Assembly: GCF_022179545.1 (NCBI RefSeq)
Contig: NZ_AP025518.1
Coordinates: 1,674,001 to 1,738,000, forward strand
Direction of reading: 5' to 3'
Source: Mycolicibacterium fortuitum subsp. fortuitum
Lineage (GTDB): Bacteria; Actinomycetota; Actinomycetes; Mycobacteriales; Mycobacteriaceae
DNA: 64,000 nt
Shown here: positions 1 through 64,000 of the stretch, piece by piece
How positions within the stretch are numbered: the first letter of the stretch is position 1
Layout of the letters: each line of letters starts with the position of its first letter
The notes under the pieces: generated by a model
What the model was told of the DNA's origin: nothing
What the model saw: the letters and a program-made list of their open reading frames with translations, nothing else
Database searches by the model: none
Translations under genes and position numbers: made by a program

Positions 1-27
1 CGGATCGGTAACGATGTACAAGCTCAT
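1..27 (-). CDS. Start of an unidentified gene running off the left edge
   Basis: An ATG at 27-25 on the minus strand opens the frame MSLYIVTDP, still open at the window edge. A ribosome-binding sequence (CTGGAG) lies 6 to 11 nt upstream, and the gene begins 22 nt after the stop of the PDR reductase, so it is probably the next member of the leftward amine operon. Nine residues are too few to assign a family. Only the start site and operon membership can be supported. Confidence 0.5.
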
Positions 28-49
28 AGCTGTTCTCCAGTCTGTGTGG

Positions 50-1009
50 TCAGTAGAGTTCGATGACGAGTTTGTCGCTGAGAGAGCGCGATACGCACAG
101 CGCCATTTCTTCGTTGTTGGCCTTGACGGTCGCCGACAGGCAGTTGTCGCGGTGATCCGGAATGCCCTCGACGACACCGGAGACGCAGGACCCGCAGATT
201 CCCTCCCCGCACGACCTGAACACGTCGCAGCCCGCTTCCTCGAGCACGTCGAGTATCGAGCGGTCGGCCGGGATTTCGAACACCTCACCGGTGGTCAGTT
301 CGACGGTGAACGCCTTGTCGCCGGAGGTGTCGACTTCCTTCGGTGTGAACGCTTCGAGGTGGATGTTCTCGGCGCCGACCGCAGGCGTGAAGGCGGCAAC
401 TACCTGATTCATGAACCCTTCTGGGCCACACGTGTATACGTGGGTATCGGTCGAGATGGTCGATGCCATCTGTTCGAACAGCACGGGTTGCCCGGTGCGG
501 GGTACCCCGATGTGCAGGGTGACGAAGTCGCGGTATTCGACTCGTTCGGTGAGGAAGTCGTCGAATGCCATCTCCTCCCGTGACCGCCCGAAGTAGTGCA
601 GCTCGAAGTCAGCACCCCAGCTGTACAGCTCGAAGGCCATGCTCATCAGCGGCGTGAGGCCGATGCCGCCGGCGATCAGAATGTGCTTGGCGGCGTCCGG
701 AACGATGCCGAGCATGTTGCGCGGCTTGCTGATCTTGAGATGATCGCCGACCTTGAGCGCATGCATGGCCGCTGAGCCGCCTTGCGGCCCTTCTTTTTTG
801 ACCGCGACCCACATCGACGAGTCGTCTTTGGGTGAGCCGGCCAGTGAGTACTGGCGAAGCACCCCGGTGGGTCCGGTCACGTCGATGTGCGCGCCGGACC
901 GCCACTCACCGAAGGGAGATCCGTCGAGCTGCTCCAGGCGCAATCCCCGGATATCCGGTGTCTCGACCTGGATCTCGGCGATACGGACCACGATGCTGTT
1001 TTCCATCAT
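50..1009 (-). CDS. PDR/VanB-family oxidoreductase (flavin, NAD(P) and [2Fe-2S])
   Basis: A 319-residue single-chain electron-transfer reductase of the phthalate dioxygenase reductase type. It passes electrons from NAD(P)H through a flavin and an iron-sulfur centre to an oxygenase. Visible are the flavin motif RQYSLAGSP (N-terminal third), the nucleotide-binding AGGIGLTP, and a C-terminal plant-type ferredoxin domain with Cys267, Cys272, Cys275 and Cys305 (CGEGICGSC and a distal ALC). It overlaps the upstream hydrolase by 4 nt (ATGA). There is no separate ferredoxin gene in the visible part of the cluster, so its own [2Fe-2S] domain is the obvious donor to the P450 at 4648-5853; that pairing is inference. 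A second, similar reductase lies at 19933-20892. An oxygenase encoded beyond the left edge could be its true partner. Confidence 0.9.
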   Translation of the reverse strand: MMENSIVVRIAEIQVETPDIRGLRLEQLDGSPFGEWRSGAHIDVTGPTGVLRQYSLAGSPKDDSSMWVAVKKEGPQGGSAAMHALKVGDHLKISKPRNMLGIVPDAAKHILIAGGIGLTPLMSMAFELYSWGADFELHYFGRSREEMAFDDFLTERVEYRDFVTLHIGVPRTGQPVLFEQMASTISTDTHVYTCGPEGFMNQVVAAFTPAVGAENIHLEAFTPKEVDTSGDKAFTVELTTGEVFEIPADRSILDVLEEAGCDVFRSCGEGICGSCVSGVVEGIPDHRDNCLSATVKANNEEMALCVSRSLSDKLVIELY

Positions 1010-1797
1010 CGGGCTCCGGGGTCAGGCCCGCCGGCGGCGATGAAGCCGGCGAGCAGTTGGTAGAGCGGTTCCAGCGGCCCATCGTCATCTTCCGGGTGGA
1101 ACTGCACGCCCAGCACCCAGTCCGTGGGGTGCTCGACGCCTTCGACGATGCCGTCGAGGGCCCGGGCGGCGACGACGAGTTCATCTGCCACGTCGTCGAC
1201 GGCCTGGTGGTGACCGGACCGGACGACGAGGGGGCCGGCCCCGAGGATGACGGCCAGCCGGGTCTCGGGTAGCACTTCGACCTTCTCGTCGATGAAGAGG
1301 TGTTCGCCCGGCCCGCCGCGGTGGAGCTGGTAGTCGGTGATGTCGCCGATGATCGTGCCGCCGTAGCAGACGTTGATCAGTTGTGAACCACGGCAGATAC
1401 CCAACACCGGCCGACCGGCGTCGATATACGCCCGGATCATGTCGATGCTGACCCGGTCGGCCTCCGCATCGACCCCGTAGGAGTTCGGAAGGACGCCGTC
1501 CGGTCCGCCGTAGCAGGTCGCGGCGATATCGCCACCCCCGAGCACCAACAGGCCGTCGGCGTCGACGACCACGTCGACGGATCCGGGTTCGGTAGTGTCC
1601 ACCAGCTCGAAGCTGGCATCGAGCTCGGCCAGTGCTGTCAAGACCGTGCGGGTGAAGCGCCGGTGCAGTGCGGCGACCGGTGCGGTGAGATCGGGGAAGT
1701 TGAGGGATACCAGCACCGCGACGTGCGGCCGTCCCGGTGCCCGGGTGCGGGCTCCGGATGGTTCGACCTCGTCGCGCAGGACGACGGGGTTGTTCAT
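1006..1797 (-). CDS. Class I glutamine amidotransferase-like gamma-glutamyl hydrolase (PuuD-like), copy 1
   Basis: 263 residues starting at the ATG that overlaps the stop of the preceding gene by 4 nt; longer in-frame extensions are arginine-rich and look non-coding. The nucleophile elbow LGICRGSQLINV contains the Cys, and GVQFHPE supplies the His and Glu of the triad. This places it in the peptidase C26 / gamma-glutamyl-GABA hydrolase group. Such enzymes release glutamate from gamma-glutamylated amines or amino acids. Its neighbours are a glutamine-synthetase-like ligase and a second hydrolase, so it probably removes the gamma-glutamyl handle after oxidation. The exact substrate is not evident from sequence. 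Confidence 0.88.
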   Translation of the reverse strand: MNNPVVLRDEVEPSGARTRAPGRPHVAVLVSLNFPDLTAPVAALHRRFTRTVLTALAELDASFELVDTTEPGSVDVVVDADGLLVLGGGDIAATCYGGPDGVLPNSYGVDAEADRVSIDMIRAYIDAGRPVLGICRGSQLINVCYGGTIIGDITDYQLHRGGPGEHLFIDEKVEVLPETRLAVILGAGPLVVRSGHHQAVDDVADELVVAARALDGIVEGVEHPTDWVLGVQFHPEDDDGPLEPLYQLLAGFIAAGGPDPGAR

Positions 1798-2510
1798 ACC
1801 AAGGCCTCCATTCTCGATTTGGCGGCTCGTTCGGAGAGGTCGGCGAAAAGCGCTGCGTCGCTGCGCGAGGAGGCGTGCAGATCCTCGGGATGCCATTGCA
1901 CGGCAAGCAGATTCCCGCCGGTGTGTTCGAGGGCTTCCACACACCCGTCGTCTGCGGTGGCGGCCACGCGCAGGTCGGCACCTATGGCACCGACCGCCTG
2001 GTGGTGATACGACGACACCGGGATGCGGGTGGACCCCGTGATCTGGAAGAGTCGGCTGTTCTCGGCCACCATCACGTCGTGGACGGCGTTACCGTGCGCG
2101 ACGCTGCTCGCCGGCAGGTGCTGGATCAGGTCGCCGCCCTGCACCACGTTGAGGATCTGCATCCCGCGGCAGATCGCCAGGGTCGGGATGCCCAGTCGCA
2201 CGGCGCAGGACATGACCGCCATGTCGAACGCATCCTGGTGTGCCACCGGGTCTTCGGTCTGCGCGACAGGCTGCTGCCCGTAGTGCCGGGGATCGAGGTC
2301 CGCCCCTCCGGGCATGCAGATGCCGTCGAACCGGGTCAGCCGGTCGGCCAGTTCCGCGGCAGGGTCACCGTCCGGGCCGTGCAGCACGAGCGGCTCACCA
2401 CCGCCTGCCCACACTGCCTCGCAGATGGCCTCTGCGGCCAGGGTCGCACTGAAGCGCAGGATCGGCACGCGGGCGGCGCGCCGGCCCGGCACCGCGATGA
2501 GCGGTCGCAT
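1794..2510 (-). CDS. Gamma-glutamyl-gamma-aminobutyrate hydrolase family protein (PuuD-like), copy 2
   Basis: 238 residues with the class I amidotransferase fold: LAICRGMQILNVVQGG (Cys nucleophile) and LLAVQWHPEDLH (His/Glu). It starts 1 nt after the stop of the solute-binding-fold gene and overlaps the next hydrolase by 4 nt. The N-terminus MRPLIAVPGRR is typical of PuuD-like proteins. The family hydrolyses gamma-Glu-N bonds. The two adjacent copies are clearly divergent in sequence, so they may act on different gamma-glutamyl intermediates (before and after oxidation) or form a hetero-oligomer; both ideas are inference. Confidence 0.9.
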   Translation of the reverse strand: MRPLIAVPGRRAARVPILRFSATLAAEAICEAVWAGGGEPLVLHGPDGDPAAELADRLTRFDGICMPGGADLDPRHYGQQPVAQTEDPVAHQDAFDMAVMSCAVRLGIPTLAICRGMQILNVVQGGDLIQHLPASSVAHGNAVHDVMVAENSRLFQITGSTRIPVSSYHHQAVGAIGADLRVAATADDGCVEALEHTGGNLLAVQWHPEDLHASSRSDAALFADLSERAAKSRMEALV

Positions 2511-2511
2511 G

Positions 2512-3213
2512 TCAGCTCACCTCGAAGGGGTAGTCCAGCGTCGGCAGCCACTGCGCCCATGCGGACTTCAGCCGTCCGTCGGCGATGATCCGGCTCAGGG
2601 CACCATCAAGGGCCGCAAGGGTTTCCGGGCGATCCTTGGCGACGGCGATGCCCCACGGGTTGTTGGTCTTGACGACGAACGCAAGCTCGAAGTCCGGATC
2701 GGCGTCGCCGAGCGGTACGAATACGACATCGTCGTCACAGACAGCGTCGACCTCGCCCGAGCGCAGTGCGGCCAGCATGTCCTCGTAGACGTGCTCCGAC
2801 TCGAACTCGACCACCTCCGCACCGGTGAAGGAGGCGGCCAGGTTGTAGTTGGCCGAGGCACGGATGGCGGCGATCCGCTTGCCGGCCAGACCCGCCGGGT
2901 CGGGCACAGCCTCGCCCCGGCGCATCAGGATGCCTTCGTGGAAAATTCCGTAGGGCCGGGTGAAATCGGCCTGCTCCAGGCGGGCTGGGATGATGCCCTG
3001 GCCGCACAGCACACCGTCCACCCGATGGTCGCGAGCGGCGGGCAGCATGTCGCCCCACGGCATGATGACCCACTCCAGTTCCCGGTTCAGCTCGGCCGCA
3101 AGGAGGTCGGCCACAGCCGGCTCGTATCCCGCCCGGCCACCGGGTGACGACGCGAGCCCGAACAGCGGGGGAGCGTCGGCGTCGATGCAGGCCAGGCGCA
3201 GCGGCTCGGTCAC
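2512..3213 (-). CDS. Solute-binding-fold protein (SBP_bac_3-like) without signal peptide
   Basis: 233 residues, starting at a GTG that overlaps the stop of the glutamine-synthetase-like gene by 4 nt (GTGA). The sequence reads like an amino-acid ABC transporter binding protein of family 3: LRLACIDADAPPLFG at the N-terminus, a GILMRRGE hinge region, and VDAVCDDDVVFVPL near the second lobe. No hydrophobic signal sequence or lipobox precedes the domain, and upstream in-frame sequence lies inside the ligase gene and is Arg-rich shadow. No ABC permease or ATPase is nearby. It is therefore probably cytosolic: a ligand sensor or carrier, or an enzyme built on this fold. Function unknown. Confidence 0.78.
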   Translation of the reverse strand: MTEPLRLACIDADAPPLFGLASSPGGRAGYEPAVADLLAAELNRELEWVIMPWGDMLPAARDHRVDGVLCGQGIIPARLEQADFTRPYGIFHEGILMRRGEAVPDPAGLAGKRIAAIRASANYNLAASFTGAEVVEFESEHVYEDMLAALRSGEVDAVCDDDVVFVPLGDADPDFELAFVVKTNNPWGIAVAKDRPETLAALDGALSRIIADGRLKSAWAQWLPTLDYPFEVS

Positions 3214-4595
3214 GGGGTGTCCTCCCAGTACATCGTGCGCTCCCAATCGGTGATCGAGCTGTTGAACCGGGCCCACTCGTCGGTCTTGTACTCCAGCAAC
3301 AGGTTCCCCAGCGGAGCGCCCAGCGCGTTGATCAGATAGTCGTCGGCCTTGAACGCCGCCAGCGCATCGCCGAGGGTGAGCGGCAGCTCTCCGAACAACT
3401 CGGGTTCCGTGGACTCGTAGCTCGAGCCGACCGTCGGTGCACCGGGGCTGATCTGGTTCTTCAAGCCGTCGTCGATGGACACCAGCATCGCCGCGTGGGT
3501 CAGGTACGGGTTGCATGCGGCATCGGGGAGCTTGTACTCGAGCCGGCCGTTGGCCGACAGGCGCACCGTGCAGGTCTTGTTGTCGAGCCCCCAGTTGATC
3601 TTCGACGGTGCGAACTGTCCCGCGTCCCAGTATCGCTTGTAGGAGTTGACCGTTGACCCCATGATCAGCATCGCGCCCGGGGTATGGGTGAGCAGCCCGC
3701 CCAGGGCGTACTGCCCCTCCTCGGTCAGGTGCAGATCGTGGCGGCCTTCGTCGGCCAGGATGTTTACGTCACCGCGCCAGAGGCTGAAGTTGTGGTGGCA
3801 GCCGTTGCCCATGTAGCCCTGGCCGGGTTTGGGCATGAAGCTCGCCTCGATGCCGAGCTCCCGGGCGACCTGCTTACAGATCTGCCGGTAGGTCATCAGC
3901 CGGTCGGCCGTTGCGTCGCTGTGGTCGAACATCCAGTTGAGCTCGACCTGGCCGGCGTCCTCGAAGTCGCCTTCGACCATCTGGAAACCCATGAACTTCG
4001 CGTACGAGATCACCTTCTGGTAGATCGCGCGGTATCGCTCAAGGTGCTCGATGTGATAGGCCGGGCTTGAGTCTGGCCGTGACGATGTGGTGAACCCGGG
4101 TCCCTCCCAGGTCATCTCGGGCTCGGTGCCGGTGCGCAGCTCCAGCCCGGTCCGATCGGTGAACGCCGCGTGCAGTCGCTTCATCAGGCCGCGGGTGTCG
4201 GTCGGCAGGGGCGCGCCGGGATCGACCATCACGTGGTCGGGCTCGTACAGGCTGCAGAAGACGCGTGCGGTCTTGTGGTCCCACGGCAGTACTGAGAAGG
4301 TGTCGAGGTCGGGCATCGCGCAGTACTCGGGCGCGCCGACGCCGCCGCCGAGCAGTACGCCCTCGCGGGTGGTCTGCAGGTTGGCGATGGCGGTGCGGTG
4401 CTGCATGACACCGCGGGTCGCCAGCCGCGCGAATTGGTCGGCGGGAACTACTTTTCCGACGACTCTCGCCGTGATCGTCACGGCCTGGAAGTAGACGAAC
4501 TCCACGCCGTACTGCTTGATCGCCGCGAGTGCGGCATCGAGGGCTCCGGGTGTGGAATTGGCCTCACGGTGTTGGTCGAGCGCTGTTGTGCTCAT
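3210..4595 (-). CDS. Glutamine synthetase family ligase, probably a gamma-glutamylamine synthetase (PuuA-like)
   Basis: 461 residues; the ATG at 4595 follows a GAAAGGT-type ribosome-binding site. GS family landmarks: EPEMTWEG, EGDFEDAGQVELNW, the His-rich loop KPGQGYMGNGCHHNFSLW, and NSYKRYWDAGQFAPSKINWG followed by GRLEYKLPDAACNPYL. The Tyr of the GlnA adenylylation loop (usually NLxYSARN) is absent, so this is not ordinary nitrogen-assimilation GlnA. GS paralogues located beside amidotransferase-like hydrolases attach glutamate to amines, as in PuuA and aniline AtdA1. Here it lies between a P450 and two hydrolases, suggesting that it primes an amine for oxidation. Substrate unproven. Confidence 0.9.
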   Translation of the reverse strand: MSTTALDQHREANSTPGALDAALAAIKQYGVEFVYFQAVTITARVVGKVVPADQFARLATRGVMQHRTAIANLQTTREGVLLGGGVGAPEYCAMPDLDTFSVLPWDHKTARVFCSLYEPDHVMVDPGAPLPTDTRGLMKRLHAAFTDRTGLELRTGTEPEMTWEGPGFTTSSRPDSSPAYHIEHLERYRAIYQKVISYAKFMGFQMVEGDFEDAGQVELNWMFDHSDATADRLMTYRQICKQVARELGIEASFMPKPGQGYMGNGCHHNFSLWRGDVNILADEGRHDLHLTEEGQYALGGLLTHTPGAMLIMGSTVNSYKRYWDAGQFAPSKINWGLDNKTCTVRLSANGRLEYKLPDAACNPYLTHAAMLVSIDDGLKNQISPGAPTVGSSYESTEPELFGELPLTLGDALAAFKADDYLINALGAPLGNLLLEYKTDEWARFNSSITDWERTMYWEDTP

Positions 4596-4647
4596 GGACG
4601 CGGACCTTTCGGGATGAGTGTGGTGGGGGTTGGGACGGATGGCCCGC

Positions 4648-5853
4648 TCAGGCCGGGGTGAAGCTGATCGGGAGCTTGTTCGCGCCGGTGTTGCCCGAGT
4701 CGGGCATCCAGTCGGCACCGTCGAGCATCTTCGGATCCCGAAGCCGGCGGGCCAGCAGCGGCAGCGCCTCGGCCATGTCGGCACGGGCGACGAAATGCCC
4801 GAGGCAGTGGTGGGTGCCGCCACCGAAACCGTAGTGCGGCTTGCGTTCTGCGGCGATGTCGAAGCTGGGCTGCCCGAACACCCGTGGATCGGTGCCCGAT
4901 GACTCGCTGAACAGGTGAACGGTGGTTCCGGCGCTGATCGCCAGTCCTTGGTATTCGAAGTCCTCGGTTGCCTCGCGGGTGACCCAGCGGACCGTCGGGT
5001 TGGTCCGCATGACTTCCTCGACGGCCTTGCCGCCGAGAGCGGGGTTCTGCGCGAGCAGATTCCACTGTGCAGGGTTGTCGATGAAGCTCTGCATCGCCAG
5101 GCCCAGTTGGTTGCGGGTGGTGTCGTAGCCGCCGAAGATCATCAGGACGAACGCGTCGCGCAGTTCTTCGGTGGACAGCCCTCCGTCGTTCTTCGCCTGC
5201 ACCAGCGTCGTCGTGAAGTCGTCGCGCGGATTGGCCTCGCGGTCTGCGATCGCGGCGTCGGCGTAGTCGAACAGCGTGGCCAGCGCTGCCTCTATCCGGG
5301 GCAGCTCCTGCTTGAAGGTGATGCCCATCGCCAGCCCGATGGTGGCGGACTCACGGGCGATGATCTCCCATTCCGACTCGGGCAGCCCGAGCATGATGGC
5401 GATGACCCGGGCGGCATATGGATCGGCGAATTCGCCGATGAACTCGCACTCGCCCCTGTCGCCGAAGGCGTCGATGAGTTCGCTTGCCAGCGCCTGGAAT
5501 CGAGGCACCAGGCCTTTGATCAATCGCTTGGAGAACGCCGGGTTGAGCAGCGTCCGCAGCCGCCGGTGCTCTTGACCCTCCTTGTTCAGGATCCAGCTGT
5601 TCCACCAGTCCAGGAACGGACCGTCGGTGACCCCGTTGTGGGCCGGCCAGTGCACACTGCCCTGACGCAGGCTCGGATGGTGCATGAGCTCGCTGACCTC
5701 GGCGTAGCGCAGGACGGCGATCCCGTACTCGGTGTGGGCGAACCAGCTGGCCTCGCGGGCCTCGTGGACCACGGCCGAGGTGATCGAGAACGAGGGATCG
5801 GTCACGTGCAGGCGCGGAGCCTCGGTGCCGGTGGTGATGGTGTTCGGAGTCAC
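4648..5853 (-). CDS. Cytochrome P450 of the amine catabolic operon
   Basis: 401-residue soluble bacterial P450. The I-helix oxygen-activation motif is FGGYDTTRNQ, the ExxR pair lies in EEVMR, and the heme loop is YGFGGGTHHCLGH with Cys350 as thiolate ligand. There is no membrane anchor. It sits 38 nt after the permease and 52 nt before the glutamine-synthetase-like gene. Cytochromes P450 encoded next to GS-like genes are known from mycobacteria that degrade piperidine, pyrrolidine and morpholine (CYP151; recalled, not checked), but there a ferredoxin and a separate reductase follow, whereas here only a PDR reductase is present. Substrate is inferred to be an amine or its gamma-glutamyl derivative; family number cannot be assigned by eye. 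Confidence 0.93.
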   Translation of the reverse strand: MTPNTITTGTEAPRLHVTDPSFSITSAVVHEAREASWFAHTEYGIAVLRYAEVSELMHHPSLRQGSVHWPAHNGVTDGPFLDWWNSWILNKEGQEHRRLRTLLNPAFSKRLIKGLVPRFQALASELIDAFGDRGECEFIGEFADPYAARVIAIMLGLPESEWEIIARESATIGLAMGITFKQELPRIEAALATLFDYADAAIADREANPRDDFTTTLVQAKNDGGLSTEELRDAFVLMIFGGYDTTRNQLGLAMQSFIDNPAQWNLLAQNPALGGKAVEEVMRTNPTVRWVTREATEDFEYQGLAISAGTTVHLFSESSGTDPRVFGQPSFDIAAERKPHYGFGGGTHHCLGHFVARADMAEALPLLARRLRDPKMLDGADWMPDSGNTGANKLPISFTPA

Positions 5854-5891
5854 GGTGACTCTCCTCTGGTGATCCTAATCTGGCAGGGCAG

Positions 5892-7403
5892 CTAAACCGG
5901 CTGTGCCACAACGGGTTCATCCGGTGATACGGCCGGGGCCGTGGGGATCGCGTCGGCGTGCGGCGTGGTGCCGTTGGAATGGGAGCGGACGATGGCCATG
6001 TAGAGCAGACCGAGCCCGATGACGATGCCTGACATCAACAGCACGATGTAGTTGTCGTACCAGGGCGCTTCGGGCGTGCGGGGCCAACAGATGTTGATGA
6101 TGGCTGCTACGCCGTAGATCAGGGCGCCGAGGTTGACCAGCAACCCCCAGCGGCCGAGGCGGTACTTCCCACTCGGGTTCCATCCTTTGACACGTGCCCG
6201 CAGGGCGGCGAACACGACCATCTGGAAAGCGATGTAGATACCGACCGAACCGAAGCTGATGAGCTTGGTCAGCGCGTCGGCGGAGACGATCGATCCGATG
6301 ATGAGGGCGGCGGGAACGACGGCCGCGGCGAGCAACGCATACGGCGGCACATGGCGTTTCTTGTCGAACCGGGCCCACAGCTTGGAGCCGACGATCATGC
6401 CGTCGCGCCCGTAGGAGTAGAGCAGTCGGCTGGCTGCGGCCTGCAGGCTCAGGGCGCACGACACGAACGAGATCAGCACGATGCAGAGCACGATCTTGGA
6501 TCCGACTGGGCCGAAGGCCGCGGCCAGCACGGTCGAGATCGGATCGACGTCCTCGCCGCGGATCACCGCGCCGATGTCGACGACCGACAGCACCAGGCTG
6601 AGGCAGACGAAAGTGGCTGCGGCGCCGCCGATGTAGATCGTCCGTCGCATCGACTTCGGGATCTGCACTCCTGGGTTGCGGACTTCCTCTGCTACGTCAC
6701 CGCAGGCCTCGAATCCGTAGTACTGGAAGACGCCGATCAGGCTGGCCGCGAGGAACGCGTAGAGGAAGCTGTGCTCGCCCTGTGCTCCGAAGCTGTCGAA
6801 CAGTACGCCCAATCCGTGGTGGCGTTGGGTGAGCAACAGCCAGCCGCCGACGATCAGCGCGCCGATCAGTTCGGCGGTGAAGCCGAAGATCGCGAAGTAG
6901 CTCAGCATCTTGGTACCGGTGAGGTTGATGACGGTGGCCAGCAGCAGCACGATCAATGCGCAGACGATGGTCGTGTAAACCGTTGAGGTGAAACCGAACA
7001 CGGTCGCCACGAACGGACCTGCGCCATAGGCCACGCCGGCGATCGTGGCCAGCAGCGCGAAGATGTACACCCAGCCGGTCATCCAGGCCCATTTGCGGCC
7101 CCACAGCCGGCGGGCCCACGGGTAGACGCCGCCGGCGACCGGGAATTGGGCGACGATCTCGCTGAACACCAGCGCGACCAGCAACTGGCCGAAGCCGGCG
7201 ATCAACAGGCTCCAGATCATCGGCGGGCCGGCCGCGGCCAGTGCGAATGCGAAGACGGTGTAGATGCCGACGACCGGCGAGAGATAGGTGAAGCCGAGCG
7301 AGAAGTTGGCCCAAAGGCTCATGTCTCGTTTGAACTCGGACTGGAAACCGAGCGCGGCGAGTTGCGCGTGGTCCTCGTCGTGCGGCTCGGGAGATGTCGA
7401 CAT
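5892..7403 (-). CDS. APC-superfamily amino acid/amine permease
   Basis: About 503 residues from the ATG at 7403 (GAAAG upstream); an ATG at 7433 or a TTG at 7457 would add 10 or 18 residues, and the choice is uncertain. About twelve hydrophobic segments are visible, beginning with FSLGFTYLSPVVGIYTVFAFAL and including PVAGGVYPWARRLWG, typical of the amino acid-choline transporter branch. It is the first gene of the leftward operon and probably imports the amine substrate. PuuP occupies the same role in the E. coli putrescine pathway. The last 30 residues are polar and cytosolic. Confidence 0.9.
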   Translation of the reverse strand: MSTSPEPHDEDHAQLAALGFQSEFKRDMSLWANFSLGFTYLSPVVGIYTVFAFALAAAGPPMIWSLLIAGFGQLLVALVFSEIVAQFPVAGGVYPWARRLWGRKWAWMTGWVYIFALLATIAGVAYGAGPFVATVFGFTSTVYTTIVCALIVLLLATVINLTGTKMLSYFAIFGFTAELIGALIVGGWLLLTQRHHGLGVLFDSFGAQGEHSFLYAFLAASLIGVFQYYGFEACGDVAEEVRNPGVQIPKSMRRTIYIGGAAATFVCLSLVLSVVDIGAVIRGEDVDPISTVLAAAFGPVGSKIVLCIVLISFVSCALSLQAAASRLLYSYGRDGMIVGSKLWARFDKKRHVPPYALLAAAVVPAALIIGSIVSADALTKLISFGSVGIYIAFQMVVFAALRARVKGWNPSGKYRLGRWGLLVNLGALIYGVAAIINICWPRTPEAPWYDNYIVLLMSGIVIGLGLLYMAIVRSHSNGTTPHADAIPTAPAVSPDEPVVAQPV

Positions 7404-7483
7404 AGGCGGCCGGCTTTCTGTGTCAGGGGCCATGTTCAGGGGCGGGCTGTGAGACAAGCCATAGACCTAAAACATAAAGGACC

Positions 7484-7497
7484 ATAGTTCATAGTTC
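7484..7497. repeat. Tandem ATAGTTC heptamer in the divergent promoter region
   Basis: Two head-to-tail copies of ATAGTTC lie in an AT-rich stretch (about 7461-7510) between the permease and the GntR gene. This 140-nt gap must hold the promoters of both. The repeat is a plausible regulator-binding site, but FadR-type GntR proteins more often bind inverted repeats, so the assignment is weak. Confidence 0.4.
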
Positions 7498-7544
7498 AAG
7501 ACTTATCGCGTACCATCGTCGAAATTGCCCTGGCAGGAGGGAAA

Positions 7545-8297
7545 GTGGCGGTCGAACAGTTGCGCGGCCTGACCGCGGTGGGGGCAGTGTTGTCGCCACT
7601 GGCGGGCAGCGGCCCCCGCACAGACGCCGTGGTCGCGCGGATCTCGGCCGCCATCGGCCTGGGGGTGATCTCCGACGGCGAGCAGCTTCCGAGCGAAATC
7701 GATCTGGCCACCCAACTCGGCGTATCGACCATGACCCTGCGTGAAGCGCTGGCCATCCTGCGGGAGCAGGGGCTGGTGGTGACCAAGCGAGGTCGCGGCG
7801 GCGGAAGCTTCGTGCGTGCCTCAGCTGAAGACGTCCACGCACGATCATTGGCGCTGCTGCAGGAGCTGACCGTCGAGGGGTTGCGTGACCTGGGGGACGA
7901 ACACTTCGCGGTCGCCGGCGCCACCGCGGTTCTCGCGACCCGCCGGGCCGTGGCAGCCGACATCGCGAGGCTGCGCACGTTGGCGGACCGTCTTGCGGCC
8001 AGTGAAGACGCGATCTCCAGCCGTCGGGCCGACAGCCGCTTTCAGATCGAGGTCGCGGTGTGTTCGCAGTCCGCTCGTCTCACCCGCGCAGAGGTGAACA
8101 TTCAGGCCGAATTGGCGGCGATGGTGTGGCTACCACGCCTGGGATTGAATCCGGCGGATGAAGCAGCCCGACATCAGCAACTCGTCGACGCGATCGAGAC
8201 CGGCGATCAAGCGGGCGCGCGATCATTGGCAGAGGAGTACAGCGCGCTGACCATCCGACGGCTGATCGGCCTGCGGATGGAGCTCGCCAGATCATGA
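7545..8297 (+). CDS. GntR/FadR-family transcriptional regulator
   Basis: 250 residues from a GTG start preceded by AGGAGGG. The N-terminal winged helix shows EQLPSEIDLATQLGVSTMTLR, then EALAILREQGLVVTKRGRGGGSFV. The C-terminal half is a helical FCD-type effector domain (LVDAIETGDQAGARSLAEEYSAL near the end). It is divergent from the permease-P450-ligase operon and upstream of the Cache-domain gene and the aminotransferase operon, so it is the likely local regulator of both arms, with the amine or a breakdown product as effector. That regulatory scope is inference; a GntR regulator also accompanies the CYP151 amine clusters as recalled. Confidence 0.9.
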   Translation: MAVEQLRGLTAVGAVLSPLAGSGPRTDAVVARISAAIGLGVISDGEQLPSEIDLATQLGVSTMTLREALAILREQGLVVTKRGRGGGSFVRASAEDVHARSLALLQELTVEGLRDLGDEHFAVAGATAVLATRRAVAADIARLRTLADRLAASEDAISSRRADSRFQIEVAVCSQSARLTRAEVNIQAELAAMVWLPRLGLNPADEAARHQQLVDAIETGDQAGARSLAEEYSALTIRRLIGLRMELARS

Positions 8298-8372
8298 GTC
8301 CGCAGGTTGATCCGGCATCCTGCCGGGCGCCGGTGCCTGGGCTGACGCCGACACAGACGGAAGGGCATTCGA

Positions 8373-9128
8373 ATGAAGGCGAACGGAACGGACCGGTCGT
8401 TTCGCGCCGATAACGGCGATGCGGCACTCGAGCTGGTCTCTGCGGCCGTGACCTCACTCGTGGAGAACATCTTCGCCTCGCTGCGCACCGTCGCAGCGGC
8501 CACCCGTGCGCTGTGGGACCGCATCGAGGAATCCGGCGACAGGCCCGGCTCATCGGACCTGGCAGCGCTGCGCGACCCGGTGATCGGCGAATTGCAGCGG
8601 CAGGCCCAACTGGTGAACGGGGTCGGCTTTGTCGTCGCCGACGGCGCGCTGGCCGACGCTCCCCGTTACCTCGAGTGGTGGCGTCCCGACGTCAAACCGG
8701 GTGGTGAGGCACAACGGCTTGAGCTGGATCTCAGTCCGGGCAGCGAGTACTTCTACGACTACTCCACGATGGAGTGGTATTCGGGCCCGCGCGACCGGGG
8801 CGTCCCGTGGGTGCACGGACCGTATCTCGACTACACCGGCGTCGATCTCTACGTGTGTACCTTCACCGTTCCGGTGACCTCCGGGCGAGGGAAGTTCATC
8901 GGCGTCGCGGGGGCCGATGTACCGGTAGCCCGGCTTGATGCCGCGCTGTTGCCGACGTTCGCGGCCCATCGCACACCGCTGGCGCTCACCAACTCCGAGG
9001 GGCGGGTGATCGTCGCCAACGACGCCGAGCACGTCGCGGGGTCCAAGCTCGAGGACCCGGGTTCGCTGACGGCGCTGCCGGTTTCGGCGACACCCTGGTC
9101 GTTGGTGTCACTTCGCTCGGAGACGTGA
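8373..9128 (+). CDS. Soluble Cache (PDC-type) sensor-domain protein
   Basis: 251 residues, ATG start with GGAAGGG upstream. The core reads like the membrane-distal module of a dCache domain: RYLEWWRPD, EYFYDYSTMEWYSGPRDRG, WVHGPYLDYTGVDLYVCTFTVPV and GKFIGVAGADV, with a second small module GRVIVANDAEHVAG. Unlike usual Cache receptors it has no membrane segments, no signal peptide and no output domain. In amino-acid-binding dCache domains a Tyr-x4-Arg-x-Trp-Tyr motif contacts the ligand; here the corresponding stretch is YDYSTMEWY, with Met at the Arg position. Loss of the carboxylate-binding Arg would fit an amine rather than an amino acid ligand, but this is inference. It may sense pathway metabolites for the adjacent GntR regulator. 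Confidence 0.75.
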   Translation: MKANGTDRSFRADNGDAALELVSAAVTSLVENIFASLRTVAAATRALWDRIEESGDRPGSSDLAALRDPVIGELQRQAQLVNGVGFVVADGALADAPRYLEWWRPDVKPGGEAQRLELDLSPGSEYFYDYSTMEWYSGPRDRGVPWVHGPYLDYTGVDLYVCTFTVPVTSGRGKFIGVAGADVPVARLDAALLPTFAAHRTPLALTNSEGRVIVANDAEHVAGSKLEDPGSLTALPVSATPWSLVSLRSET

Positions 9129-9301
9129 AGGGCTAACACCCCAGTCCGACGAGTATTGCCGCGCGGGCCCGAGGATCTCGCCCGCGATACTCAATCGCCG
9201 ATGTGGACAACACCGGCATCAATATTGTCCAAACCGGCCATGGGTGTTCCCGGTGGTTGATTCATAGGCTGGCGCCCACATCGACGGAAGGAACGAGCGA
9301 G

Positions 9302-10681
9302 ATGACGATGCTCGACACGGTGGTGGGCGGCCCGGAACTGCGCCAGGAACGCCGATTGATCACCGAGGTGCCGGGGCCGCGCTCGCGCGAGCTGGCCACC
9401 CGGCGCGCCGGCGCCCTGCCCGCGGGATTGTCCAGCGGTGCGCCGGTTTACGCGGCCGCCGCCGGCGGGGGAGTGATCATCGATGTCGACGGCAACTCGT
9501 TCATCGACATGGGTAGTGGCATCGCGGTCACCACCGTGGGCAATGCCGCGCCGGCCGTGGTCGCGCGCGCCACCGATCAGCTGGCCCGCTACACCCACAC
9601 CTGCTTCCTGGCGACCCCGTACGAGCCGTACATCGAGGTCGCAGAAAGGCTCAACCAGCTCGCCCCCGGAACACACGACAAGCGGACCGCACTGTTCAAC
9701 ACCGGTAGCGAAGCCGTCGAGAACGCCGTCAAGTACGCCCGCGCCGCCACCAAGCGGCCCGCCGTGGTGGTGTTCGACCACGCGTTCCACGGCCGTTCGC
9801 TGCTGACGATGACCATGACCGCCAAGAACCAGCCCTACAAGCACAGTTTCGGGCCGTTCGCTCCCGAGGTGTATCGCGCGCCGATGGCCTATCCGTACCG
9901 CTGGCCGTCCGGTCCGGAGAACTGCGCCGCCGAAGCGTTCAGTCAATTCGCGCAACTCATCGACGCCCAGATCGGCGCCGATGCAGTGGCCTGCGTCGTG
10001 GTCGAACCGATTCAGGGTGAAGGCGGATTCATCGTTCCCGCCGAGGGATTCCTGCCCGCGGTGGCCGACTTCTGCCGCGACCGCGGCATCCTGCTGGTCG
10101 CCGACGAGGTGCAGGCCGGCATCGCCCGCACCGGAACGTGGTTCGCCAGTGAGCATGACGGTTTGGTGCCCGACATGATCGTCACCGCCAAGGGTCTGGC
10201 CGGTGGCATGCCACTGGCCGCGGTCACCGGACGCGCCGACGTGATGGACGCCGCGCATCCCGGCGGAATCGGAGGCACCTACAGCGGCAACCCGGTGGCC
10301 TGCGCGGCCGCTTTGGGTGTCTTCGATGAAATCGAGCAGCACCGACTGCTCGATCGCGCCCGAGCCATCGGTGACGTTCTGGTCCGTGAACTGCGCGAGA
10401 TCGTCGGCACCACAGAGGTTCTCGGTGATGTCCGCGGACGGGGCGCGATGATCGCCGCCGAACTCGTCGTTCCAGGCACCCGAACGCCCAACCGCGACGC
10501 GGTGGCCGCCGTCAGCCGTCACTGCCTGGACAACGGCGTGCTCACGCTGACCGCCGGAACATTCGGCAATGTGCTGCGATTCCTGCCGCCGCTGTCGATT
10601 TCGGATGATCTGCTCATCGAGGCATTGGGCGTCGTACGCGATGCCTTTGCCGCTCTAATTCACCCACCGAATCTCGCTTAG
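9302..10681 (+). CDS. gabT: 4-aminobutyrate/5-aminovalerate aminotransferase (class III)
   Basis: 459 residues; the ATG at 9302 has GGAAGGAACGAG upstream, so the longer in-frame start at 9203 is rejected. Class III PLP fold: NTGSEAVENAVKYAR, VVFDHAFHGRS, VVEPIQGEGGF, LLVADEVQAGIARTG, and Lys297 in VTAKGLAGGMPLAAV as the PLP Schiff-base lysine. It transfers the omega-amino group of GABA-like substrates to 2-oxoglutarate, giving a semialdehyde. Being followed by a glutaryl-CoA-dehydrogenase-like gene, a semialdehyde dehydrogenase and a CoA-transferase, 5-aminovalerate is the more likely substrate here, although GABA cannot be excluded. Confidence 0.93.
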   Translation: MTMLDTVVGGPELRQERRLITEVPGPRSRELATRRAGALPAGLSSGAPVYAAAAGGGVIIDVDGNSFIDMGSGIAVTTVGNAAPAVVARATDQLARYTHTCFLATPYEPYIEVAERLNQLAPGTHDKRTALFNTGSEAVENAVKYARAATKRPAVVVFDHAFHGRSLLTMTMTAKNQPYKHSFGPFAPEVYRAPMAYPYRWPSGPENCAAEAFSQFAQLIDAQIGADAVACVVVEPIQGEGGFIVPAEGFLPAVADFCRDRGILLVADEVQAGIARTGTWFASEHDGLVPDMIVTAKGLAGGMPLAAVTGRADVMDAAHPGGIGGTYSGNPVACAAALGVFDEIEQHRLLDRARAIGDVLVRELREIVGTTEVLGDVRGRGAMIAAELVVPGTRTPNRDAVAAVSRHCLDNGVLTLTAGTFGNVLRFLPPLSISDDLLIEALGVVRDAFAALIHPPNLA

Positions 10682-10691
10682 GAGTCACCTC

Positions 10692-11891
10692 ATGACGACC
10701 ACCGCTGCCGCTCCGGCTGCCAAGAAGTCCACCTATCGGCCGTTGGAGTTGTTCGATACCGATCGGTTGCTGGATCAGGATGAGCGCGATATCGCCGCGA
10801 CGGTCCGCCAGTTCGTCGACACCCGGCTGCGGCCCAATGTCGAGGGCTGGTTCGAATCAGCCACCCTGCCTCGGGAACTGGCCAAGGAATTCGGCACCCT
10901 GGGGGTGCTGGGCATGCACCTGCAAGGCTACGGCTGTGCGGGCACCAACGCCGTCAGCTACGGCCTGGCCTGCATGGAACTGGAAGCCGGCGACAGCGGA
11001 TTCCGCAGCTTCGTCTCCGTCCAGGGCTCACTGTCGATGTTCTCCATCTACCGCTACGGCTCCGAAGAACAAAAACAGCACTGGCTGCCCCGGCTGGCCA
11101 CCGGTGAGGCCATCGGCTGCTTCGGGTTGACCGAACCCGACTTCGGCTCCAACCCCGCCGGCATGCGCACCCGCGCCCGCCGCGACGGCACCGACTGGGT
11201 GCTCAACGGCACCAAGATGTGGATCACCAACGGCAACCTCGCCGACGTGGCCACCGTGTGGGCCCACACCGACGACGGCATCCGGGGCTTTGTGGTGCCC
11301 ACCGACACCCCCGGCTTCACCGCCAACGAAATCCACCGCAAGCTGTCCCTGCGCGCCTCGATCACCTCCGAACTGGTACTGGACAACGTCCGGCTGCCCG
11401 CCTCGGCGCAACTACCCCTGGCCGAAGGACTGTCCGCCCCGCTGTCCTGCCTCAACGAAGCCCGGTTCGGCATCGTGTTCGGCGCCCTGGGCGCCGCCCG
11501 GGACAGCCTGCAGACCGCGATCGACTACGCCGGCTCGCGTGAGGTGTTCGACAAACCCTTGTCCAGCTACCAGCTCACCCAGGAAAAGCTGGCCAACATG
11601 ACCGTCGAACTCGGCAAGGGCATGCTGCTGGCCATTCACCTGGGCCGCATCAAAGACGCCGAGGGCGCCCGGCCCGAGCAGATCAGCCTGGGCAAGCTCA
11701 ACAACGTGCGCGAAGCCCTGGCCATCGCCCGCGAATGCCGCACCCTGCTCGGCGGCAGCGGCATCACCCTCGAATACTCACCACTGCGCCACGCCAACAA
11801 CCTCGAATCCGTCCTCACCTACGAAGGCACCTCCGAAATGCACCTGCTGTCCATCGGCAAAGCACTGACCGGCCAAGCAGCCTTCCGCTGA
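10692..11891 (+). CDS. Acyl-CoA dehydrogenase, probably glutaryl-CoA dehydrogenase
   Basis: 399 residues with the acyl-CoA dehydrogenase architecture: GCFGLTEPDFGSNPAGM (flavin side), WITNGNLADVATVWA, and the C-terminal TYEGTSEMHLLSIGKALTG with Glu378 as the catalytic base. The Glu position and the pattern SLSMFSIYRYGSEEQKQHWLP match the glutaryl-CoA dehydrogenase branch, which oxidises and decarboxylates glutaryl-CoA to crotonyl-CoA. It begins 10 nt after gabT. Its placement with a class III aminotransferase and a CaiB-type CoA-transferase supports that substrate. Another short or branched acyl-CoA is possible. Confidence 0.85.
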   Translation: MTTTAAAPAAKKSTYRPLELFDTDRLLDQDERDIAATVRQFVDTRLRPNVEGWFESATLPRELAKEFGTLGVLGMHLQGYGCAGTNAVSYGLACMELEAGDSGFRSFVSVQGSLSMFSIYRYGSEEQKQHWLPRLATGEAIGCFGLTEPDFGSNPAGMRTRARRDGTDWVLNGTKMWITNGNLADVATVWAHTDDGIRGFVVPTDTPGFTANEIHRKLSLRASITSELVLDNVRLPASAQLPLAEGLSAPLSCLNEARFGIVFGALGAARDSLQTAIDYAGSREVFDKPLSSYQLTQEKLANMTVELGKGMLLAIHLGRIKDAEGARPEQISLGKLNNVREALAIARECRTLLGGSGITLEYSPLRHANNLESVLTYEGTSEMHLLSIGKALTGQAAFR

Positions 11892-11919
11892 ACCGCCGCA
11901 ACCTGATTGGAGCAATCGG

Positions 11920-13392
11920 ATGACTACGCATACACCGGCACGGCTTCAGCACCTCATTGCCGGGCAATGGATTTCCGGCGAGGGTGATCGCGTCCGCAGT
12001 GTCGATCCTTCACGGCCACAGTCGGTCGTCGCCGAAGGCGGCGCCGCGAGCGCAGACCACCTCGGAGCGGCGGTCGCCGCGGCCGGCGACTCGGTTCGTG
12101 CGTGGTCGGCCACCCCGATGGCCGAGCGCGGTGGTGTGCTGCTGGCCGCGGCCGAGATCCTCGACGGCAACGCCGCCGAATGGGGCCGCGACCTGTCGGT
12201 CGAAGAAGGCAAGACGCTGGCCGAAGGCGTCGGTGAAGTGCGTCGTGCGGCGCAGATCCTGCGCTACTACGGCAACGAGGGGGACCGGCAGGCCGGCGAG
12301 ATCTACTCCTCCCCGCGTGCCGGTGAACAAATCCTGGTCACCCGCAAGCCCGTTGGGGTCGTCGGGGTCATCACCCCGTTCAACTTTCCGATTGCCATCC
12401 CGGCGTGGAAGATCGCACCGGCCCTGATCTACGGCAACGCGGTGGTGTGGAAGCCCGCCAGCACCGTGCCCCTGCTGGCGACGCACCTGGCGCGTGCGCT
12501 CGACGCCGCGGGCCTGCCAGCGGGTGTGCTCAATTTGCTCATCGGCGGCTCGGCCATCGGCGACGGGATCGTCAACCATCCCGACGTCGATGCCGTCACG
12601 TTCACCGGGTCGACCGGCATCGGGCGGCGGATCGCGAGCATGGCAGCCGCCCGCGGGGTTCCGGCGCAAGCCGAGATGGGCGGCAAGAACGCCGCCGTCG
12701 TGCTCGACGACGCGGATCTGGACCTGGCGGTCGAGCAGGTGATGCTGGGTGCGTTCCGTTCGACCGGGCAAAAGTGCACGGCCACATCACGATTGATCCT
12801 CACCGAGAATATCGCTGACCGTTTCCTGGATACGCTCGCAGACCGCGCCGGGGCACTGGTGGTCGGCGATCCGGTTGACGAGGCAACGCAAATGGGTCCG
12901 GTCGTCAGCGAGGCGGCCTACAAGACGATCACAACCGGCATCGACACCGCGCGGACCCAGGGAGCCACAGTGCTGGCCGGCGGGCAGCCGTATGCGGACG
13001 AGCTGCGGGCTCACGGCTACTTCATTGCGCCGACGGTCATCGAACTCGGCGACCAGCCTGCCGACCTGTGGACCGACGAGTTGTTCGGCCCAGTGCTCGC
13101 GGTGCGCCGCGCCGCCGACGCCGAGGAAGCGTTCGCGCTCGCCAATGACAGCGAATTCGGCCTGTCGGCAGCGGTTTTCACCCAGGATCTGACCCGCGCA
13201 CTGCAAGCGGTCGAGCACATCGACGTCGGGGTACTGCACGTCAACTCCGAATCAGCCGGTGCGGACCCGCATGTGCCGTTCGGTGGCGCCAAGAAGAGCG
13301 GGCTGGGGCCCAAGGAACAGGGCTCGGCAGCCCGGGAGTTCTTCACCCACACCACAACGGTGTACCTGCGCGGCGGAGCGCCGCGCTCATGA
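11920..13392 (+). CDS. Semialdehyde dehydrogenase (succinate/glutarate semialdehyde, GabD/DavD-like)
   Basis: 490 residues of the NAD(P)-dependent aldehyde dehydrogenase family. The nucleotide-binding motif FTGSTGIGRR, general base Glu252 (AEMGGKNA) and nucleophile Cys286 (TGQKCTA) are intact. It is the third gene of the rightward operon, 28 nt after the dehydrogenase, and overlaps the next gene by 4 nt (ATGA). It would oxidise the aldehyde made by the aminotransferase to a dicarboxylate. The EMGGKNA variant also occurs in 2-oxoglutarate-semialdehyde dehydrogenases, so substrate preference is inferred from context. Confidence 0.9.
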   Translation: MTTHTPARLQHLIAGQWISGEGDRVRSVDPSRPQSVVAEGGAASADHLGAAVAAAGDSVRAWSATPMAERGGVLLAAAEILDGNAAEWGRDLSVEEGKTLAEGVGEVRRAAQILRYYGNEGDRQAGEIYSSPRAGEQILVTRKPVGVVGVITPFNFPIAIPAWKIAPALIYGNAVVWKPASTVPLLATHLARALDAAGLPAGVLNLLIGGSAIGDGIVNHPDVDAVTFTGSTGIGRRIASMAAARGVPAQAEMGGKNAAVVLDDADLDLAVEQVMLGAFRSTGQKCTATSRLILTENIADRFLDTLADRAGALVVGDPVDEATQMGPVVSEAAYKTITTGIDTARTQGATVLAGGQPYADELRAHGYFIAPTVIELGDQPADLWTDELFGPVLAVRRAADAEEAFALANDSEFGLSAAVFTQDLTRALQAVEHIDVGVLHVNSESAGADPHVPFGGAKKSGLGPKEQGSAAREFFTHTTTVYLRGGAPRS

Positions 13393-14507
13393 TCGCCGGT
13401 GCCCTCGACGGAATCACCGTAGTCGACTTCAGCCGCGTGCTCGCCGGACCGTACGCCACCATGATGCTCGGCGACTTCGGGGCGGACGTCATCAAGATCG
13501 AACGGCCCGGCGTCGGGGACGACACCCGCGAGTGGGGACCGCCGTATGACGCCGACGGCGTCGCCACCTACTTCAATTCCGTCAACCGCAACAAGCGCTC
13601 TGTGGTGCTCGATCTCACCGATCCCGCCGACGTCGCCCGGGCCCGCGAATTGGTCAGCGGCGCCGATATCGTCGTCGAGAACTTCCGGCCCGGAACCATG
13701 GAAAAGCTCGGTCTGGGCTATGACACTCTCCGCGAGGTCAAGCCGGACCTGATCTACTGCGCCATCACCGGATTCGGCCAGGACGGCGGCGCCGCCCTGC
13801 CAGGCTACGACCTGCTGGTCCAAGCCGTCGGCGGTCTGATGAGCATCACCGGCACCGAGCCCGGCGACCCCACCAAGGTCGGGGTTGCGATGGTCGACGT
13901 GCTCACCGGCATGCACGCCATCACAGGCATCCTGGTGGCACTGGCCCACCGCGACCGCACCGGGCAGGGACAGCGAGTCGACACCAACCTGCTGTCAGTG
14001 TTGTTGTCCTCCATGGTCAACCAGGCCTCGGGATTCCTGGGCGCCGGCAGCGTTCCGACGATCATGGGAAATCGCCACCCGAGTATCGCGCCCTACCAGA
14101 CCTTCAACACCGCGGATCGTCCCATCGCAGTGGCCGTCGGCAATGACAAACAGTTCCGGTTGTTGGTCACCGCACTCGGGCTCGACCGGCTCGCCGACGA
14201 CGAACGCTTCACCTCGAACGCCTTACGGGTACGCCATCGAGACGAGCTGTGCGCTCTGTTAGAGGCCGAATTCAGCAACCATGGCGCCGATCACTGGTAC
14301 GGCGTGCTCACCGCGGTGGGGGTGCCCGCCGGGCCCATCAACGACATGGCCGAGGCATTCGCTTTCGCCGAGAAGCTGGGCTTGGCCGTGACCGTCCCGG
14401 TTCCTGGGAGCAGCACCCCTCAGGTCGCCAATCCCGTGTCGCTGTCGGCCACGCCGGTGCAGTACCGCAGTGCACCACCCCGGCTGGGGGAGCACCTGCC
14501 CAACTGA
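13389..14507 (+). CDS. CaiB/BaiF-family (class III) CoA-transferase, probably glutarate CoA-transferase
   Basis: 372 residues. Landmarks of the family: GITVVDFSRVLAGPYATMML, GADVIKIERPGVGDDTREWG, NRNKRSVVLDL, VVENFRPGTMEKLGLGYD, and the catalytic Asp141 in PGYDLLVQA. Such enzymes move CoA between carboxylates through an aspartyl-CoA anhydride. The human homologue SUGCT is a succinyl-CoA:glutarate CoA-transferase. In this operon it would activate glutarate for the glutaryl-CoA dehydrogenase. Start codon overlaps the preceding stop (ATGA), so expression is coupled. The glutarate assignment is inference from neighbours. Confidence 0.9.
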   Translation: MIAGALDGITVVDFSRVLAGPYATMMLGDFGADVIKIERPGVGDDTREWGPPYDADGVATYFNSVNRNKRSVVLDLTDPADVARARELVSGADIVVENFRPGTMEKLGLGYDTLREVKPDLIYCAITGFGQDGGAALPGYDLLVQAVGGLMSITGTEPGDPTKVGVAMVDVLTGMHAITGILVALAHRDRTGQGQRVDTNLLSVLLSSMVNQASGFLGAGSVPTIMGNRHPSIAPYQTFNTADRPIAVAVGNDKQFRLLVTALGLDRLADDERFTSNALRVRHRDELCALLEAEFSNHGADHWYGVLTAVGVPAGPINDMAEAFAFAEKLGLAVTVPVPGSSTPQVANPVSLSATPVQYRSAPPRLGEHLPN

Positions 14508-14627
14508 TCACGTCGTGTGGTCCCGGCACGCCAGGGCAGCCGCCACGAACTCATCCCGCACCGGGTTATCGGTGGTTGCGTTCCAGATGAGCGTCACCTG
14601 GGAGGGGCTCAGGTCGGGCCGGCTCAT
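14508..14627 (-). CDS. Possible 39-residue small protein
   Basis: A minus-strand frame of 39 codons (MSRPDLSPSQVTLIWNATTD at the start) fills most of the gap between the CoA-transferase and the SDR gene, ending immediately next to the CoA-transferase stop. Its third codon positions are strongly G/C, as in real genes of this genome. Only a weak AAGG precedes the ATG. No family recognised; it may be a small gene or a truncated remnant. Confidence 0.3.
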   Translation of the reverse strand: MSRPDLSPSQVTLIWNATTDNPVRDEFVAAALACRDHTT

Positions 14628-14698
14628 GCCTTGAGGGTATCGCCGGACGACGAAAAGAGTCTTGGACGACTGAGTGGCCGAGAACTCACAGTGGACTC

Positions 14699-15415
14699 AT
14701 GAACCTCAAGAACGCACGGGTCCTCGTCATCGGCGGCACTTCCGGTATCGGTCTGGGCGTTGCGGAAGCGGTGGCCGACAGAGGCGGCGTCCCGATCGTG
14801 GTGTCGCGCAGTCAATCCAACGTCGATCGAGCGTTGGCCGGACTTGGCGGGAACGGTCGCGGGATGACCGTCGACCTCCGTGACCCCGCGTCGCTCAGTC
14901 ACCTCGCCGACGAGGTCGGCCAGATCGAGCATCTCGTGTTCACCGCGGGGGAGTCCCTCACCATGGTCGGCCTGGCGGATCTGACCGCCGAGGCGATCAC
15001 CGATTTCACCGGCACCCGCTTCGTCGGCCAGTTGCAGGCGGTGCGGGAGTTCGCCCCCAAGATCACCGCGGGCGGCTCGGTCACGCTGACCAGCGGCACG
15101 GCTGCCGAGAAGCCCGGACTGGGTGTGCTGCCGACCGCCATCTGCGGTGCGATCAACGCGATGACCCGTGCCCTGGCCGTCGAACTCGCACCGCTGCGCG
15201 TCAATGCCGTCGCCCCCGGGCCCATCGAGACGCCGCTGTGGTCGGCGCTCGGTGACGCCGATCGCGACGCGGTGTACGAGCAGTTCGCGAGCAATCTGCC
15301 CGCGGGCCGGATCGGTCAGCCGGCCGACACCGCATTGGCGTACGTCTATCTGATGGAACAGGAGTTCGGCACCGGGGTGGTGTTGACCGTCGACGGCGGC
15401 ACAACCCTGGTGTGA
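14699..15415 (+). CDS. SDR-family protein with non-canonical active site
   Basis: 238 residues with a Rossmann fold: nucleotide-binding GGTSGIGLGVA near the N-terminus, a DLRDP acidic site, and the C-terminal VDGGTTLV that typifies short-chain dehydrogenases. The catalytic Ser region is LTSGTAAEK, but where YxxxK is expected the sequence reads PTAICGAINAM, lacking both Tyr and Lys. The protein could be a non-catalytic NAD(P)-binding protein or use other residues. It is monocistronic, facing a convergent hydrolase. Substrate unknown. Confidence 0.85.
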   Translation: MNLKNARVLVIGGTSGIGLGVAEAVADRGGVPIVVSRSQSNVDRALAGLGGNGRGMTVDLRDPASLSHLADEVGQIEHLVFTAGESLTMVGLADLTAEAITDFTGTRFVGQLQAVREFAPKITAGGSVTLTSGTAAEKPGLGVLPTAICGAINAMTRALAVELAPLRVNAVAPGPIETPLWSALGDADRDAVYEQFASNLPAGRIGQPADTALAYVYLMEQEFGTGVVLTVDGGTTLV

Positions 15416-15422
15416 TGCCCGG

Positions 15423-16274
15423 CTACGGCTTGAGCAGCGCGACCACCTTGTCCTCCAGAGCGACCGGATCGGCATTCGGGTCGGCCGGTTCGGTGTGCGG
15501 CAGCTCGGCTTCGGGGTCCGCGAAGTCGCGATAGGTCTTGTCGCCGGCCAGCGCCGCCAGCAGGTACCCGGTGAGCAGGCCGCGCACGATCTTCTGGGTG
15601 TCCTTGTCGGCGCCGGGCAGACCGAAGAAACGGGCCAGCCGGCGTCCCTCGACCAGGCCTCCGGCCTGCGCCTTGCTGACCGTCCGCAGGGTCGCGCCGT
15701 CCCATGCCCGAGAAAGCTCCACGGCATTCGAGCGCAGCGTCATCGGGTCGCCGGGGGCGGTCAGGACCAGGCCGGGCACCTTCAGCGTCGACGCCGGTTG
15801 TTCGGCAGGCGGCTTGGTCACCGTCGGGAACAGTGACACGACGGCCTTCGGACGGTGCGCGTCACCGCCCATCCCCGCGGCGGCGAACACCGCGGCCGAC
15901 CCGCCGAAACCGTGGCCCACCACGCCGCGCTTGCCGGGGTGGACGCTGATCTTGCCCGTGCCGAGCCGCACCCCGGTGATGATTTCGAGGGCCGCTCCCA
16001 GGTCGAAGGCGAAATTGAGCACCGAGGGAGCCAGACCCGACTCGCTGTCGGGAGCTGCCGCCACGATGCCCCACGACGCCAGGTGCTCGAGGGTTCCCGT
16101 GTAGTTGTCCGCCCGTGTCATCCATTCGTGGCCGAACACCACGCCGGGCAGGTTCAGGCCGGACTCCGGTGTGTACACCACTCCTGGCATGCCGGCGAAC
16201 GCCAGGTCACCACGCAGGACCCGATGCGGTCCGCGGCGGGTCAACCGTGCGAAGAGCTTCTTTGTGCTGGCCAC
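15423..16274 (-). CDS. Alpha/beta-hydrolase-fold protein (dienelactone-hydrolase-like) lacking the nucleophile Ser
   Basis: 283 residues from a GTG at 16274; upstream in-frame sequence is unlike coding sequence. The fold is recognisable (PGVVFGHEWM, GIVAAAPDSES, PGLVLTAPGDPMTL). The nucleophile elbow reads VGHGFGGSAAVFAAAG, so the position normally occupied by Ser or Cys (GxSxG) is Gly. The protein may be catalytically dead or use another residue. It is divergent from glmS across 116 nt and convergent with the SDR gene 7 nt away. Function unknown. Confidence 0.82.
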   Translation of the reverse strand: MASTKKLFARLTRRGPHRVLRGDLAFAGMPGVVYTPESGLNLPGVVFGHEWMTRADNYTGTLEHLASWGIVAAAPDSESGLAPSVLNFAFDLGAALEIITGVRLGTGKISVHPGKRGVVGHGFGGSAAVFAAAGMGGDAHRPKAVVSLFPTVTKPPAEQPASTLKVPGLVLTAPGDPMTLRSNAVELSRAWDGATLRTVSKAQAGGLVEGRRLARFFGLPGADKDTQKIVRGLLTGYLLAALAGDKTYRDFADPEAELPHTEPADPNADPVALEDKVVALLKP

Positions 16275-16390
16275 GCGTTGACCGTAGCCCACGGCGCCGA
16301 ATCTGCGTCCAGGTGCGAGCACGGTGATATGTGTCAAACGCCGTCGCGCGGAATCGGGCCAGGGCGCCGACTGCACTACCCTGGGACCCT

Positions 16391-18268
16391 ATGTGTGGAA
16401 TCGTCGGCTACGTCGGGGCGCGCCCGGCCCGCGGCATCGTGGTCGACGCGCTGCGCCGCATGGAATACCGGGGCTACGACTCCGCGGGAATCGCCTTGAT
16501 CGACGGCAACGGCGGGTTGACGGTACGGCGCCGCGCCGGCCGGCTGGCCAACCTGGAGACCGCTCTCGCCGAGACCGATGACGGCATCCTGACCGGCACG
16601 ACCGGCCTCGGCCACACCCGGTGGGCCACCCACGGTCGCCCCACCGACCGCAACGCCCACCCACACCGTGACGCCGCGGCCAAGATCGCCGTCGTCCACA
16701 ACGGCATCATCGAGAACTTCGCCGTCCTGCGCGCCGAGCTCGAAGCGGCCGGGGTGGAATTCGCCAGTGATACAGACTCCGAGGTGGCCGTGCACCTGGT
16801 GGCCCGTCAGTACGCCAGCGGGGACACCGCCGGAGACTTCCCGGCCTCCGTTCTGGCTGTGCTGCAGCGCCTGGAAGGGCACTTCACCCTGGTGTTCGCC
16901 AACGCCGACGACCCGGGCACCATCGTGGCCGCGCGTCGGTCCACCCCGCTGGTCGTCGGCATCGGTGACGGCGAGATGTTCGTCGGTTCCGATGTGGCGG
17001 CGTTCATCGAGCACACCCGGCAAGCCGTGGAGCTCGGTCAGGACCAGGCGGTGGTGCTGACCGCGGACGGCTACCGCATCACCGACTTCTTCGGCCGCGA
17101 CGATCTGCAGACCGGCCGCGACTACCGGGAATTCCACATCGACTGGGATCTCGACGCCGCCGAAAAGGGTGGCTACGACTACTTCATGCTCAAGGAGATC
17201 GCCGAGCAGCCCGCCGCGGTCGCCGACACCCTGCTCGGACATTTCGTCGACGGCCACATCGTGCTGGACGAGCAGCGGTTGAGCGATCAAGAGCTTCGCG
17301 AGATCGACAAGGTCTTCATCGTCGCCTGTGGCACCGCGTACCACTCGGGCCTGCTGGCCAAATACGCCATCGAGCACTGGACCAGGCTGCCCGTCGAGGT
17401 CGAACTGGCCAGCGAGTTCCGCTACCGCGACCCGGTGCTGGACCGCAGCACCCTGGTGATCGCCATCTCACAGTCCGGCGAGACCGCCGACACGCTGGAA
17501 GCGGTGCGGCACGCCAAGACGCAGAAGGCCAAGGTGCTGGCGATCTGCAACACCAACGGCAGCCAGATCCCGCGCGAAGCCGACGCGGTGCTCTACACCC
17601 GGGCCGGGCCGGAGATCGGCGTGGCCGCCACCAAGACGTTCCTGGCCCAGATCGCCGCGAACTATCTGGTGGGGCTGGCCCTGGCGCAGGCCCGCGGGAC
17701 CAAGTACCCCGACGAGGTCGAGCGCGAGTACAACGATCTGGAGGCCATGCCGGATCTGATCGCGCGGGTGCTGGCCGGCATCGAGTCGGTGGGGCAGTTG
17801 GCGCAGCGGTTCGCCAAGTCGCCCACGGTGCTGTTCCTCGGCCGCCACGTCGGTTACCCGGTCGCGCTGGAGGGTGCGCTCAAGCTCAAGGAGCTGGCCT
17901 ACATGCACGCCGAGGGCTTCGCCGCCGGCGAGCTCAAGCACGGCCCGATCGCCCTGATCGACGACGACCTGCCGGTGATCGTGGTGATGCCCTCGCCCAA
18001 GAACGCGCAGATGCTGCACGCCAAGCTGCTGTCCAACATCCGGGAGATCCAGGCCCGCGGCGCGGTGACCATCGTGATCGCCGAGGAGGGCGACGACACG
18101 GTGCGGCCCTACGCCGACCACCTCATCGAGATCCCGGCGGTGTCGACGCTTTTCCAGCCGCTGCTGTCGACCATCCCGCTGCAGGTGTTCGCGGCCGGGG
18201 TAGCCCGCGCCCGCGGATATGACGTCGACAAGCCGCGCAATTTGGCGAAGTCGGTCACGGTCGAATAG
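16391..18268 (+). CDS. glmS: Glutamine-fructose-6-phosphate aminotransferase (isomerising)
   Basis: 625 residues. The start at 16391 gives MCGIVGYVG, exposing the catalytic N-terminal Cys after Met removal; longer in-frame starts would bury it. N-terminal glutaminase: GYDSAGIA, TRWATHGRP and HNGIIENF. Two SIS sugar-isomerase domains follow (VACGTAYHSG, SQSGETADT), and the C-terminus ends KSVTVE as expected. It makes glucosamine-6-phosphate, the first step toward UDP-GlcNAc for peptidoglycan. Length and motifs are fully canonical. Confidence 0.98.
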   Translation: MCGIVGYVGARPARGIVVDALRRMEYRGYDSAGIALIDGNGGLTVRRRAGRLANLETALAETDDGILTGTTGLGHTRWATHGRPTDRNAHPHRDAAAKIAVVHNGIIENFAVLRAELEAAGVEFASDTDSEVAVHLVARQYASGDTAGDFPASVLAVLQRLEGHFTLVFANADDPGTIVAARRSTPLVVGIGDGEMFVGSDVAAFIEHTRQAVELGQDQAVVLTADGYRITDFFGRDDLQTGRDYREFHIDWDLDAAEKGGYDYFMLKEIAEQPAAVADTLLGHFVDGHIVLDEQRLSDQELREIDKVFIVACGTAYHSGLLAKYAIEHWTRLPVEVELASEFRYRDPVLDRSTLVIAISQSGETADTLEAVRHAKTQKAKVLAICNTNGSQIPREADAVLYTRAGPEIGVAATKTFLAQIAANYLVGLALAQARGTKYPDEVEREYNDLEAMPDLIARVLAGIESVGQLAQRFAKSPTVLFLGRHVGYPVALEGALKLKELAYMHAEGFAAGELKHGPIALIDDDLPVIVVMPSPKNAQMLHAKLLSNIREIQARGAVTIVIAEEGDDTVRPYADHLIEIPAVSTLFQPLLSTIPLQVFAAGVARARGYDVDKPRNLAKSVTVE

Positions 18269-18316
18269 GGCTGCCCCTCGAATGTCGGCGTTGACGTCGG
18301 TGACGGGGTTGCCCTG

Positions 18317-19249
18317 ATGGACCTACGTGTACCCACGGTCAACATCGCCGGACGCTGGGATCACAGCAGGCTGGGTGCTTTCGTCTCCGAATCGGCGTTC
18401 GAGCATTTTCTGGCCGCCTACCGGGCGGGGATGGCGGCCTTGCCGCCCTTCGAACTCTTCGACGTATCAACCTCATTCGGCACCGTGCGGGCCTACCGGT
18501 TCGCCGGGCCCGACATCGGCGCCCCGGCGGTGTTGTTGCCCGGTCGCAACGCATCGACGCCGATGTACCTGACAAACCTCGGGCCGTTGTTGGCGCATCG
18601 CACCGTGTACGGCATCGATCTGCTCGGTGAGGCCGGCCTTTCGGTCCAGCACAAGAGGATTCGCGATGCCCGCGACCAGGCCCAGTGGCTCGACGAGGCG
18701 CTGGCCGGTCTCGGTGTGGAACAGGCGCATCTGCTCGGGGTGTCGATCGGCGGCTGGACCGCCGTCAACGCTGCGGTGCACCGGCACGGACGGATCGCGT
18801 CGCTGACCCTGCTCGATCCGGTGTTCACCTTCACCGCTGTCCCCGCCAAGGCCATTCTGGCCTCGGTGGCATTGTTCGCGCCGGGTGTGCCGGAACGCTG
18901 GCGGCAGCGGGTGCACAGTTGGATCGCGGGCGGCGCCGATGTGGGGGACGCCGAGATCGAATCAGCGCTGATCGACGCCGGAGCAAAGGATTTCACGCTA
19001 CGGACACCGATGCCGAAACGGTTCACAGATGACCAGTTGCGCAGCCTCGCCGTGCCGGTGCTGGCGCTGATCGCGGGCCGCAGCGTCATGCTCGACCCGC
19101 GACGCGCCGTGGCACGGGCACGACAGTTACTGGTACACGGTCAGATCGAACTGTGGTCCGACGCTTCGCACGCCGTCAACGGTGAGTACCCGCAAGAGAT
19201 TGCGCAGCGGGCGGGCCGCTTCTGGGACGAGGTCGACGGCCGAGACTGA
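18317..19249 (+). CDS. Alpha/beta hydrolase
   Basis: 310 residues of the alpha/beta-hydrolase fold. Oxyanion region VLLPGRNAS, nucleophile elbow LLGVSIGGWTAVNA (Ser intact), acid region VLALIAGRSVMLDPRRA and a C-terminal His in SDASHAVNGEYP complete a catalytic triad. It lies 48 nt downstream of glmS on the same strand. No membrane segment or signal peptide. The substrate cannot be read from the sequence. Confidence 0.85.
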   Translation: MDLRVPTVNIAGRWDHSRLGAFVSESAFEHFLAAYRAGMAALPPFELFDVSTSFGTVRAYRFAGPDIGAPAVLLPGRNASTPMYLTNLGPLLAHRTVYGIDLLGEAGLSVQHKRIRDARDQAQWLDEALAGLGVEQAHLLGVSIGGWTAVNAAVHRHGRIASLTLLDPVFTFTAVPAKAILASVALFAPGVPERWRQRVHSWIAGGADVGDAEIESALIDAGAKDFTLRTPMPKRFTDDQLRSLAVPVLALIAGRSVMLDPRRAVARARQLLVHGQIELWSDASHAVNGEYPQEIAQRAGRFWDEVDGRD

Positions 19250-19250
19250 G

Positions 19251-19922
19251 TCAATACAGCTCGTTCTGGTAGTGGTCGTCGATCACCGCGTGAAGCGAGC
19301 CGGCCAGGTCGCCCAGCTTCTCGGCCATCTTCGCCGCGCTCTCGGTGATCGAGAGCGTGTAGAAGTCCCCGCCCAACGTCACGGCTTCGGCCAGTCCCCG
19401 GCTGTCACCTTCCCACAGCTTGGCCCGGATCACGGCCTTACCGCATTGCCCGAACACTTCGCGAATACGCACGATCGTGGCCAGCACCGCGGGTTTGCCG
19501 TCGGCGCTGAGCATCTCGAGCAATTCGGGGTCGTCGGTGACGAAGGCGTCGCCGTTGACCCGGATCACCTCGCGGATGCCCGGCACGAAGAACACCAGCC
19601 CCACCGCGGGATGCTTGGTGATGTTCTCGTGGGAGTCGGCGAGCTTGTTGCCCGGCCGGTCGGGGATGGCGAGCGTCCACGGATCGAGGATCCGCACGGA
19701 GCCCGGTGGGTCACCTCGCGGGCTGGTGTCCAATTGACCGTCGGCGCCCACGGTGGCCATGCAGAAGAACGGGCTGTGCGCGATGAACCGAGCCGAGAAC
19801 TCGCCGAGTTTCGGCTCCTTCTTCTCCGCGATGAACCGTTCGGGGTGCCCGACGATCTCCCTGATGCGCTCCATCGAGACGGGGGAATACGAGTCCGCGG
19901 CTGTGCCTGTCGTTTTGATCAT
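19251..19922 (-). CDS. Pyridoxamine 5'-phosphate oxidase-fold flavin-binding protein
   Basis: 223 residues; the ATG at 19922 follows GGAAGG in GAAGGAACCCC. The split-barrel flavin fold is suggested by FFCMATVGADGQLDTSPRGD, LAIPDRPGNKLADSHENI and VGLVFFVPGIREVIRVNGDAFV. This pattern is characteristic of a PNPOx-like group often annotated as FMN-binding and unrelated to vitamin B6. It lies 10 nt downstream of the second PDR reductase, so the two are probably one operon and may exchange electrons. Substrate unknown. Confidence 0.85.
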   Translation of the reverse strand: MIKTTGTAADSYSPVSMERIREIVGHPERFIAEKKEPKLGEFSARFIAHSPFFCMATVGADGQLDTSPRGDPPGSVRILDPWTLAIPDRPGNKLADSHENITKHPAVGLVFFVPGIREVIRVNGDAFVTDDPELLEMLSADGKPAVLATIVRIREVFGQCGKAVIRAKLWEGDSRGLAEAVTLGGDFYTLSITESAAKMAEKLGDLAGSLHAVIDDHYQNELY

Positions 19923-19932
19923 CGGGGTTCCT

Positions 19933-20892
19933 TCACACGTCGAGAACGAGTCGCGGAGTGTTCGCGCGGGAAACGCAGACGAACATGCGGTCGTTGGCGG
20001 CCCGCTCGGACTCAGAGAGGATGTCGTCGCGGTGGTCGGGCACGCCCTCGATGACGGTGGTCTCGCAGGCCCCACAGATGCCTGATCGGCACGACGACGG
20101 CACGTTTACGCCGGCGCCTTCGAGCGCGCTGAGAATGCTCTGGCCCGCTTCGACATTGACGGTCGTGCCCGAGGCCGCACATACCACCTCGACCGGCTTC
20201 TCTTCGGCGGTCGAGGTCCGTTTACGCGGCTTGAAGCGCTCGAGATGCAGACTGTCCGCAGGCCAGTGTTCGGTGGCGTCCTGCAGCGCCGACAGCAGTG
20301 CGGGCGGGCCGCAGGCGTAGATCTTCGCCCCGGGCCGAACCTCGGCGAAGTGCTGGCTCAGGGGGATGCGACCGTCGGCGTCAGAGGCGTAGAAGCTCAC
20401 TCGCGTTCCGTATCCGCGGAGTTCGTCGGAGAACGGCATCGAGGTCGCGGTGTGCCCGCCGTAGAGCAATGTCCAGTCCAGACCCCAGGATTCGGCTTGA
20501 CGGATCATCGGGAGGATGGGTGTGATCCCGATGCCGCCGGCCACGAACACATATGAGGCGGCCCGATGTAGCTCGAAGGTGTTCCGCACCCCGGCGACCG
20601 TGAGTTGTTGTCCTGGGCGCAGAAATGCGTGCACGTACTCCGAGCCGCCGCGGCTGGTGCGTTCCCGCCGGACCCCGATGCGGTAGTACGACCGCTCACC
20701 GACCGGCCCGCACAACGAGTACTGGCGCTGGATACCGGTCGGCAGGACCAGGTCGATGTGCGCACCGGGCTCCCATGCCGGCAGTAACCCGCCGGCACGC
20801 GGCTGCAGTTGCACGGACACCACGCCGTCGGCCTCCCATCGAAGTTGGCGTACGGCGACGCCGATGCCCTCGGCTGCCAGTTCACGTCTCAC
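19933..20892 (-). CDS. PDR/VanB-family oxidoreductase, second copy
   Basis: 319 residues, the same length and layout as the enzyme at 50-1009. Flavin motif RQYSLCGPVGERSYYRIGV, nucleotide motif AGGIGITPILPM, then a C-terminal [2Fe-2S] domain with Cys268, Cys273, Cys276 and Cys306 (SCRSGICGACE and FVCVSR). It transfers electrons from NAD(P)H to an oxygenase. The only coupled neighbour is the PNPOx-fold protein downstream; no terminal oxygenase is adjacent, so the partner is either that protein or encoded elsewhere. Expression is probably controlled by the divergent TetR through the operators between them. Confidence 0.92.
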   Translation of the reverse strand: MRRELAAEGIGVAVRQLRWEADGVVSVQLQPRAGGLLPAWEPGAHIDLVLPTGIQRQYSLCGPVGERSYYRIGVRRERTSRGGSEYVHAFLRPGQQLTVAGVRNTFELHRAASYVFVAGGIGITPILPMIRQAESWGLDWTLLYGGHTATSMPFSDELRGYGTRVSFYASDADGRIPLSQHFAEVRPGAKIYACGPPALLSALQDATEHWPADSLHLERFKPRKRTSTAEEKPVEVVCAASGTTVNVEAGQSILSALEGAGVNVPSSCRSGICGACETTVIEGVPDHRDDILSESERAANDRMFVCVSRANTPRLVLDV

Positions 20893-20909
20893 GCCGCGCC
20901 CTCCTTCCT

Positions 20910-20926
20910 GATTAACAATGTTAATC
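20910..20926. promoter_or_regulatory. Probable TetR operator 1 (17-bp palindrome)
   Basis: GATTAACAATGTTAATC, a perfect 8-bp inverted repeat around one central base, lies 18 nt upstream of the PDR reductase start and 33 nt upstream of the TetR gene. It is AT-rich against a GC-rich background and shares its half-site with the second palindrome nearby, which is how an autoregulated divergent TetR site usually looks. Confidence 0.75.
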
Positions 20927-20945
20927 CCAGTTCAGAGGGTAGTGA

Positions 20946-20956
20946 TAACGTTGTTA
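20946..20956. promoter_or_regulatory. Probable TetR operator 2
   Basis: TAAC-GTT-GTTA inside GATAACGTTGTTAACG, directly abutting the GTG start of the TetR gene. It resembles operator 1, and their centres are about 33 bp apart, roughly three helical turns, so two dimers could bind the same DNA face. Position over the start codon fits autorepression. Confidence 0.65.
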
Positions 20957-20958
20957 AC

Positions 20959-21609
20959 GTGTCAACCGCCTCGACTGGCCACGATCGGGTGGCGCTGGCG
21001 AATCTGTCGGTGGACCGTGTGGTCGGAGAAGCTCTGGCGCTGGTCAACGAGGGTGGACTGGAATCGCTGACCATGCGCCGGCTGGCTGACAGGCTGCGAG
21101 CCCACCTCCCGACGATCTACCGACTGGTCGACGGCAAGGACGCCCTCATCGACGAGATGGCGGAGACGATCCTGGCGAAGGCACTCGAAAACGCTCACGT
21201 CGACGACCCGCAGTGGGCACAACGCGTCAAAAGCCTTGCCTCCGGGCTGCGTTCGGCACTATTGGCTCAGCGGGACGGAGCCCGCATCGTCGGCGGCAAC
21301 TATGCGGCAAAGCGGGCCAACCTCACCTTCGTCGACACGCTCGTCGGAAGTATCCAGGCCGGCGGTCTCGCCCGGGAAAACGCGCTGTGGGCTGCCAGCT
21401 CACTCTTCTGCTACGTCCTCGGTGAAGTCCTCGAACAGCAGGGCGCCGCCGGCGGTGAGACCGAGACGCTCGAAAGTGTGGTCCGCGCTGGGGATTACCC
21501 GCACCTGGCGTCCAGTCCCGTCGAGCACTTGCTCGACTTCGACGCGCGATTCGAGTTCGGGTTGAACCTGCTCATGTCGGGCATGCGTTCCGGTGACTCT
21601 TCTGCGTGA
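20959..21609 (+). CDS. TetR-family transcriptional regulator
   Basis: 216 residues from a GTG at 20959; longer in-frame starts run through the operator region. The N-terminal helix-turn-helix shows ALVNEGGLESLTMRRLADRL and LPTIYRLVDGKDALIDEMAE, and the C-terminal half resembles the TetR_C ligand domain (LLDFDARFEFGLNLLMSGM). Divergent from the PDR reductase/PNPOx operon, with two palindromes between, so it is probably that operon's repressor. Its 3' end overlaps the convergent EamA gene by 115 nt. Confidence 0.9.
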   Translation: MSTASTGHDRVALANLSVDRVVGEALALVNEGGLESLTMRRLADRLRAHLPTIYRLVDGKDALIDEMAETILAKALENAHVDDPQWAQRVKSLASGLRSALLAQRDGARIVGGNYAAKRANLTFVDTLVGSIQAGGLARENALWAASSLFCYVLGEVLEQQGAAGGETETLESVVRAGDYPHLASSPVEHLLDFDARFEFGLNLLMSGMRSGDSSA

Positions 21610-22478
21610 CCGGCGGCGCCGTTGTCGCTCAGTCCCAGTGCCAGCCCGCAGGCGATCAGGCCGACGCCGGCCCACACCGCTGCGGCGGGAAGCGCCCCGG
21701 TGACGGGTATGCCGATCGCCGCGGCCGCGACCGGAGCCACTCCGGTCAACAACCCGGCTCGTCCGGCGCCCAGCGTCCGCACGCAGGTGTACCAGAGCAC
21801 GAACGCGATCGCCGTCACTCCGACAGCCAGGTAGCCGATCGCCAGGATCTCTGAGATGCCGAAACTGCTTGCCGCTCTCCATCCTTCGGTGACCAACGCG
21901 AGCACCGCGAACATCGCGGCGGCCATCCAGGTGGTGTGCACCGAAACTCCCGCTGGACCGTGTGAACCGAGCACCGGCACAGCCAGCAACGTGAATCCTG
22001 CCTCGCAGGCGAATACCACCGTGGCCCAGAACAATCCGATTCCGTCCGCCCGTCCCAGCCCTTCCACGACCACCGCTCCGACGCTGACCACGACCGCCGC
22101 GGCCAGCAACCGGCTGCGCGGCCGGTGGCCTTCCAGCAGCGGCCCCATCGTCGCGAGCGCGACCGGCACGCATGCCACCGCGACCGCCAGCACCGCCGGT
22201 TCGGCATGGCGTGATCCGTGCACCAGGGCCACGTTGAACAGCACCAGGCCGCTCACGGTCACGCTCAGCAGCCACAGCCATTCGGAACCCCTGGGGCGGC
22301 GCAAGGATTGGCCGGTGACCCGGGCCCACGCGAGCAACAACGCGCACGCCACGGCGTAGCGCACTGCCTGCGCGGTGTGTAGGGGCGCGTCGGCGAGCAC
22401 GCCCGAAACGGCCACACTGCCACCGACGAAGGTCATGCCGAGTGCGCCGGACAAGCCGGCTCGGGTGGGGCTGGACAT
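21495..22478 (-). CDS. EamA/DMT-family transporter
   Basis: 327 residues with about ten hydrophobic helices in two EamA repeats (for example LLLAWARVTGQSL, VLFNVALVHGSRHAEPAVLA, WMAAAMFAVLALVTEGW, AAVWAGVGLIACGLALGLSD). It belongs to the drug/metabolite exporters that resemble RhtA/YdeD. The last 45 residues are polar and extend into the antisense of the TetR gene, giving a 115-nt convergent overlap; this tail may reflect loss of an earlier stop codon. The gene is divergent from a MocR-type regulator, a common arrangement in which the exporter is the regulated target. Confidence 0.88.
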   Translation of the reverse strand: MSSPTRAGLSGALGMTFVGGSVAVSGVLADAPLHTAQAVRYAVACALLLAWARVTGQSLRRPRGSEWLWLLSVTVSGLVLFNVALVHGSRHAEPAVLAVAVACVPVALATMGPLLEGHRPRSRLLAAAVVVSVGAVVVEGLGRADGIGLFWATVVFACEAGFTLLAVPVLGSHGPAGVSVHTTWMAAAMFAVLALVTEGWRAASSFGISEILAIGYLAVGVTAIAFVLWYTCVRTLGAGRAGLLTGVAPVAAAAIGIPVTGALPAAAVWAGVGLIACGLALGLSDNGAAGHAEESPERMPDMSRFNPNSNRASKSSKCSTGLDARCG

Positions 22479-22501
22479 GTACCCATGCTGACGCCAACAT
22501 G

Positions 22502-22528
22502 GTCCAACCAGTAGAACCAAGTTTGGAC
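22502..22528. promoter_or_regulatory. Candidate MocR operator between EamA and MocR genes
   Basis: The 57-nt intergenic gap contains GTCCAA and its inverted partner TTGGAC separated by 15 nt, plus two AACCA direct repeats between them. MocR regulators typically bind such direct or inverted repeats near their own start. The assignment rests only on position and symmetry. Confidence 0.4.
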
Positions 22529-22535
22529 ATCTGTC

Positions 22536-23942
22536 ATGGACCAAAATGCGGGGGCGGACTTCCTGCAGCTCGACCCGTCGACTGCTCCGGCACGCGGGCT
22601 CACCAACTGGCTCGCGGATGCCCTGCGCACTGCGATCGCAGACGGGAGGCTGTCCTCGGGCACCCGGCTTCCACCGACCAGGGTGTTGGCCGCAGAACTG
22701 GCGATATCGCGCGGGGTAGTCGTCGAGGCCTATCGGCGGCTGGCGGACGAAGGTCTGGTCGGCGGGCACGCGGGTGGCGGCACCCAGGTGCTGACGCAGC
22801 CGGTCCGGCCGCCCCGGGCTGAACCCCTGACGTCGCTGGTGGCGCGTCTGCCCCGGCCCCGACTGCCGATCGGTGAGGGCATCGACCTGTCGCCGGGCGT
22901 GCCCGATCTGTCGGCATTTCCGCGCAGCACCTGGCTGCGTGCCGAACGTGCGGTGCTGGCCGAGGCCTCGCCCGACGACCTCGGTTACGGTGATCCCCGG
23001 GGCCATCCGCGGTTACGGGCCGCACTCGCCCCGTGGCTCGGCAGGACTCGCGGACTGCGCGTCGCTCCCGACGACATCCTGGTGGTTGCGGGTGTCGCCC
23101 AGGCCGTCGCATTGCTCGCCCAGCAGTTGCGCGGCGAAGGCCTGGACACGATCGCCGTCGAGGACCCTGGTTCGCGCGGGGCCGTCGACGAACTCGAGCA
23201 TTGGGGTCTGCATCCGGTGCCCGTCCCCGTCGACGACGACGGAATTCTCGTCACCGAACTCGCCGCCAGCGGCGCACCGACTGTCTTCCTGACCCCGGCG
23301 CATCAGTTCCCGACGGGTGTGGTGCTGGGTCCGCATCGGCGCCGCGAGCTGCTGGAATGGGACGGCGCTCTGATCATCGAGGACGACTACGACGCCGAAT
23401 ACCGTTACGACCGAGCACCTGTTCCGGCCATGCACGCTTCAGCGCCCGATCGCATCGCCTACGCCGGGAGCACCTCGAAGAGCCTGGCGCCCGCGCTGCG
23501 GCTGGGTTGGGTGATCGCGCCCCCGCGACGCCATCCCGAGCTGGTGGCGGCCAAACATGCCACCGACCTCGGCAGCCCGACCGTGCCGCAACTGGTGCTC
23601 GCGCGACTACTCGAATCTGGTGAGTACGACCGGCACGTCCGGTTGGTACGCACGCGGCACCGGGCACGGCGTGACGCACTGCTGGACGCGTTGACTGCGG
23701 TGATGCCCGCCGCGAGGGTGAGCGGTGTCGCCGCGGGCCTACACCTACTTGTCACGTTGCCCGACGACGTCGATGACGCGGCGCTGGCCGACGATCTGCG
23801 TGACGCCGGTGTGCTCGTGCATCCCGTGTCGTGGCACCGGCGGCTACCCGGACCGCCCGGCCTGGTTCTCGGTTACGCATCGCATCCTCCCGACCGGTTG
23901 CGCGAGGCCGCGGCGACGATCGCGCGGATCACACGAAAGTGA
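22536..23942 (+). CDS. MocR/PdxR-type regulator (GntR helix-turn-helix fused to aminotransferase fold)
   Basis: 468 residues. Residues about 25-85 form a GntR winged helix (LSSGTRLPPTRVLAAELAIS, VVVEAYRRLADEGLVGGHAGGG). The remainder is a fold-type I aminotransferase domain with LGYGDPRGHPRLRAAL, TPAHQFPTGVVL, EDDYDAEYRYD and the PLP-lysine region YAGSTSKSLAPALRLGW. Such proteins use PLP or a PLP adduct as effector. The divergent EamA transporter is the likely target; PdxR itself controls pyridoxal synthesis, but no pdx genes are here. Confidence 0.92.
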   Translation: MDQNAGADFLQLDPSTAPARGLTNWLADALRTAIADGRLSSGTRLPPTRVLAAELAISRGVVVEAYRRLADEGLVGGHAGGGTQVLTQPVRPPRAEPLTSLVARLPRPRLPIGEGIDLSPGVPDLSAFPRSTWLRAERAVLAEASPDDLGYGDPRGHPRLRAALAPWLGRTRGLRVAPDDILVVAGVAQAVALLAQQLRGEGLDTIAVEDPGSRGAVDELEHWGLHPVPVPVDDDGILVTELAASGAPTVFLTPAHQFPTGVVLGPHRRRELLEWDGALIIEDDYDAEYRYDRAPVPAMHASAPDRIAYAGSTSKSLAPALRLGWVIAPPRRHPELVAAKHATDLGSPTVPQLVLARLLESGEYDRHVRLVRTRHRARRDALLDALTAVMPAARVSGVAAGLHLLVTLPDDVDDAALADDLRDAGVLVHPVSWHRRLPGPPGLVLGYASHPPDRLREAAATIARITRK

Positions 23943-23992
23943 CGCAGCGGTCGCTGCCGAGACTCGGTAGCAGCCATGACGTCACTTTCGTG
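23932..23992. terminator. Large nested inverted repeat between MocR gene and nnr
   Basis: Perfect 13-bp arms CACGAAAGTGACG (23932-23944) and CGTCACTTTCGTG (23980-23992) enclose a 35-nt loop that itself folds (GCTGCCGAG / CTCGGTAGC). The left arm contains the MocR stop codon. The structure could end MocR transcription or act on nnr transcripts. No T-run follows; mycobacterial terminators often lack one. Confidence 0.5.
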
Positions 23993-24066
23993 CCCACGCC
24001 GAGCAAACACACGTAACCTGTTGGCGCGCGGCAAAGTCGACGATACATCGAGCGGAACGGGAGCTG

Positions 24067-25479
24067 ATGCGGTACTACTACTCGGCTGATGCGATCCGTG
24101 CCGCCGAAGCGCCGCTACTGGCATCACTGCCCGACGGAGTGCTGATGGGCCGCGCCGCCTATGGGCTGGCGACGGCGATCGCGACCGAGTTGAAGCTGCG
24201 TACCGGCGGTGTCGCCGGCCGACGGGTCTGTGCGGTGGTGGGTTCCGGTGACAACGGTGGCGATGCGCTGTGGGCGGCGACGTTCCTTCGCCGACGCGGA
24301 GCCGCAGCTGATGCGGTCCTGCTCAACCCCGAGAAGACTCACGCCAAAGGTCTGGCGGCGTTCCGGCACGCCGGGGGACGGGTGGTGTCCGGCATCTTTG
24401 CGGCAACCGATCTGGTGATCGACGGCGTTGTCGGTATCTCCGGGCGCGGTCCGCTGCGCGCCAACGCCGCAGCGGTATTCGAAGCCAACACCGCACCTGT
24501 GGTCGCCGTTGACATACCCAGTGGCCTCGATGTACAGACCGGCGCCGCCGACGGCCCGCATGTGCATGCCGTCCTGACCGTCACGTTCGGCGGCCTCAAA
24601 CCCGTGCATGCATTGGGTGAGTGCGGTCGCGTCGAGCTCGTCGACATCGGTCTGGATCTGACGCCGACCGATCTGGCCGGCCTGGAGGCAGCCGACGTCC
24701 GGAAGCTGTGGCCGATACCCGGCCCGCACGACGACAAGTACACCCAAGGTGTCACTGGCGTGGTGTCGGGTTCGGCGACCTACCCCGGTGCGGCGGTGTT
24801 GAGCACCGGCGCCGCGGTGGCCGCCACCTCCGGCATGGTCCGGTATGCGGGAAGCGCCGGCCCGCAGGTGCTTTCACACTGGCCCGAGGTGATCGCCGCA
24901 CCCAGTCCGCAGGACGCCGGGCGGGTCCAGGCCTGGGTGGTCGGGCCCGGACTCGGCACCGATGACACCGCGAAGGCCGCGCTGCGCTTCGCGCTCGAGT
25001 CCGAGCTGCCGGTGATCGTCGACGCCGACGGTCTCACCCTGCTCGCCGCCGACCCCGGCCTGCTCGCCGGACGTACCGCGCCGACCGTGCTCACCCCGCA
25101 TGCCGGGGAATTCGAACGGCTGGCAGGAGATCCGCCGGGCGCCGACCGTGTCGCTGCCGCACGCGGTCTGGCCGAGCGACTAGGTGCCACCGTGCTGCTC
25201 AAAGGCAATGTCACGGTCATCGCCGAACCCGGCGCCACGACCTATCTCAACCCCGCGGGCCAATCCTGGGCCGCCACAGCCGGATCCGGTGACGTGCTGT
25301 CCGGGATCATCGGATCCCTGCTGGCCGCCGGACTGCCACCCGGCGAAGCCGCCGCCGCAGCCGCATTCGTCCACGCCCGCGCCGCCAACCTGTCGGCGTC
25401 CGATCCCGGTCCCAACCCGGCGCCGACCTCGGCGTCACGCATCCTCGCCCACGTCCGCGCGGCGATCGCCGCGCTGTAG
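24067..25479 (+). CDS. nnr: Bifunctional NAD(P)H-hydrate epimerase / dehydratase
   Basis: 470 residues, Rv3433c-like. The N-terminal YjeF_N epimerase domain shows MRYYYSADAIRAAEAPLL and VVGSGDNGGDALWAATF. The C-terminal ribokinase-like dehydratase domain (from about residue 220) has VVGPGLGTDD, VDADGLTLLA, LTPHAGEFERL and TAGSGDVLSGIIGSLLAAGL. It repairs hydrated NADH and NADPH. It precedes gadB by 15 nt, so the two are likely co-transcribed. Confidence 0.95.
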   Translation: MRYYYSADAIRAAEAPLLASLPDGVLMGRAAYGLATAIATELKLRTGGVAGRRVCAVVGSGDNGGDALWAATFLRRRGAAADAVLLNPEKTHAKGLAAFRHAGGRVVSGIFAATDLVIDGVVGISGRGPLRANAAAVFEANTAPVVAVDIPSGLDVQTGAADGPHVHAVLTVTFGGLKPVHALGECGRVELVDIGLDLTPTDLAGLEAADVRKLWPIPGPHDDKYTQGVTGVVSGSATYPGAAVLSTGAAVAATSGMVRYAGSAGPQVLSHWPEVIAAPSPQDAGRVQAWVVGPGLGTDDTAKAALRFALESELPVIVDADGLTLLAADPGLLAGRTAPTVLTPHAGEFERLAGDPPGADRVAAARGLAERLGATVLLKGNVTVIAEPGATTYLNPAGQSWAATAGSGDVLSGIIGSLLAAGLPPGEAAAAAAFVHARAANLSASDPGPNPAPTSASRILAHVRAAIAAL

Positions 25480-25494
25480 AAGAAAAGGAATTCC

Positions 25495-26877
25495 ATGCCG
25501 CACAAGCACCATCGCGCCCCGCATATTTCACCGGCCTACACCGGCAGGCTGGCGATGGCGCCGGTTCCCTCGCTGCGCCTGCCCGACGACGCGATGGAAC
25601 CCGGTGCGGCGTACCGCTTCATCCACGACGAGCTCATGCTCGACGGCAGCTCGCGGTTGAACCTCGCGACGTTCGTCACCACGTGGATGGACCCCGAGGC
25701 CGAGAAGCTCATGGCCGAGACGTTCGACAAGAACATGATCGACAAGGACGAGTATCCGGCCACCGCGGCGATCGAGGCGCGCTGCGTGAGCATGGTTGCC
25801 GACCTGTTCCATGCCGAAGGGCTGAGTGACGACGATGCGTCGGCCGCATGCGGAGTCTCCACGATCGGATCCAGCGAGGCGGTGATGCTCGGCGGGCTGG
25901 CCATGAAATGGCGGTGGCGCGAGAAGGTGGGGAAGGACTGGAAGGGGCGCACCCCCAACCTCGTGATGGGTGCCAACGTCCAGGTGGTCTGGGAGAAGTT
26001 CTGCCGGTACTTCGACGTCGAACCGCGCTACCTGCCCATGGAGAACGGGCGCTACGTGATCACCCCCGAGCAGGTGCTCGACGCGGTCGACGAGGACACC
26101 ATCGGTGTCGTCGCGATCCTGGGCACCACCTACACCGGCGAGCTGGAGCCGATCGCCGAGATCTGCGCGGCCCTGGACCAGCTCTCGCAAGACAAGGGCC
26201 TGGACATCCCCGTGCACGTCGACGCCGCGAGCGGCGGATTCGTCGTCCCGTTCCTGCACCCCGACCTGGTGTGGGATTTCCGGTTGCCGCGCGTGGTGTC
26301 GATCAACGTCAGCGGTCACAAGTACGGCCTGACCTACCCGGGCATCGGCTTCGTGGTGTGGCGCAGCAAGGAGTACCTGCCCGAGGACCTGGTCTTCCGG
26401 GTCAATTACCTCGGTGGGGACATGCCGACCTTCACCCTGAACTTCTCCAGGCCCGGCAACCAGGTGGTGGGGCAGTACTACAACTTCCTGCGGCTGGGCC
26501 GGGCCGGGTACACCCAGGTGATGCAGTGCCTGTCGCAGACGGCGCGCTGGCTGGGCGACGAGCTGCGCGACAGTGAGCACTTCGAGCTGATCACCGATGG
26601 TTCGGCCATCCCGGTGGTCAGCTTCCGGCTCAAGGGAAAGCCGGGCTACACCGAGTTCGACGTGTCGGAGGGGCTGCGCTCCTTCGGCTGGCAGGTGCCG
26701 GCCTACACGATGCCCGAGGGCGCCACCGACGTCGTGGTGTTGCGGGTGGTCGTGCGCGAGGGATTCTCGGCCGATCTGGCCCGCGCGCTCAAGGAGGACA
26801 CCATCACGGTGCTCGGGCGACTCGACGCACTCAAGCCGCGTGGGGCGTTCAACGACCTGCAGCCGTTTGCGCACTAG
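25495..26877 (+). CDS. gadB: Glutamate decarboxylase
   Basis: 460 residues of the group II PLP decarboxylases. Visible: MAETFDKNMIDKDEYPATAA, CGVSTIGSSEAVMLGGLAMK, HVDAASGGFVVPF and the PLP lysine in NVSGHKYGLTYPG. It converts glutamate to GABA, consuming a proton, and contributes to acid tolerance or GABA supply. Length and motifs match Rv3432c. GABA made here could in principle feed the gabT-type aminotransferase at 9302, but they are not co-located as an operon. Confidence 0.97.
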   Translation: MPHKHHRAPHISPAYTGRLAMAPVPSLRLPDDAMEPGAAYRFIHDELMLDGSSRLNLATFVTTWMDPEAEKLMAETFDKNMIDKDEYPATAAIEARCVSMVADLFHAEGLSDDDASAACGVSTIGSSEAVMLGGLAMKWRWREKVGKDWKGRTPNLVMGANVQVVWEKFCRYFDVEPRYLPMENGRYVITPEQVLDAVDEDTIGVVAILGTTYTGELEPIAEICAALDQLSQDKGLDIPVHVDAASGGFVVPFLHPDLVWDFRLPRVVSINVSGHKYGLTYPGIGFVVWRSKEYLPEDLVFRVNYLGGDMPTFTLNFSRPGNQVVGQYYNFLRLGRAGYTQVMQCLSQTARWLGDELRDSEHFELITDGSAIPVVSFRLKGKPGYTEFDVSEGLRSFGWQVPAYTMPEGATDVVVLRVVVREGFSADLARALKEDTITVLGRLDALKPRGAFNDLQPFAH

Positions 26878-26946
26878 ATGGGCCGGGCCGGTCCGCTGAG
26901 CAGGCGGGATTTGTGCCTCTGGGACAATGGTCGGCGGTGATATGAC

Positions 26947-28116
26947 ATGCAGACGACCGAACGCGAGACATCGCTGATCCCGCACGCATCGCCGCAGGCG
27001 GTGGTGGATCTCGGCGCCATCGACCACAACGTCCGCCTGCTGCGTCAACATGCCGGTGACGCGCGGGTGATGGCCGTGGTCAAGGCCGACGCGTACGGAC
27101 ACGGCGCCGTCGAGGTGGGCAAGGCCGCACTGGCCGCCGGTGCCGCCGAGCTCGGGGTGGTGACGGTCGCCGAGGCAGTCGCACTGCGAGCCGGAGGCAT
27201 CACCGCCCCGGTGCTGTGCTGGCTGCATCCGCCGGGCACCGATTTCACGCCGGCGCTGGAAAACGATGTACAGATCGCGGTGTCCTCGGCGCGCCAGCTC
27301 GACGACGTGCTGACGGCTGTACGCCGGACGGGTCGGAGCGCGACCATCACGGTGAAGGTCGACACCGGCCTGAGCCGCAACGGCGTGAGTCCGGCCGACT
27401 TTCCCGCGATGGTCACCACGCTCGGCCGCGCCCAAGCCGACGGGGAGATCCGGGTGCGCGGCATCATGAGTCACCTGGTGCACGGCGACGATCCCGACAA
27501 CCCGTTCAACGAGCTGCAGGGCAAACGCCTGACCGCGATGCGCGAGCAGGCCGCCGAGCAGGGTGTGGTGTTCGAGGTGGCGCACATCGCCAACTCGCCC
27601 GCTGCGATGACGCGTCCGGATCTGGCTTTCGACATGGTCCGGCCCGGTATCGCGGTCTACGGGCTCAGCCCCATCCCCGAGCGCGGCGACATGGGACTGA
27701 TCCCCGCCATGACATTGAAATGCCCTGTCGCACTGGTCCGTTCGATTCGCGCCGGTGACGGAGTGTCCTATGGTCACCGGTGGATCGCGGACCGCGACAC
27801 CATGCTGGCGTTGCTGCCGGTGGGCTACGCAGACGGCATCTTCCGCTCGTTGAGCGGGCGGATCGAGGTGCTGATCAAGGGCAGACGTCGACAGGCCGTC
27901 GGGCGGATCTGCATGGATCAGTTCGTCGTCGATCTCGGTCCGGATGCCGCCGACGTGGCCGAAGGTGACGAAGCGATCCTGTTCGGGCCCGGCACATCCG
28001 GTGAACAGACCGCCCAGGACTGGGCCGAACTGCTCGGCACCATCAACTACGAAGTGGTCACCAGCCCGCGGGGACGGATCACCCGCAGCTACGTGCAGGC
28101 AGGTCGCGAGCGTTGA
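26947..28116 (+). CDS. alr: Alanine racemase
   Basis: 389 residues. PLP lysine Lys46 lies in [12 protein letters not shown]; the second catalytic base Tyr is in [20 protein letters not shown] and [12 protein letters not shown] are also canonical. It supplies D-alanine for peptidoglycan and is the target of cycloserine. It heads a chain of overlapping genes (hydrolase, tsaE, tsaB, rimI, tsaD, NTF2-like). It lies 69 nt after gadB and may have its own promoter there. Confidence 0.97.
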
Positions 28117-29201
28117 GTCGCAATGCCCAGTGGCTGGCCGGTGCGGCTGGGCTCACCGCCGTGGGCACGGTGGCCGGTCGGACGGTGGCGCGGTCTCTGA
28201 CTCGGCGCAGCACCGGTGAGGATCCCTACCTGGGTGAGGATTTCGAGCGTCTGGACGCCGACCGCAGTTCGGTGGTGACGACAGATGACGGGGTGCCGCT
28301 GGCCGTGCGTGAGGTCGGCCCCAACGACGCGCCGCTGACGGTTGTGTTCGCCCACGGATTCTGTTTGCGCATGGGCGCCTTCTACTTTCAGCGCACCCGA
28401 CTGGCCGAACAGTGGGGTCCGCAGGTGCGGATGGTGTTCTACGACCAGCGCGGCCATGGTCAGTCGGGGACTGCCCCGCCGGACACCTACACCGTCGAAC
28501 AACTCGGACGTGACCTGGAAGCCGTTCTGGCCGTGACGGTTCCACGAGGCCCGGCCGTGCTGGTCGGGCATTCGATGGGCGGCATGACGGTCCTCTCGCA
28601 CGCCCGGCAGTTCCCGCACCGCTACCCGAAGCAGATCGTCGGTGCCGCCGTGATCTCCTCGGCGGTCGAAGGTGTGGCGCGCTCACCGCTGGGCGAGATC
28701 TTGCGCAACCCGGCACTGGAGGCGGTGCGGTTCCTGGCCCGCTACGCCCCCGGTGCGGTGCACCGCACTCGCGGCGCGGCCCGGTCGGTGATCGGGCCGA
28801 TCCTGCGAGCCGCGTCCTACGGCGACGAGGCGGTCAGCCCGAGCGTGGTCGAGTTCTCCCAACGGATGATGCACGGCACCTCGATCACCACCCTGGTCGA
28901 ATTCCTGCACGCCCTCGAAGTGCACGACGAGGCCGGTGCCTTGCGGGTGCTGGCCAAGGTGCCGACACTGATCGCCTGTGGTGACCGGGACCTGCTCACG
29001 CCAATGGAATACTCGAAGGCCATGGCCGCACAGCTACCCCGCTCCGAACTGGTGATCGTCGGGGGAGCCGGTCATCTGGTCCAGCTTGAGGAGCCCCTGG
29101 TGATCGACGATGCACTGGTCCGCCTGGTGGAGCGGGCCACGCCCTCCAAACTGGTCACGCTGTCCCGCCGGGTCCGCGATCGGGTCCGGTTCCGTGGCTG
29201 A
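28113..29201 (+). CDS. Alpha/beta hydrolase embedded in the alr-tsaE operon
   Basis: 362 residues starting at a TTG that overlaps the alr stop by 4 nt (TTGA). Nucleophile elbow [16 protein letters not shown], oxyanion [13 protein letters not shown], acid in [13 protein letters not shown] and His in [12 protein letters not shown]: an intact triad. The N-terminal 30 residues are small and mildly hydrophobic ([16 protein letters not shown]) and could be a membrane anchor. The gene overlaps tsaE by 8 nt. Its role in this operon is unknown; mycobacterial homologues are kept in the same place. Confidence 0.9.
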
Positions 29202-29661
29202 GCGCAGCGGCGGCACCGCCGAGCTGGCCACTGCCGAGGACACCATCGCCCTGGGCGCGACGCTGGGCGCCGGGTTAAAAGCCGGTGACGTGGTGGTGCT
29301 GTCGGGGCCGCTGGGTGCAGGCAAGACGGTGATGGCCAAGGGCATCGCTCAGGCGATGGATGTCGACGGGCCGGTGGTCTCACCCACGTTCGTGCTGGCC
29401 AGGGTGCATCGCGCCCGGCAGGCAGGCCGCCCGGCGATGGTGCACGTGGACATGTACCGGCTGCTCGACCATCCAGGTGTGGACCTGTTGGGTGAGCTCG
29501 ATGCGCTCGACCTCGACACCGACCTGGACGACGCCGTGGTGGTCGTCGAGTGGGGCGAGGGGCTCGCCGAAAGGCTTTCCGATCATCATCTGGACATCCG
29601 CATCGAACGCGATACCGACACCGAGACGCGCACGGTGATCTGGCAGTGGAGCGCCCCATGA
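29194..29661 (+). CDS. tsaE: tRNA t6A biosynthesis ATPase TsaE
   Basis: 155 residues from a GTG at 29194, overlapping the hydrolase by 8 nt. Walker A is LSGPLGAGKTVMAKGIAQ, followed by SPTFVLARVH and VHVDMYRLLDH, which are hallmarks of the TsaE/YjeE family. It works with TsaB and TsaD in threonylcarbamoylation of tRNA A37. The ATG of tsaB overlaps its stop. Confidence 0.96.
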   Translation: MAERSGGTAELATAEDTIALGATLGAGLKAGDVVVLSGPLGAGKTVMAKGIAQAMDVDGPVVSPTFVLARVHRARQAGRPAMVHVDMYRLLDHPGVDLLGELDALDLDTDLDDAVVVVEWGEGLAERLSDHHLDIRIERDTDTETRTVIWQWSAP

Positions 29662-30302
29662 ACATCTTGACCATCGACACCGCGACCCCGGCGGTCACCG
29701 CCGGTGTGGTCCACCGCGCCGAGGACGGTGTTGTGCGGACTCTGGCGGAGCGGGTCACGGTCGATGCCCGCGCCCACGCCGAACAGCTCACCCCGAACGT
29801 GCTCGGTGCTGTCTCCGATGCCGGAATCACCGTGGGTGACCTCGAGGCCGTCGTCGTCGGCTGCGGACCGGGCCCTTTTACCGGGCTGCGGGTGGGGATG
29901 GCCAGCGCTGCGGCGTTCGGTCATGCGCTGGGCGTTCCGGTGCACGGGGTGTGCAGTCTGGACGCCATCGGTGTCCACACCGACGGCGAGGTGCTGGTGG
30001 TCACAGATGCGCGCCGCCGCGAGGTGTACTGGGCGCGCTACCGCGACGGCGTCCGCGTCGAGGGTCCCGCTGTCAATGCGCCTGCCGACGTCGAACCGGA
30101 TTCCTCAGCTGCGGTGGCCGGCTCACCTGACCATGCGGCACTGTTCGCGCTGCCACGCCTCGATGTGGTCTACCCGACCCCGGCCGGACTGGTCCGCGCA
30201 GTCTCCGACTGGGGCGATCCACAGCCGCTGGTGCCGCTATACCTGCGCCGTCCCGACGCGAAACCCTCTGTGTCCAAAACTTCTGTGGCGGTGCGGAAAT
30301 GA
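29658..30302 (+). CDS. tsaB: tRNA t6A biosynthesis protein TsaB
   Basis: 214 residues; start ATG overlaps the tsaE stop by 4 nt. ASKHA fold with MNILTIDTATPAVTAG and VGCGPGPFTGLRVGMA. TsaB is the inactive paralogue of TsaD, forming the TsaB-TsaD heterodimer. It overlaps rimI by 4 nt. Confidence 0.96.
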   Translation: MNILTIDTATPAVTAGVVHRAEDGVVRTLAERVTVDARAHAEQLTPNVLGAVSDAGITVGDLEAVVVGCGPGPFTGLRVGMASAAAFGHALGVPVHGVCSLDAIGVHTDGEVLVVTDARRREVYWARYRDGVRVEGPAVNAPADVEPDSSAAVAGSPDHAALFALPRLDVVYPTPAGLVRAVSDWGDPQPLVPLYLRRPDAKPSVSKTSVAVRK

Positions 30303-30760
30303 CCGTGTTCGATGCACTCACCCGCGCCGATGCGACGCGGTGCGCCGAGCTGGAGGCCAAACTGTTTGCCGGCGACGATCCGTGGCCGGCCCGGGCGTTC
30401 CTGGCCGAACTCGACGCCAAGCACAATCGCTACATCGCGGCCCGCAGCGACGGCGTGCTCGTCGGCTACGCCGGAATCGCGCGGCTGGGCCGCATGCGGC
30501 CGTACGAGTACGAGATCCACACCATCGGCGTCGACCCTGAATTCCAAGGGCAGGGAATCGGACGCCGACTGCTCGACGACATGCTCGAATTCGCTTCTGG
30601 CGGAACCGTTTTCCTGGAGGTCCGCACCGACAACGAACCGGCCATCGCGCTGTACGAAAGCGCCGGATTCGTCAACATCGGCCTGCGCAAACGCTACTAC
30701 CGCGCCAGCGGAGCCGACGCCTACACCATGCAACGCCTTCCCCAAGGGGGCCTGACGTGA
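30299..30760 (+). CDS. rimI: Ribosomal-protein-S18-alanine N-acetyltransferase-like GNAT
   Basis: 153 residues of the GNAT fold. The acetyl-CoA loop is [17 protein letters not shown], with [18 protein letters not shown] after it, as in RimI. It lies between tsaB and tsaD with 4-nt overlaps on both sides, the usual mycobacterial order. It acetylates protein N-termini; the S18 target is known from E. coli. Confidence 0.93.
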
Positions 30761-31779
30761 TCATCCTCGCCATCGAAAGTTCTTGTGACGAAACGGGAGT
30801 CGGCATCGCCGAGCTCGCCGACGACGGCACCGTAAAGCTCCTCGCCGACGAGGTCGCCTCCAGCGTCGACGAGCACGCCCGCTACGGCGGCGTCGTCCCC
30901 GAGATCGCCTCGCGCGCCCACCTGGAAGCGCTGGGGCCCACCATGCGCCGCGCCCTCGATGCCGCCGGCATCGAGCGGCCCGACGTCGTCGCCGCGACCA
31001 TCGGCCCCGGACTGGCCGGCGCACTGCTGGTCGGGGTGGCCGCCGCCAAGGCCTACGCGGCCGGCTGGAACGTCCCGTTCTACGGGGTCAACCACCTGGG
31101 CGGGCATCTGGCCGCTGATGTGTACGACCACGGGCCGCTGCCCGAGAGTGTGGGTCTGCTGGTCTCCGGTGGGCACACCCATCTGCTGCATGTCCGGTCG
31201 CTCGGGCAGCCCATCATCGAGCTCGGCAGCACCGTCGACGACGCCGCGGGAGAGGCCTATGACAAGGTGGCCCGGCTGCTCGGCCTGGGGTACCCGGGCG
31301 GACGGGTACTCGACGAGCTGGCCCGCACCGGCGACCGCGACGCCATCGTCTTCCCGCGGGGCATGACCGGGCCACGCGACGACCCGTACGTGTTCAGCTT
31401 CTCGGGCCTCAAGACTGCGGTGGCCCGGTATGTGGAGGCACATCCGGAGGCCTCCCAGGCCGATGTCGCGGCCGGCTTCCAGGAGGCCGTCGCCGATGTG
31501 CTGACCGCCAAGGCCGTCCGCGCCGCCACCGACCTCGGGGTATCCACCCTGCTGATCGCGGGCGGGGTGGCGGCCAACTCGCGGCTGCGTGAACTCGCCG
31601 AGGAACGCTGCGCGGCAGCGGGTCTGACGCTGCGGGTGCCGCGGCCGAGGCTGTGCACCGACAACGGTGCGATGATCGCCTCGTTCGCGGCACATCTGAT
31701 CGCCGCCGGGGCAGATCCCTCGCCGTTGGACGCGGCCAGCGATCCGGGATTGCCGGTGGTCAAAGGGCAGGTGGCATGA
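30757..31779 (+). CDS. tsaD: tRNA N6-adenosine threonylcarbamoyltransferase TsaD
   Basis: 340 residues. Starts [17 protein letters not shown]; metal-binding His pair in [11 protein letters not shown]; also [27 protein letters not shown] and [13 protein letters not shown]. It transfers the threonylcarbamoyl group to A37 of ANN-decoding tRNAs. Formerly gcp. Overlaps rimI and the NTF2-like gene by 4 nt each. Confidence 0.97.
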
Positions 31780-32201
31780 GCGTCGCGGACAAGCTCGAGG
31801 TCACCGAGCTGCTGTACCGCTATGCCGAGCTGATCGACGCCGGCGACTTCGACGGGGTGGGCGAGCTGCTCGGCCGCGGTGAGTTCATGGGCGTGGCGGG
31901 AGCTTCGGCGATTGCCAAGCTGTTCGAGTCGACCACGCGCCGCTTCCCTGACCACGGCAACACCCCACGGACGCGGCATCTCGTGCTCAACCCGGTCATC
32001 GACATCGACGGCGAGCACGCCACGTCGCGCTCCACCTTCTGCGTGGTGCAGACCACCGAAACCGTTCCGCTGCAGCCCATCGTGGTCGGCCGCTATTTCG
32101 ATGCGTTCGCCCGCGACGACACCGGCTGGTACTTCTGCGACCGCAGGGTCGATGTGGAGATGGTCGGAGACGTGTCCGCGCATCTGAACGTCGCCTTGTA
32201 G
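31776..32201 (+). CDS. NTF2-like (SnoaL) fold protein
   Basis: 141 residues; ATG overlaps the tsaD stop. The pattern [27 protein letters not shown] followed by [23 protein letters not shown] and [18 protein letters not shown] matches the SnoaL-like domain of the NTF2 superfamily. Family members are isomerases, dehydratases or binding proteins. Last gene of the alr-tsaD chain; function unknown. Confidence 0.85.
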
Positions 32202-32225
32202 CGACAACTAGCTGTACTGACAAAA

Positions 32226-33518
32226 CTAGGCGGCCGCGTGCATCCGCACGACGTGGATGTCGCTGGTCAACACGCGTACTCCGGTCGGCAACGGGGGAGC
32301 CGTACTTCGATAGGTCCGGCCCGTCGGAGTGGTGAGTTCCGTGCTGTGCCGGCCGTAACGGTCGTAGACCGTCGTGGTCTTCCAGTCCCCGTATTCCTTG
32401 GTGTAATTGCACCGTTCGCAGAGCCCCTGCCCGTTCACAGCGCTGGTCGTGCCGCCATCGGCGTGCCGGCTGATGTGGTCGATGTGCCGGATCGGGGCGT
32501 CGCAGTACGGGGTGCGGCAAGTCTGGTCGCGCAATTTGATGAACCAGCGCAGGCCGTTGGGGAACTTGCGGGCCGCGGAATCCATGGCCACCAGCTTGCC
32601 GGTGCCGGGATCGGCGTACAGCCGGCGAACCGCCGCCTCGACCTCTGGGTCGAGTACCGCCGCCCAGGTCATCTGCCGGGCCACTTCCGCCGGGATCGGG
32701 CCATATCCGTCGAGAATGGCCGGTTCGGTGCCTTGGGCCAACAAGCTCTCGTCCGAGATCACCAGATTCGCGGTGACTGGCACCGGGGCGTTGACTTCAC
32801 GGCCGGTGATGCGTTGATAGAAGGCATCGGCCATCAACTGGCCGCGCCCGCCCAATCCCGTTCCGGCAGCGACGGCGTCGGAGGCAGCGGCATCAGCCAG
32901 TGCCTGCAGCGACTGATGCACCACGCTGCCTTCGGCAGCAGTCAGCAAGGCCGTCACGTAGACCATGCTGTGCGGGGCGGGACGAACCGTGACGGTGCGG
33001 TCGGACTGGTGGCGGCTGATGCGATTCATGACGGCGTCGTGGTCGAGTCGAAAGGCGACGCGCCCGGCTGCGGCGTCGACTTTCCGGTCCCCGAGGCCGT
33101 CCAGCCGTTCCGGGTCCGCGCAGAGTTCGGCGTCCATCGTGCGGCGGTCCGCCGGCGTCAGGCAGGCGGCATGCTCGGCGATGATCATCGCCCGGGTTTC
33201 GGTAAGCACCCCGGACTCCAGCGCGGCGAGGGTGTAGGGCATGTCGTCGACCAGGATCCGGGAGCTTTTCAGGTATCTGGCTCCGTGCCACGGCGAGGCC
33301 TTTCGGGCCAGGCCGACCTCGGAGGCCAGACCTCTGCCTCGCTGGTCAGCCGGGACGCCCTCGGCGGCCTTGCGGGCATGGCGTTTGGCTTCCAGCATCG
33401 CCGTCACGCGAGCCTGCCCGGCCGCGATGCCGGCGGCGGCCCGGTTCATCGCGGCGAGCTGATCGACCAACGCCTCTTCGCCGGCGTTGAGATCGATCAC
33501 GAAGCCTGTTTCGAACAT
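32226..33518 (-). CDS. DUF222 / 13E12-repeat HNH endonuclease-like protein, SOS-controlled
   Basis: 430 residues from the ATG at 33518. The N-terminal two-thirds is DUF222 (LVDQLAAMNRAAAGIAAGQA, PWHGARYLKSSRIL). The C-terminal HNH module is DQTCRTPYCDAPIRHIDHIS, then HADGGTTSAVNGQGLCERCN, with two Cys pairs for zinc and the catalytic His/Asn. This is the 13E12 repeat family known from M. tuberculosis, several members of which carry SOS boxes. A perfect SOS box spans the start codon here. Convergent with the NTF2-like gene. Presumed DNase or mobile homing-like element; function unproven. Confidence 0.9.
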   Translation of the reverse strand: MFETGFVIDLNAGEEALVDQLAAMNRAAAGIAAGQARVTAMLEAKRHARKAAEGVPADQRGRGLASEVGLARKASPWHGARYLKSSRILVDDMPYTLAALESGVLTETRAMIIAEHAACLTPADRRTMDAELCADPERLDGLGDRKVDAAAGRVAFRLDHDAVMNRISRHQSDRTVTVRPAPHSMVYVTALLTAAEGSVVHQSLQALADAAASDAVAAGTGLGGRGQLMADAFYQRITGREVNAPVPVTANLVISDESLLAQGTEPAILDGYGPIPAEVARQMTWAAVLDPEVEAAVRRLYADPGTGKLVAMDSAARKFPNGLRWFIKLRDQTCRTPYCDAPIRHIDHISRHADGGTTSAVNGQGLCERCNYTKEYGDWKTTTVYDRYGRHSTELTTPTGRTYRSTAPPLPTGVRVLTSDIHVVRMHAAA

Positions 33519-33526
33519 ACGTTCGA
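33511..33526. promoter_or_regulatory. LexA binding site (SOS box)
   Basis: TCGAAC-ATAC-GTTCGA is an exact match to the mycobacterial SOS box TCGAAC-N4-GTTCGA. It covers the start codon of the HNH gene, so LexA bound here would block its initiation region directly. It lies about 250 nt upstream of groES on the other strand. Confidence 0.9.
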
Positions 33527-33612
33527 TATTAATGCGTTCGTGGTGCCCTCCGCAACGGTCGACAGGTCCGAGTTTGCAAGAGTGGGCAACAGGCACAACC
33601 CACCCTTGAGTG

Positions 33613-33639
33613 CTAGCACTCGCATGTATAGAGTGCTAG
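33613..33639. promoter_or_regulatory. CIRCE element (HrcA operator) for groES-groEL1
   Basis: CTAGCACTC-N9-GAGTGCTAG, a perfect 9-9-9 CIRCE, sits 138 nt upstream of groES. Its left arm is also part of a 14-bp perfect palindrome GAGTGCTAGCACTC (33608-33621), and a TATAGA -10-like sequence lies in the spacer and right arm. HrcA would repress transcription until heat shock. Confidence 0.93.
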
Positions 33640-33777
33640 GTGGCACGCGGCCAACCCCCAGCGCCGGCACCCGCGACGACGGAGCGAGGGGCACGGGCGC
33701 ATGCCGAACACCTGGTTAACCCGAGGGCCCCGGAGCACACCGGGACTCGAACCCAAACAAAGTGGAGGGCTTCCATC

Positions 33778-34077
33778 GTGGCAGTCAACATCAAGCCACT
33801 CGAGGACAAGATCCTCGTTCAGGCCAACGCGGCCGAGACCACGACCGCTTCCGGTCTGGTCATCCCCGACACCGCCAAGGAAAAGCCGCAGGAAGGCACC
33901 GTCGTCGCAGTTGGCCCCGGCCGCTGGGATGAGGACGGCGAGAAGCGGATCCCCCTGGACGTTGCCGAGGGTGACACCGTCATCTACAGCAAGTACGGCG
34001 GCACCGAGATCAAGTACAACGGCGAGGAGTACCTGATCCTGTCCGCTCGCGACGTGCTGGCTGTCGTCGCCAAGTAA
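33778..34077 (+). CDS. groES: Co-chaperonin GroES
   Basis: 99 residues from a GTG with GTGGAGGGC upstream. [13 protein letters not shown], the mobile loop ([19 protein letters not shown]) and [20 protein letters not shown] are canonical. It caps the GroEL ring. Transcribed with groEL1 under CIRCE/HrcA control, separated from it by an 86-nt gap that carries a strong hairpin. Confidence 0.98.
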
Positions 34078-34089
34078 GTACTCGTGCGA

Positions 34090-34135
34090 CCGCCCCGGAG
34101 ATCCCCGTGTCCAGCACGGGCGGTTTCCGGGGCGG
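34090..34135 (+). other. Intercistronic hairpin between groES and groEL1
   Basis: Outer arms CCGCCCCGGA (34090-34099) and TCCGGGGCGG (34126-34135) enclose an inner stem CCCGTG/CACGGG with a 5-nt loop. No T-run follows and groEL1 starts 28 nt downstream, so read-through must occur. A role as mRNA processing or stability element, or partial terminator setting the GroES:GroEL ratio, is likely; processing of the M. tuberculosis groESL1 message in this gap has been reported as I recall. Confidence 0.7.
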
Positions 34136-34154
34136 TATGCGTTAGGAGTCATGA

Positions 34155-35783
<1,629 letters not shown>

Positions 35784-35797
35784 GTAGTTCCGTAAAG

Positions 35798-35829
35798 CAC
35801 CCCCGGTCCTCTTGGGCCGGGGGTGTTTT
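35798..35829 (+). terminator. Rho-independent terminator of groES-groEL1
   Basis: Stem CACCCCCGG (35798-35806) and CCGGGGGTG (35817-35825) with a 10-nt loop, followed by TTTT. It starts 15 nt after the groEL1 stop. Confidence 0.85.
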
Positions 35830-35890
35830 CGTCTGAGATGGCGCACTGCGCGCCGAGTCTGCGGTGAGATCGCAATTTTCGACGAGATGA

Positions 35891-36049
35891 CGATCTACGC
35901 GCAGCCTCGCGGACCTGGGCGCAGCCTCGCCCCGACTCGCCGGCCGGATCTTCCAGCGGGTCTGGGACCGCTACGCCCAGGCGGCCATCATCAGCTGTGG
36001 AGCCACGCTCGATGAGTTTTTGAGCCGTCACCGGTCGGTACAGATATGA
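35891..36049 (+). pseudogene. Start-less coding-like remnant upstream of the SRPBCC gene
   Basis: A stop-to-stop frame of about 52 codons with coding-like composition (for example RIFQRVWDRYAQAAIISCGA, then TLDEFLSRH) contains no ATG, GTG or TTG and ends in a TGA overlapping the start of the next gene. It may be the 3' end of a decayed gene. It could also be chance in a GC-rich genome. Confidence 0.3.
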
Positions 36050-36525
36050 CTGACGACACCATGAGCGCCGTGTGCGCCGTCAACGCGCCGGCCGAGACCG
36101 TGTTCGCGGTGCTGGCCGACCCGACGACCCACCAGGCGATCGACGGCACGGGCTGGGTCCGGGAGTCGCTCGACGGCAAGCCGCTGACCGATGTCGGCCA
36201 GGTCTTCCGGATGGCCATGTACCACGACAACTTCGGCGGTATGCACTACGAGATGGCCAACCGGGTCGAGGTTTTCGAGCCACCACGTGCCATCGCGTGG
36301 CTACCGGGCCAGGGCGCCGACGACACCAACCTCGAATCCGGCGGCTGGATCTGGCGATACGACCTCGAGCCCCTCGGCGACGACAGGACGGAGGTCACGT
36401 TGACCTACGACTGGTCGGCGGTGCCGCAGGCGCTTCGTGAACACATCGAGTTCCCGCCGTTCGACCGGCAGCACTTGGACAACTCGCTCAAGCACCTGGC
36501 CGGGCTGGCGCAGGACCGGGCATAG
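36046..36525 (+). CDS. SRPBCC-family lipid/ligand-binding protein
   Basis: 159 residues of the START/Bet v1-like superfamily: AVNAPAETVFAVLADPTTHQAI at the N-terminus, DVGQVFRMAMYHDN, NRVEVFEPPRAIAWLPG and DRTEVTLTYDWSAVPQ. These form a hydrophobic cavity for lipids or polyketides. Overlaps the convergent secreted-protein gene by 38 nt. Ligand unknown. Confidence 0.87.
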   Translation: MTDDTMSAVCAVNAPAETVFAVLADPTTHQAIDGTGWVRESLDGKPLTDVGQVFRMAMYHDNFGGMHYEMANRVEVFEPPRAIAWLPGQGADDTNLESGGWIWRYDLEPLGDDRTEVTLTYDWSAVPQALREHIEFPPFDRQHLDNSLKHLAGLAQDRA

Positions 36526-37024
36526 CCGTCGGCTGGATCGATACCAGTCGGAACGCTTCGGGCCGTGCGTCGTCGGACACGAACCGCACGACGAGGCTGT
36601 CGTGGGGAAACTTGGTGGCCAGGTCGTTGAGGGTCCTGGGCAGGAATACCCGAGCCTTCGCGTTGCCGTACCAATTGGGGTTTGACGGCGACGTGTCGAG
36701 GCCACTGATGTTGTCGATTTCGGTGTCCCACTGCTGAACGGGACCTGGTGGCGTGTCGCCGAAGCCCTCCGATTTCAGGTACGCATCCGCTTGTCCCGCA
36801 AGGGTGATCGCCGGCCCGCCGCCGACCGGCGTCCCGGTGATCGTCCCGTCGACCACATCGGCCGTCACGGATGTCAGCCGCGCTGTACACACGTTGTCGA
36901 CGACGTTGGGCGGCACACAGAAATCAGGCAGCGGGTTCGCGTGAGCAGCGGCGATGTTCAGGACGGCCGGAACGGCAATCGCAGCAACGACGGCGGTCAT
37001 TGCGCGGCGACGATGATTCGGCAT
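36488..37024 (-). CDS. Secreted protein of unknown function
   Basis: 178 residues from the ATG at 37024, preceded by AAGGGGG. Residues 1-29 form a Sec signal peptide: RRR, hydrophobic AVVAAIAVPAVLNIAAAHA, cleavage near AHA-NP. The mature part has Cys in DFCVPP and DNVCTA that could pair. No family recognised. The 3' end overlaps the SRPBCC gene on the other strand. Confidence 0.8.
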   Translation of the reverse strand: MPNHRRRAMTAVVAAIAVPAVLNIAAAHANPLPDFCVPPNVVDNVCTARLTSVTADVVDGTITGTPVGGGPAITLAGQADAYLKSEGFGDTPPGPVQQWDTEIDNISGLDTSPSNPNWYGNAKARVFLPRTLNDLATKFPHDSLVVRFVSDDARPEAFRLVSIQPTAMPGPAPARPGA

Positions 37025-37090
37025 CGGGCTAACCCCCTTCGGACGCACTGAACTGTATGTCGGCGCGCCCGCCAAGGGAGTTACACATCG

Positions 37091-37756
37091 TCAGCGCTCG
37101 ATCGGCGAGTACCAGTCGGCGTTGGTGAGCAGCACCCGCGTCCCGAGGTCACGGTTCCACTCCGGCTCGATGCCATGGCGGCGCACCACGGGGAAGACCA
37201 CCTCGTCGAGCATCCGGGTCACATCGCTGGTGTACAGGTCCTGCTTCGCCTGATCGCTCAGCCGGTTGTAGGCCTCTTCGTCGAAGTTCTCCGGCTCGAA
37301 CGCGCCGTAGCCGATGTAGGTCGAGCCGTCCTCGACCAGCCTGTCGGTGTCCTGGCTGTGGAAGTAGATGTAGCCGGTCCAGTGGCGGCTGTCGTTGCGC
37401 TCGTCGCCGATCTCGGCCGACGCGCAGGTTCCGCAGCAGGAGAAGTCGGCGCGGGCGATGACGCCGTTGGCGTTGAGTTCGTCGAACGCTGCCTGGGTCC
37501 GCGACCGGTAGTCGCCGATCTCGGTCTGCTGGCGCAGTCTCGCTTCGCGCAAGGCCGTGAAGGCGGCCGTGAGCTGCTCGTCGGTGAGCTCATAGTCCTC
37601 GGCATAGATCTCGAGGAACTCCTCGGCGTCGTCGTTGCCGGTGACCAACATGCTCCAGATCTCAGAGGTCAAGGTGGCGCGGTCCTCGTCGTCCAAAGGG
37701 AGATCGGGAAGCACGGCATAGGCGGGGATCACGTTCGGGTTCGACGGTGCGCTCAC
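37091..37756 (-). CDS. DUF6891-like protein
   Basis: 221 residues from a GTG at 37756 with GGAGG upstream. No signal peptide or membrane segment. The central FSCCGTCASAEIGDE contains three clustered Cys and precedes GYIYFHSQDTDRLVEDGSTYIGYGAF; this arrangement matches what I recall of DUF6891. Many Asp/Glu residues. Function unknown. Divergent from the beta-propeller gene. Confidence 0.75.
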   Translation of the reverse strand: MSAPSNPNVIPAYAVLPDLPLDDEDRATLTSEIWSMLVTGNDDAEEFLEIYAEDYELTDEQLTAAFTALREARLRQQTEIGDYRSRTQAAFDELNANGVIARADFSCCGTCASAEIGDERNDSRHWTGYIYFHSQDTDRLVEDGSTYIGYGAFEPENFDEEAYNRLSDQAKQDLYTSDVTRMLDEVVFPVVRRHGIEPEWNRDLGTRVLLTNADWYSPIER

Positions 37757-37853
37757 GGCGCTGGCCTCCAGATGTTGTCGGAACCGGGCGAATCGGCCCG
37801 GCGGGGCGATCGTAACCGCGGTTACGACTCGACGCGCGCACGAAAGGCGGGCG

Positions 37854-39461
37854 ATGACAGCACGTCCGGCAAAGCGCAAGATTGCTGCCGGCCTGACGTC
37901 GTGGTACGGAATGACAGTGACGTTTCCGAACGACCCGTTTTCGTCGGCGGGGGGCACGCCGAATCCTTACTCGAACCCCGTCGGCAACCAGCCCCCGTCG
38001 GCTAGTCCGTTTCAGGGTGGTCATCAATTCGCGCCGGGGGACCCGTCGTTCGGCCAATTTCCTCCGGTCTTTCAGGCCGGCTATCCACCGGCGGGCCCTC
38101 CGCCTGAGCCTCCGCGCGAGAAGCGGAAGGTGTGGTTGGTGCTCGCTGTGGTGGCAGCAGTCTTCATCGCATCGGCAGGCATCGGCACGCTCCTGTGGTG
38201 GTTGAACCGCGGTGGCGGGGGCGGCGAGATGACCGCGACCGGCGGGGGACCGCTGCCGGCGTCCGTGCCGCCACTGGGCGACTTGAGGCCGCCGGCCGAT
38301 GTTGCATTGCCCTCGCTGGAGCAACCGATCAGCGAACCGCGCTGGACCTACGAGACCGGCATTGATGCGTATGTGCTCGGTGGCGATGCATACACCGTGG
38401 TGGTCGGGTCGGATCAAGGTGTGATGGCACTGGACAAGGAAACCGGCGAACCGCGTTGGTCGCAAGGGGTCAAGCCGCCGAAGGTCAATATCAACCGTTT
38501 CGGGAGCGCCAAGTGCGTCATCACCCGCTTGGCAAAGACCATGGGATGTGGACTCAATCTGAATCTCTGCTGTGGAGATCCCGAAGTGCTGGTGTTCCTC
38601 GATGTGGCAACCGGACGCATACTGAGCCAGCCTTCGTTGCCGTCGGACCGGATAACCAATCTTCAAGGAAGCGGTGACGGCATCGCTGTCGTTTTTCGCA
38701 ATGAACTGGTCTCGTATGGGGCGGACGGCACCGAGGCATGGCGTGCTCGGCATGACGGCGTCTCGGTGTTCGGCGATCAAGGGGTCGTCATCACCGAGCA
38801 CGAGGTGCTTGACGCCTACACAGGAAAGCCCATCGTGAGCGAACCGAGCACTTCAAATACCGCTTTTGCATCGGGATTCGCGGTGGCATTTGCAAACTCG
38901 TTCAAGTTCTTTGACTTCAGCGGCAGAAACACCGCCACCGTGCCCAGCGAGGGATACACCTTGATGGGCAATGAGGGCTCCAGAATGTACCAATTTCCCT
39001 TGGCACATGTCGGGAACACCCGGTACGGGTCGTCCGGGTTCTACTACCCTCTGGCCTACAACCGATCTACTGGTGACTTCCGTGCGTTCGACGGGCACTC
39101 CGGACGTGTTCTTTGGACGCTCCCCGCTGGCGCAGATATCACGCTTGCCAACATGATCGGGGGATTCGGCAGTGGCGAACTCTGCATGATCGGCGTGCAG
39201 GATGGAGCAGACGCCACAATGAGGGCCGGCACCTGCAGTGATGTCAACGCGGCGCCATCCGCGAAGGTGCCGATGGGCCGCTTCCTCGGATCCGATGGCG
39301 CTCGGTTCTTGGCCGTCGTCGATCAGGGCGATGTGATCTGCATCGACGGGGCCAGCGGGAACGAGTTGTGGCGCAAGAAGTTCGACCAGGGGTCTTACGT
39401 AGCGTGGGTGTCCGGCGGAGCGTATCTCTCCGATCGCAATATCGTGATTCGGGTGATTTGA
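37854..39461 (+). CDS. Membrane-anchored PQQ-like beta-propeller protein
   Basis: 535 residues from the ATG at 37854 (AAAGGCGGG upstream); an ATG at 37911 would give the shorter start MTVTFPND and is a real alternative. The N-terminal 80 residues are Pro/Gly/Asn-rich and cytosolic, one transmembrane helix follows (KVWLVLAVVAAVFIASAGIG), then a Gly-rich linker and an extracellular propeller with repeats such as MALDKETGEPRWSQG, FRAFDGHSGRVLWTLP and CIDGASGNELWRKKF. Similar layouts occur in mycobacterial cell-envelope proteins. Its codon use looks less GC-rich than its neighbours. Function unknown. Confidence 0.82.
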   Translation: MTARPAKRKIAAGLTSWYGMTVTFPNDPFSSAGGTPNPYSNPVGNQPPSASPFQGGHQFAPGDPSFGQFPPVFQAGYPPAGPPPEPPREKRKVWLVLAVVAAVFIASAGIGTLLWWLNRGGGGGEMTATGGGPLPASVPPLGDLRPPADVALPSLEQPISEPRWTYETGIDAYVLGGDAYTVVVGSDQGVMALDKETGEPRWSQGVKPPKVNINRFGSAKCVITRLAKTMGCGLNLNLCCGDPEVLVFLDVATGRILSQPSLPSDRITNLQGSGDGIAVVFRNELVSYGADGTEAWRARHDGVSVFGDQGVVITEHEVLDAYTGKPIVSEPSTSNTAFASGFAVAFANSFKFFDFSGRNTATVPSEGYTLMGNEGSRMYQFPLAHVGNTRYGSSGFYYPLAYNRSTGDFRAFDGHSGRVLWTLPAGADITLANMIGGFGSGELCMIGVQDGADATMRAGTCSDVNAAPSAKVPMGRFLGSDGARFLAVVDQGDVICIDGASGNELWRKKFDQGSYVAWVSGGAYLSDRNIVIRVI

Positions 39462-39553
39462 CACGGGGCATCGGCTCCGCTCGGCAAGGACCATTGGTGC
39501 GACACGCCATGCATGAACGGGGTTTTTGATCCCCTGCAGCTCACAATGCGGAT

Positions 39554-40993
39554 ATGACGGAACCGCGCGGGGTCTCTCGTCAGACATTCCTGCGCGGTGC
39601 AGTCGGGGCGTTGGCTGCCGGCGCGGTGTTCGGGTCCAGCCGCGCCAGTGCCGACCCTTCCGGCTGGGGCGACCTGGCTTCCGCGATCAAGGGCCAGGTG
39701 ATCCTGCCGGACAGCGGCGGGCAATTCTCCTCGGCCAAAAGCGTTTTCAACACCAACTTCAACGGGCTGACGCCCGCGGCGGTGGTCGCCCCGTCGTCGG
39801 CAGTGGACGTCCAGAAGGCGATGGAATTCGCTGCGGCGCACAACCTCAAGGTCGCGCCACGCGGCGGTGGCCACTCCTATGTGGGCGCGTCGACAGCCAA
39901 CGGCACGATGGTCCTGGATCTGCGCCAGCTCCCCGGCGACATCGACTACGACGCGGCGACCGGACACGTCACAGTGACGCCGGCGACCGGTCTGTACGCG
40001 ATCCACCAAACACTGGCCGGAGCAGGCCGGGGAATCCCTACCGGCACCTGCCCGACGGTGGGCGCCGCGGGGCACGCCCTGGGCGGTGGGTTGGGTGCCC
40101 AATCGCGGCACGCGGGTCTGATGAGTGATCAACTGGTCTCGGCGACCGTCGTGTTGCCCGGCGGTACGGGGGTTACGGCGTCGGCCACCGAGAATCCCGA
40201 TCTGTACTGGGCATTGCGAGGCGGAGGCGGCGGCAATTTCGGGGTGACGACGGCGCTCACCTTCGCCACCTTCCCGATCGGCGACGTAGATGTCGTCGGC
40301 CTGCATTTCCCGCTGGAGGCTTTCGCGCAGGTCCTACTCGGTTGGCAGAACTGGCTGCGCACCGCCGACCGCAGCAGTTGGGCACTGGCCGACACCATCA
40401 CCGATCCGCAGGGCGCGCACTGCCGCATCCTGGCGACCTGTCCGGCCGGGGCGGGCAACAGCGTGGGCGCGGCCGTGGTCAAGGCGGTTGGGCTGCAACC
40501 TGCGGGCACAGAGAACCGCACGTTCAACTACCTCGATCTGGTGAAGTTTCTGGCCGCCGAGAATCTCAATCCGTCGCCGCTCGGATACGTCGGCGGATCC
40601 GATGTCTTCCCGACCATCACCCCGGCCGCAGCCCAGGGGATCGCCGCCGCATTCAACGCCTTCCCTGCCGGAGCGGGCCGCCCCATCGTGATCATGCATG
40701 CGCTCGACGGTGCGCTGGCCACTGTCGGACCGGCAGACACCGCCTTTCCGTGGCGGCGACAGTCCGCTCTCGTGCAGTGGTACGTGGAAACGTCCGGTTC
40801 GCCCGCGCCGGCAGCCAACTGGCTCAACACCGCTCACCAGGCAGTGGCGTCATATTCGGCCGGCGGCTATGTGAACTATCTGGAAGCGAACCAACCGGCG
40901 TCGCGGTACTTCGGTGCCAACCTCGCCAGGCTGGCCGCCACCCGGCAGAAGTATGACCCGGCCCGGATCATGTTCTCGGGTTTGAACTTCTGA
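39554..40993 (+). CDS. Exported BBE-type FAD-linked oxidoreductase (bicovalent FAD)
   Basis: 479 residues. FAD_binding_4 domain with VAPRGGGHSYVG (His for 8-alpha linkage) and IPTGTCPTVGAAGHALGGG (Cys for 6-S linkage), so bicovalent FAD as in berberine bridge enzyme and glucooligosaccharide oxidase. The C-terminal BBE segment is VNYLEANQP, then YFGANLARLAATRQKYDP. The N-terminus looks like a Tat signal (SRQTFLRGAVGALAAGAVFG, cleavage near ASA), but the second Arg is Gln. Substrate could be a sugar or an alcohol. Confidence 0.9.
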   Translation: MTEPRGVSRQTFLRGAVGALAAGAVFGSSRASADPSGWGDLASAIKGQVILPDSGGQFSSAKSVFNTNFNGLTPAAVVAPSSAVDVQKAMEFAAAHNLKVAPRGGGHSYVGASTANGTMVLDLRQLPGDIDYDAATGHVTVTPATGLYAIHQTLAGAGRGIPTGTCPTVGAAGHALGGGLGAQSRHAGLMSDQLVSATVVLPGGTGVTASATENPDLYWALRGGGGGNFGVTTALTFATFPIGDVDVVGLHFPLEAFAQVLLGWQNWLRTADRSSWALADTITDPQGAHCRILATCPAGAGNSVGAAVVKAVGLQPAGTENRTFNYLDLVKFLAAENLNPSPLGYVGGSDVFPTITPAAAQGIAAAFNAFPAGAGRPIVIMHALDGALATVGPADTAFPWRRQSALVQWYVETSGSPAPAANWLNTAHQAVASYSAGGYVNYLEANQPASRYFGANLARLAATRQKYDPARIMFSGLNF

Positions 40994-41070
40994 GCGTGGC
41001 GGCGCGGCCACAGGCCTAGCCTCGAGGCGTTGGGTCTGATTCTGCCTCTGAACTGACGAAGGAACCGAAC

Positions 41071-42105
41071 ATGCGAGCGACCGTGATGTATGAGGCCGGT
41101 GACGTGCGGGTCGAGAACGTGCCCGACCCCGTCGTGAAGGAACCCACCGACGCCATCGTGCGGGTCACCCGGGCCTGTATCTGCGGTAGTGACCTGTGGC
41201 CGTACCAGTCGATGCCGCACAAGGATGGTGGCCGGCGGATGGGGCACGAGTTCATCGGCATCGTCGAGGATGTCGGCGCCGACGTCGCGGGTCTGGAGCG
41301 CGGTGATCTCGTCGTCGCCCCGTTCGTCTGGGCGGACAACACGTGCGACTTCTGCCAGGAGGGTCTGCAGACCTCCTGTCGTCACGGCGGAGGGTGGGGC
41401 GCCCCCGGCGTCGACGCCGGCCAGGGTGAGGCCGTGCGGGTTCCTCAGGCGCAGGGCACCTTGGTGAAGCTTCCGGTCGCAGAGGATTCTGCGCTCATGC
41501 CGTCTCTGTTGACTCTCTCAGATGTGTTCTGCACGGGCCATCACGGTGTGGTGACCGCCGGGGTAGGACCCGGGTCGTCGGTGACCGTCATCGGTGACGG
41601 CGCCGTGGGGTTGTGCGCGGTGCTGGCGGCCAAGAGGCTCGGCGCCGAGCAGATCATCTTGAACGGCCGGCATACCGTCCGCACCGACCTGGGGCGTGAG
41701 TTCGGCGCCACCGACGTCGTACCGGAACGCGGCGACGAAGCCGTCGAGAAGATTCGCGGACTGACCGGAGGCGATGGGACGCACGCGGTGATCGAATGTG
41801 TCGGGACGGAACCGTCGCTCGTCACTGCTCTTGACGTGGTGCGTGCCGGCGGGCGCGTCAGCCGGCTCGGGGTCTCCCAATACACCGAGGTGCCAATGGG
41901 TTTCGGCACCTTCTTCCGCAATGTCACCCTCACCGGCGGGGTCGCCCCGGCGCGTGCCTACATCGAGGAACTGATGCCGGACGTTCTCGAGGGCATTGTC
42001 GAACCCGGACGGGTGTTCGACCGCACCATCGGCCTCGACGAAACGCCCGACGGCTATCGCGCCATGGCCGACCGCGAGGCACTCAAGGTGTTGATCGAGC
42101 CATGA
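41071..42105 (+). CDS. Zinc-dependent alcohol dehydrogenase (MDR family)
   Basis: 344 residues. Catalytic zinc motif CICGSDLWPYQ and RRMGHEFIGIVEDVG, structural-zinc-like segment CDFCQEGLQTSCRHGG, nucleotide fold VIGDGAVGLCAVLAAKRLGA. NAD(P)-dependent oxidation of an alcohol or reduction of an aldehyde. Its stop overlaps the start of the enoyl-CoA hydratase gene (ATGA), so the two are coupled. Substrate unknown. Confidence 0.92.
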   Translation: MRATVMYEAGDVRVENVPDPVVKEPTDAIVRVTRACICGSDLWPYQSMPHKDGGRRMGHEFIGIVEDVGADVAGLERGDLVVAPFVWADNTCDFCQEGLQTSCRHGGGWGAPGVDAGQGEAVRVPQAQGTLVKLPVAEDSALMPSLLTLSDVFCTGHHGVVTAGVGPGSSVTVIGDGAVGLCAVLAAKRLGAEQIILNGRHTVRTDLGREFGATDVVPERGDEAVEKIRGLTGGDGTHAVIECVGTEPSLVTALDVVRAGGRVSRLGVSQYTEVPMGFGTFFRNVTLTGGVAPARAYIEELMPDVLEGIVEPGRVFDRTIGLDETPDGYRAMADREALKVLIEP

Positions 42106-42887
42106 CACTGCTGCTGCAAGACCGCGACGACCGTGGCGTCGTCACCCTCACCCTCAACCGCCCCCAGGCGTTCAACGCGCTGTCCGAGGCGATGCTGACC
42201 GCGTTGGGCGAGGCCGTTGGTGCACTGGCCGAGGACAATTCGGTGCGGGCCGTCGTCCTCGGCGCATCCGGCAAGGCGTTCTGCGCGGGCCATGACCTCA
42301 AGGAAATGCGGGCCGAGCCTTCACTGGCGTACTACGAGCGCTTGTTCGAACAGTGCACCAAGGTGATGCTGTCGGTTCAGCGGCTGCCGGTTCCGGTGAT
42401 CGCACGAGTCCACGGCCTCGCCACGGCAGCGGGTTGCCAACTCGTCGCGATGTGCGACCTCGCGGTGGCAAGCGATGACGCCCGCTTCGCGGTCAGCGGT
42501 GTCAACGTCGGGCTGTTCTGTGCAACGCCTGCAGTGGCACTGTCTCGCAACGTTCCGCGCAAGGCAGCCTTCGAGATGCTGGTCACCGGCGAGTTCGTCT
42601 CTGCTGAGCAGGCCCGCGCGTTGGGACTGGTGAATCGGGTGGCTCCGGCTGAGGGCCTCGACGACGAGATCGAGGCGCTGGTCTCGAGCATCGTCGCGAA
42701 GCCCCGTGTCGCTGTGGCAATGGGAAAAGCGTTGTTCTACCGGCAGATTGACGTCGACATCGAGTCCGGCTATGCCGACGCGGGGACCACGATGGCCTGC
42801 AACATGATGGATCCGGCTGCCTTGGAAGGTGTGCAGGCCTTCATCGACAAGCGTCCGCCGGCGTGGTCGGCATCAGGCGGGCATTGA
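42102..42887 (+). CDS. Enoyl-CoA hydratase/isomerase
   Basis: 261 residues of the crotonase fold: VTLTLNRPQAFNALSEAML, the oxyanion-hole CAGHDLKEMR, and PVIARVHGLATAAGCQLVAMCDLAVAS with the second oxyanion Gly. At the position of the second catalytic Glu of classical hydratases the region reads VGLFCATPAVALSR, which suggests a divergent reaction. Coupled to the alcohol dehydrogenase. Its end overlaps the convergent oxidoreductase gene by 47 nt. Confidence 0.9.
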   Translation: MTLLLQDRDDRGVVTLTLNRPQAFNALSEAMLTALGEAVGALAEDNSVRAVVLGASGKAFCAGHDLKEMRAEPSLAYYERLFEQCTKVMLSVQRLPVPVIARVHGLATAAGCQLVAMCDLAVASDDARFAVSGVNVGLFCATPAVALSRNVPRKAAFEMLVTGEFVSAEQARALGLVNRVAPAEGLDDEIEALVSSIVAKPRVAVAMGKALFYRQIDVDIESGYADAGTTMACNMMDPAALEGVQAFIDKRPPAWSASGGH

Positions 42888-43872
42888 CTTCGAGGATGAT
42901 CTTGCCGCGCACGTGTCCTGCGGCTATGCGGCGTTGTGCCTCCGCGGCGTCCTCCAACTGGAGGATTTCGATGTGTGGAGCCCGGATTCGGCCTGCCGCA
43001 AGCGCATCGACCAAGGAGTTGAGCTGGCGTTCCTGATTGACGTAGTTCGACATCGTCGGGACCACTGAGACGCCGAGCTCGGCTGCCCGAACCGGATCCG
43101 GCATCGGCTCATTCGCGATCAGGGTCGCGATCGGGGTCACGATCCCACCCCGCCTCACCATCTCGATCGAGTCGATCAGGGTGCCTTGCCCGACCGTATC
43201 GACGACGAGGTCGACACCATCGGGGGCCCACTCGAGCACCTCTTCCCGGACCCTGCCACGTCGGTAGTCGATGGCCAGCTCGGCACCCAGATCGCGGACG
43301 TAGTCGAGATTTGAGGGCCCGCACGTGGCGGCGACCTTGGCGCCTGCCGTCGCGGCAAGCTGGATCGCGTAGCTGCCCATACCGCCGGCGCCGCCGTTGA
43401 TCAGTACGGATGAGCCTTCGGTGATACCGCCGACGTCGAAAAGCGCCTCCCAGCAGGTGCATCCTGCGGTCGGAATCGCGGCAGCCTCGATGAAACTCAC
43501 CGAGTCTGGCAGTTTGACGACCCGTTCCCGGTCGGAGGCGACGTACTCGGCGTAGGTGCCGCGCTCACCGCGGCCCATGTTCGACGCGGTCAAGACCCGG
43601 TCGCCGACGGATAGGTCGGTAACTCCGTCGCCGACCTCGGCGATCACGCCGGCGGCGTCGAAACCCAGCACGAACGGGAACCGGTATTCGAAGAACTGCG
43701 CCAGCCACCCTTCGCGGTTCTTCCAGTCGGCCGGGTTCACCCCGGCGTAGGCGACGTGGACGACGACGCCGTTCGGAGCGGCCGACGGCCGGTCGATCGA
43801 TGCGGCGTACAGAACCTCGGGGCCGCCGAACTCGTCCAGCACCATCGCACGCATCGTCGGTCGTGAGGTCAT
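42841..43872 (-). CDS. NADP-dependent quinone-oxidoreductase-like MDR protein
   Basis: 343 residues, zinc-free medium-chain reductase: VHVAYAGVNPADWKNREGWL, FVLGFDAAGVIAEVGDGV and nucleotide loop VLINGGAGGMGSYAIQLAA. Such enzymes reduce quinones or enones. An ATG at 43854 is an alternative start. Convergent overlap with the hydratase gene. Confidence 0.9.
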   Translation of the reverse strand: MTSRPTMRAMVLDEFGGPEVLYAASIDRPSAAPNGVVVHVAYAGVNPADWKNREGWLAQFFEYRFPFVLGFDAAGVIAEVGDGVTDLSVGDRVLTASNMGRGERGTYAEYVASDRERVVKLPDSVSFIEAAAIPTAGCTCWEALFDVGGITEGSSVLINGGAGGMGSYAIQLAATAGAKVAATCGPSNLDYVRDLGAELAIDYRRGRVREEVLEWAPDGVDLVVDTVGQGTLIDSIEMVRRGGIVTPIATLIANEPMPDPVRAAELGVSVVPTMSNYVNQERQLNSLVDALAAGRIRAPHIEILQLEDAAEAQRRIAAGHVRGKIILEVNARLMPTTPADACR

Positions 43873-43945
43873 GGGGCGACGGTAGGGGCGAGAACCCTAC
43901 TGCCGGAGCGCCGTTCCGCTCACCGGGACGCGAGTCTGGGTCGTG

Positions 43946-44353
43946 TCAGCGGCGCTGCAGCTCGATGACCGGGATGACCCGGTCGGTCTTGCTTTGGTAT
44001 TCACCGAAGCCCGGTGCCTTCTCGACGATGCGAGGATAGGCGGCATCCCGCTCTTCCCGCGGCATCTCTCGTGCACGCACGTCGTAGGCGTCGGTGCCGA
44101 TCTCGATGTGGGCATCGGGATGGGCCCGCAGATTGTGCAACCATGCCGGGTCGACGTCAGCGCCCGCGTAGGACCCGACGATGGCGAGTTTCCCGTCGAG
44201 GTCGAACGCCATCACCGGGCTGACACGCTCCTTGCCGGACTTGGCTCCGGTGGTGTGCAGCAGAAGCAGCGTCGCCCCCTCGAACGGGCCACCCACCTTG
44301 CCGCCGTTGGCGCGGAACTCGGCGATGATCTGATCATTCCAGTTGTTGGCCAT
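43946..44353 (-). CDS. Deazaflavin (F420)-dependent nitroreductase family protein
   Basis: 135 residues; ATG with GAGGAAGG upstream. FEGATLLLLHTTGAKSGKER, then VSPVMAFDLDGKLAIVGSYAGADVDPAWLHNLRAHP is the hallmark of the Ddn-like split-barrel family, which binds F420H2 in mycobacteria. Natural substrates are probably quinones. Followed after 15 nt upstream (on this strand) by an OsmC gene, so the two are likely co-transcribed. Confidence 0.92.
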   Translation of the reverse strand: MANNWNDQIIAEFRANGGKVGGPFEGATLLLLHTTGAKSGKERVSPVMAFDLDGKLAIVGSYAGADVDPAWLHNLRAHPDAHIEIGTDAYDVRAREMPREERDAAYPRIVEKAPGFGEYQSKTDRVIPVIELQRR

Positions 44354-44368
44354 GACACCTTCCTCGTT

Positions 44369-44797
44369 TCACGAAATGCCGGTCGTGGTGATGTGGACCG
44401 AAGAGGTCAGGGTTTGATGTACCGGGCAGCGCTCGGCGATACCCATCAGCCGTTCCCGCTGAGCGTCGTCCAGGTCGCCGATCAACTCGATCTCGCGGTC
44501 GATGTGGTCGATCATGCCCTTGGTGGTCTCACAGTCGGCACAGTCTTTGGCATGAATACGGGAGTGCCGCAACGTCACTCGTACCTGCTCGAGCGGCCAG
44601 TCCTTGCGGTTGGCATACATCCGCACGGTCATGGAGGTGCATGCGCCCAGGCCGGCCAGGACCAGGTCATACGGATTCGGGCCGGCGTCGTCACCAACCG
44701 GGAGGGGTTCGTCGGCGATGAGCTGGTGGCCTCCCGCGGTGATCTGCTGTGTGTAGGTACCTGCGCCTGTCTCGGTCACCGTGACGTCAGTGGTCAT
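44369..44797 (-). CDS. OsmC-family peroxide-reducing protein
   Basis: 142 residues from the ATG at 44797; a GTG two codons upstream is also possible. Family features: [21 protein letters not shown], the active Cys in [18 protein letters not shown], and CPVHQTLTS with the second Cys. The two Cys reduce organic hydroperoxides. Upstream of the F420-dependent reductase by 15 nt. Confidence 0.92.
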
Positions 44798-44878
44798 ACC
44801 CACGAGTCTCCGGGAGGAGACGTAAAAGTGGCTGGAAATCTGTATTTTTGGGCGTTTCCGCCTCTGCTCGTCGAGAAG

Positions 44879-45745
44879 CTAGCGCGCCAACGATATGTCG
44901 ACCGAAGCCAGGCGATCGGGATCGCCGATGATGTCGATGGCATGTATCCGGCCGTCCCGAATGTCAAGGCGCAGTATGGACTTGAGCTGACCGGCGGGTG
45001 CGACGACGATGCCGGCGGCGCCGTCGAGAACGGCGACCTCTCCGCCGCGCGCTGTCGCGGCGAACATCTTGGACTCTTCGACGAACTCCCGTGCGCCGTG
45101 TAGCTCGACGGGAATGTGTTTGCCGACGAGCACACGATCCACGCGGCGCACCACGTCGGGGTCGAGAATTTCCAGCAGTGCATCGAGATCGCCGTCTCGC
45201 GAGGCAGCCAGGAAAGTGCGCGCGACGTCGAGGTGCTCGGCGGTGGGGCGGGCGGCGACCGCCGCACCATGGACTCGCCGGCGGGCCAGGCTGGCCAGTT
45301 TCTTGGCTGCCGTCGGTGTGCGATCGAGCAAGGCGGCGATGTCGTCGAAGGGCACTGCGAAGGCGTCGTGCAGGACGAACGCCACCCGCTGAGCGGGGGA
45401 GAGTCGGTCCAGCACCACGAGCAGGGCGCGGCCCACCGACTCGGCCATCGCCACCTGCTCTTCGGCGGCGGGCGCAACGGCGGTCGGAATGTGCTCGTCG
45501 GCGCCGAACACTTCGGCACGTCGTTTCCGCTCACGAAGTCGGTCGAGGCATTCGCGTGCTGTCACCGTGGTGAACCAGCCGGTCGGATTGTCCACGTCGG
45601 CGATGCCTCGGCGGCTGATCTTCAGCCACGCGGTCTGGACTGCGTCGTCGGCGTCGTGGACCGAGCCGAGTAGCCGACAGGCGACCGTGCGCAGGTGGTG
45701 TCGGTCCTCTTCGAATCGGGAAGCCAGAGCCTCCAGGTCAGTCAT
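44879..45745 (-). CDS. ECF sigma factor with C-terminal SnoaL domain (ECF41/SigJ-like)
   Basis: 288 residues from the ATG at 45745, preceded by AAAGGTG; the GTG at 45760 would add 5. Sigma region 2 (FEEDRHHLRTVACRLLGSVHDADDAVQ) and region 4 (LSPAQRVAFVLHDAFAVPFDDIAAL) are clear. The C-terminal 100 residues form a SnoaL-like extension (VARTFLAASRDGDLDALLEI). In the ECF41 group this extension replaces a separate anti-sigma factor, and none is encoded nearby. Divergent from a DoxX-like gene, a plausible target. Confidence 0.92.
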   Translation of the reverse strand: MTDLEALASRFEEDRHHLRTVACRLLGSVHDADDAVQTAWLKISRRGIADVDNPTGWFTTVTARECLDRLRERKRRAEVFGADEHIPTAVAPAAEEQVAMAESVGRALLVVLDRLSPAQRVAFVLHDAFAVPFDDIAALLDRTPTAAKKLASLARRRVHGAAVAARPTAEHLDVARTFLAASRDGDLDALLEILDPDVVRRVDRVLVGKHIPVELHGAREFVEESKMFAATARGGEVAVLDGAAGIVVAPAGQLKSILRLDIRDGRIHAIDIIGDPDRLASVDISLAR

Positions 45746-45831
45746 GGCGTCACCTTTCACCCGCGGCCGGCGTCAACAAGGTGAACCACCACCCGAAACG
45801 ACCGTCACAGGAGACATAGGAGACGACCACC

Positions 45832-46194
45832 ATGACCCTACAACTCGGCATGATCGCGGTCGTGATCGTCGCGATCGCCATCGCGGCCAATGGAGCGATG
45901 GCACTTGCGGACCTCGCCGGAGCGCGGTTCGTGCTGGCCAACTCCGCGGAGGTGGGTGTTCCGCGGACCTGGGTACCGATGCTCGGCCTGCTCAAGGGGG
46001 CCGGCGCCGTCGGCCTGCTCGTGGGCCTGGTGGCTTTCCCGCCCCTGGGCGTGGCCGCGGCGATCGGGCTGACCGCGTTCTTCATCGGCGCCATCGTCAC
46101 CCACATCCGCGCGGGCGTGTTCTACAACATCGCCTTTCCCGCCGCCTTTCTCGTGGTCGCGGTTCTGGCGTTGGGTGCGTTCCTGGCGGGCTGA
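45832..46194 (+). CDS. DoxX-like small membrane protein
   Basis: 120 residues, four transmembrane helices (LGMIAVVIVAIAIAANGAMA, VPMLGLLKGAGAVGLLVGLV, GVAAAIGLTAFFIGAIVTHI, IAFPAAFLVVAVLALGAFLA), matching the DoxX_2 family. AGGAGA lies upstream of the ATG. ECF41 sigma factors are often beside small oxidoreductase or membrane genes that they switch on, so regulation by the divergent sigma factor is likely but inferred. Confidence 0.85.
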   Translation: MTLQLGMIAVVIVAIAIAANGAMALADLAGARFVLANSAEVGVPRTWVPMLGLLKGAGAVGLLVGLVAFPPLGVAAAIGLTAFFIGAIVTHIRAGVFYNIAFPAAFLVVAVLALGAFLAG

Positions 46195-46214
46195 CCCCCA
46201 ATGGCGTCGAACAA

Positions 46215-46257
46215 AACTGCAGAGGCCCCACCCGCGTGGGGTGGAGCCTCTGCAGTT
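46215..46257. terminator. Bidirectional terminator between DoxX-like and whiB3 genes
   Basis: 12-bp perfect arms AACTGCAGAGGC (46215-46226) and GCCTCTGCAGTT (46246-46257) with a further CCCACC/GGGTGG inner stem. Located between two convergent genes. It has AAAA before the left arm, serving as T-run for the minus strand (whiB3). Confidence 0.85.
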
Positions 46258-46282
46258 CGGCGTGTGAAGTTTGCTGCGAAAT

Positions 46283-46573
46283 TCAGGCGCTGCGGCGGAT
46301 ACCGCGCTTGAGCAAGAGTTCGCGCTCCGACTCGCTCAGGCCGCCCCAGATGCCGTAGGGCTCACCGACGGCGAGCGCGTGGGACCGGCACTGGGTGATC
46401 ACCGGGCAGCTGCGGCACATCTCCTTGGCGCGCAACTCGCGCTGCGCCCGGGCGCGCCCCCGCTCGCCATCGGGATGGAAGAACACCGACGAATCGACTC
46501 CACGGCAAAGTCCCTGCATTTGCCAATCCCAGATATCCGCATTGGGTCCGGGAAGTTGCTGCGGCTGCGGCAT
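46283..46573 (-). CDS. whiB3: Redox-sensing transcriptional regulator WhiB3
   Basis: 96 residues from the ATG at 46573 with GAGAGGGG upstream. The start MPQPQQLPGPNADIWDWQ and the four [4Fe-4S] ligands Cys23, Cys53, Cys56 and Cys62 (MCRSCPVITQC) are typical. The GIWGGLSESEREL turn precedes a basic C-terminus KRGIRR for DNA contact. Compared with the M. tuberculosis protein (about 102 residues, recalled) it lacks a six-residue stretch before RGIRR. It senses NO, O2 and redox state and controls lipid metabolism. Placed upstream of sigD as in other mycobacteria. Confidence 0.95.
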   Translation of the reverse strand: MPQPQQLPGPNADIWDWQMQGLCRGVDSSVFFHPDGERGRARAQRELRAKEMCRSCPVITQCRSHALAVGEPYGIWGGLSESERELLLKRGIRRSA

Positions 46574-47010
46574 TTGGAAAACCCCTCTCTGCTCGCCCAT
46601 TTCGCCAAAAGTGGACGGGTTTGAGTCGGTGGAACCGAACTGAGCACATGTCGCCGATGACCGCTCGTGCACACAAACTAGGGGGGTCCGATAAAGAGAG
46701 TCAATACCTCGCCGATGTGCTAAAGGACATAACCGCAGGTCGAGAATTTACATCACGTTCATCATTGTGACGCGGTGACCGAGACATTGGTGTTGAGGAT
46801 CTGCTAGAGCCGTTCACGTTTTCCCTGCTCGGACTCACCAGGTCTTCTCGCGCTATTCCAGGTGCTCGATGGTCAGTTGACCTGTCATTAACATTGGAGC
46901 CATCAATTGTTAACTAATCGTCCTCCGGCAATGTGAATTTCCACGTATCCATCGATGTGGGGTTGCCCGCGGGTTTGCAATACCGCCGGTATTGATAGCG
47001 TCGCTCATCG
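46574..47010. other. 437-bp intergenic region between whiB3 and the Rv3415c-like gene
   Basis: The longest gene-free stretch in the window and visibly less GC-rich than its surroundings (for example ATTAACATTGGAG and TTGTTAACTAATCG near 46890-46920). It must contain the divergent promoters of whiB3 and the sigD-side gene. Apart from the palindrome at 46979-46993 no defined site or short ORF could be supported. Confidence 0.6.
46979..46993. promoter_or_regulatory. 15-bp palindrome upstream of the Rv3415c-like gene
   Basis: AATACCG-C-CGGTATT, a perfect 7-1-7 inverted repeat, ends 17 nt before the ATG at 47011. Position and symmetry suggest an operator for that gene. No known mycobacterial consensus is recognised. 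Confidence 0.45.
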
Positions 47011-47808
47011 ATGACCGCAATCGCAGGGGCCGCCGAGGGCTTGGCCGACGCCGCGTTCGGGGCCGACCCCGGACGCTGGCCGCTTCCCAGCGCGAGTACT
47101 GCGCATGAGCGTTGGCTGCGTGCGGTGGCCGCAGGCGGTCAGGGGCGCTACGCCTGCGCCCTCACCGAGTTGGAGACGGTCCTGCGGTCGGAGCCCTCCG
47201 GCCCTCTGGTGTCGTTGGCGCACAGCACCCGTGCTTCGTTTCTTCGCCAGTTGGGCGGACACGCGCCGGCGCGCGGCGCCGACGGTCAGGCGTGGGCGCA
47301 CAGCGGCGGCGATGACGAGGCCGCTGCCGATGCACTTGTCGGATTGGCTGCCGATGCCCTCGGGATGGGGCGGTTCGGAGTTTCGGCCCGGCTCCTGGAC
47401 CGGGCTCGGGCCATCGGATCGGGCACTCACACCCGCCAGCACATTCGGCTGGCGTGGGTGAGCGCCGAGCTGGCGATGGTGCAGGGGCACGGTGTCGAGG
47501 CAGTCGAACACGCCCGGCGCGGCGCCGCGGCGGCAGCCGGTCACCCCTCGACACGCCACGCCGTCAAATCTGACGTCGTGCTGGCCGCGGCGCTGTGCAG
47601 CGCCGGTCAGATCGACGCCGCGCGGCAGGTCGCCGACGCGACGCTGCTGGCCGCAGAGAAGGCCGGGTTGGTTCCGCTGCGTTGGGCGTTGGCCTGCGTA
47701 CTGGCCGACATCGGCAGCGCCGCGCACGACCCTGAACAAATCCGGCGGATCCGCGACCTCAGCGCGGATACAGTGCGTCGCAGAGGTGGTCTGTGGTCGG
47801 GCGTCTGA
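47011..47808 (+). CDS. Rv3415c-like TPR-type hypothetical protein
   Basis: 265 residues, helical and Ala-rich. Repeated helix pairs such as GGQGRYACALTELETVLRSE, ADALVGLAADALGMGRFGVS and AEHLV-type segments suggest tetratricopeptide repeats, consistent with a protein-interaction scaffold. Placement between whiB3 and sigD matches Rv3415c in M. tuberculosis. No catalytic motif. Function unknown. Confidence 0.82.
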   Translation: MTAIAGAAEGLADAAFGADPGRWPLPSASTAHERWLRAVAAGGQGRYACALTELETVLRSEPSGPLVSLAHSTRASFLRQLGGHAPARGADGQAWAHSGGDDEAAADALVGLAADALGMGRFGVSARLLDRARAIGSGTHTRQHIRLAWVSAELAMVQGHGVEAVEHARRGAAAAAGHPSTRHAVKSDVVLAAALCSAGQIDAARQVADATLLAAEKAGLVPLRWALACVLADIGSAAHDPEQIRRIRDLSADTVRRRGGLWSGV

Positions 47809-47908
47809 TCTAGCGCTGGCCAGGTCGCATCTGATCGATCGTTATTGTTTAGCTCGGCCATATCACCGAGAGTGTCGGTGCAACGTAACGCTGGAGAGAT
47901 CGCCCACG

Positions 47909-48487
47909 ATGACAAGTTCGGGAGACCGTCTCGACGTTGTCGTTGCTGAGGCAGTGGCAGGTGATCGGAACGCGCTCTCGGAAGTGCTGGAGATCATTCG
48001 GCCGATCGTCGTCCGGTATGTGCGGGCGAGGGTGGGGGCGACCGAGCGCAGTGGTCTTTCAGCTGATGACGTTGCGCAGGAGGTGTGCTTGGCCGCCATT
48101 ACGGCGCTGCCGCGCTACAAGGATCAGGGACGACCGTTCCTGGCCTTTGTCTACGGCATCGCTGCGCACAAGGTTGCTGACGCGCATCGCGCGGCAGCCA
48201 GGAACCGTGCCGAGCCCACCGATGTGGTGCCCGAGCGGTTTTCCCTTGACGCGGGGCCCGAGCAGACCGCTCTCGACACCGAGTCCTCTGAACGGATGGC
48301 CAGGCTGCTGTCCGTACTTCCCGAGAAGCAACGCGAGATCCTCATCCTGCGCATCGTGGTCGGCATGAGCGCCGAGGAGACAGCGGAGGCCGTCGGGAGC
48401 ACCGCGGGCGCCGTGCGCGTGGCGCAGCACCGCGCACTGGCCCGGCTGAAGAACGAGATCATGGCGACGGGGCGGGATCATGCCTGA
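47909..48487 (+). CDS. sigD: RNA polymerase ECF sigma factor SigD
   Basis: 192 residues; ATG at 47909 with CTGGAGAG upstream. Region 2 is RPIVVRYVRARVGA, then LSADDVAQEVCLAAITALPRY; region 4 is LPEKQREILILRIVVGMSAE and TAGAVRVAQHRALARL. SigD is the sigma factor of the nutrient-limitation (stringent) response. It overlaps the anti-sigma factor gene by 8 nt, a coupling that sets their ratio. Confidence 0.96.
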   Translation: MTSSGDRLDVVVAEAVAGDRNALSEVLEIIRPIVVRYVRARVGATERSGLSADDVAQEVCLAAITALPRYKDQGRPFLAFVYGIAAHKVADAHRAAARNRAEPTDVVPERFSLDAGPEQTALDTESSERMARLLSVLPEKQREILILRIVVGMSAEETAEAVGSTAGAVRVAQHRALARLKNEIMATGRDHA

Positions 48488-49640
48488 CTTCGGCCGCTGG
48501 ACCTCAAACGGTGGTGATCCGTCCCTCAACGAGATCAACCGGTCCGAGAAATTCATCGAGGCGCTGTCCCTCGAGAGGCAGGTCTACGCGACCGACCGGG
48601 AGGAAGCCGAACTGGCCGTCCTGCTGGCCGGATGGCGTGACGATGCCCGGCGCGCCCCGATGGCGGGTATCGCGACACCGCGCGAGGCGGTCAAAGCGCT
48701 CGACAAGGCGACCGGGCAAGGCCGTGTGCGCTTGCCGATGGCACTCGTGGGGTCGATGGCCGCAGCGGTGCTGTGCCTCGGCGGCTTCGGTGCGGCCGTG
48801 TACGGCTCGGGCCCCGGCGATGCGCTGTACGGCGTGCGCGGGCTGGTCTTCGGGTCCGCGCCGGTGACTCGTGACGTCGGTGTCGAACTGGCGTCCAGTG
48901 AGCTCAAGCAGGTCCAGCAGCTGATCGACGAAGGGCAGTGGGAACAGGCCCAGCAGAAGCTGCAGACGATCACCACCACGGTTGCGACCGTCGACGACGA
49001 GCAGCGCAAGCAGGAACTCGTCGACCAGTGGCAGCAGTTGTCGGTCAAGGTGGAGAACCGCGATCCGAACGCGACCGTGCCGCCCGATGCGCCGCCGGTG
49101 GTGCTGCCCGAGGTGACGGTGACGACGACGCCGTCGTCCCCGTCCACGCCGGGTGAAACCCCGACGTCCACACCCACGACCGGGCCTTCGATCTCGCCGA
49201 CGGAGCCCACTTCGGGTTCGGAGACACCCACGTCGCCGTCGGAGAACCCGACGTCGCAACCGGGCACCACTCAGCCGTCGACGCCGTCGCCCTCGACCAC
49301 GGCACCGTCCGGTAGCAATGAGACGACGAGCGCGCCGGCCACGGCGACGGAGACCTCTCCTGCGCCATCGCCCTCGGCTACTCGCACATCGTCTGCTCCG
49401 ACCACCTCGGCCGCGCCGGCGGCCGAGGTGCCGGCGGTGACCAGCACGACGATCGTCCCGTCCGTAGAGCCGACATCTGTCCCGTCAGCACCGCCGGTGC
49501 GCGGCACGTCGGCCGCACCTGTGGAACCCAGCAGTGGCGGAGGTCACGAAAGCGCCCCGCGCGGACACGGGGGAGAGGCCCCGGCATTGCCGGGAATCGA
49601 AGTGCCCCTGTTGCCGGGGCTAGGCGGTTCTCAGCGGTAG
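48480..49640 (+). CDS. rsdA: Anti-sigma-D factor RsdA
   Basis: 386 residues. The cytosolic N-terminus (INRSEKFIEALSLERQVYAT) is the sigma-binding segment, one transmembrane helix follows (ALVGSMAAAVLCLGGFGAAVYG), then an extracellular helical part (VQQLIDEGQWEQAQQKLQTI) and a 200-residue Pro/Ser/Thr-rich tail. Regulated proteolysis releases SigD. The tail is low-complexity and probably wall-spanning. Its end overlaps the convergent DUF5319 gene by 10 nt. Confidence 0.94.
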   Translation: MPDFGRWTSNGGDPSLNEINRSEKFIEALSLERQVYATDREEAELAVLLAGWRDDARRAPMAGIATPREAVKALDKATGQGRVRLPMALVGSMAAAVLCLGGFGAAVYGSGPGDALYGVRGLVFGSAPVTRDVGVELASSELKQVQQLIDEGQWEQAQQKLQTITTTVATVDDEQRKQELVDQWQQLSVKVENRDPNATVPPDAPPVVLPEVTVTTTPSSPSTPGETPTSTPTTGPSISPTEPTSGSETPTSPSENPTSQPGTTQPSTPSPSTTAPSGSNETTSAPATATETSPAPSPSATRTSSAPTTSAAPAAEVPAVTSTTIVPSVEPTSVPSAPPVRGTSAAPVEPSSGGGHESAPRGHGGEAPALPGIEVPLLPGLGGSQR

Positions 49641-50035
49641 CCGTCGGTGTCCGACGTGGCCTCGTTCAGGGATGCGTCGGCGTAGCCGCGGCAGTAGTCC
49701 CAGGTCACGTAGGCGTCGGGCTCGGGGTCGTAGGCCGGCTCATGCGGGCGCACGGTGCCGTCGACGAGCAGCTGCAGCAGGTTGGCGCGCAGCATGTCCC
49801 AGTCGTGGTAGTGGTCCTGCTGGCATTCGTCGCAGCACACCACAAGGCCACGAATTCCCTTGTGTGCCAACAATGCTTCGTACACCGCGAGATCGGCTAG
49901 ATCAGCCTCGACAGCCGTCCGTTCCTGGGGGTCCAGAGGCTGGCCCGGCTCGATCGCGTCCAGCGCAGCCGACGGATCGCATGGATCGTCGGCAAACGGA
50001 TCGGGCGGCAAACCAGGGGGGAGGTGGTCACGCAC
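49631..50035 (-). CDS. DUF5319 family protein (Rv3412-like)
   Basis: 134 residues from a GTG at 50035. Acidic; Cys clusters VVCCDECQQDHYHDWDM and WDYCRGYAD may bind metal. LLQLLVDGTVRPHEPAYDPEPDAYVTW is conserved in mycobacterial homologues as recalled. Located opposite rsdA, as Rv3412 is in M. tuberculosis. Function unknown. Confidence 0.85.
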   Translation of the reverse strand: MRDHLPPGLPPDPFADDPCDPSAALDAIEPGQPLDPQERTAVEADLADLAVYEALLAHKGIRGLVVCCDECQQDHYHDWDMLRANLLQLLVDGTVRPHEPAYDPEPDAYVTWDYCRGYADASLNEATSDTDGYR

Positions 50036-50163
50036 GGGTCCCACACTACGCAGCCGCACAGGTATCGCGCCAGCCGTCCTCGTGCATGTAGCGATGTACG
50101 CCCTGAGGTGCAAGGAGCGGCAACATCAACGTAAATATCAGAGCCGATAGAATCGGGTAATAA

Positions 50164-51735
<1,572 letters not shown>

Positions 51736-51764
51736 ATCGGTGGGGCAGGAGACAAAGCACAGTC

Positions 51765-52901
51765 ATGCGCGACATGGTTGAAATCGGCATGGGCAGAACC
51801 GCCCGCCGCACCTATGAGCTCGACGACGTCACCATCGTGCCTTCGCGGCGCACCCGGTCGTCGAAGGACGTCTCGACGGCCTGGCAGCTCGATGCGTACC
51901 GGTTCGAGGTTCCGGTCGTGGCCCACCCCACCGATTCCCTGGTGTCGGTGGAGTTCGCGATCGAGATGGGCCGGCTCGGTGGTCTCGGCGTGCTCAACGG
52001 CGAGGGCCTGATCGGCCGGCATGCCGATGTCGAGGAGAAGATCGCCCAGGTCATCGATATTGCCGCCTCGGCAACCGACGAGTCTGCGGCAACCCGCATG
52101 CTGCAACAGCTGCATTCCGCGCCGCTGGATCCCGATCTGCTCGGTGCGGCGGTGGCCCGGATCCGCGAGGCCGGGGTGACCACCGCGGTGCGCGTCAGCC
52201 CGCAGAACGCCCAGGCTCTGACCCCGACCCTGGTGGCCGCGGGCATCGACCTGCTGGTCATCCAGGGCACCATCATCTCCGCCGAGCGCGTCGCGTCCGA
52301 CGGCGAACCGCTGAACCTCAAGACCTTCATCTCCGAGCTCGATGTGCCGGTCGTGGCCGGTGGCGTGCTCGATCACCGCACCGCATTGCACCTGATGCGC
52401 ACCGGCGCGGCCGGCGTGATCGTCGGCTACGGCTCGACGGCCGGCGTCACCACGAGCGACGAGGTGCTCGGCATCAGCGTGCCGATGGCCACTGCGATCG
52501 CTGATGCGGCAGCCGCCCGCCGGGAGTACCTCGATGAGACCGGCGGCCGTTACGTGCACGTGCTGGCCGACGGCGACATCCACACTTCCGGTGATCTGGC
52601 CAAAGCGATCGCCTGCGGAGCCGACGCCGTCGTGCTGGGCACCCCGCTGGCCGTCTCGAACGAAGCACTGGGCGGTGGCTGGTTCTGGCCGTCGGCGGCG
52701 GCGCACCCGTCGTTGCCGCGCGGTGCGCTGCTGCAGGTGGCGGTCGGAGACCGGCCCGGGCTGGAGCAGGTGCTCAACGGGCCGTCCGATGATCCGTTCG
52801 GGTCGTTGAACCTCGTCGGTGGTCTGCGGCGGTCGATGGCCAAGGCCGGATACTGCGATCTCAAGGAGTTCCAGAAGGTCGGCTTGTCGGTCGGTTCCTG
52901 A
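51765..52901 (+). CDS. guaB3: IMP dehydrogenase-like GuaB3
   Basis: 378 residues, a shorter TIM barrel without CBS domains: MGRTARRTYELDDVTIVPSR, VAHPTDSLVSVEFAIEMGRL, VIVGYGSTAGVTTSDEVLGI. The loop that carries the catalytic Cys in GuaB2 lacks it, consistent with the separate GuaB3 family; some GuaB3 proteins act as GMP reductases elsewhere, as I recall. Only 29 nt from guaB2, so co-transcribed. Confidence 0.95.
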   Translation: MRDMVEIGMGRTARRTYELDDVTIVPSRRTRSSKDVSTAWQLDAYRFEVPVVAHPTDSLVSVEFAIEMGRLGGLGVLNGEGLIGRHADVEEKIAQVIDIAASATDESAATRMLQQLHSAPLDPDLLGAAVARIREAGVTTAVRVSPQNAQALTPTLVAAGIDLLVIQGTIISAERVASDGEPLNLKTFISELDVPVVAGGVLDHRTALHLMRTGAAGVIVGYGSTAGVTTSDEVLGISVPMATAIADAAAARREYLDETGGRYVHVLADGDIHTSGDLAKAIACGADAVVLGTPLAVSNEALGGGWFWPSAAAHPSLPRGALLQVAVGDRPGLEQVLNGPSDDPFGSLNLVGGLRRSMAKAGYCDLKEFQKVGLSVGS

Positions 52902-53060
52902 CGCTCGCCGAATTCTCTCTGCCGTTTTCCACACCTGGGCTGCGCTCAGGCGGAGGTCGCTGCCCTCGTGTCGGAAATCGGCGGCGGTCTGGAGTGCTCG
53001 TCTTTACAAGTTAGGGCCTCCTGTCTAGAAGTTACCTGCCGGTAGCGTCATACTGATCAC

Positions 53061-54797
53061 ATGAAGCCTGACTATGACGTCTTGGTGATCGGTTCGGGAT
53101 TCGGCGGCAGCGTCAGTGCGCTGCGCCTGACCGAGAAGGGCTATCGGGTCGGTGTACTCGAAGCGGGACAGCGATTCACCGACGCCGACTTCGCCAAGAC
53201 CTCGTGGGACCTGCGCAAGTTCCTGTGGGCGCCCCAGTTGGGCATGTACGGCATCCAGCGCATCCATCTGCTGCGCAACGTGATGATCCTCGCCGGCGCC
53301 GGTGTCGGCGGCGGATCGCTGAACTACGCCAACACCCTGTATGTGCCGCCGGACCCGTTCTTCAACGACCCGCAGTGGAAGGACATCACCGACTGGCGGG
53401 CCGAGCTCATGCCGCACTACGACCAGGCCCAGCGGATGCTGGGGGTGGTGAAGAACCCGACCTTCACCGACGCCGACCGCATCGTCAAAGAGGTCGCCGA
53501 CGACATGGGTTGCGGAGACACCTTCGTCTCGACGCCGGTCGGGGTGTTCTTCGGGCTCGACGGTGAGATGACCCCGGGCAAGACCGTGCCCGACCCGTTC
53601 TTCGGGGGAGTCGGTCCGGCCCGCACCGGGTGCATCGAGTGTGGGGAATGCATGACCGGCTGTCGGCACGGCGCCAAGAACACTCTCGTCAAGAACTACC
53701 TGGGGCTCGCGGAATCCGCGGGCGCACAAGTGCATCCGATGACTACGGTGACCAGCTTCGAACAGCGCGCCGACGGCCTGTGGGAGGTGACGACGGTGCG
53801 CACCGGCAGCAAGCTGCGTCGCCACCGCAAGACCTTCACCGCGACGCATCTGATCCTGGCGGCCGGGACGTACAACACCCAGAAGCTGCTGTTCAAGATG
53901 CGGGACAGCGGCAAATTGGCGAAGCTGTCCTCTCGTCTCGGCGTGCTGACCCGGACCAACTCCGAGTCGATCGTCGGCGCACAGACTCTGACCGTGACGC
54001 CCGGAATGGATCTCACGCACGGGGTCGCGATCACCTCGTCGGTGCATCCGACCTCCGACACCCACGTCGAACCGGTGCGCTACGGCAAGGGCTCCAACGC
54101 GATGGGCCTGCTACAGACCCTGATGACCGACGGCGCCGGGCCGCAGGGCACCGATGTCCCGCGTTGGCGGCAGTTCCTCGACCAGGCCCGTGAGGATCCG
54201 GCCAAGCTGGTCCGGCTCCTCAACCCGCAGCGGTGGAGCGAGCGCACGGTGATCGCGCTGGTGATGCAGCACCTGGACAACTCGATCACCACCTTCACCA
54301 AACGCGGGCCCGGGGGCCGGCGCGTGATGACCTCCAAACAAGGCCACGGCGAACCGAATCCGACATGGATCCCGGTGGGTAACGAGTTCACCAGGCGGAT
54401 GGCGGAGAAGGTCGACGGCGTCGCAGGCGGCACCTGGGGCGAGCTGTTCAACATCCCGCTCACCGCACACTTCCTCGGTGGGGCGGCCATCGGTGACAGT
54501 GCCGAGCACGGCGTCATCGACCCGTACCAGCGCGTCTACAACTACCCGACGCTCTACGTCATGGACGGTGCGGCGATCTCGGCGAACCTCGGGGTGAATC
54601 CGTCGCTGTCGATCACGGCACAGGCCGAGCGCGCGGCATCGCTGTGGCCGAACAAGGGTCAGGAGGACCAGCGTCCAGGCCAGAACGAGCCATACCGGAA
54701 ACTGGCGCCGATCGCACCCGAGCATCCGGTGGTGCCGGCCGACGCACCCGCCGGGCTGCGGCGGTTGCCGATCGAACCGGTCAACACGAGCGGTTAG
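53061..54797 (+). CDS. choD: Cholesterol oxidase-like GMC flavoprotein ChoD
   Basis: 578 residues. FAD fold [21 protein letters not shown], a ferredoxin-like [18 protein letters not shown] segment, [15 protein letters not shown] and the C-terminal [20 protein letters not shown] with [14 protein letters not shown]. Matches Rv3409c. It was annotated as cholesterol oxidase, but its role in cholesterol degradation is disputed. No signal peptide. Preceded by 159 nt from guaB3. Confidence 0.95.
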
Positions 54798-54859
54798 CCC
54801 GGGCCACTTTCCGGGTATCTAACCCTCGGCTTGGTGGCGAGGGGGCCGGGAGGGTGACC

Positions 54860-55518
54860 ATGCGGAAGGCGTTCCACGACGAGTTGGCGGCACTGTGCGA
54901 CCAGCTCGCCGAGATGTGTGCACTGGCGGTGAGCGCGATGGAGCGGGCCAATCAGGCTCTGCTCGACTCCGACCTGTCGTTGGCAGAGCAGGTGATCGCC
55001 GACCACGAACACATCGCCGCCTATAACCGGCGCATCGAGGAGTCGGCGTTTCGGCTGCTGGTGCTCCAGCAGCCCGTCGCCGGTGAGTTGCGCACGGTGG
55101 TCGGTTCGATGCACATCGCTGCCGACATCGACCGGATGGGCGCGCTTGCGGTGCACGTCGCCGACATCTCGCGGTTGCGCCATCCTGACTGCGCACTGCC
55201 CGACGAGGTGCGTGCGAGTTTCACGGACATGGGATCTCAGGCCGTGAGGCTGGCGCAGACCGCGCAGGAGGTGCTGGTGTCGCGGGATCCCGAGGCTGCT
55301 GCCCGCCTGCGTGATGAGGATGACGCCGTCGACGCCGAGCATCGTCACCTGTTCACCTTGCTGCTGGACCGTCAGTGGGAGGACGGGGTGTGCTCGGCTG
55401 TCGACGTCGCACTGCTGGCCGCTATTACGAGCGGTTCGCCGATCATGCCGTCGAGATCGGAAAGCGGGTCATCTTCGAGGCGACGGGCGGGCGGCCGCTG
55501 CACAAGAAACTCGCCTGA
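54860..55518 (+). pseudogene. phoU/phoY-like phosphate regulator with a one-base frameshift
   Basis: ATG at 54860 with GGAGGG upstream. About 185 residues read as Pho[41 protein letters not shown] and [20 protein letters not shown]. At about 55417 the frame breaks: restoring one G (CTGG to CTGGG) gives [20 protein letters not shown], then [15 protein letters not shown] and a stop at 55518, the normal PhoU ending and 5 nt before the convergent TetR stop. As written, the frame runs on to 55561 with an Arg/Ser-rich tail and overlaps the TetR gene. Either a true inactivating mutation or a sequencing error. PhoU/PhoY links Pst phosphate uptake to SenX3-RegX3. Confidence 0.85.
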
Positions 55519-55523
55519 GCCCG

Positions 55524-56135
55524 TTACTGTCCGTCGGGACTGGATTCCAGCAGTGCGGTGAACAACCGGGTGAGAGTGTCCACGTCGACCGTCCCCGGTT
55601 GGAGCACCTCTTCGGTGGCGATGCCCGAGATGATGGTGACGACCAGTTGGGCGAGTGCCGCCAATTGTTTTCCGGGCAGTGACGTGCCGGCCTGTTCGAC
55701 GATGCGCAGGGCCTGATCGGCGGCCGCGCGGCGGCGGGCGACCAAGCGCTCGCGCAGTTCGGGGTCCCGTACCGCGCGCAACCAATACTCGATCAGCACG
55801 ATCTGGTACTCGTTCTGGTCGTGGATCGAATCCAGCGTTGACCGGCTCAAGGAGGCGGCGATCGCGGCCGTGTCGCCCTGCCCGCTGTCGAGTGCGGTCG
55901 CGATCAGGGCGCCGCGGCTCTCGAACTGTCGGTCCAACAAAGCCAGGAACAACTCGTCCTTGGATTCGAAGTTGGAGTACACCGCGCCCTTGGTGAATCC
56001 CGCGGCGTGACCGATGGCGTCGATGGTGGCCCCGGCGAACCCTTCTGCGGCGAAAACCTTGAGTGCCGCATCGAGGATTCGATCGCGCACCTCGTCGCGG
56101 GTGGGGCGGATGCGGGTGGGTTTGACAGCCGGCAT
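55524..56135 (-). CDS. TetR-family regulator of the ABC/YhgE module
   Basis: 203 residues from the ATG at 56135 (a GTG at 56144 is an alternative). Helix-turn-helix [20 protein letters not shown] and [20 protein letters not shown]. The C-terminal half resembles TetR_C domains. Divergent from the degenerate ATPase and YhgE genes across about 68 nt that hold two inverted repeats and a tandem repeat, so it very probably controls them. Signal unknown. Confidence 0.92.
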
Positions 56136-56145
56136 GACCAACACA

Positions 56146-56196
56146 ATACTCGCTAGTATCGAATGGATACCAGTGAGTATCGAAAGGTATCGAAAG
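56146..56196. promoter_or_regulatory. Operator cluster between TetR and ATPase-like genes
   Basis: Two inverted repeats, ATACT-CGCT-AGTAT (56146-56159) and GATAC-CAGTGA-GTATC (56166-56181), followed by a perfect tandem repeat of GTATCGAAAG (56177-56186 and 56187-56196) that overlaps the second. GTATCGAA occurs three times in 40 nt. Symmetry and position fit TetR binding. Confidence 0.7.
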
Positions 56197-56203
56197 GTCG
56201 GAG

Positions 56204-56902
56204 ATGGAAGACAAGGACGAGGTCGCGGATACCCCGGAGGACGACCCGCAGGGCTCGCCGCAGATCACCGCCGCCGGGCTTGGCGTGGACGGTGAGCACG
56301 GCCCGCTGTTCTCCGGTATCGACCTGGAGCTCACCCCGGGCTTTCACGCCATCCAGATGCCCGGGGGCTGGGGGCAGACAGCGCTGCTGCTGACACTGGC
56401 CGGACGGCTGGCGCCGACGCATGGCACCGTGACCGTCTGCGGCGAGACTCGCCCACGCGACATCCGGCGGCACTGCGCCATCGCGGCGTTCGCCGACATC
56501 GACGAGTTGGAGGACTCCGTCACCGTCCAGACGGTGCTCGCCGAGCAGCGCCGTTGGCTTGCTCCCTGGTATCGCCGGATCCCGCTCGAGGCAGGCGAAT
56601 CCGCCCTGCGCGAGGTCTTCGGAGACCTCACTCCGCCTGCTCCGGACACTTACATCAGCGAACTGTCCGATCTCGACCTGTTTTTGCTCAAGGTCACCTT
56701 GGCGTTGTTCTCGAATCGTCCGATCCTGGTGGTCGGCGACCTCGAACAGGTCCGGGACAACGGTAGGCGCGCGATCGCGGTCGAGCGGCTCGGCGCCATC
56801 GCGATGCAGCGCAGTGTGGTTGTGGGAGTGACCAATCCGCTCGGCCATGAAGCTCCCGAACACAATCTGCACGACCACCGCATCTTGACCGGAAAGGAAT
56901 GA
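56204..56902 (+). CDS. Degenerate ABC-type ATPase-like protein
   Basis: 232 residues. The overall order is that of an ABC ATPase: FSGIDLELTPGFHAIQMPGG, Walker A position GGWGQTALLLTLAGRL, Walker B-like ILVVGDLEQV. However the invariant Walker A Lys is Gln, the LSGGQ signature is replaced by ISELSDLDLFLLKVTLAL, and the N-terminal 20 residues are an acidic leader. ATP hydrolysis is therefore doubtful. It overlaps the YhgE/Pip gene by 4 nt, so the pair probably forms one complex. Confidence 0.85.
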   Translation: MEDKDEVADTPEDDPQGSPQITAAGLGVDGEHGPLFSGIDLELTPGFHAIQMPGGWGQTALLLTLAGRLAPTHGTVTVCGETRPRDIRRHCAIAAFADIDELEDSVTVQTVLAEQRRWLAPWYRRIPLEAGESALREVFGDLTPPAPDTYISELSDLDLFLLKVTLALFSNRPILVVGDLEQVRDNGRRAIAVERLGAIAMQRSVVVGVTNPLGHEAPEHNLHDHRILTGKE

Positions 56903-58896
56903 CGAGCGTGAAAAGTCTTCGCGCACGCGGCACATCCCCAGCTGCCGGTCTCGCCTTCGGCTCGGAAATCAAACGCTTCGGGCGCAGCCGGATGACCCGG
57001 GCCGCGATCGTGGTGCTGATGCTGCTGCCGTTGGTGTACGGCGCGCTGTACCTCTGGGCCTATTGGGATCCCTTCGGTCAGGTCGACAAGATGCCGGTGG
57101 CGCTGGTCAATTCGGACCGGGGCGTGGAGGTTTCGGGTCAACATCTCAACGCCGGCGCCGAGATCGCCAAGAGCCTCACCGACGATGCCAGCCTGAACTG
57201 GCACGTCGTGGACGAGCAGGAGGCGCGCGACGGCGTCGAGCACGGCACCTATTACTTCATGCTTGAGCTGCCCCCGGATTTCAGTGAGGCGATCGCCTCT
57301 CCGCTGACCGGACAGCCCAAACAGGCCAACTTGAACGCGGTGTACAACGACGCCAACAACTACATCTCGTCGAACATCGGCCGCACCGCCATCGACCAGG
57401 TGCTCAACGCGGTGTCGACGCGGATCTCAGGCCAGGCTGTCAACCAGGTGCTGTCCGTGGTGGTCAGTTCCGGAGCCGGGATCAAGCAGGCCGCGGACGG
57501 CGCGGCCCAGCTTGCCGACGGCGCAGTGAAAGTCGATGACGGCGCCGGGCAACTGGCGGCCGGATTGCACACGGCGCGGTCAGGTTCGGCGCAGCTGGCC
57601 ACCGGCGCCAAGCAGCTCTCCGACGGGATCAAGAAGGCGACCGATCCGCTCGTCGCGGTGACCTCTGCGCTGTCGAAGGTCGGCGGCGACACCCAGAAGC
57701 TGGAAGACGGCACCGTAGCGCTGCGTCAGGCCAACGACCAGATCGGCGCCATCACCGGTGCGCAGGATTCCGCTGCCGCTGCATTGACATCGGTGATCGA
57801 CCAGTTGTCGGCCAGCCCGGATCCGATCGCAAACAACGCTGCCGGCACTCTGCGCGGTGTCCAGGGCGACCTGCGGGCCCACCAGTTCACGCCGCAGATC
57901 CGCCAACAGCTCACCGATGCCGAGAACGCGGCGATCTCGATGACCTCTTCACTGCGGAACCCCGGCAGTCCACTGAACTCCGCGCTCGATCAGGTGGGCA
58001 GCAAGAACTCCGACCTCAACGCCAAGCTGAACCAGTTGCGCAACGGAGCCCAGCAGCTCGCCACCGGCAATGCCGAACTGGCAGGTGGCATCGCCAAACT
58101 CGACACGGGCGCCGGGCAGCTGAAAGCCGGCACCACCCAGCTTGCAAGCGGCTCTGCCGAGCTGGCGACCAAGCTCGCCGACGGTGCCGGCCAGGTGCCG
58201 GATTGGACGCCTGCGCAGAAGGAGGCGATCGCCGACACCATCGGCGGCCCGGTTCACCTGCAGAACTCCTCTGAGAACGCCGCGCCCAACTTCGGTACCG
58301 GCATGGCGCCGTTCTTCATCACGCTGGCGCTGTTCTTCGGAGCGCTGGTGCTGTGGATGGTGTTGCGCCCGTTGCAGAACCGCCCGATCGCGGCGGAGGT
58401 GCCGGCGATCCGGGTGGTCTTCGCCAGCTACCTGCCCGCCGCGGTGATCGGATTGTTCCAGGCGGTCATTCTGTATTGCGTGGTGCGCTTCGCACTCGGC
58501 ATGCAGGTGGAGCATCCGGTCGCGATGCTGGCCTTCATGGTCCTGGTGTCGTGCACCTTCGTCGCCGCGACGCAGGCGATCAACGCCTTGGTCGGTCCCG
58601 CGGTGGGCCGGGTGTTGCTGATGGCTCTGCTGATGCTCCAGCTGGTCAGCGCCGGCGGCATGTATCCGGTGGAAACCACGTCGCGGCCCTTCCAGATGTT
58701 CCACAACTATGACCCGATGACATACGGCGTCAACGGATTACGCCAGCTCATCCTCGGTGGGATCGATCACCGGCTATGGCAGGCGATCATCACGTTGGTG
58801 GTGATCTGGATCGGCGCGCTGACCATCTCGGCCTTGTCGGCGAGGCGAAATCGACAGTGGAACATGATCAGGCTGATGCCCGCGATCAAGATGTGA
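56899..58896 (+). CDS. YhgE/Pip-family membrane protein (ABC-2-like permease)
   Basis: 665 residues. One N-terminal transmembrane helix (AAIVVLMLLPLVYGALYLWA), a long extracellular region with repeated Ala-x-Gln-Leu-x-x-Gly units (QLADGAVKVDDGAGQLAAG; QLATGNAELAGGIAKLDTG), then five C-terminal helices (FFITLALFFGALVLWM, AVIGLFQAVILYCVVRFALG, AMLAFMVLVSCTFVAATQAI and others). Related to ESX/phage-infection proteins and ABC-2 exporters. Coupled to the degenerate ATPase and under the divergent TetR. Cargo unknown; may act on envelope or a secreted factor. Confidence 0.92.
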   Translation: MTSVKSLRARGTSPAAGLAFGSEIKRFGRSRMTRAAIVVLMLLPLVYGALYLWAYWDPFGQVDKMPVALVNSDRGVEVSGQHLNAGAEIAKSLTDDASLNWHVVDEQEARDGVEHGTYYFMLELPPDFSEAIASPLTGQPKQANLNAVYNDANNYISSNIGRTAIDQVLNAVSTRISGQAVNQVLSVVVSSGAGIKQAADGAAQLADGAVKVDDGAGQLAAGLHTARSGSAQLATGAKQLSDGIKKATDPLVAVTSALSKVGGDTQKLEDGTVALRQANDQIGAITGAQDSAAAALTSVIDQLSASPDPIANNAAGTLRGVQGDLRAHQFTPQIRQQLTDAENAAISMTSSLRNPGSPLNSALDQVGSKNSDLNAKLNQLRNGAQQLATGNAELAGGIAKLDTGAGQLKAGTTQLASGSAELATKLADGAGQVPDWTPAQKEAIADTIGGPVHLQNSSENAAPNFGTGMAPFFITLALFFGALVLWMVLRPLQNRPIAAEVPAIRVVFASYLPAAVIGLFQAVILYCVVRFALGMQVEHPVAMLAFMVLVSCTFVAATQAINALVGPAVGRVLLMALLMLQLVSAGGMYPVETTSRPFQMFHNYDPMTYGVNGLRQLILGGIDHRLWQAIITLVVIWIGALTISALSARRNRQWNMIRLMPAIKM

Positions 58897-58897
58897 G

Positions 58898-59797
58898 TCA
58901 GACCGCCTGGAGCAGAGCCGCATCGGCCAGCGGACGGCTGCGCTGTCCGTGGATGTCGACGGGGACATCGCCGGCCAGCGTCACGCGGTGCATCACCCGG
59001 CGCTGGTCGTCGTAGTCGTCGACCGCGCGGTGCTGAGTGGCCCGGTTGTCCCACATGGCGACGTCGCCCGGTGCCCAGTTCCAGCGAATGGTGTTCTCCG
59101 GAACGGTGATCCGGCGCTGTAGCAATTCCAGCAGGGTGGCCGATTCGTGGCTGTCGAGGCCGAGGAAGCCGCGGGTGAAATCGCCGGCCAGCAGGGTCCG
59201 TTCGCCGGTCTCCGGGTGCACCCGCACCACCGGGTGCTCGGTACGGAAATCGGGCTTTTCGAAGGCCGCCCGCATCTGCTGTTGTTCCTCGCTGAGGGCG
59301 ATCGCCTGTGCTGCCGCGTAATCGAAGCGGTTGCTGTGGACAGCCCACAGGTTCTCGGTGAGCGCCTTGAGCGGTGCGGGCAGCCGGTCATAGGCCGCCG
59401 CGGTGGTGGCCCACAGGGTCGATCCGCCGTATGCGGGCAGTGTCACCGCCCGCAGGATCGAGATGGCGGGGTAGTCGGGGACGAAGGTGACGTCGGTGTG
59501 CCAGCGCGTGGCCTTCGCGTACTCCGAATCGAGCGGCGTGATGAGCGGGGCGTCCTCCTGCTTGAGGGCGTGGTGCCCGACAGGCTTGCCCATCAATCGG
59601 GCGAAGGCGTGCTGCTCCTCGTCGGTGAGATCGTGCTGGCCACCGAAGAAGACGACTTTGTGCTCGAGCAACGCGCGCCGGATCTCGGCGACCGTGGCCT
59701 GGTCGAGATCGCCGCGCAGTTTCACGCCTTCGATGCGCGCGCCGATGCGGCTCCCGAGTTTCTCGACCGTGAGAGAAGTGGTGGTGGAAGCAGTCAT
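58898..59797 (-). CDS. TauD/TfdA-family alpha-ketoglutarate-dependent dioxygenase
   Basis: 299 residues. Iron ligands in RWHTDVTFV (His, Asp) and the distal His in [12 protein letters not shown], whose Arg binds 2-oxoglutarate. Family resembles taurine dioxygenase and alkylsulfatases. It stands alone, 1 nt past the convergent YhgE stop, and is divergent from a TetR gene with a perfect palindrome between. Substrate unknown, possibly a sulfonate or an alkyl sulfate. Confidence 0.92.
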
Positions 59798-59827
59798 CGG
59801 CTTGTCCTTTTCGCTGGTTGGGACAGG

Positions 59828-59845
59828 TGTAGTCGAGTGACTACA
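59828..59845. promoter_or_regulatory. Perfect 18-bp operator between TauD-like and TetR genes
   Basis: TGTAGTC-GAGT-GACTACA is a perfect 7-4-7 inverted repeat, 31 nt upstream of the TauD gene start and 26 nt upstream of the TetR ATG. A second, imperfect repeat (GTGGGCTA/TAGCCAC, 59853-59870) lies next to the TetR start. Confidence 0.75.
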
Positions 59846-59870
59846 GCTGCATGTGGGCTAGTGTAGCCAC

Positions 59871-60452
59871 ATGACTACACCGACGCCACCGGACAACGCT
59901 GCGGCCGGCCCGGTCGGCAAGGACGAGGTGGTGGCGGCCGCGCTGTCGGCGGCCGCAGAGCTGTTCGCCGAACGCGGTCCCGGCGCCACGTCGATTCGCG
60001 ACATCGCCGCCAGGTCGAAGGTCAACCACGGGCTGATCTACCGGCACTTCGGCACGAAAGAGCAACTCGTCGGCGCGGTGCTCGAGCATCTCGGTGGCCG
60101 GCTCACTGCACTCCTGGACGGGGACGTAGCCGACGCCGAGATCGAACAGAACATGGATCAGCACATGCGCGTGATGGCCCGGGCGCTGCTCGACGGTTAT
60201 CCGATCGGTCAACTGCAGACCCGGTTTCCGGGCGTCACCAGGCTGCTCGACGAGGTACTCCCTCGGTTCGACGACGAGCGGGAAGGCCGGCTGGCCGTCG
60301 CCAATGCCGTTGCCCTGAAGCTGGGTTGGCGCTTCTTCGAGCCGTTCCTGCGGTCGGCAGCCGGTCTGGACCCGATCAGTGACGACGAAGTGCGGGACGC
60401 GGTCGGCGCCGAGGTCTCACGGATCCTCGAACCCGGCGCCGCCGCGGACTAG
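59871..60452 (+). CDS. TetR-family regulator of the TauD-like gene
   Basis: 193 residues. Helix-turn-helix ELFAERGPGATSIRDIAARS and VNHGLIYRHFGTKEQLVGAV. The N-terminal 20 residues are Pro/Ala-rich. No ribosome-binding site is obvious, so the message may be leaderless. Divergent from the dioxygenase gene with a strong palindrome between. Its stop abuts the convergent catalase stop. Confidence 0.92.
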   Translation: MTTPTPPDNAAAGPVGKDEVVAAALSAAAELFAERGPGATSIRDIAARSKVNHGLIYRHFGTKEQLVGAVLEHLGGRLTALLDGDVADAEIEQNMDQHMRVMARALLDGYPIGQLQTRFPGVTRLLDEVLPRFDDEREGRLAVANAVALKLGWRFFEPFLRSAAGLDPISDDEVRDAVGAEVSRILEPGAAAD

Positions 60453-61907
60453 TCACCCGCCCTTGTTGAACTCGGCCTCGACCTTCTCGCCGAGTTGCTT
60501 GTCGACGTTCTTCCAGTATTCGAAGGCTCGCTCCAGCACGTGATCGGACACGCCCTTCGACAGGTGACCGACGATGTTGGAGACCAGCCGGGCCCGCGCC
60601 GCGTCGTCGAGCACGTCGCGCACCATCGTCCCGGCCTGACCCCAGTCGTCGTCCTCGGCGTGCAGCGTGTAGGCGGCGCGAACCATGTCACCGTCGGCGT
60701 GCCACAGCGATTCGGCGGTGCGGGCGGGATCGGCCTGCGGGCCGCCATAAGAGTTCGGCGCGTAAACCGGGTCGGAGACGTTCTTGATCCGCATGGCGCC
60801 GTCTTTCGAGTAGCTGTTCACCTCGACTTTCGGTGCGTTGACCGGGATCTGCTTGTAGTTGGTGCCGAGGCGGTGGCGGTGCGCGTCGGCATACGAGAAG
60901 TCGCGCGCCAGCAGCATCTTGTCCGGACTCAAGCCGGTACCGGGAACCCGGTTGTTCGGTTCGAATGCGGCCTGCTCCATCTGGGTGTGGTAGTCCTCGA
61001 CATTGCGGTCGAGCGTCAGGGTGCCGACGTCGATCAACGGATAGTCGCCGTGCGGCCACACCTTGGTCAGGTCGAACGGGTTGAACCGGTAGTCCTTGGC
61101 CTCCTCGAACGGCATGATCTGCACCTTCAGCGACCAGCTCGGAAACTCGCCGCGCTCGATCGCAGAGTAGAGATCGCGCTGGTGGGCGTCGCCGTCGATA
61201 CCGGCCATCTCATCGCCTTCCTCCTGCGTGAGGAACTCGATGCCTTGGTCGGTCTTGAAGTGATACTTGACCCAGAAGATCTCCCCGGCGGCGTTGATCC
61301 AGCTGTAGGTGTGGCTGGAGTAGCCGTTCATGTGTCGCCAGTCGCGGGGGATGCCGCGATCGCCCATGAGCCACGTCACCTGATGAGCCGATTCGGGGGA
61401 CAAGGTCCAGAAATCCCACTGCATGTCATGGTCGCGCAGGTTGTTGGCCGCACGCCGCTTCTGGGAGCGGATGAAGTGCTGAAACTTCAACGGATCGCGC
61501 ATGAAGAACACCGGGGTGTTGTTGCCGACCATGTCGAAGTTGCCGTCGGTGGTGTAGAACTTCGTCGCGAACCCGCGAGGGTCGCGCCAGGTGTCTGGGC
61601 TGCCGCGCTCACCGGCCACGGTCGAAAACCGGGTCAGGGTCTCGGTTTTGACGCCGGGCTGGAACAGCGCCGCCTTTGTGTAGGCGCTGACATCGTTGGT
61701 GACCTCGAAGTGGCCGAAGGCGCCGCCCCCCTTGGCGTGCGGCTGGCGCTCCGGGATGCGCTCCCGGTTGAACATCGCCATCTGCTCGATCAGGTAGTGA
61801 TCCTGAAGCAGAATCGGGCCGTCGGGACCGATGGTCAACGAATGTTCATCGCTGTACACCGGGATCCCGGCGTCGGTGGTTGTCGGCTTGGGCTGGGTAC
61901 CGGTCAC
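60453..61907 (-). CDS. katA: Monofunctional heme catalase
   Basis: 484 residues from a GTG at 61907 with GAAAGGAG upstream. Distal His in [20 protein letters not shown], Asn in [17 protein letters not shown], and proximal Tyr in [17 protein letters not shown]. Length and pattern match small-subunit clade 3 catalases, distinct from KatG. Decomposes hydrogen peroxide in the cytosol. Symbol is tentative. Confidence 0.94.
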
Positions 61908-62027
61908 CCCGTCGCTCCTTTCGCTGTTCAGCGGATGAATCGCTGGCAGCGCGATACTCCGCTGTCACCTGTCGAAGTCGGGTACCCCGCGGCGTTCGGG
62001 CTTCAAACCCGGTAGAAGGCAGTCCTG

Positions 62028-64000
62028 TCAGCTCGTTTGGCCGGAGCGGCGCCGTAAGGGTTCCCGCCCGGGTGGCTGCGGAGGCGGTGGCAGCAGCGGC
62101 TGGCGGGGAACCACGGCGACGGTGGTCGGCTCCTGGGTGGTGAGCACGATCTCCTCTCCGGCGTGACGGATGGCCAGAGTTCCGTCCGGCCCGTCGCGCA
62201 GGATGTAGGTTACATCGTGGTGGTTCGCTTCGACCGTGACCCGAAAATCCTTCCAGCGCAGCCGGAACCGCAGACACGATATGCCTTCGGGCAGATGCGG
62301 GTCGAGATACAGCATCCCCTCGTCATCGCGTAGCCCGCCGAAGCCGCCCACCAGTGCCGTCCACGCACCGGCCAGCGAAGCCATGTGAAGGCCGTCTCGG
62401 GTGTTGCGGTGCAGATCTCGCAGGTCGATCAGTGCGGCCTCGTAGGTGTAGTCGTGCGCGAGCTCCAGATGTCCCACCTCGGCACACATCACCGCTTGGG
62501 TGCACGCCGACAATGACGAATCCCGAGTGGTCCGCCGTTCGTAATAGTCGACGTTGCGTGCCTTTTCTTCCGGGGTGAACGCGTGGCTCTGCCATTGCAT
62601 GGCCAGCACCAGATCGGCCTGCTTGATCACCTGAGACGGATACAGCCGGACATATGGTTCGTGGAGCAACAGCGGGTAGGAGGTGTTGGCCGTGAAGTTC
62701 CACTCGGCCAGCGTGGTGAACCCCGCGCACTGGGGATGCACGCCGAGTTCTTCGTCGTAGGGGATGTGGGCGGCAGCGGCAGCGTCACGCCAGGCCGCGG
62801 TCTCCTCAGTGGTCACACCCAACGCGTAGGACGCATCGGGATGACGGGTGCACGCGTCGGCGGCCACCCGAAGGTTGTGTGCGGCCATCAGGTTGGTGAA
62901 AACGTTGTCGCGTACCACCGCGGTGTACTCATCCGGGCCGGTCACGCCGTCCAGGTGCCAGATCCCATGGCGATCGTGGTGACCCAGTGACATCCACAGT
63001 CGCGCGGTGTCCACCAGGACTTCGAGCCCGCACTCCTGCTCAAGCGAATCGTCACCGGTGACGATGCGATAGCGCTCGAACGCCGCGGCGATGTCGGCAT
63101 TGATGTGCCATGCCGCTGTACCCGCGGGCCAGTAGGCCGAACATTCCTCACCGCGGATCGTTCGCCACGGGAAACTGGCGCCCTTCAGATCGAGCAGCGT
63201 CGCGCGTTCGCGGGCCAGTTCCAGGGTGGAGGCCCGCCATCGCAGCGCATCGGCAGCTGCCTGCGGCTTGGTGTACGTCAGTACCGGCAGCACGAAACCC
63301 TCGGTATCCCAGAACGAATGGCCGTCGTAGCCGGTTCCGGTCAGGCCCTTGCCCGCGATGGCACGTCGCTCGGCCCGCGCGCTGGCCTGCAACACGTGGA
63401 ACAGCCCGAAGCGCACCGCCTGCTGGCTGTCGGGGTCGCCCTCGACTTCGACGTCGGCGCAGTCCCAGAACTCGTCGAGATACGCGCGCTGCGAGTCGAG
63501 CAGCCCCTGCCACCCGCTGTAGCGGGCGCCCGTGATGGCCGCGGCGGCCTGGTCGCGCAGCGCCGGACGTGAGCGCAGGCTTGACCATCCGTAGCCGAGG
63601 TATTTGACGATTCGCAGCTTCTGGCCCGGCCGCAGTCCGCAGATGACGGTGGTGCGGGCCAGATCTTCCCAGGATTCGGTGCTGACCTCGACGCGGCCGG
63701 GCACGTCGACGTCGTGGTCCATCGCGGCCGCCATCATCAAGCCGCTGCCGATCGTGCGGTGCACCAGCAGCGCACCGTGGTCGGTGTTCTCGTGGTGCAC
63801 GGCATGCAGTGGATGTTTGAGCACTGCCGAGACCCGGGGATCGTCGGAGGTCTCCGGTTGGTCCTCATTGGTGACGAGTTCGGATTGGACTGTCACGCGG
63901 ACGAATTCGTCGATCGCTTCGACGACGTATTCGATGGCTGCGACTCCGCGGTGCGCGAACGACACGAGCCGGGTGGAATCCACCTTGACCTGTTTTCCGG
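62028..64000 (-). CDS. Glycoside hydrolase family 65 phosphorylase-like protein (5' end outside the window)
   Basis: The reading frame is open to the right edge, so the N-terminal part (about 130 residues of a usual 780 to 790) is missing. An internal GTG at 63983 is not the start. GH65 core: YDGHSFWDTEGFVLPVLTYT, the general-acid Glu in LDGVTGPDEYTAVVRDN, QVIKQADLVLAMQWQSHAFT and HRNTRDGLHMASLAGAWTAL. Family members phosphorolyse maltose, trehalose or kojibiose. Similar to Rv3401, whose neighbour Rv3400 is a beta-phosphoglucomutase-like gene; that would lie past the edge. The C-terminus is a Pro/Arg-rich tail. Confidence 0.92.
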   Translation of the reverse strand, partial: GKQVKVDSTRLVSFAHRGVAAIEYVVEAIDEFVRVTVQSELVTNEDQPETSDDPRVSAVLKHPLHAVHHENTDHGALLVHRTIGSGLMMAAAMDHDVDVPGRVEVSTESWEDLARTTVICGLRPGQKLRIVKYLGYGWSSLRSRPALRDQAAAAITGARYSGWQGLLDSQRAYLDEFWDCADVEVEGDPDSQQAVRFGLFHVLQASARAERRAIAGKGLTGTGYDGHSFWDTEGFVLPVLTYTKPQAAADALRWRASTLELARERATLLDLKGASFPWRTIRGEECSAYWPAGTAAWHINADIAAAFERYRIVTGDDSLEQECGLEVLVDTARLWMSLGHHDRHGIWHLDGVTGPDEYTAVVRDNVFTNLMAAHNLRVAADACTRHPDASYALGVTTEETAAWRDAAAAAHIPYDEELGVHPQCAGFTTLAEWNFTANTSYPLLLHEPYVRLYPSQVIKQADLVLAMQWQSHAFTPEEKARNVDYYERRTTRDSSLSACTQAVMCAEVGHLELAHDYTYEAALIDLRDLHRNTRDGLHMASLAGAWTALVGGFGGLRDDEGMLYLDPHLPEGISCLRFRLRWKDFRVTVEANHHDVTYILRDGPDGTLAIRHAGEEIVLTTQEPTTVAVVPRQPLLPPPPQPPGREPLRRRSGQTS

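Follow-up and report, generated by a model that had tools for sequence, protein, structure and literature searches.

Genes and features of the locus

Positions 50–14507 of the window, by which we mean the whole analysed stretch of 64,000 nucleotides from Mycolicibacterium fortuitum subsp. fortuitum (contig NZ_AP025518.1), hold two divergent gene arms on either side of a GntR regulator. The genes named in the original prediction (an importer, a GS-like ligase, two gamma-Glu hydrolases, an aminotransferase, dehydrogenases, a CoA-transferase and a GntR regulator) were all located as open reading frames with profile matches. The left arm, on the minus strand, begins with an APC-type amine/amino-acid permease (5892–7403; Pfam AA_permease_2, 153 bits), followed by a cytochrome P450 of 401 aa (4648–5853; Pfam p450, 75 bits), a glutamine synthetase (GS)-like ligase of 461 aa (3210–4595; Gln-synt_C, 239 bits), an SBP_bac_3 protein (2512–3213), two Peptidase C26/PuuD-like gamma-Glu hydrolases, A (1794–2510; Pfam, 164.6 bits) and B (1006–1797; 127.7 bits), and a PDR-type reductase with a flavin/NAD domain and a C-terminal 2Fe-2S domain (50–1009; Fer2 and PDB matches). 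The gaps between these genes measure only −4 to 52 nt, which suggests a single operon. It runs past the window edge, after a 22-nt gap, into a second aldehyde dehydrogenase of 448 aa (Aldedh, 405 bits) that starts at window position 27 on the minus strand, so that only its first codons (1–27) lie inside; the rest is found outside, at L009:12681–14027. Frames for an NMT1-type binding protein, an ATPase and a permease follow on the opposite strand, 2–5 kb past this gene.

The plus-strand arm opens with the GntR/FCD (FadR-type) regulator (7545–8297; Pfam GntR and FCD), which adjoins the P450 arm as in the pip/mor operon; the piperidine regulator of M. smegmatis, MSMEG_6700, is likewise described as a FadR-like GntR protein (PMC2018728). 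A palindromic operator was sought by eye in the divergent promoter region (7404–7544), where only a direct repeat was seen. This repeat, GAACTAT GAACTAT in the minus-strand reading, is conserved in an alignment of eight loci of the clade defined below, including the window, and is a candidate operator. The regulator is followed by a cache/PDC sensor-domain protein (8373–9128; Pfam MCP-like_PDC_1, 34.6 bits, exceeding the cut-off of 27) and by four enzymes that stand together and would form a C5 arm: a class III, GABA-type (5-aminovalerate) aminotransferase (9203–10681; NCBIfam TIGR00700, 551.6 bits, cut-off 506.65), a glutaryl-CoA dehydrogenase (GCDH; 10692–11891; 833.5 bits to 3swo, deposited under that name, and 363 bits to 1siq and 1sir), an aldehyde dehydrogenase that is probably a glutarate semialdehyde dehydrogenase (11920–13392; NCBIfam aldehyde dehydrogenase families, over no cut-off among the 25 NCBIfam matches listed), and a CaiB-type protein, probably a glutarate CoA-transferase (13389–14507; best NCBIfam match succinate--glutarate CoA-transferase, 376 bits, below the cut-off of 750). 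The aminotransferase is the only one of the four to pass a curated NCBIfam cut-off.

The locus shares its logic with the E. coli Puu pathway (PuuPABCDE), namely a permease, a GS-like ligase, an aldehyde dehydrogenase, a gamma-Glu hydrolase and an aminotransferase, but differs in lacking the PuuB oxidase and in staying below the equivalog cut-offs for PuuA (NF045547; 182.9 bits against 650) and PuuD (NF008471; 70.8 bits against 266). The predicted lack of a PuuB-type FAD oxidase or copper amine oxidase held in a search of the own genome with the Cu_amine_oxid, Amino_oxidase and DAO profiles, which gave no match from contig position 1,660,001 to the right end of the locus, an interval comprising the locus and 14 kb to its left. 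Elsewhere in the genome, a single copper amine oxidase lies at a distance of 1.98 Mb, and there are several strong Amino_oxidase and DAO matches.

The P450 family and its proposed redox partner

P450s sharing at least 40% identity are placed in one family. The window P450, with the motifs GGYDT, EVMR and FGGGTHHCLG, has relatives of 70–77% identity in M. smegmatis (71%, P0071), M. vanbaalenii (72%, P0053), Nocardioides and others; one further genome of the genus (G077) encodes a P450 97% identical to that of M. smegmatis. CYP151 P450s have reportedly been associated since 1999 with the utilisation of piperidine, morpholine and similar amines by bacteria. On best evidence from homologs, motifs and the tree, the window P450 is probably CYP151/PipA-like, a label given by operon layout and by published descriptions. 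Here the predicted CYP151 precedent looks right: the relatives show the layout published for PAH-degrading Mycobacterium, CYP151-pipA, ferredoxin and GS gene (glnA) (PMC10516948), and the pip/mor loci (PipA, MorA) share with the window a P450, a GntR regulator and an adjacent GS gene. Strain PYR-1 is reported as cyp151-positive by PCR (PMC10301208).

The GS-like gene adjoins the P450 in 55 of 59 retrieved loci whose P450 is at least 58% identical to that of the window, and in none of the 21 loci at 46–54% identity. These 55 GS-linked loci also carry the APC permease (49), the GntR regulator (50), the cache/PDC gene (49) and the binding protein (54); in 15 of them, no aldehyde dehydrogenase lies within 8.5 kb. 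A search across actinobacteria found the gene set in several families and, because the identical set recurs in this way, it is not a chance assembly. The P450 is no ad hoc substitute for PuuB but a member of a family kept beside a GS-like gene. The combination of a Puu-like gamma-glutamyl set with a P450 and a 5-aminovalerate/glutarate arm was supported. The idea that the P450 stands in for an amine oxidase acting on linear diamines was not, since the relatives have the CYP151 layout, for which the published substrates are the cyclic amines piperidine, pyrrolidine and morpholine (PMC9477822); as a whole, the original interpretation is partly supported. The diamine version would have cadaverine mono-glutamylated and then oxidatively deaminated by the P450 in place of PuuB, and it would account for the Puu-like set with its downstream C5 arm. 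We consider it improbable, as the P450 family and operon layout belong to cyclic-amine loci and the pairing of P450 and GS-like gene persists from family to family.

The window P450 differs from those of the pip/mor loci in its neighbours: the usual single-cluster ferredoxin is absent downstream of the P450 at the window locus, and a PDR-type reductase is present. Loci with this reductase form one group in the P450 tree (the PDR clade), in which the reductase is found at the locus in 11/11 genomes and the usual ferredoxin, searched for anywhere in the genome at E ≤ 1e-10, in 0/11. This clade, without the usual ferredoxin and with a PDR-type reductase in its place, is new. As it is one lineage, the exchange counts as one event and the counts over loci are not independent. 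GS-linked loci lacking the PDR-type reductase have a ferredoxin in 43 of 48 cases; five of the 55 (L069, L070, L081, L082 and L095) have neither, and a missing linked partner is therefore not peculiar to the PDR clade.

The best PDB matches of the reductase are 6kbh (P450 monooxygenase, 178 bits), 7ylr (164 bits), 6laa (P450, 164 bits) and PDR itself (2pia, 157 bits). Its closest PDB relative is thus the reductase portion of a P450 fusion protein, with 7ylr and PDR scoring nearly as high. We take these fused relatives to be the CYP116B family, self-sufficient P450s in which a related PDR-type reductase is joined to the P450, whereas it is a separate gene in the window. From these similarities and from its presence where the ferredoxin is absent, we propose that the PDR-type reductase acts as the single electron donor of the P450. 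In the C-helix, Arg101 is Arg in 53/53 other P450s and Thr in 8/8 of the PDR clade, one of 18 clade-fixed differences listed. The substitution would suit an altered docking face, but it may equally reflect ordinary divergence; the GS-like protein has 24 clade-fixed differences of the same kind. Arg289 in SRS5 was considered as a clamp holding the carboxylate of a glutamyl substrate and rejected: among the retrieved relatives, 41 have Arg and 19 have Thr at this position, with close relatives split.

A further arrangement occurs at the xplAB (RDX) locus of Gordonia plasmid pGKT2, which shares a P450 (69.8% identical), the GntR and cache genes and a GS-like protein (81% identical over 390 residues). 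Unlike in the window, this GS-like gene reads in one frame into an FAD reductase, followed by a P450; by position, these are presumably XplB and XplA. No hydrolase, binding protein or ferredoxin was found within 8.5 kb. The lineage, with this relative on an explosive-degrading plasmid, amounts to a natural experiment in exchanging the redox partner of a P450, of use to P450 engineering.

Ligase, hydrolases and binding protein

We aligned the GS-like ligase to GS and GMAS structures. The flap Glu of GS 8ool, which we take to be Glu327 of E. coli GS, aligns with Phe328, and Phe occupies this position in 57/57 GS-like sequences. Judged by this alignment, the ligase is without the flap glutamate of glutamine synthetase, a new observation, and it is probably a gamma-glutamyl-amine synthetase. 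In Gulosibacter, where genes numbered 435–438 and 3049–3052 fit the P450–ferredoxin–GS layout, the GS gene was instead read as serving ammonium assimilation (PMC9477822). Transferred to the window, this reading would have the ligase merely assimilate ammonia from the pathway and the C26 proteins serve another purpose. It appears highly improbable, given the absent flap Glu, the two linked PuuD-type hydrolases with conserved catalytic columns, the linked amino-acid-binding protein and five further GS-domain genes in the genome. A settled role for the GS gene linked to CYP151 was not found in the literature covered.

C26 genes number two in 44 of the 55 GS-linked loci and one in 7, and are missing in 4. 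The catalytic columns of hydrolase A (Cys114, His207, Glu209) are kept in 51, 51 and 52 of 52 sequences, respectively, and those of hydrolase B (Cys135, His234, Glu236) all in 47/47; PuuD (6vtv) is among the structure matches of hydrolase A. For the second aldehyde dehydrogenase, which matches an SSADH-type NCBIfam model at 452.6 bits (below the cut-off of 730), we propose a role as gamma-glutamyl-aminoaldehyde dehydrogenase.

The SBP_bac_3 protein does not look like part of an importer, because it lacks a signal peptide and has no ABC genes as direct neighbours: a hydrophobic N-terminus occurs in none of 57 binding-protein sequences, and neither the open reading frames nor the Pfam matches of 50–14507 include an ABC gene. 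A role as an ABC importer component was ruled out on these grounds. The protein is present in 46 of 396 genomes of the genus, 44 of which have the P450 at E ≤ 1e-120, while in the other two (G009 and G056) the P450 frame is split; an in-frame TGA occurs in 5 of 48 binding-protein matches. That a signal-less amino-acid-binding protein shares genomes with this P450 is new. The protein is probably a cytosolic binder of an amino acid, such as a gamma-glutamyl compound.

A proposed gamma-glutamyl route for a cyclic amine

We infer that the substrate of the island is a small cyclic secondary amine, most likely piperidine. In our leading though tentative scheme, to which we give slightly less than an even chance, this C5 amine would be imported by the APC permease and joined to glutamate by the GS-like ligase, after which the P450, with electrons from the PDR-type reductase, would hydroxylate the carbon beside the nitrogen. 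The resulting N-acyl hemiaminal would open to gamma-glutamyl-5-aminopentanal, unable to re-close to the cyclic imine, and the second aldehyde dehydrogenase would convert it to gamma-glutamyl-5-aminovalerate, from which the C26 hydrolases would free 5-aminovalerate and glutamate. The right arm would then lead from 5-aminovalerate through glutarate semialdehyde, glutarate and glutaryl-CoA to crotonyl-CoA. The cytosolic binding protein may hold a pathway compound that exposes a free alpha-amino-acid head; the gamma-glutamyl intermediate is the probable candidate. Loci that lack an aldehyde dehydrogenase, the C26 genes or most of the glutarate arm count against this scheme.

The 1-naphthylamine system, in which glutamylation is reported to come first, offers a precedent for an oxygenase working on a glutamylated amine (PMC11335346). 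The aniline and 1-naphthylamine systems (AtdA, NpaA) share with our proposal GS-like glutamylation coupled to an oxygenase; they differ in using a dioxygenase instead of a P450, and the amine proposed here is aliphatic and cyclic. Against ligase-first order speaks the report that MorA, with its ferredoxin and reductase, oxidises morpholine directly in vitro (PMC9477822); this relative therefore needs no prior glutamylation, which would favour the free amine as P450 substrate. The P450 might accordingly hydroxylate the free cyclic amine, with the ligase trapping the primary amine of the ring-opened aminoaldehyde before oxidation and hydrolysis, and PuuA- and GlnA3-type GS-like enzymes are indeed described as taking primary amines (PMC9397018, PMC5403932). 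Such an aminoaldehyde would cyclise readily on general chemical grounds, however, and the naphthylamine precedent also opposes this order, which we regard as the less likely of the two, though the strongest alternative to glutamylation first.

More broadly, all CYP151-type cyclic-amine catabolism could be a gamma-glutamyl route, an extension that we put just short of evens: glutamate would serve as a handle on the amine, an ex-importer cytosolic binding protein (carrier or enzyme) would handle the intermediates, hydrolases would remove the handle, and electron partners would be freely swapped (ferredoxin plus reductase, PDR protein, XplB-type fusion, 2Fe-2S ferredoxin or fused diflavin reductase). 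If true, this would rewrite a pathway whose GS gene was read as ammonia assimilation, and the conserved ligase, two hydrolases and dedicated binding protein make it directly testable. Among the matches listed from the open-licence literature, none described a gamma-glutamyl route for CYP151; a polyamine review (PMC9397018) contains neither the word 'P450' nor 'piperidine'.

The glutarate arm also bears on the identity of the substrate. At least two of its genes (aminotransferase, GCDH, the first aldehyde dehydrogenase and CaiB) lie within the retrieved locus in 23/59 cases, compared to 0/21 for the P450 loci at 46–54% identity, which, together with the GCDH match to 3swo, favours a C5 substrate. 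Fewer than two were found in 36/59, and in several Mycolicibacterium loci the arm forms a separate inverted block; both would suit a lineage whose true substrate is pyrrolidine, morpholine or a ring-substituted plant or xenobiotic amine, with the arm a mere neighbour. We give this only a slim chance, because the arm follows directly after the regulator in the window (gaps of 75, 74, 10, 28 and −4 nt) and in two other loci of the genus, L136 and L137, the P450 block itself includes the aminotransferase along with a CaiB-like gene.

Layout and conservation of the P450–ligase module

The source genome is a single contig of 6.4 Mb, of which the window covers 1,674,001–1,738,000; a whole-genome search returned 51 P450-domain matches, and the host is of the Mycolicibacterium kind, with the nearest named P450s (95% identity to the window P450) belonging to M. 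senegalense, M. houstonense, M. porcinum and Mycobacterium sp. DL99. The left operon (minus strand, 50–7403) encodes, in order, a permease, the P450, a glutamine synthetase-like (GS-like) ligase, an SBP_bac_3 amino-acid-binding protein, two PuuD-like gamma-Glu hydrolases (C26a, C26b) and a PDR-type reductase, separated by 38, 52, −4, 1, −4 and −4 nt; a second aldehyde dehydrogenase (ALDH) follows beyond the window edge, 22 nt after the reductase gene. The divergent right block (plus strand, 7545–14507) carries GntR, a cache/PDC-domain protein with no further domain listed (8373–9128), an aminotransferase, a glutaryl-CoA dehydrogenase, an ALDH and CaiB, with gaps of 75, 74, 10, 28 and −4 nt. 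In comparisons with PDB enzymes, whose alignments were taken from HMMER output, the acyl-CoA dehydrogenase of this block scored 833.5 bits against 3swo, an entry deposited as glutaryl-CoA dehydrogenase.

Named genomes were scanned once with the P450 alignment (A1), and we kept 80 of 104 confirmed loci: 59 (L041–L099) with 58–95% P450 identity and 21 (L100–L120), some of them short, with 46–54%. Counting neighbouring genes within 8.5 kb of the P450, we found a GS-like gene in 55 of the former 59 (three of the four misses, L089, L091 and L097, lie close to contig ends; L093 does not) and, at the threshold used, in 0 of the 21. These GS-linked loci, whose counts are not independent because the loci share descent, contain the binding protein (54 of 55), GntR (50), the cache protein (49), the permease (49), ferredoxin (43), ALDH (40), FAD reductase (33), CaiB (13), the aminotransferase (10), PDR (7) and glutaryl-CoA dehydrogenase (5), with two C26 genes in 44, one in 7 and none in 4. 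At least two arm genes occur anywhere in the fetched locus in 23/59 of the closer set versus 0/21 of the more distant one. The module extends across Mycobacteriaceae, Nocardioidaceae, Streptomycetaceae, Thermomonosporaceae and other families, and the P450 was detected at E ≤ 1e-120 in 44 of 396 sampled genus genomes. Two further genomes retain the binding-protein gene although their P450 frame is broken in two (G009:C1:4071554-4072728 and G056:C1:2866599-2867767), loci that we regard as decaying or mis-sequenced.

Exchange of redox-partner genes

A single-cluster ferredoxin of 62 aa is present in most relatives, and many have a pyridine-nucleotide ferredoxin reductase; the locus of the window's clade has neither and carries the PDR-type reductase. 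PDR occurs together with ferredoxin or FAD reductase in none of the 55 GS-linked loci. Ferredoxin and PDR are both absent from 5 of them, and FAD reductase and PDR are both absent from 15. Our partner search covered 18 of 46 module-bearing genus genomes, namely 11 with a binding protein at least 93% identical to that of the window and 7 of the 35 others. All 11 have a PDR-type reductase near the P450 (91–100% identity), and none gave a ferredoxin match at E ≤ 1e-10 with a probe from L050. In the 7 others the best PDR-type match reaches 34–41%, and ferredoxin adjoins the P450 in five, lies 5.6 kb away in G166 and is located elsewhere in G034. Among solved structures, the reductase scores best against 6kbh (178 bits), the reductase portion of a fused P450, with 7ylr, 6laa and PDR just below. 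A second PDR-type reductase in the window (19933–20892; 36% identity to the first) adjoins a TetR regulator. Five other genomes of the PDR clade have a paralog of 35–37% identity, 28–30 kb away from their first reductase gene.

In an IQ-TREE phylogeny of 82 P450s, the eight PDR rows form one group (support 100/100), to which Nocardioides nematodiphilus and Millisia brevis, both with ferredoxin-type loci, attach first (99/86); the Gordonia pGKT2 P450 joins next (98/94), on a long branch whose placement IQ-TREE flagged as unsure. Most other mycobacterial rows fall in a separate group of 17, including one unclassified MAG (100/97), and L092 and L096 are placed elsewhere in the tree. Since the PDR rows form one group joined by ferredoxin-type loci, the exchange is, in this tree, a single derived event.

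An apparently rebuilt locus and other partners

Gordonia sp. KTR9 plasmid pGKT2 (L010, 13464–20493) carries GntR and cache genes together with a related P450 (69.8%). The GS-like gene there (81% identity over 390 residues) continues in one frame into an FAD reductase, which is followed by another P450. By position, we take these two to be XplB and XplA, respectively. Ferredoxin and the hydrolases were not found at this RDX-plasmid locus, which looks like a rebuilt copy of the window's module. On plasmids of Ruegeria and Paracoccus, two GS-like genes accompany a related P450. In Paracoccus sp. TOH p2 (7989–10910), a single 974-codon open frame joins the P450 (54%) to a flavodoxin-type diflavin reductase, likely a self-sufficient relative; GS-like, amidotransferase/C26 and ALDH genes, two of each, lie next to it. 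The Ruegeria sp. SCSIO 43209 locus (8980–18020) combines its P450 (55%) and GS-like genes with a glutamine amidotransferase, a 2Fe-2S ferredoxin differing from the partners at other loci, and a full ABC transporter, a true importer. A plasmid of Rhodococcus opacus carries a relative with 49% identity, and the stretch read around it contained no GS-like gene.

Proposed family and route

The window P450 shares 71% identity with a P450 of M. smegmatis and 72% with one of M. vanbaalenii. The 1999 PipA paper reportedly described pipR, pipA, ferredoxin and a truncated GS gene, required for piperidine and pyrrolidine use. According to later reports, PAH-degrading Mycobacterium has an operon of CYP151-pipA, ferredoxin and glutamine synthetase, for which M. 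vanbaalenii PYR-1 work is cited (PMC10516948); in M. smegmatis the FadR-like GntR protein MSMEG_6700 is named as regulating the metabolism of piperidine and pyrrolidine (PMC2018728); and Gulosibacter carries two sets of ferredoxin, reductase, P450 and GS at consecutive locus numbers, the GS being interpreted by its authors as serving ammonium assimilation (PMC9477822). From these identities and the piperidine-operon reports we call the window P450 CYP151-like, a label based on relatives and published layouts.

The make-up of the downstream arm implies that the product is a C5 compound: the arm would convert 5-aminovalerate via glutarate semialdehyde, glutarate and glutaryl-CoA to crotonyl-CoA, and piperidine is the simplest cyclic amine yielding that product. 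The P450 might act before the ligase, an order favoured by the MorA report (PMC9477822). The 1-naphthylamine system instead places glutamylation ahead of the oxygenase (PMC11335346). We favour, with modest confidence, the ligase acting first.

Searches of the source genome for three amine-oxidase families listed none at the locus; genome-wide they gave one copper amine oxidase, 18 Amino_oxidase matches and 81 DAO matches, the majority of the last weak. Elsewhere in this genome are two further GS-domain and C26 pairs (G000:C1:2548078-2549752 and 486157-489535) and a GS-domain gene with a strong DAO match 3 kb away (G000:C1:5919784-5924708). All three are probably other gamma-glutamyl-amine routes, the last possibly using a flavin oxidase.
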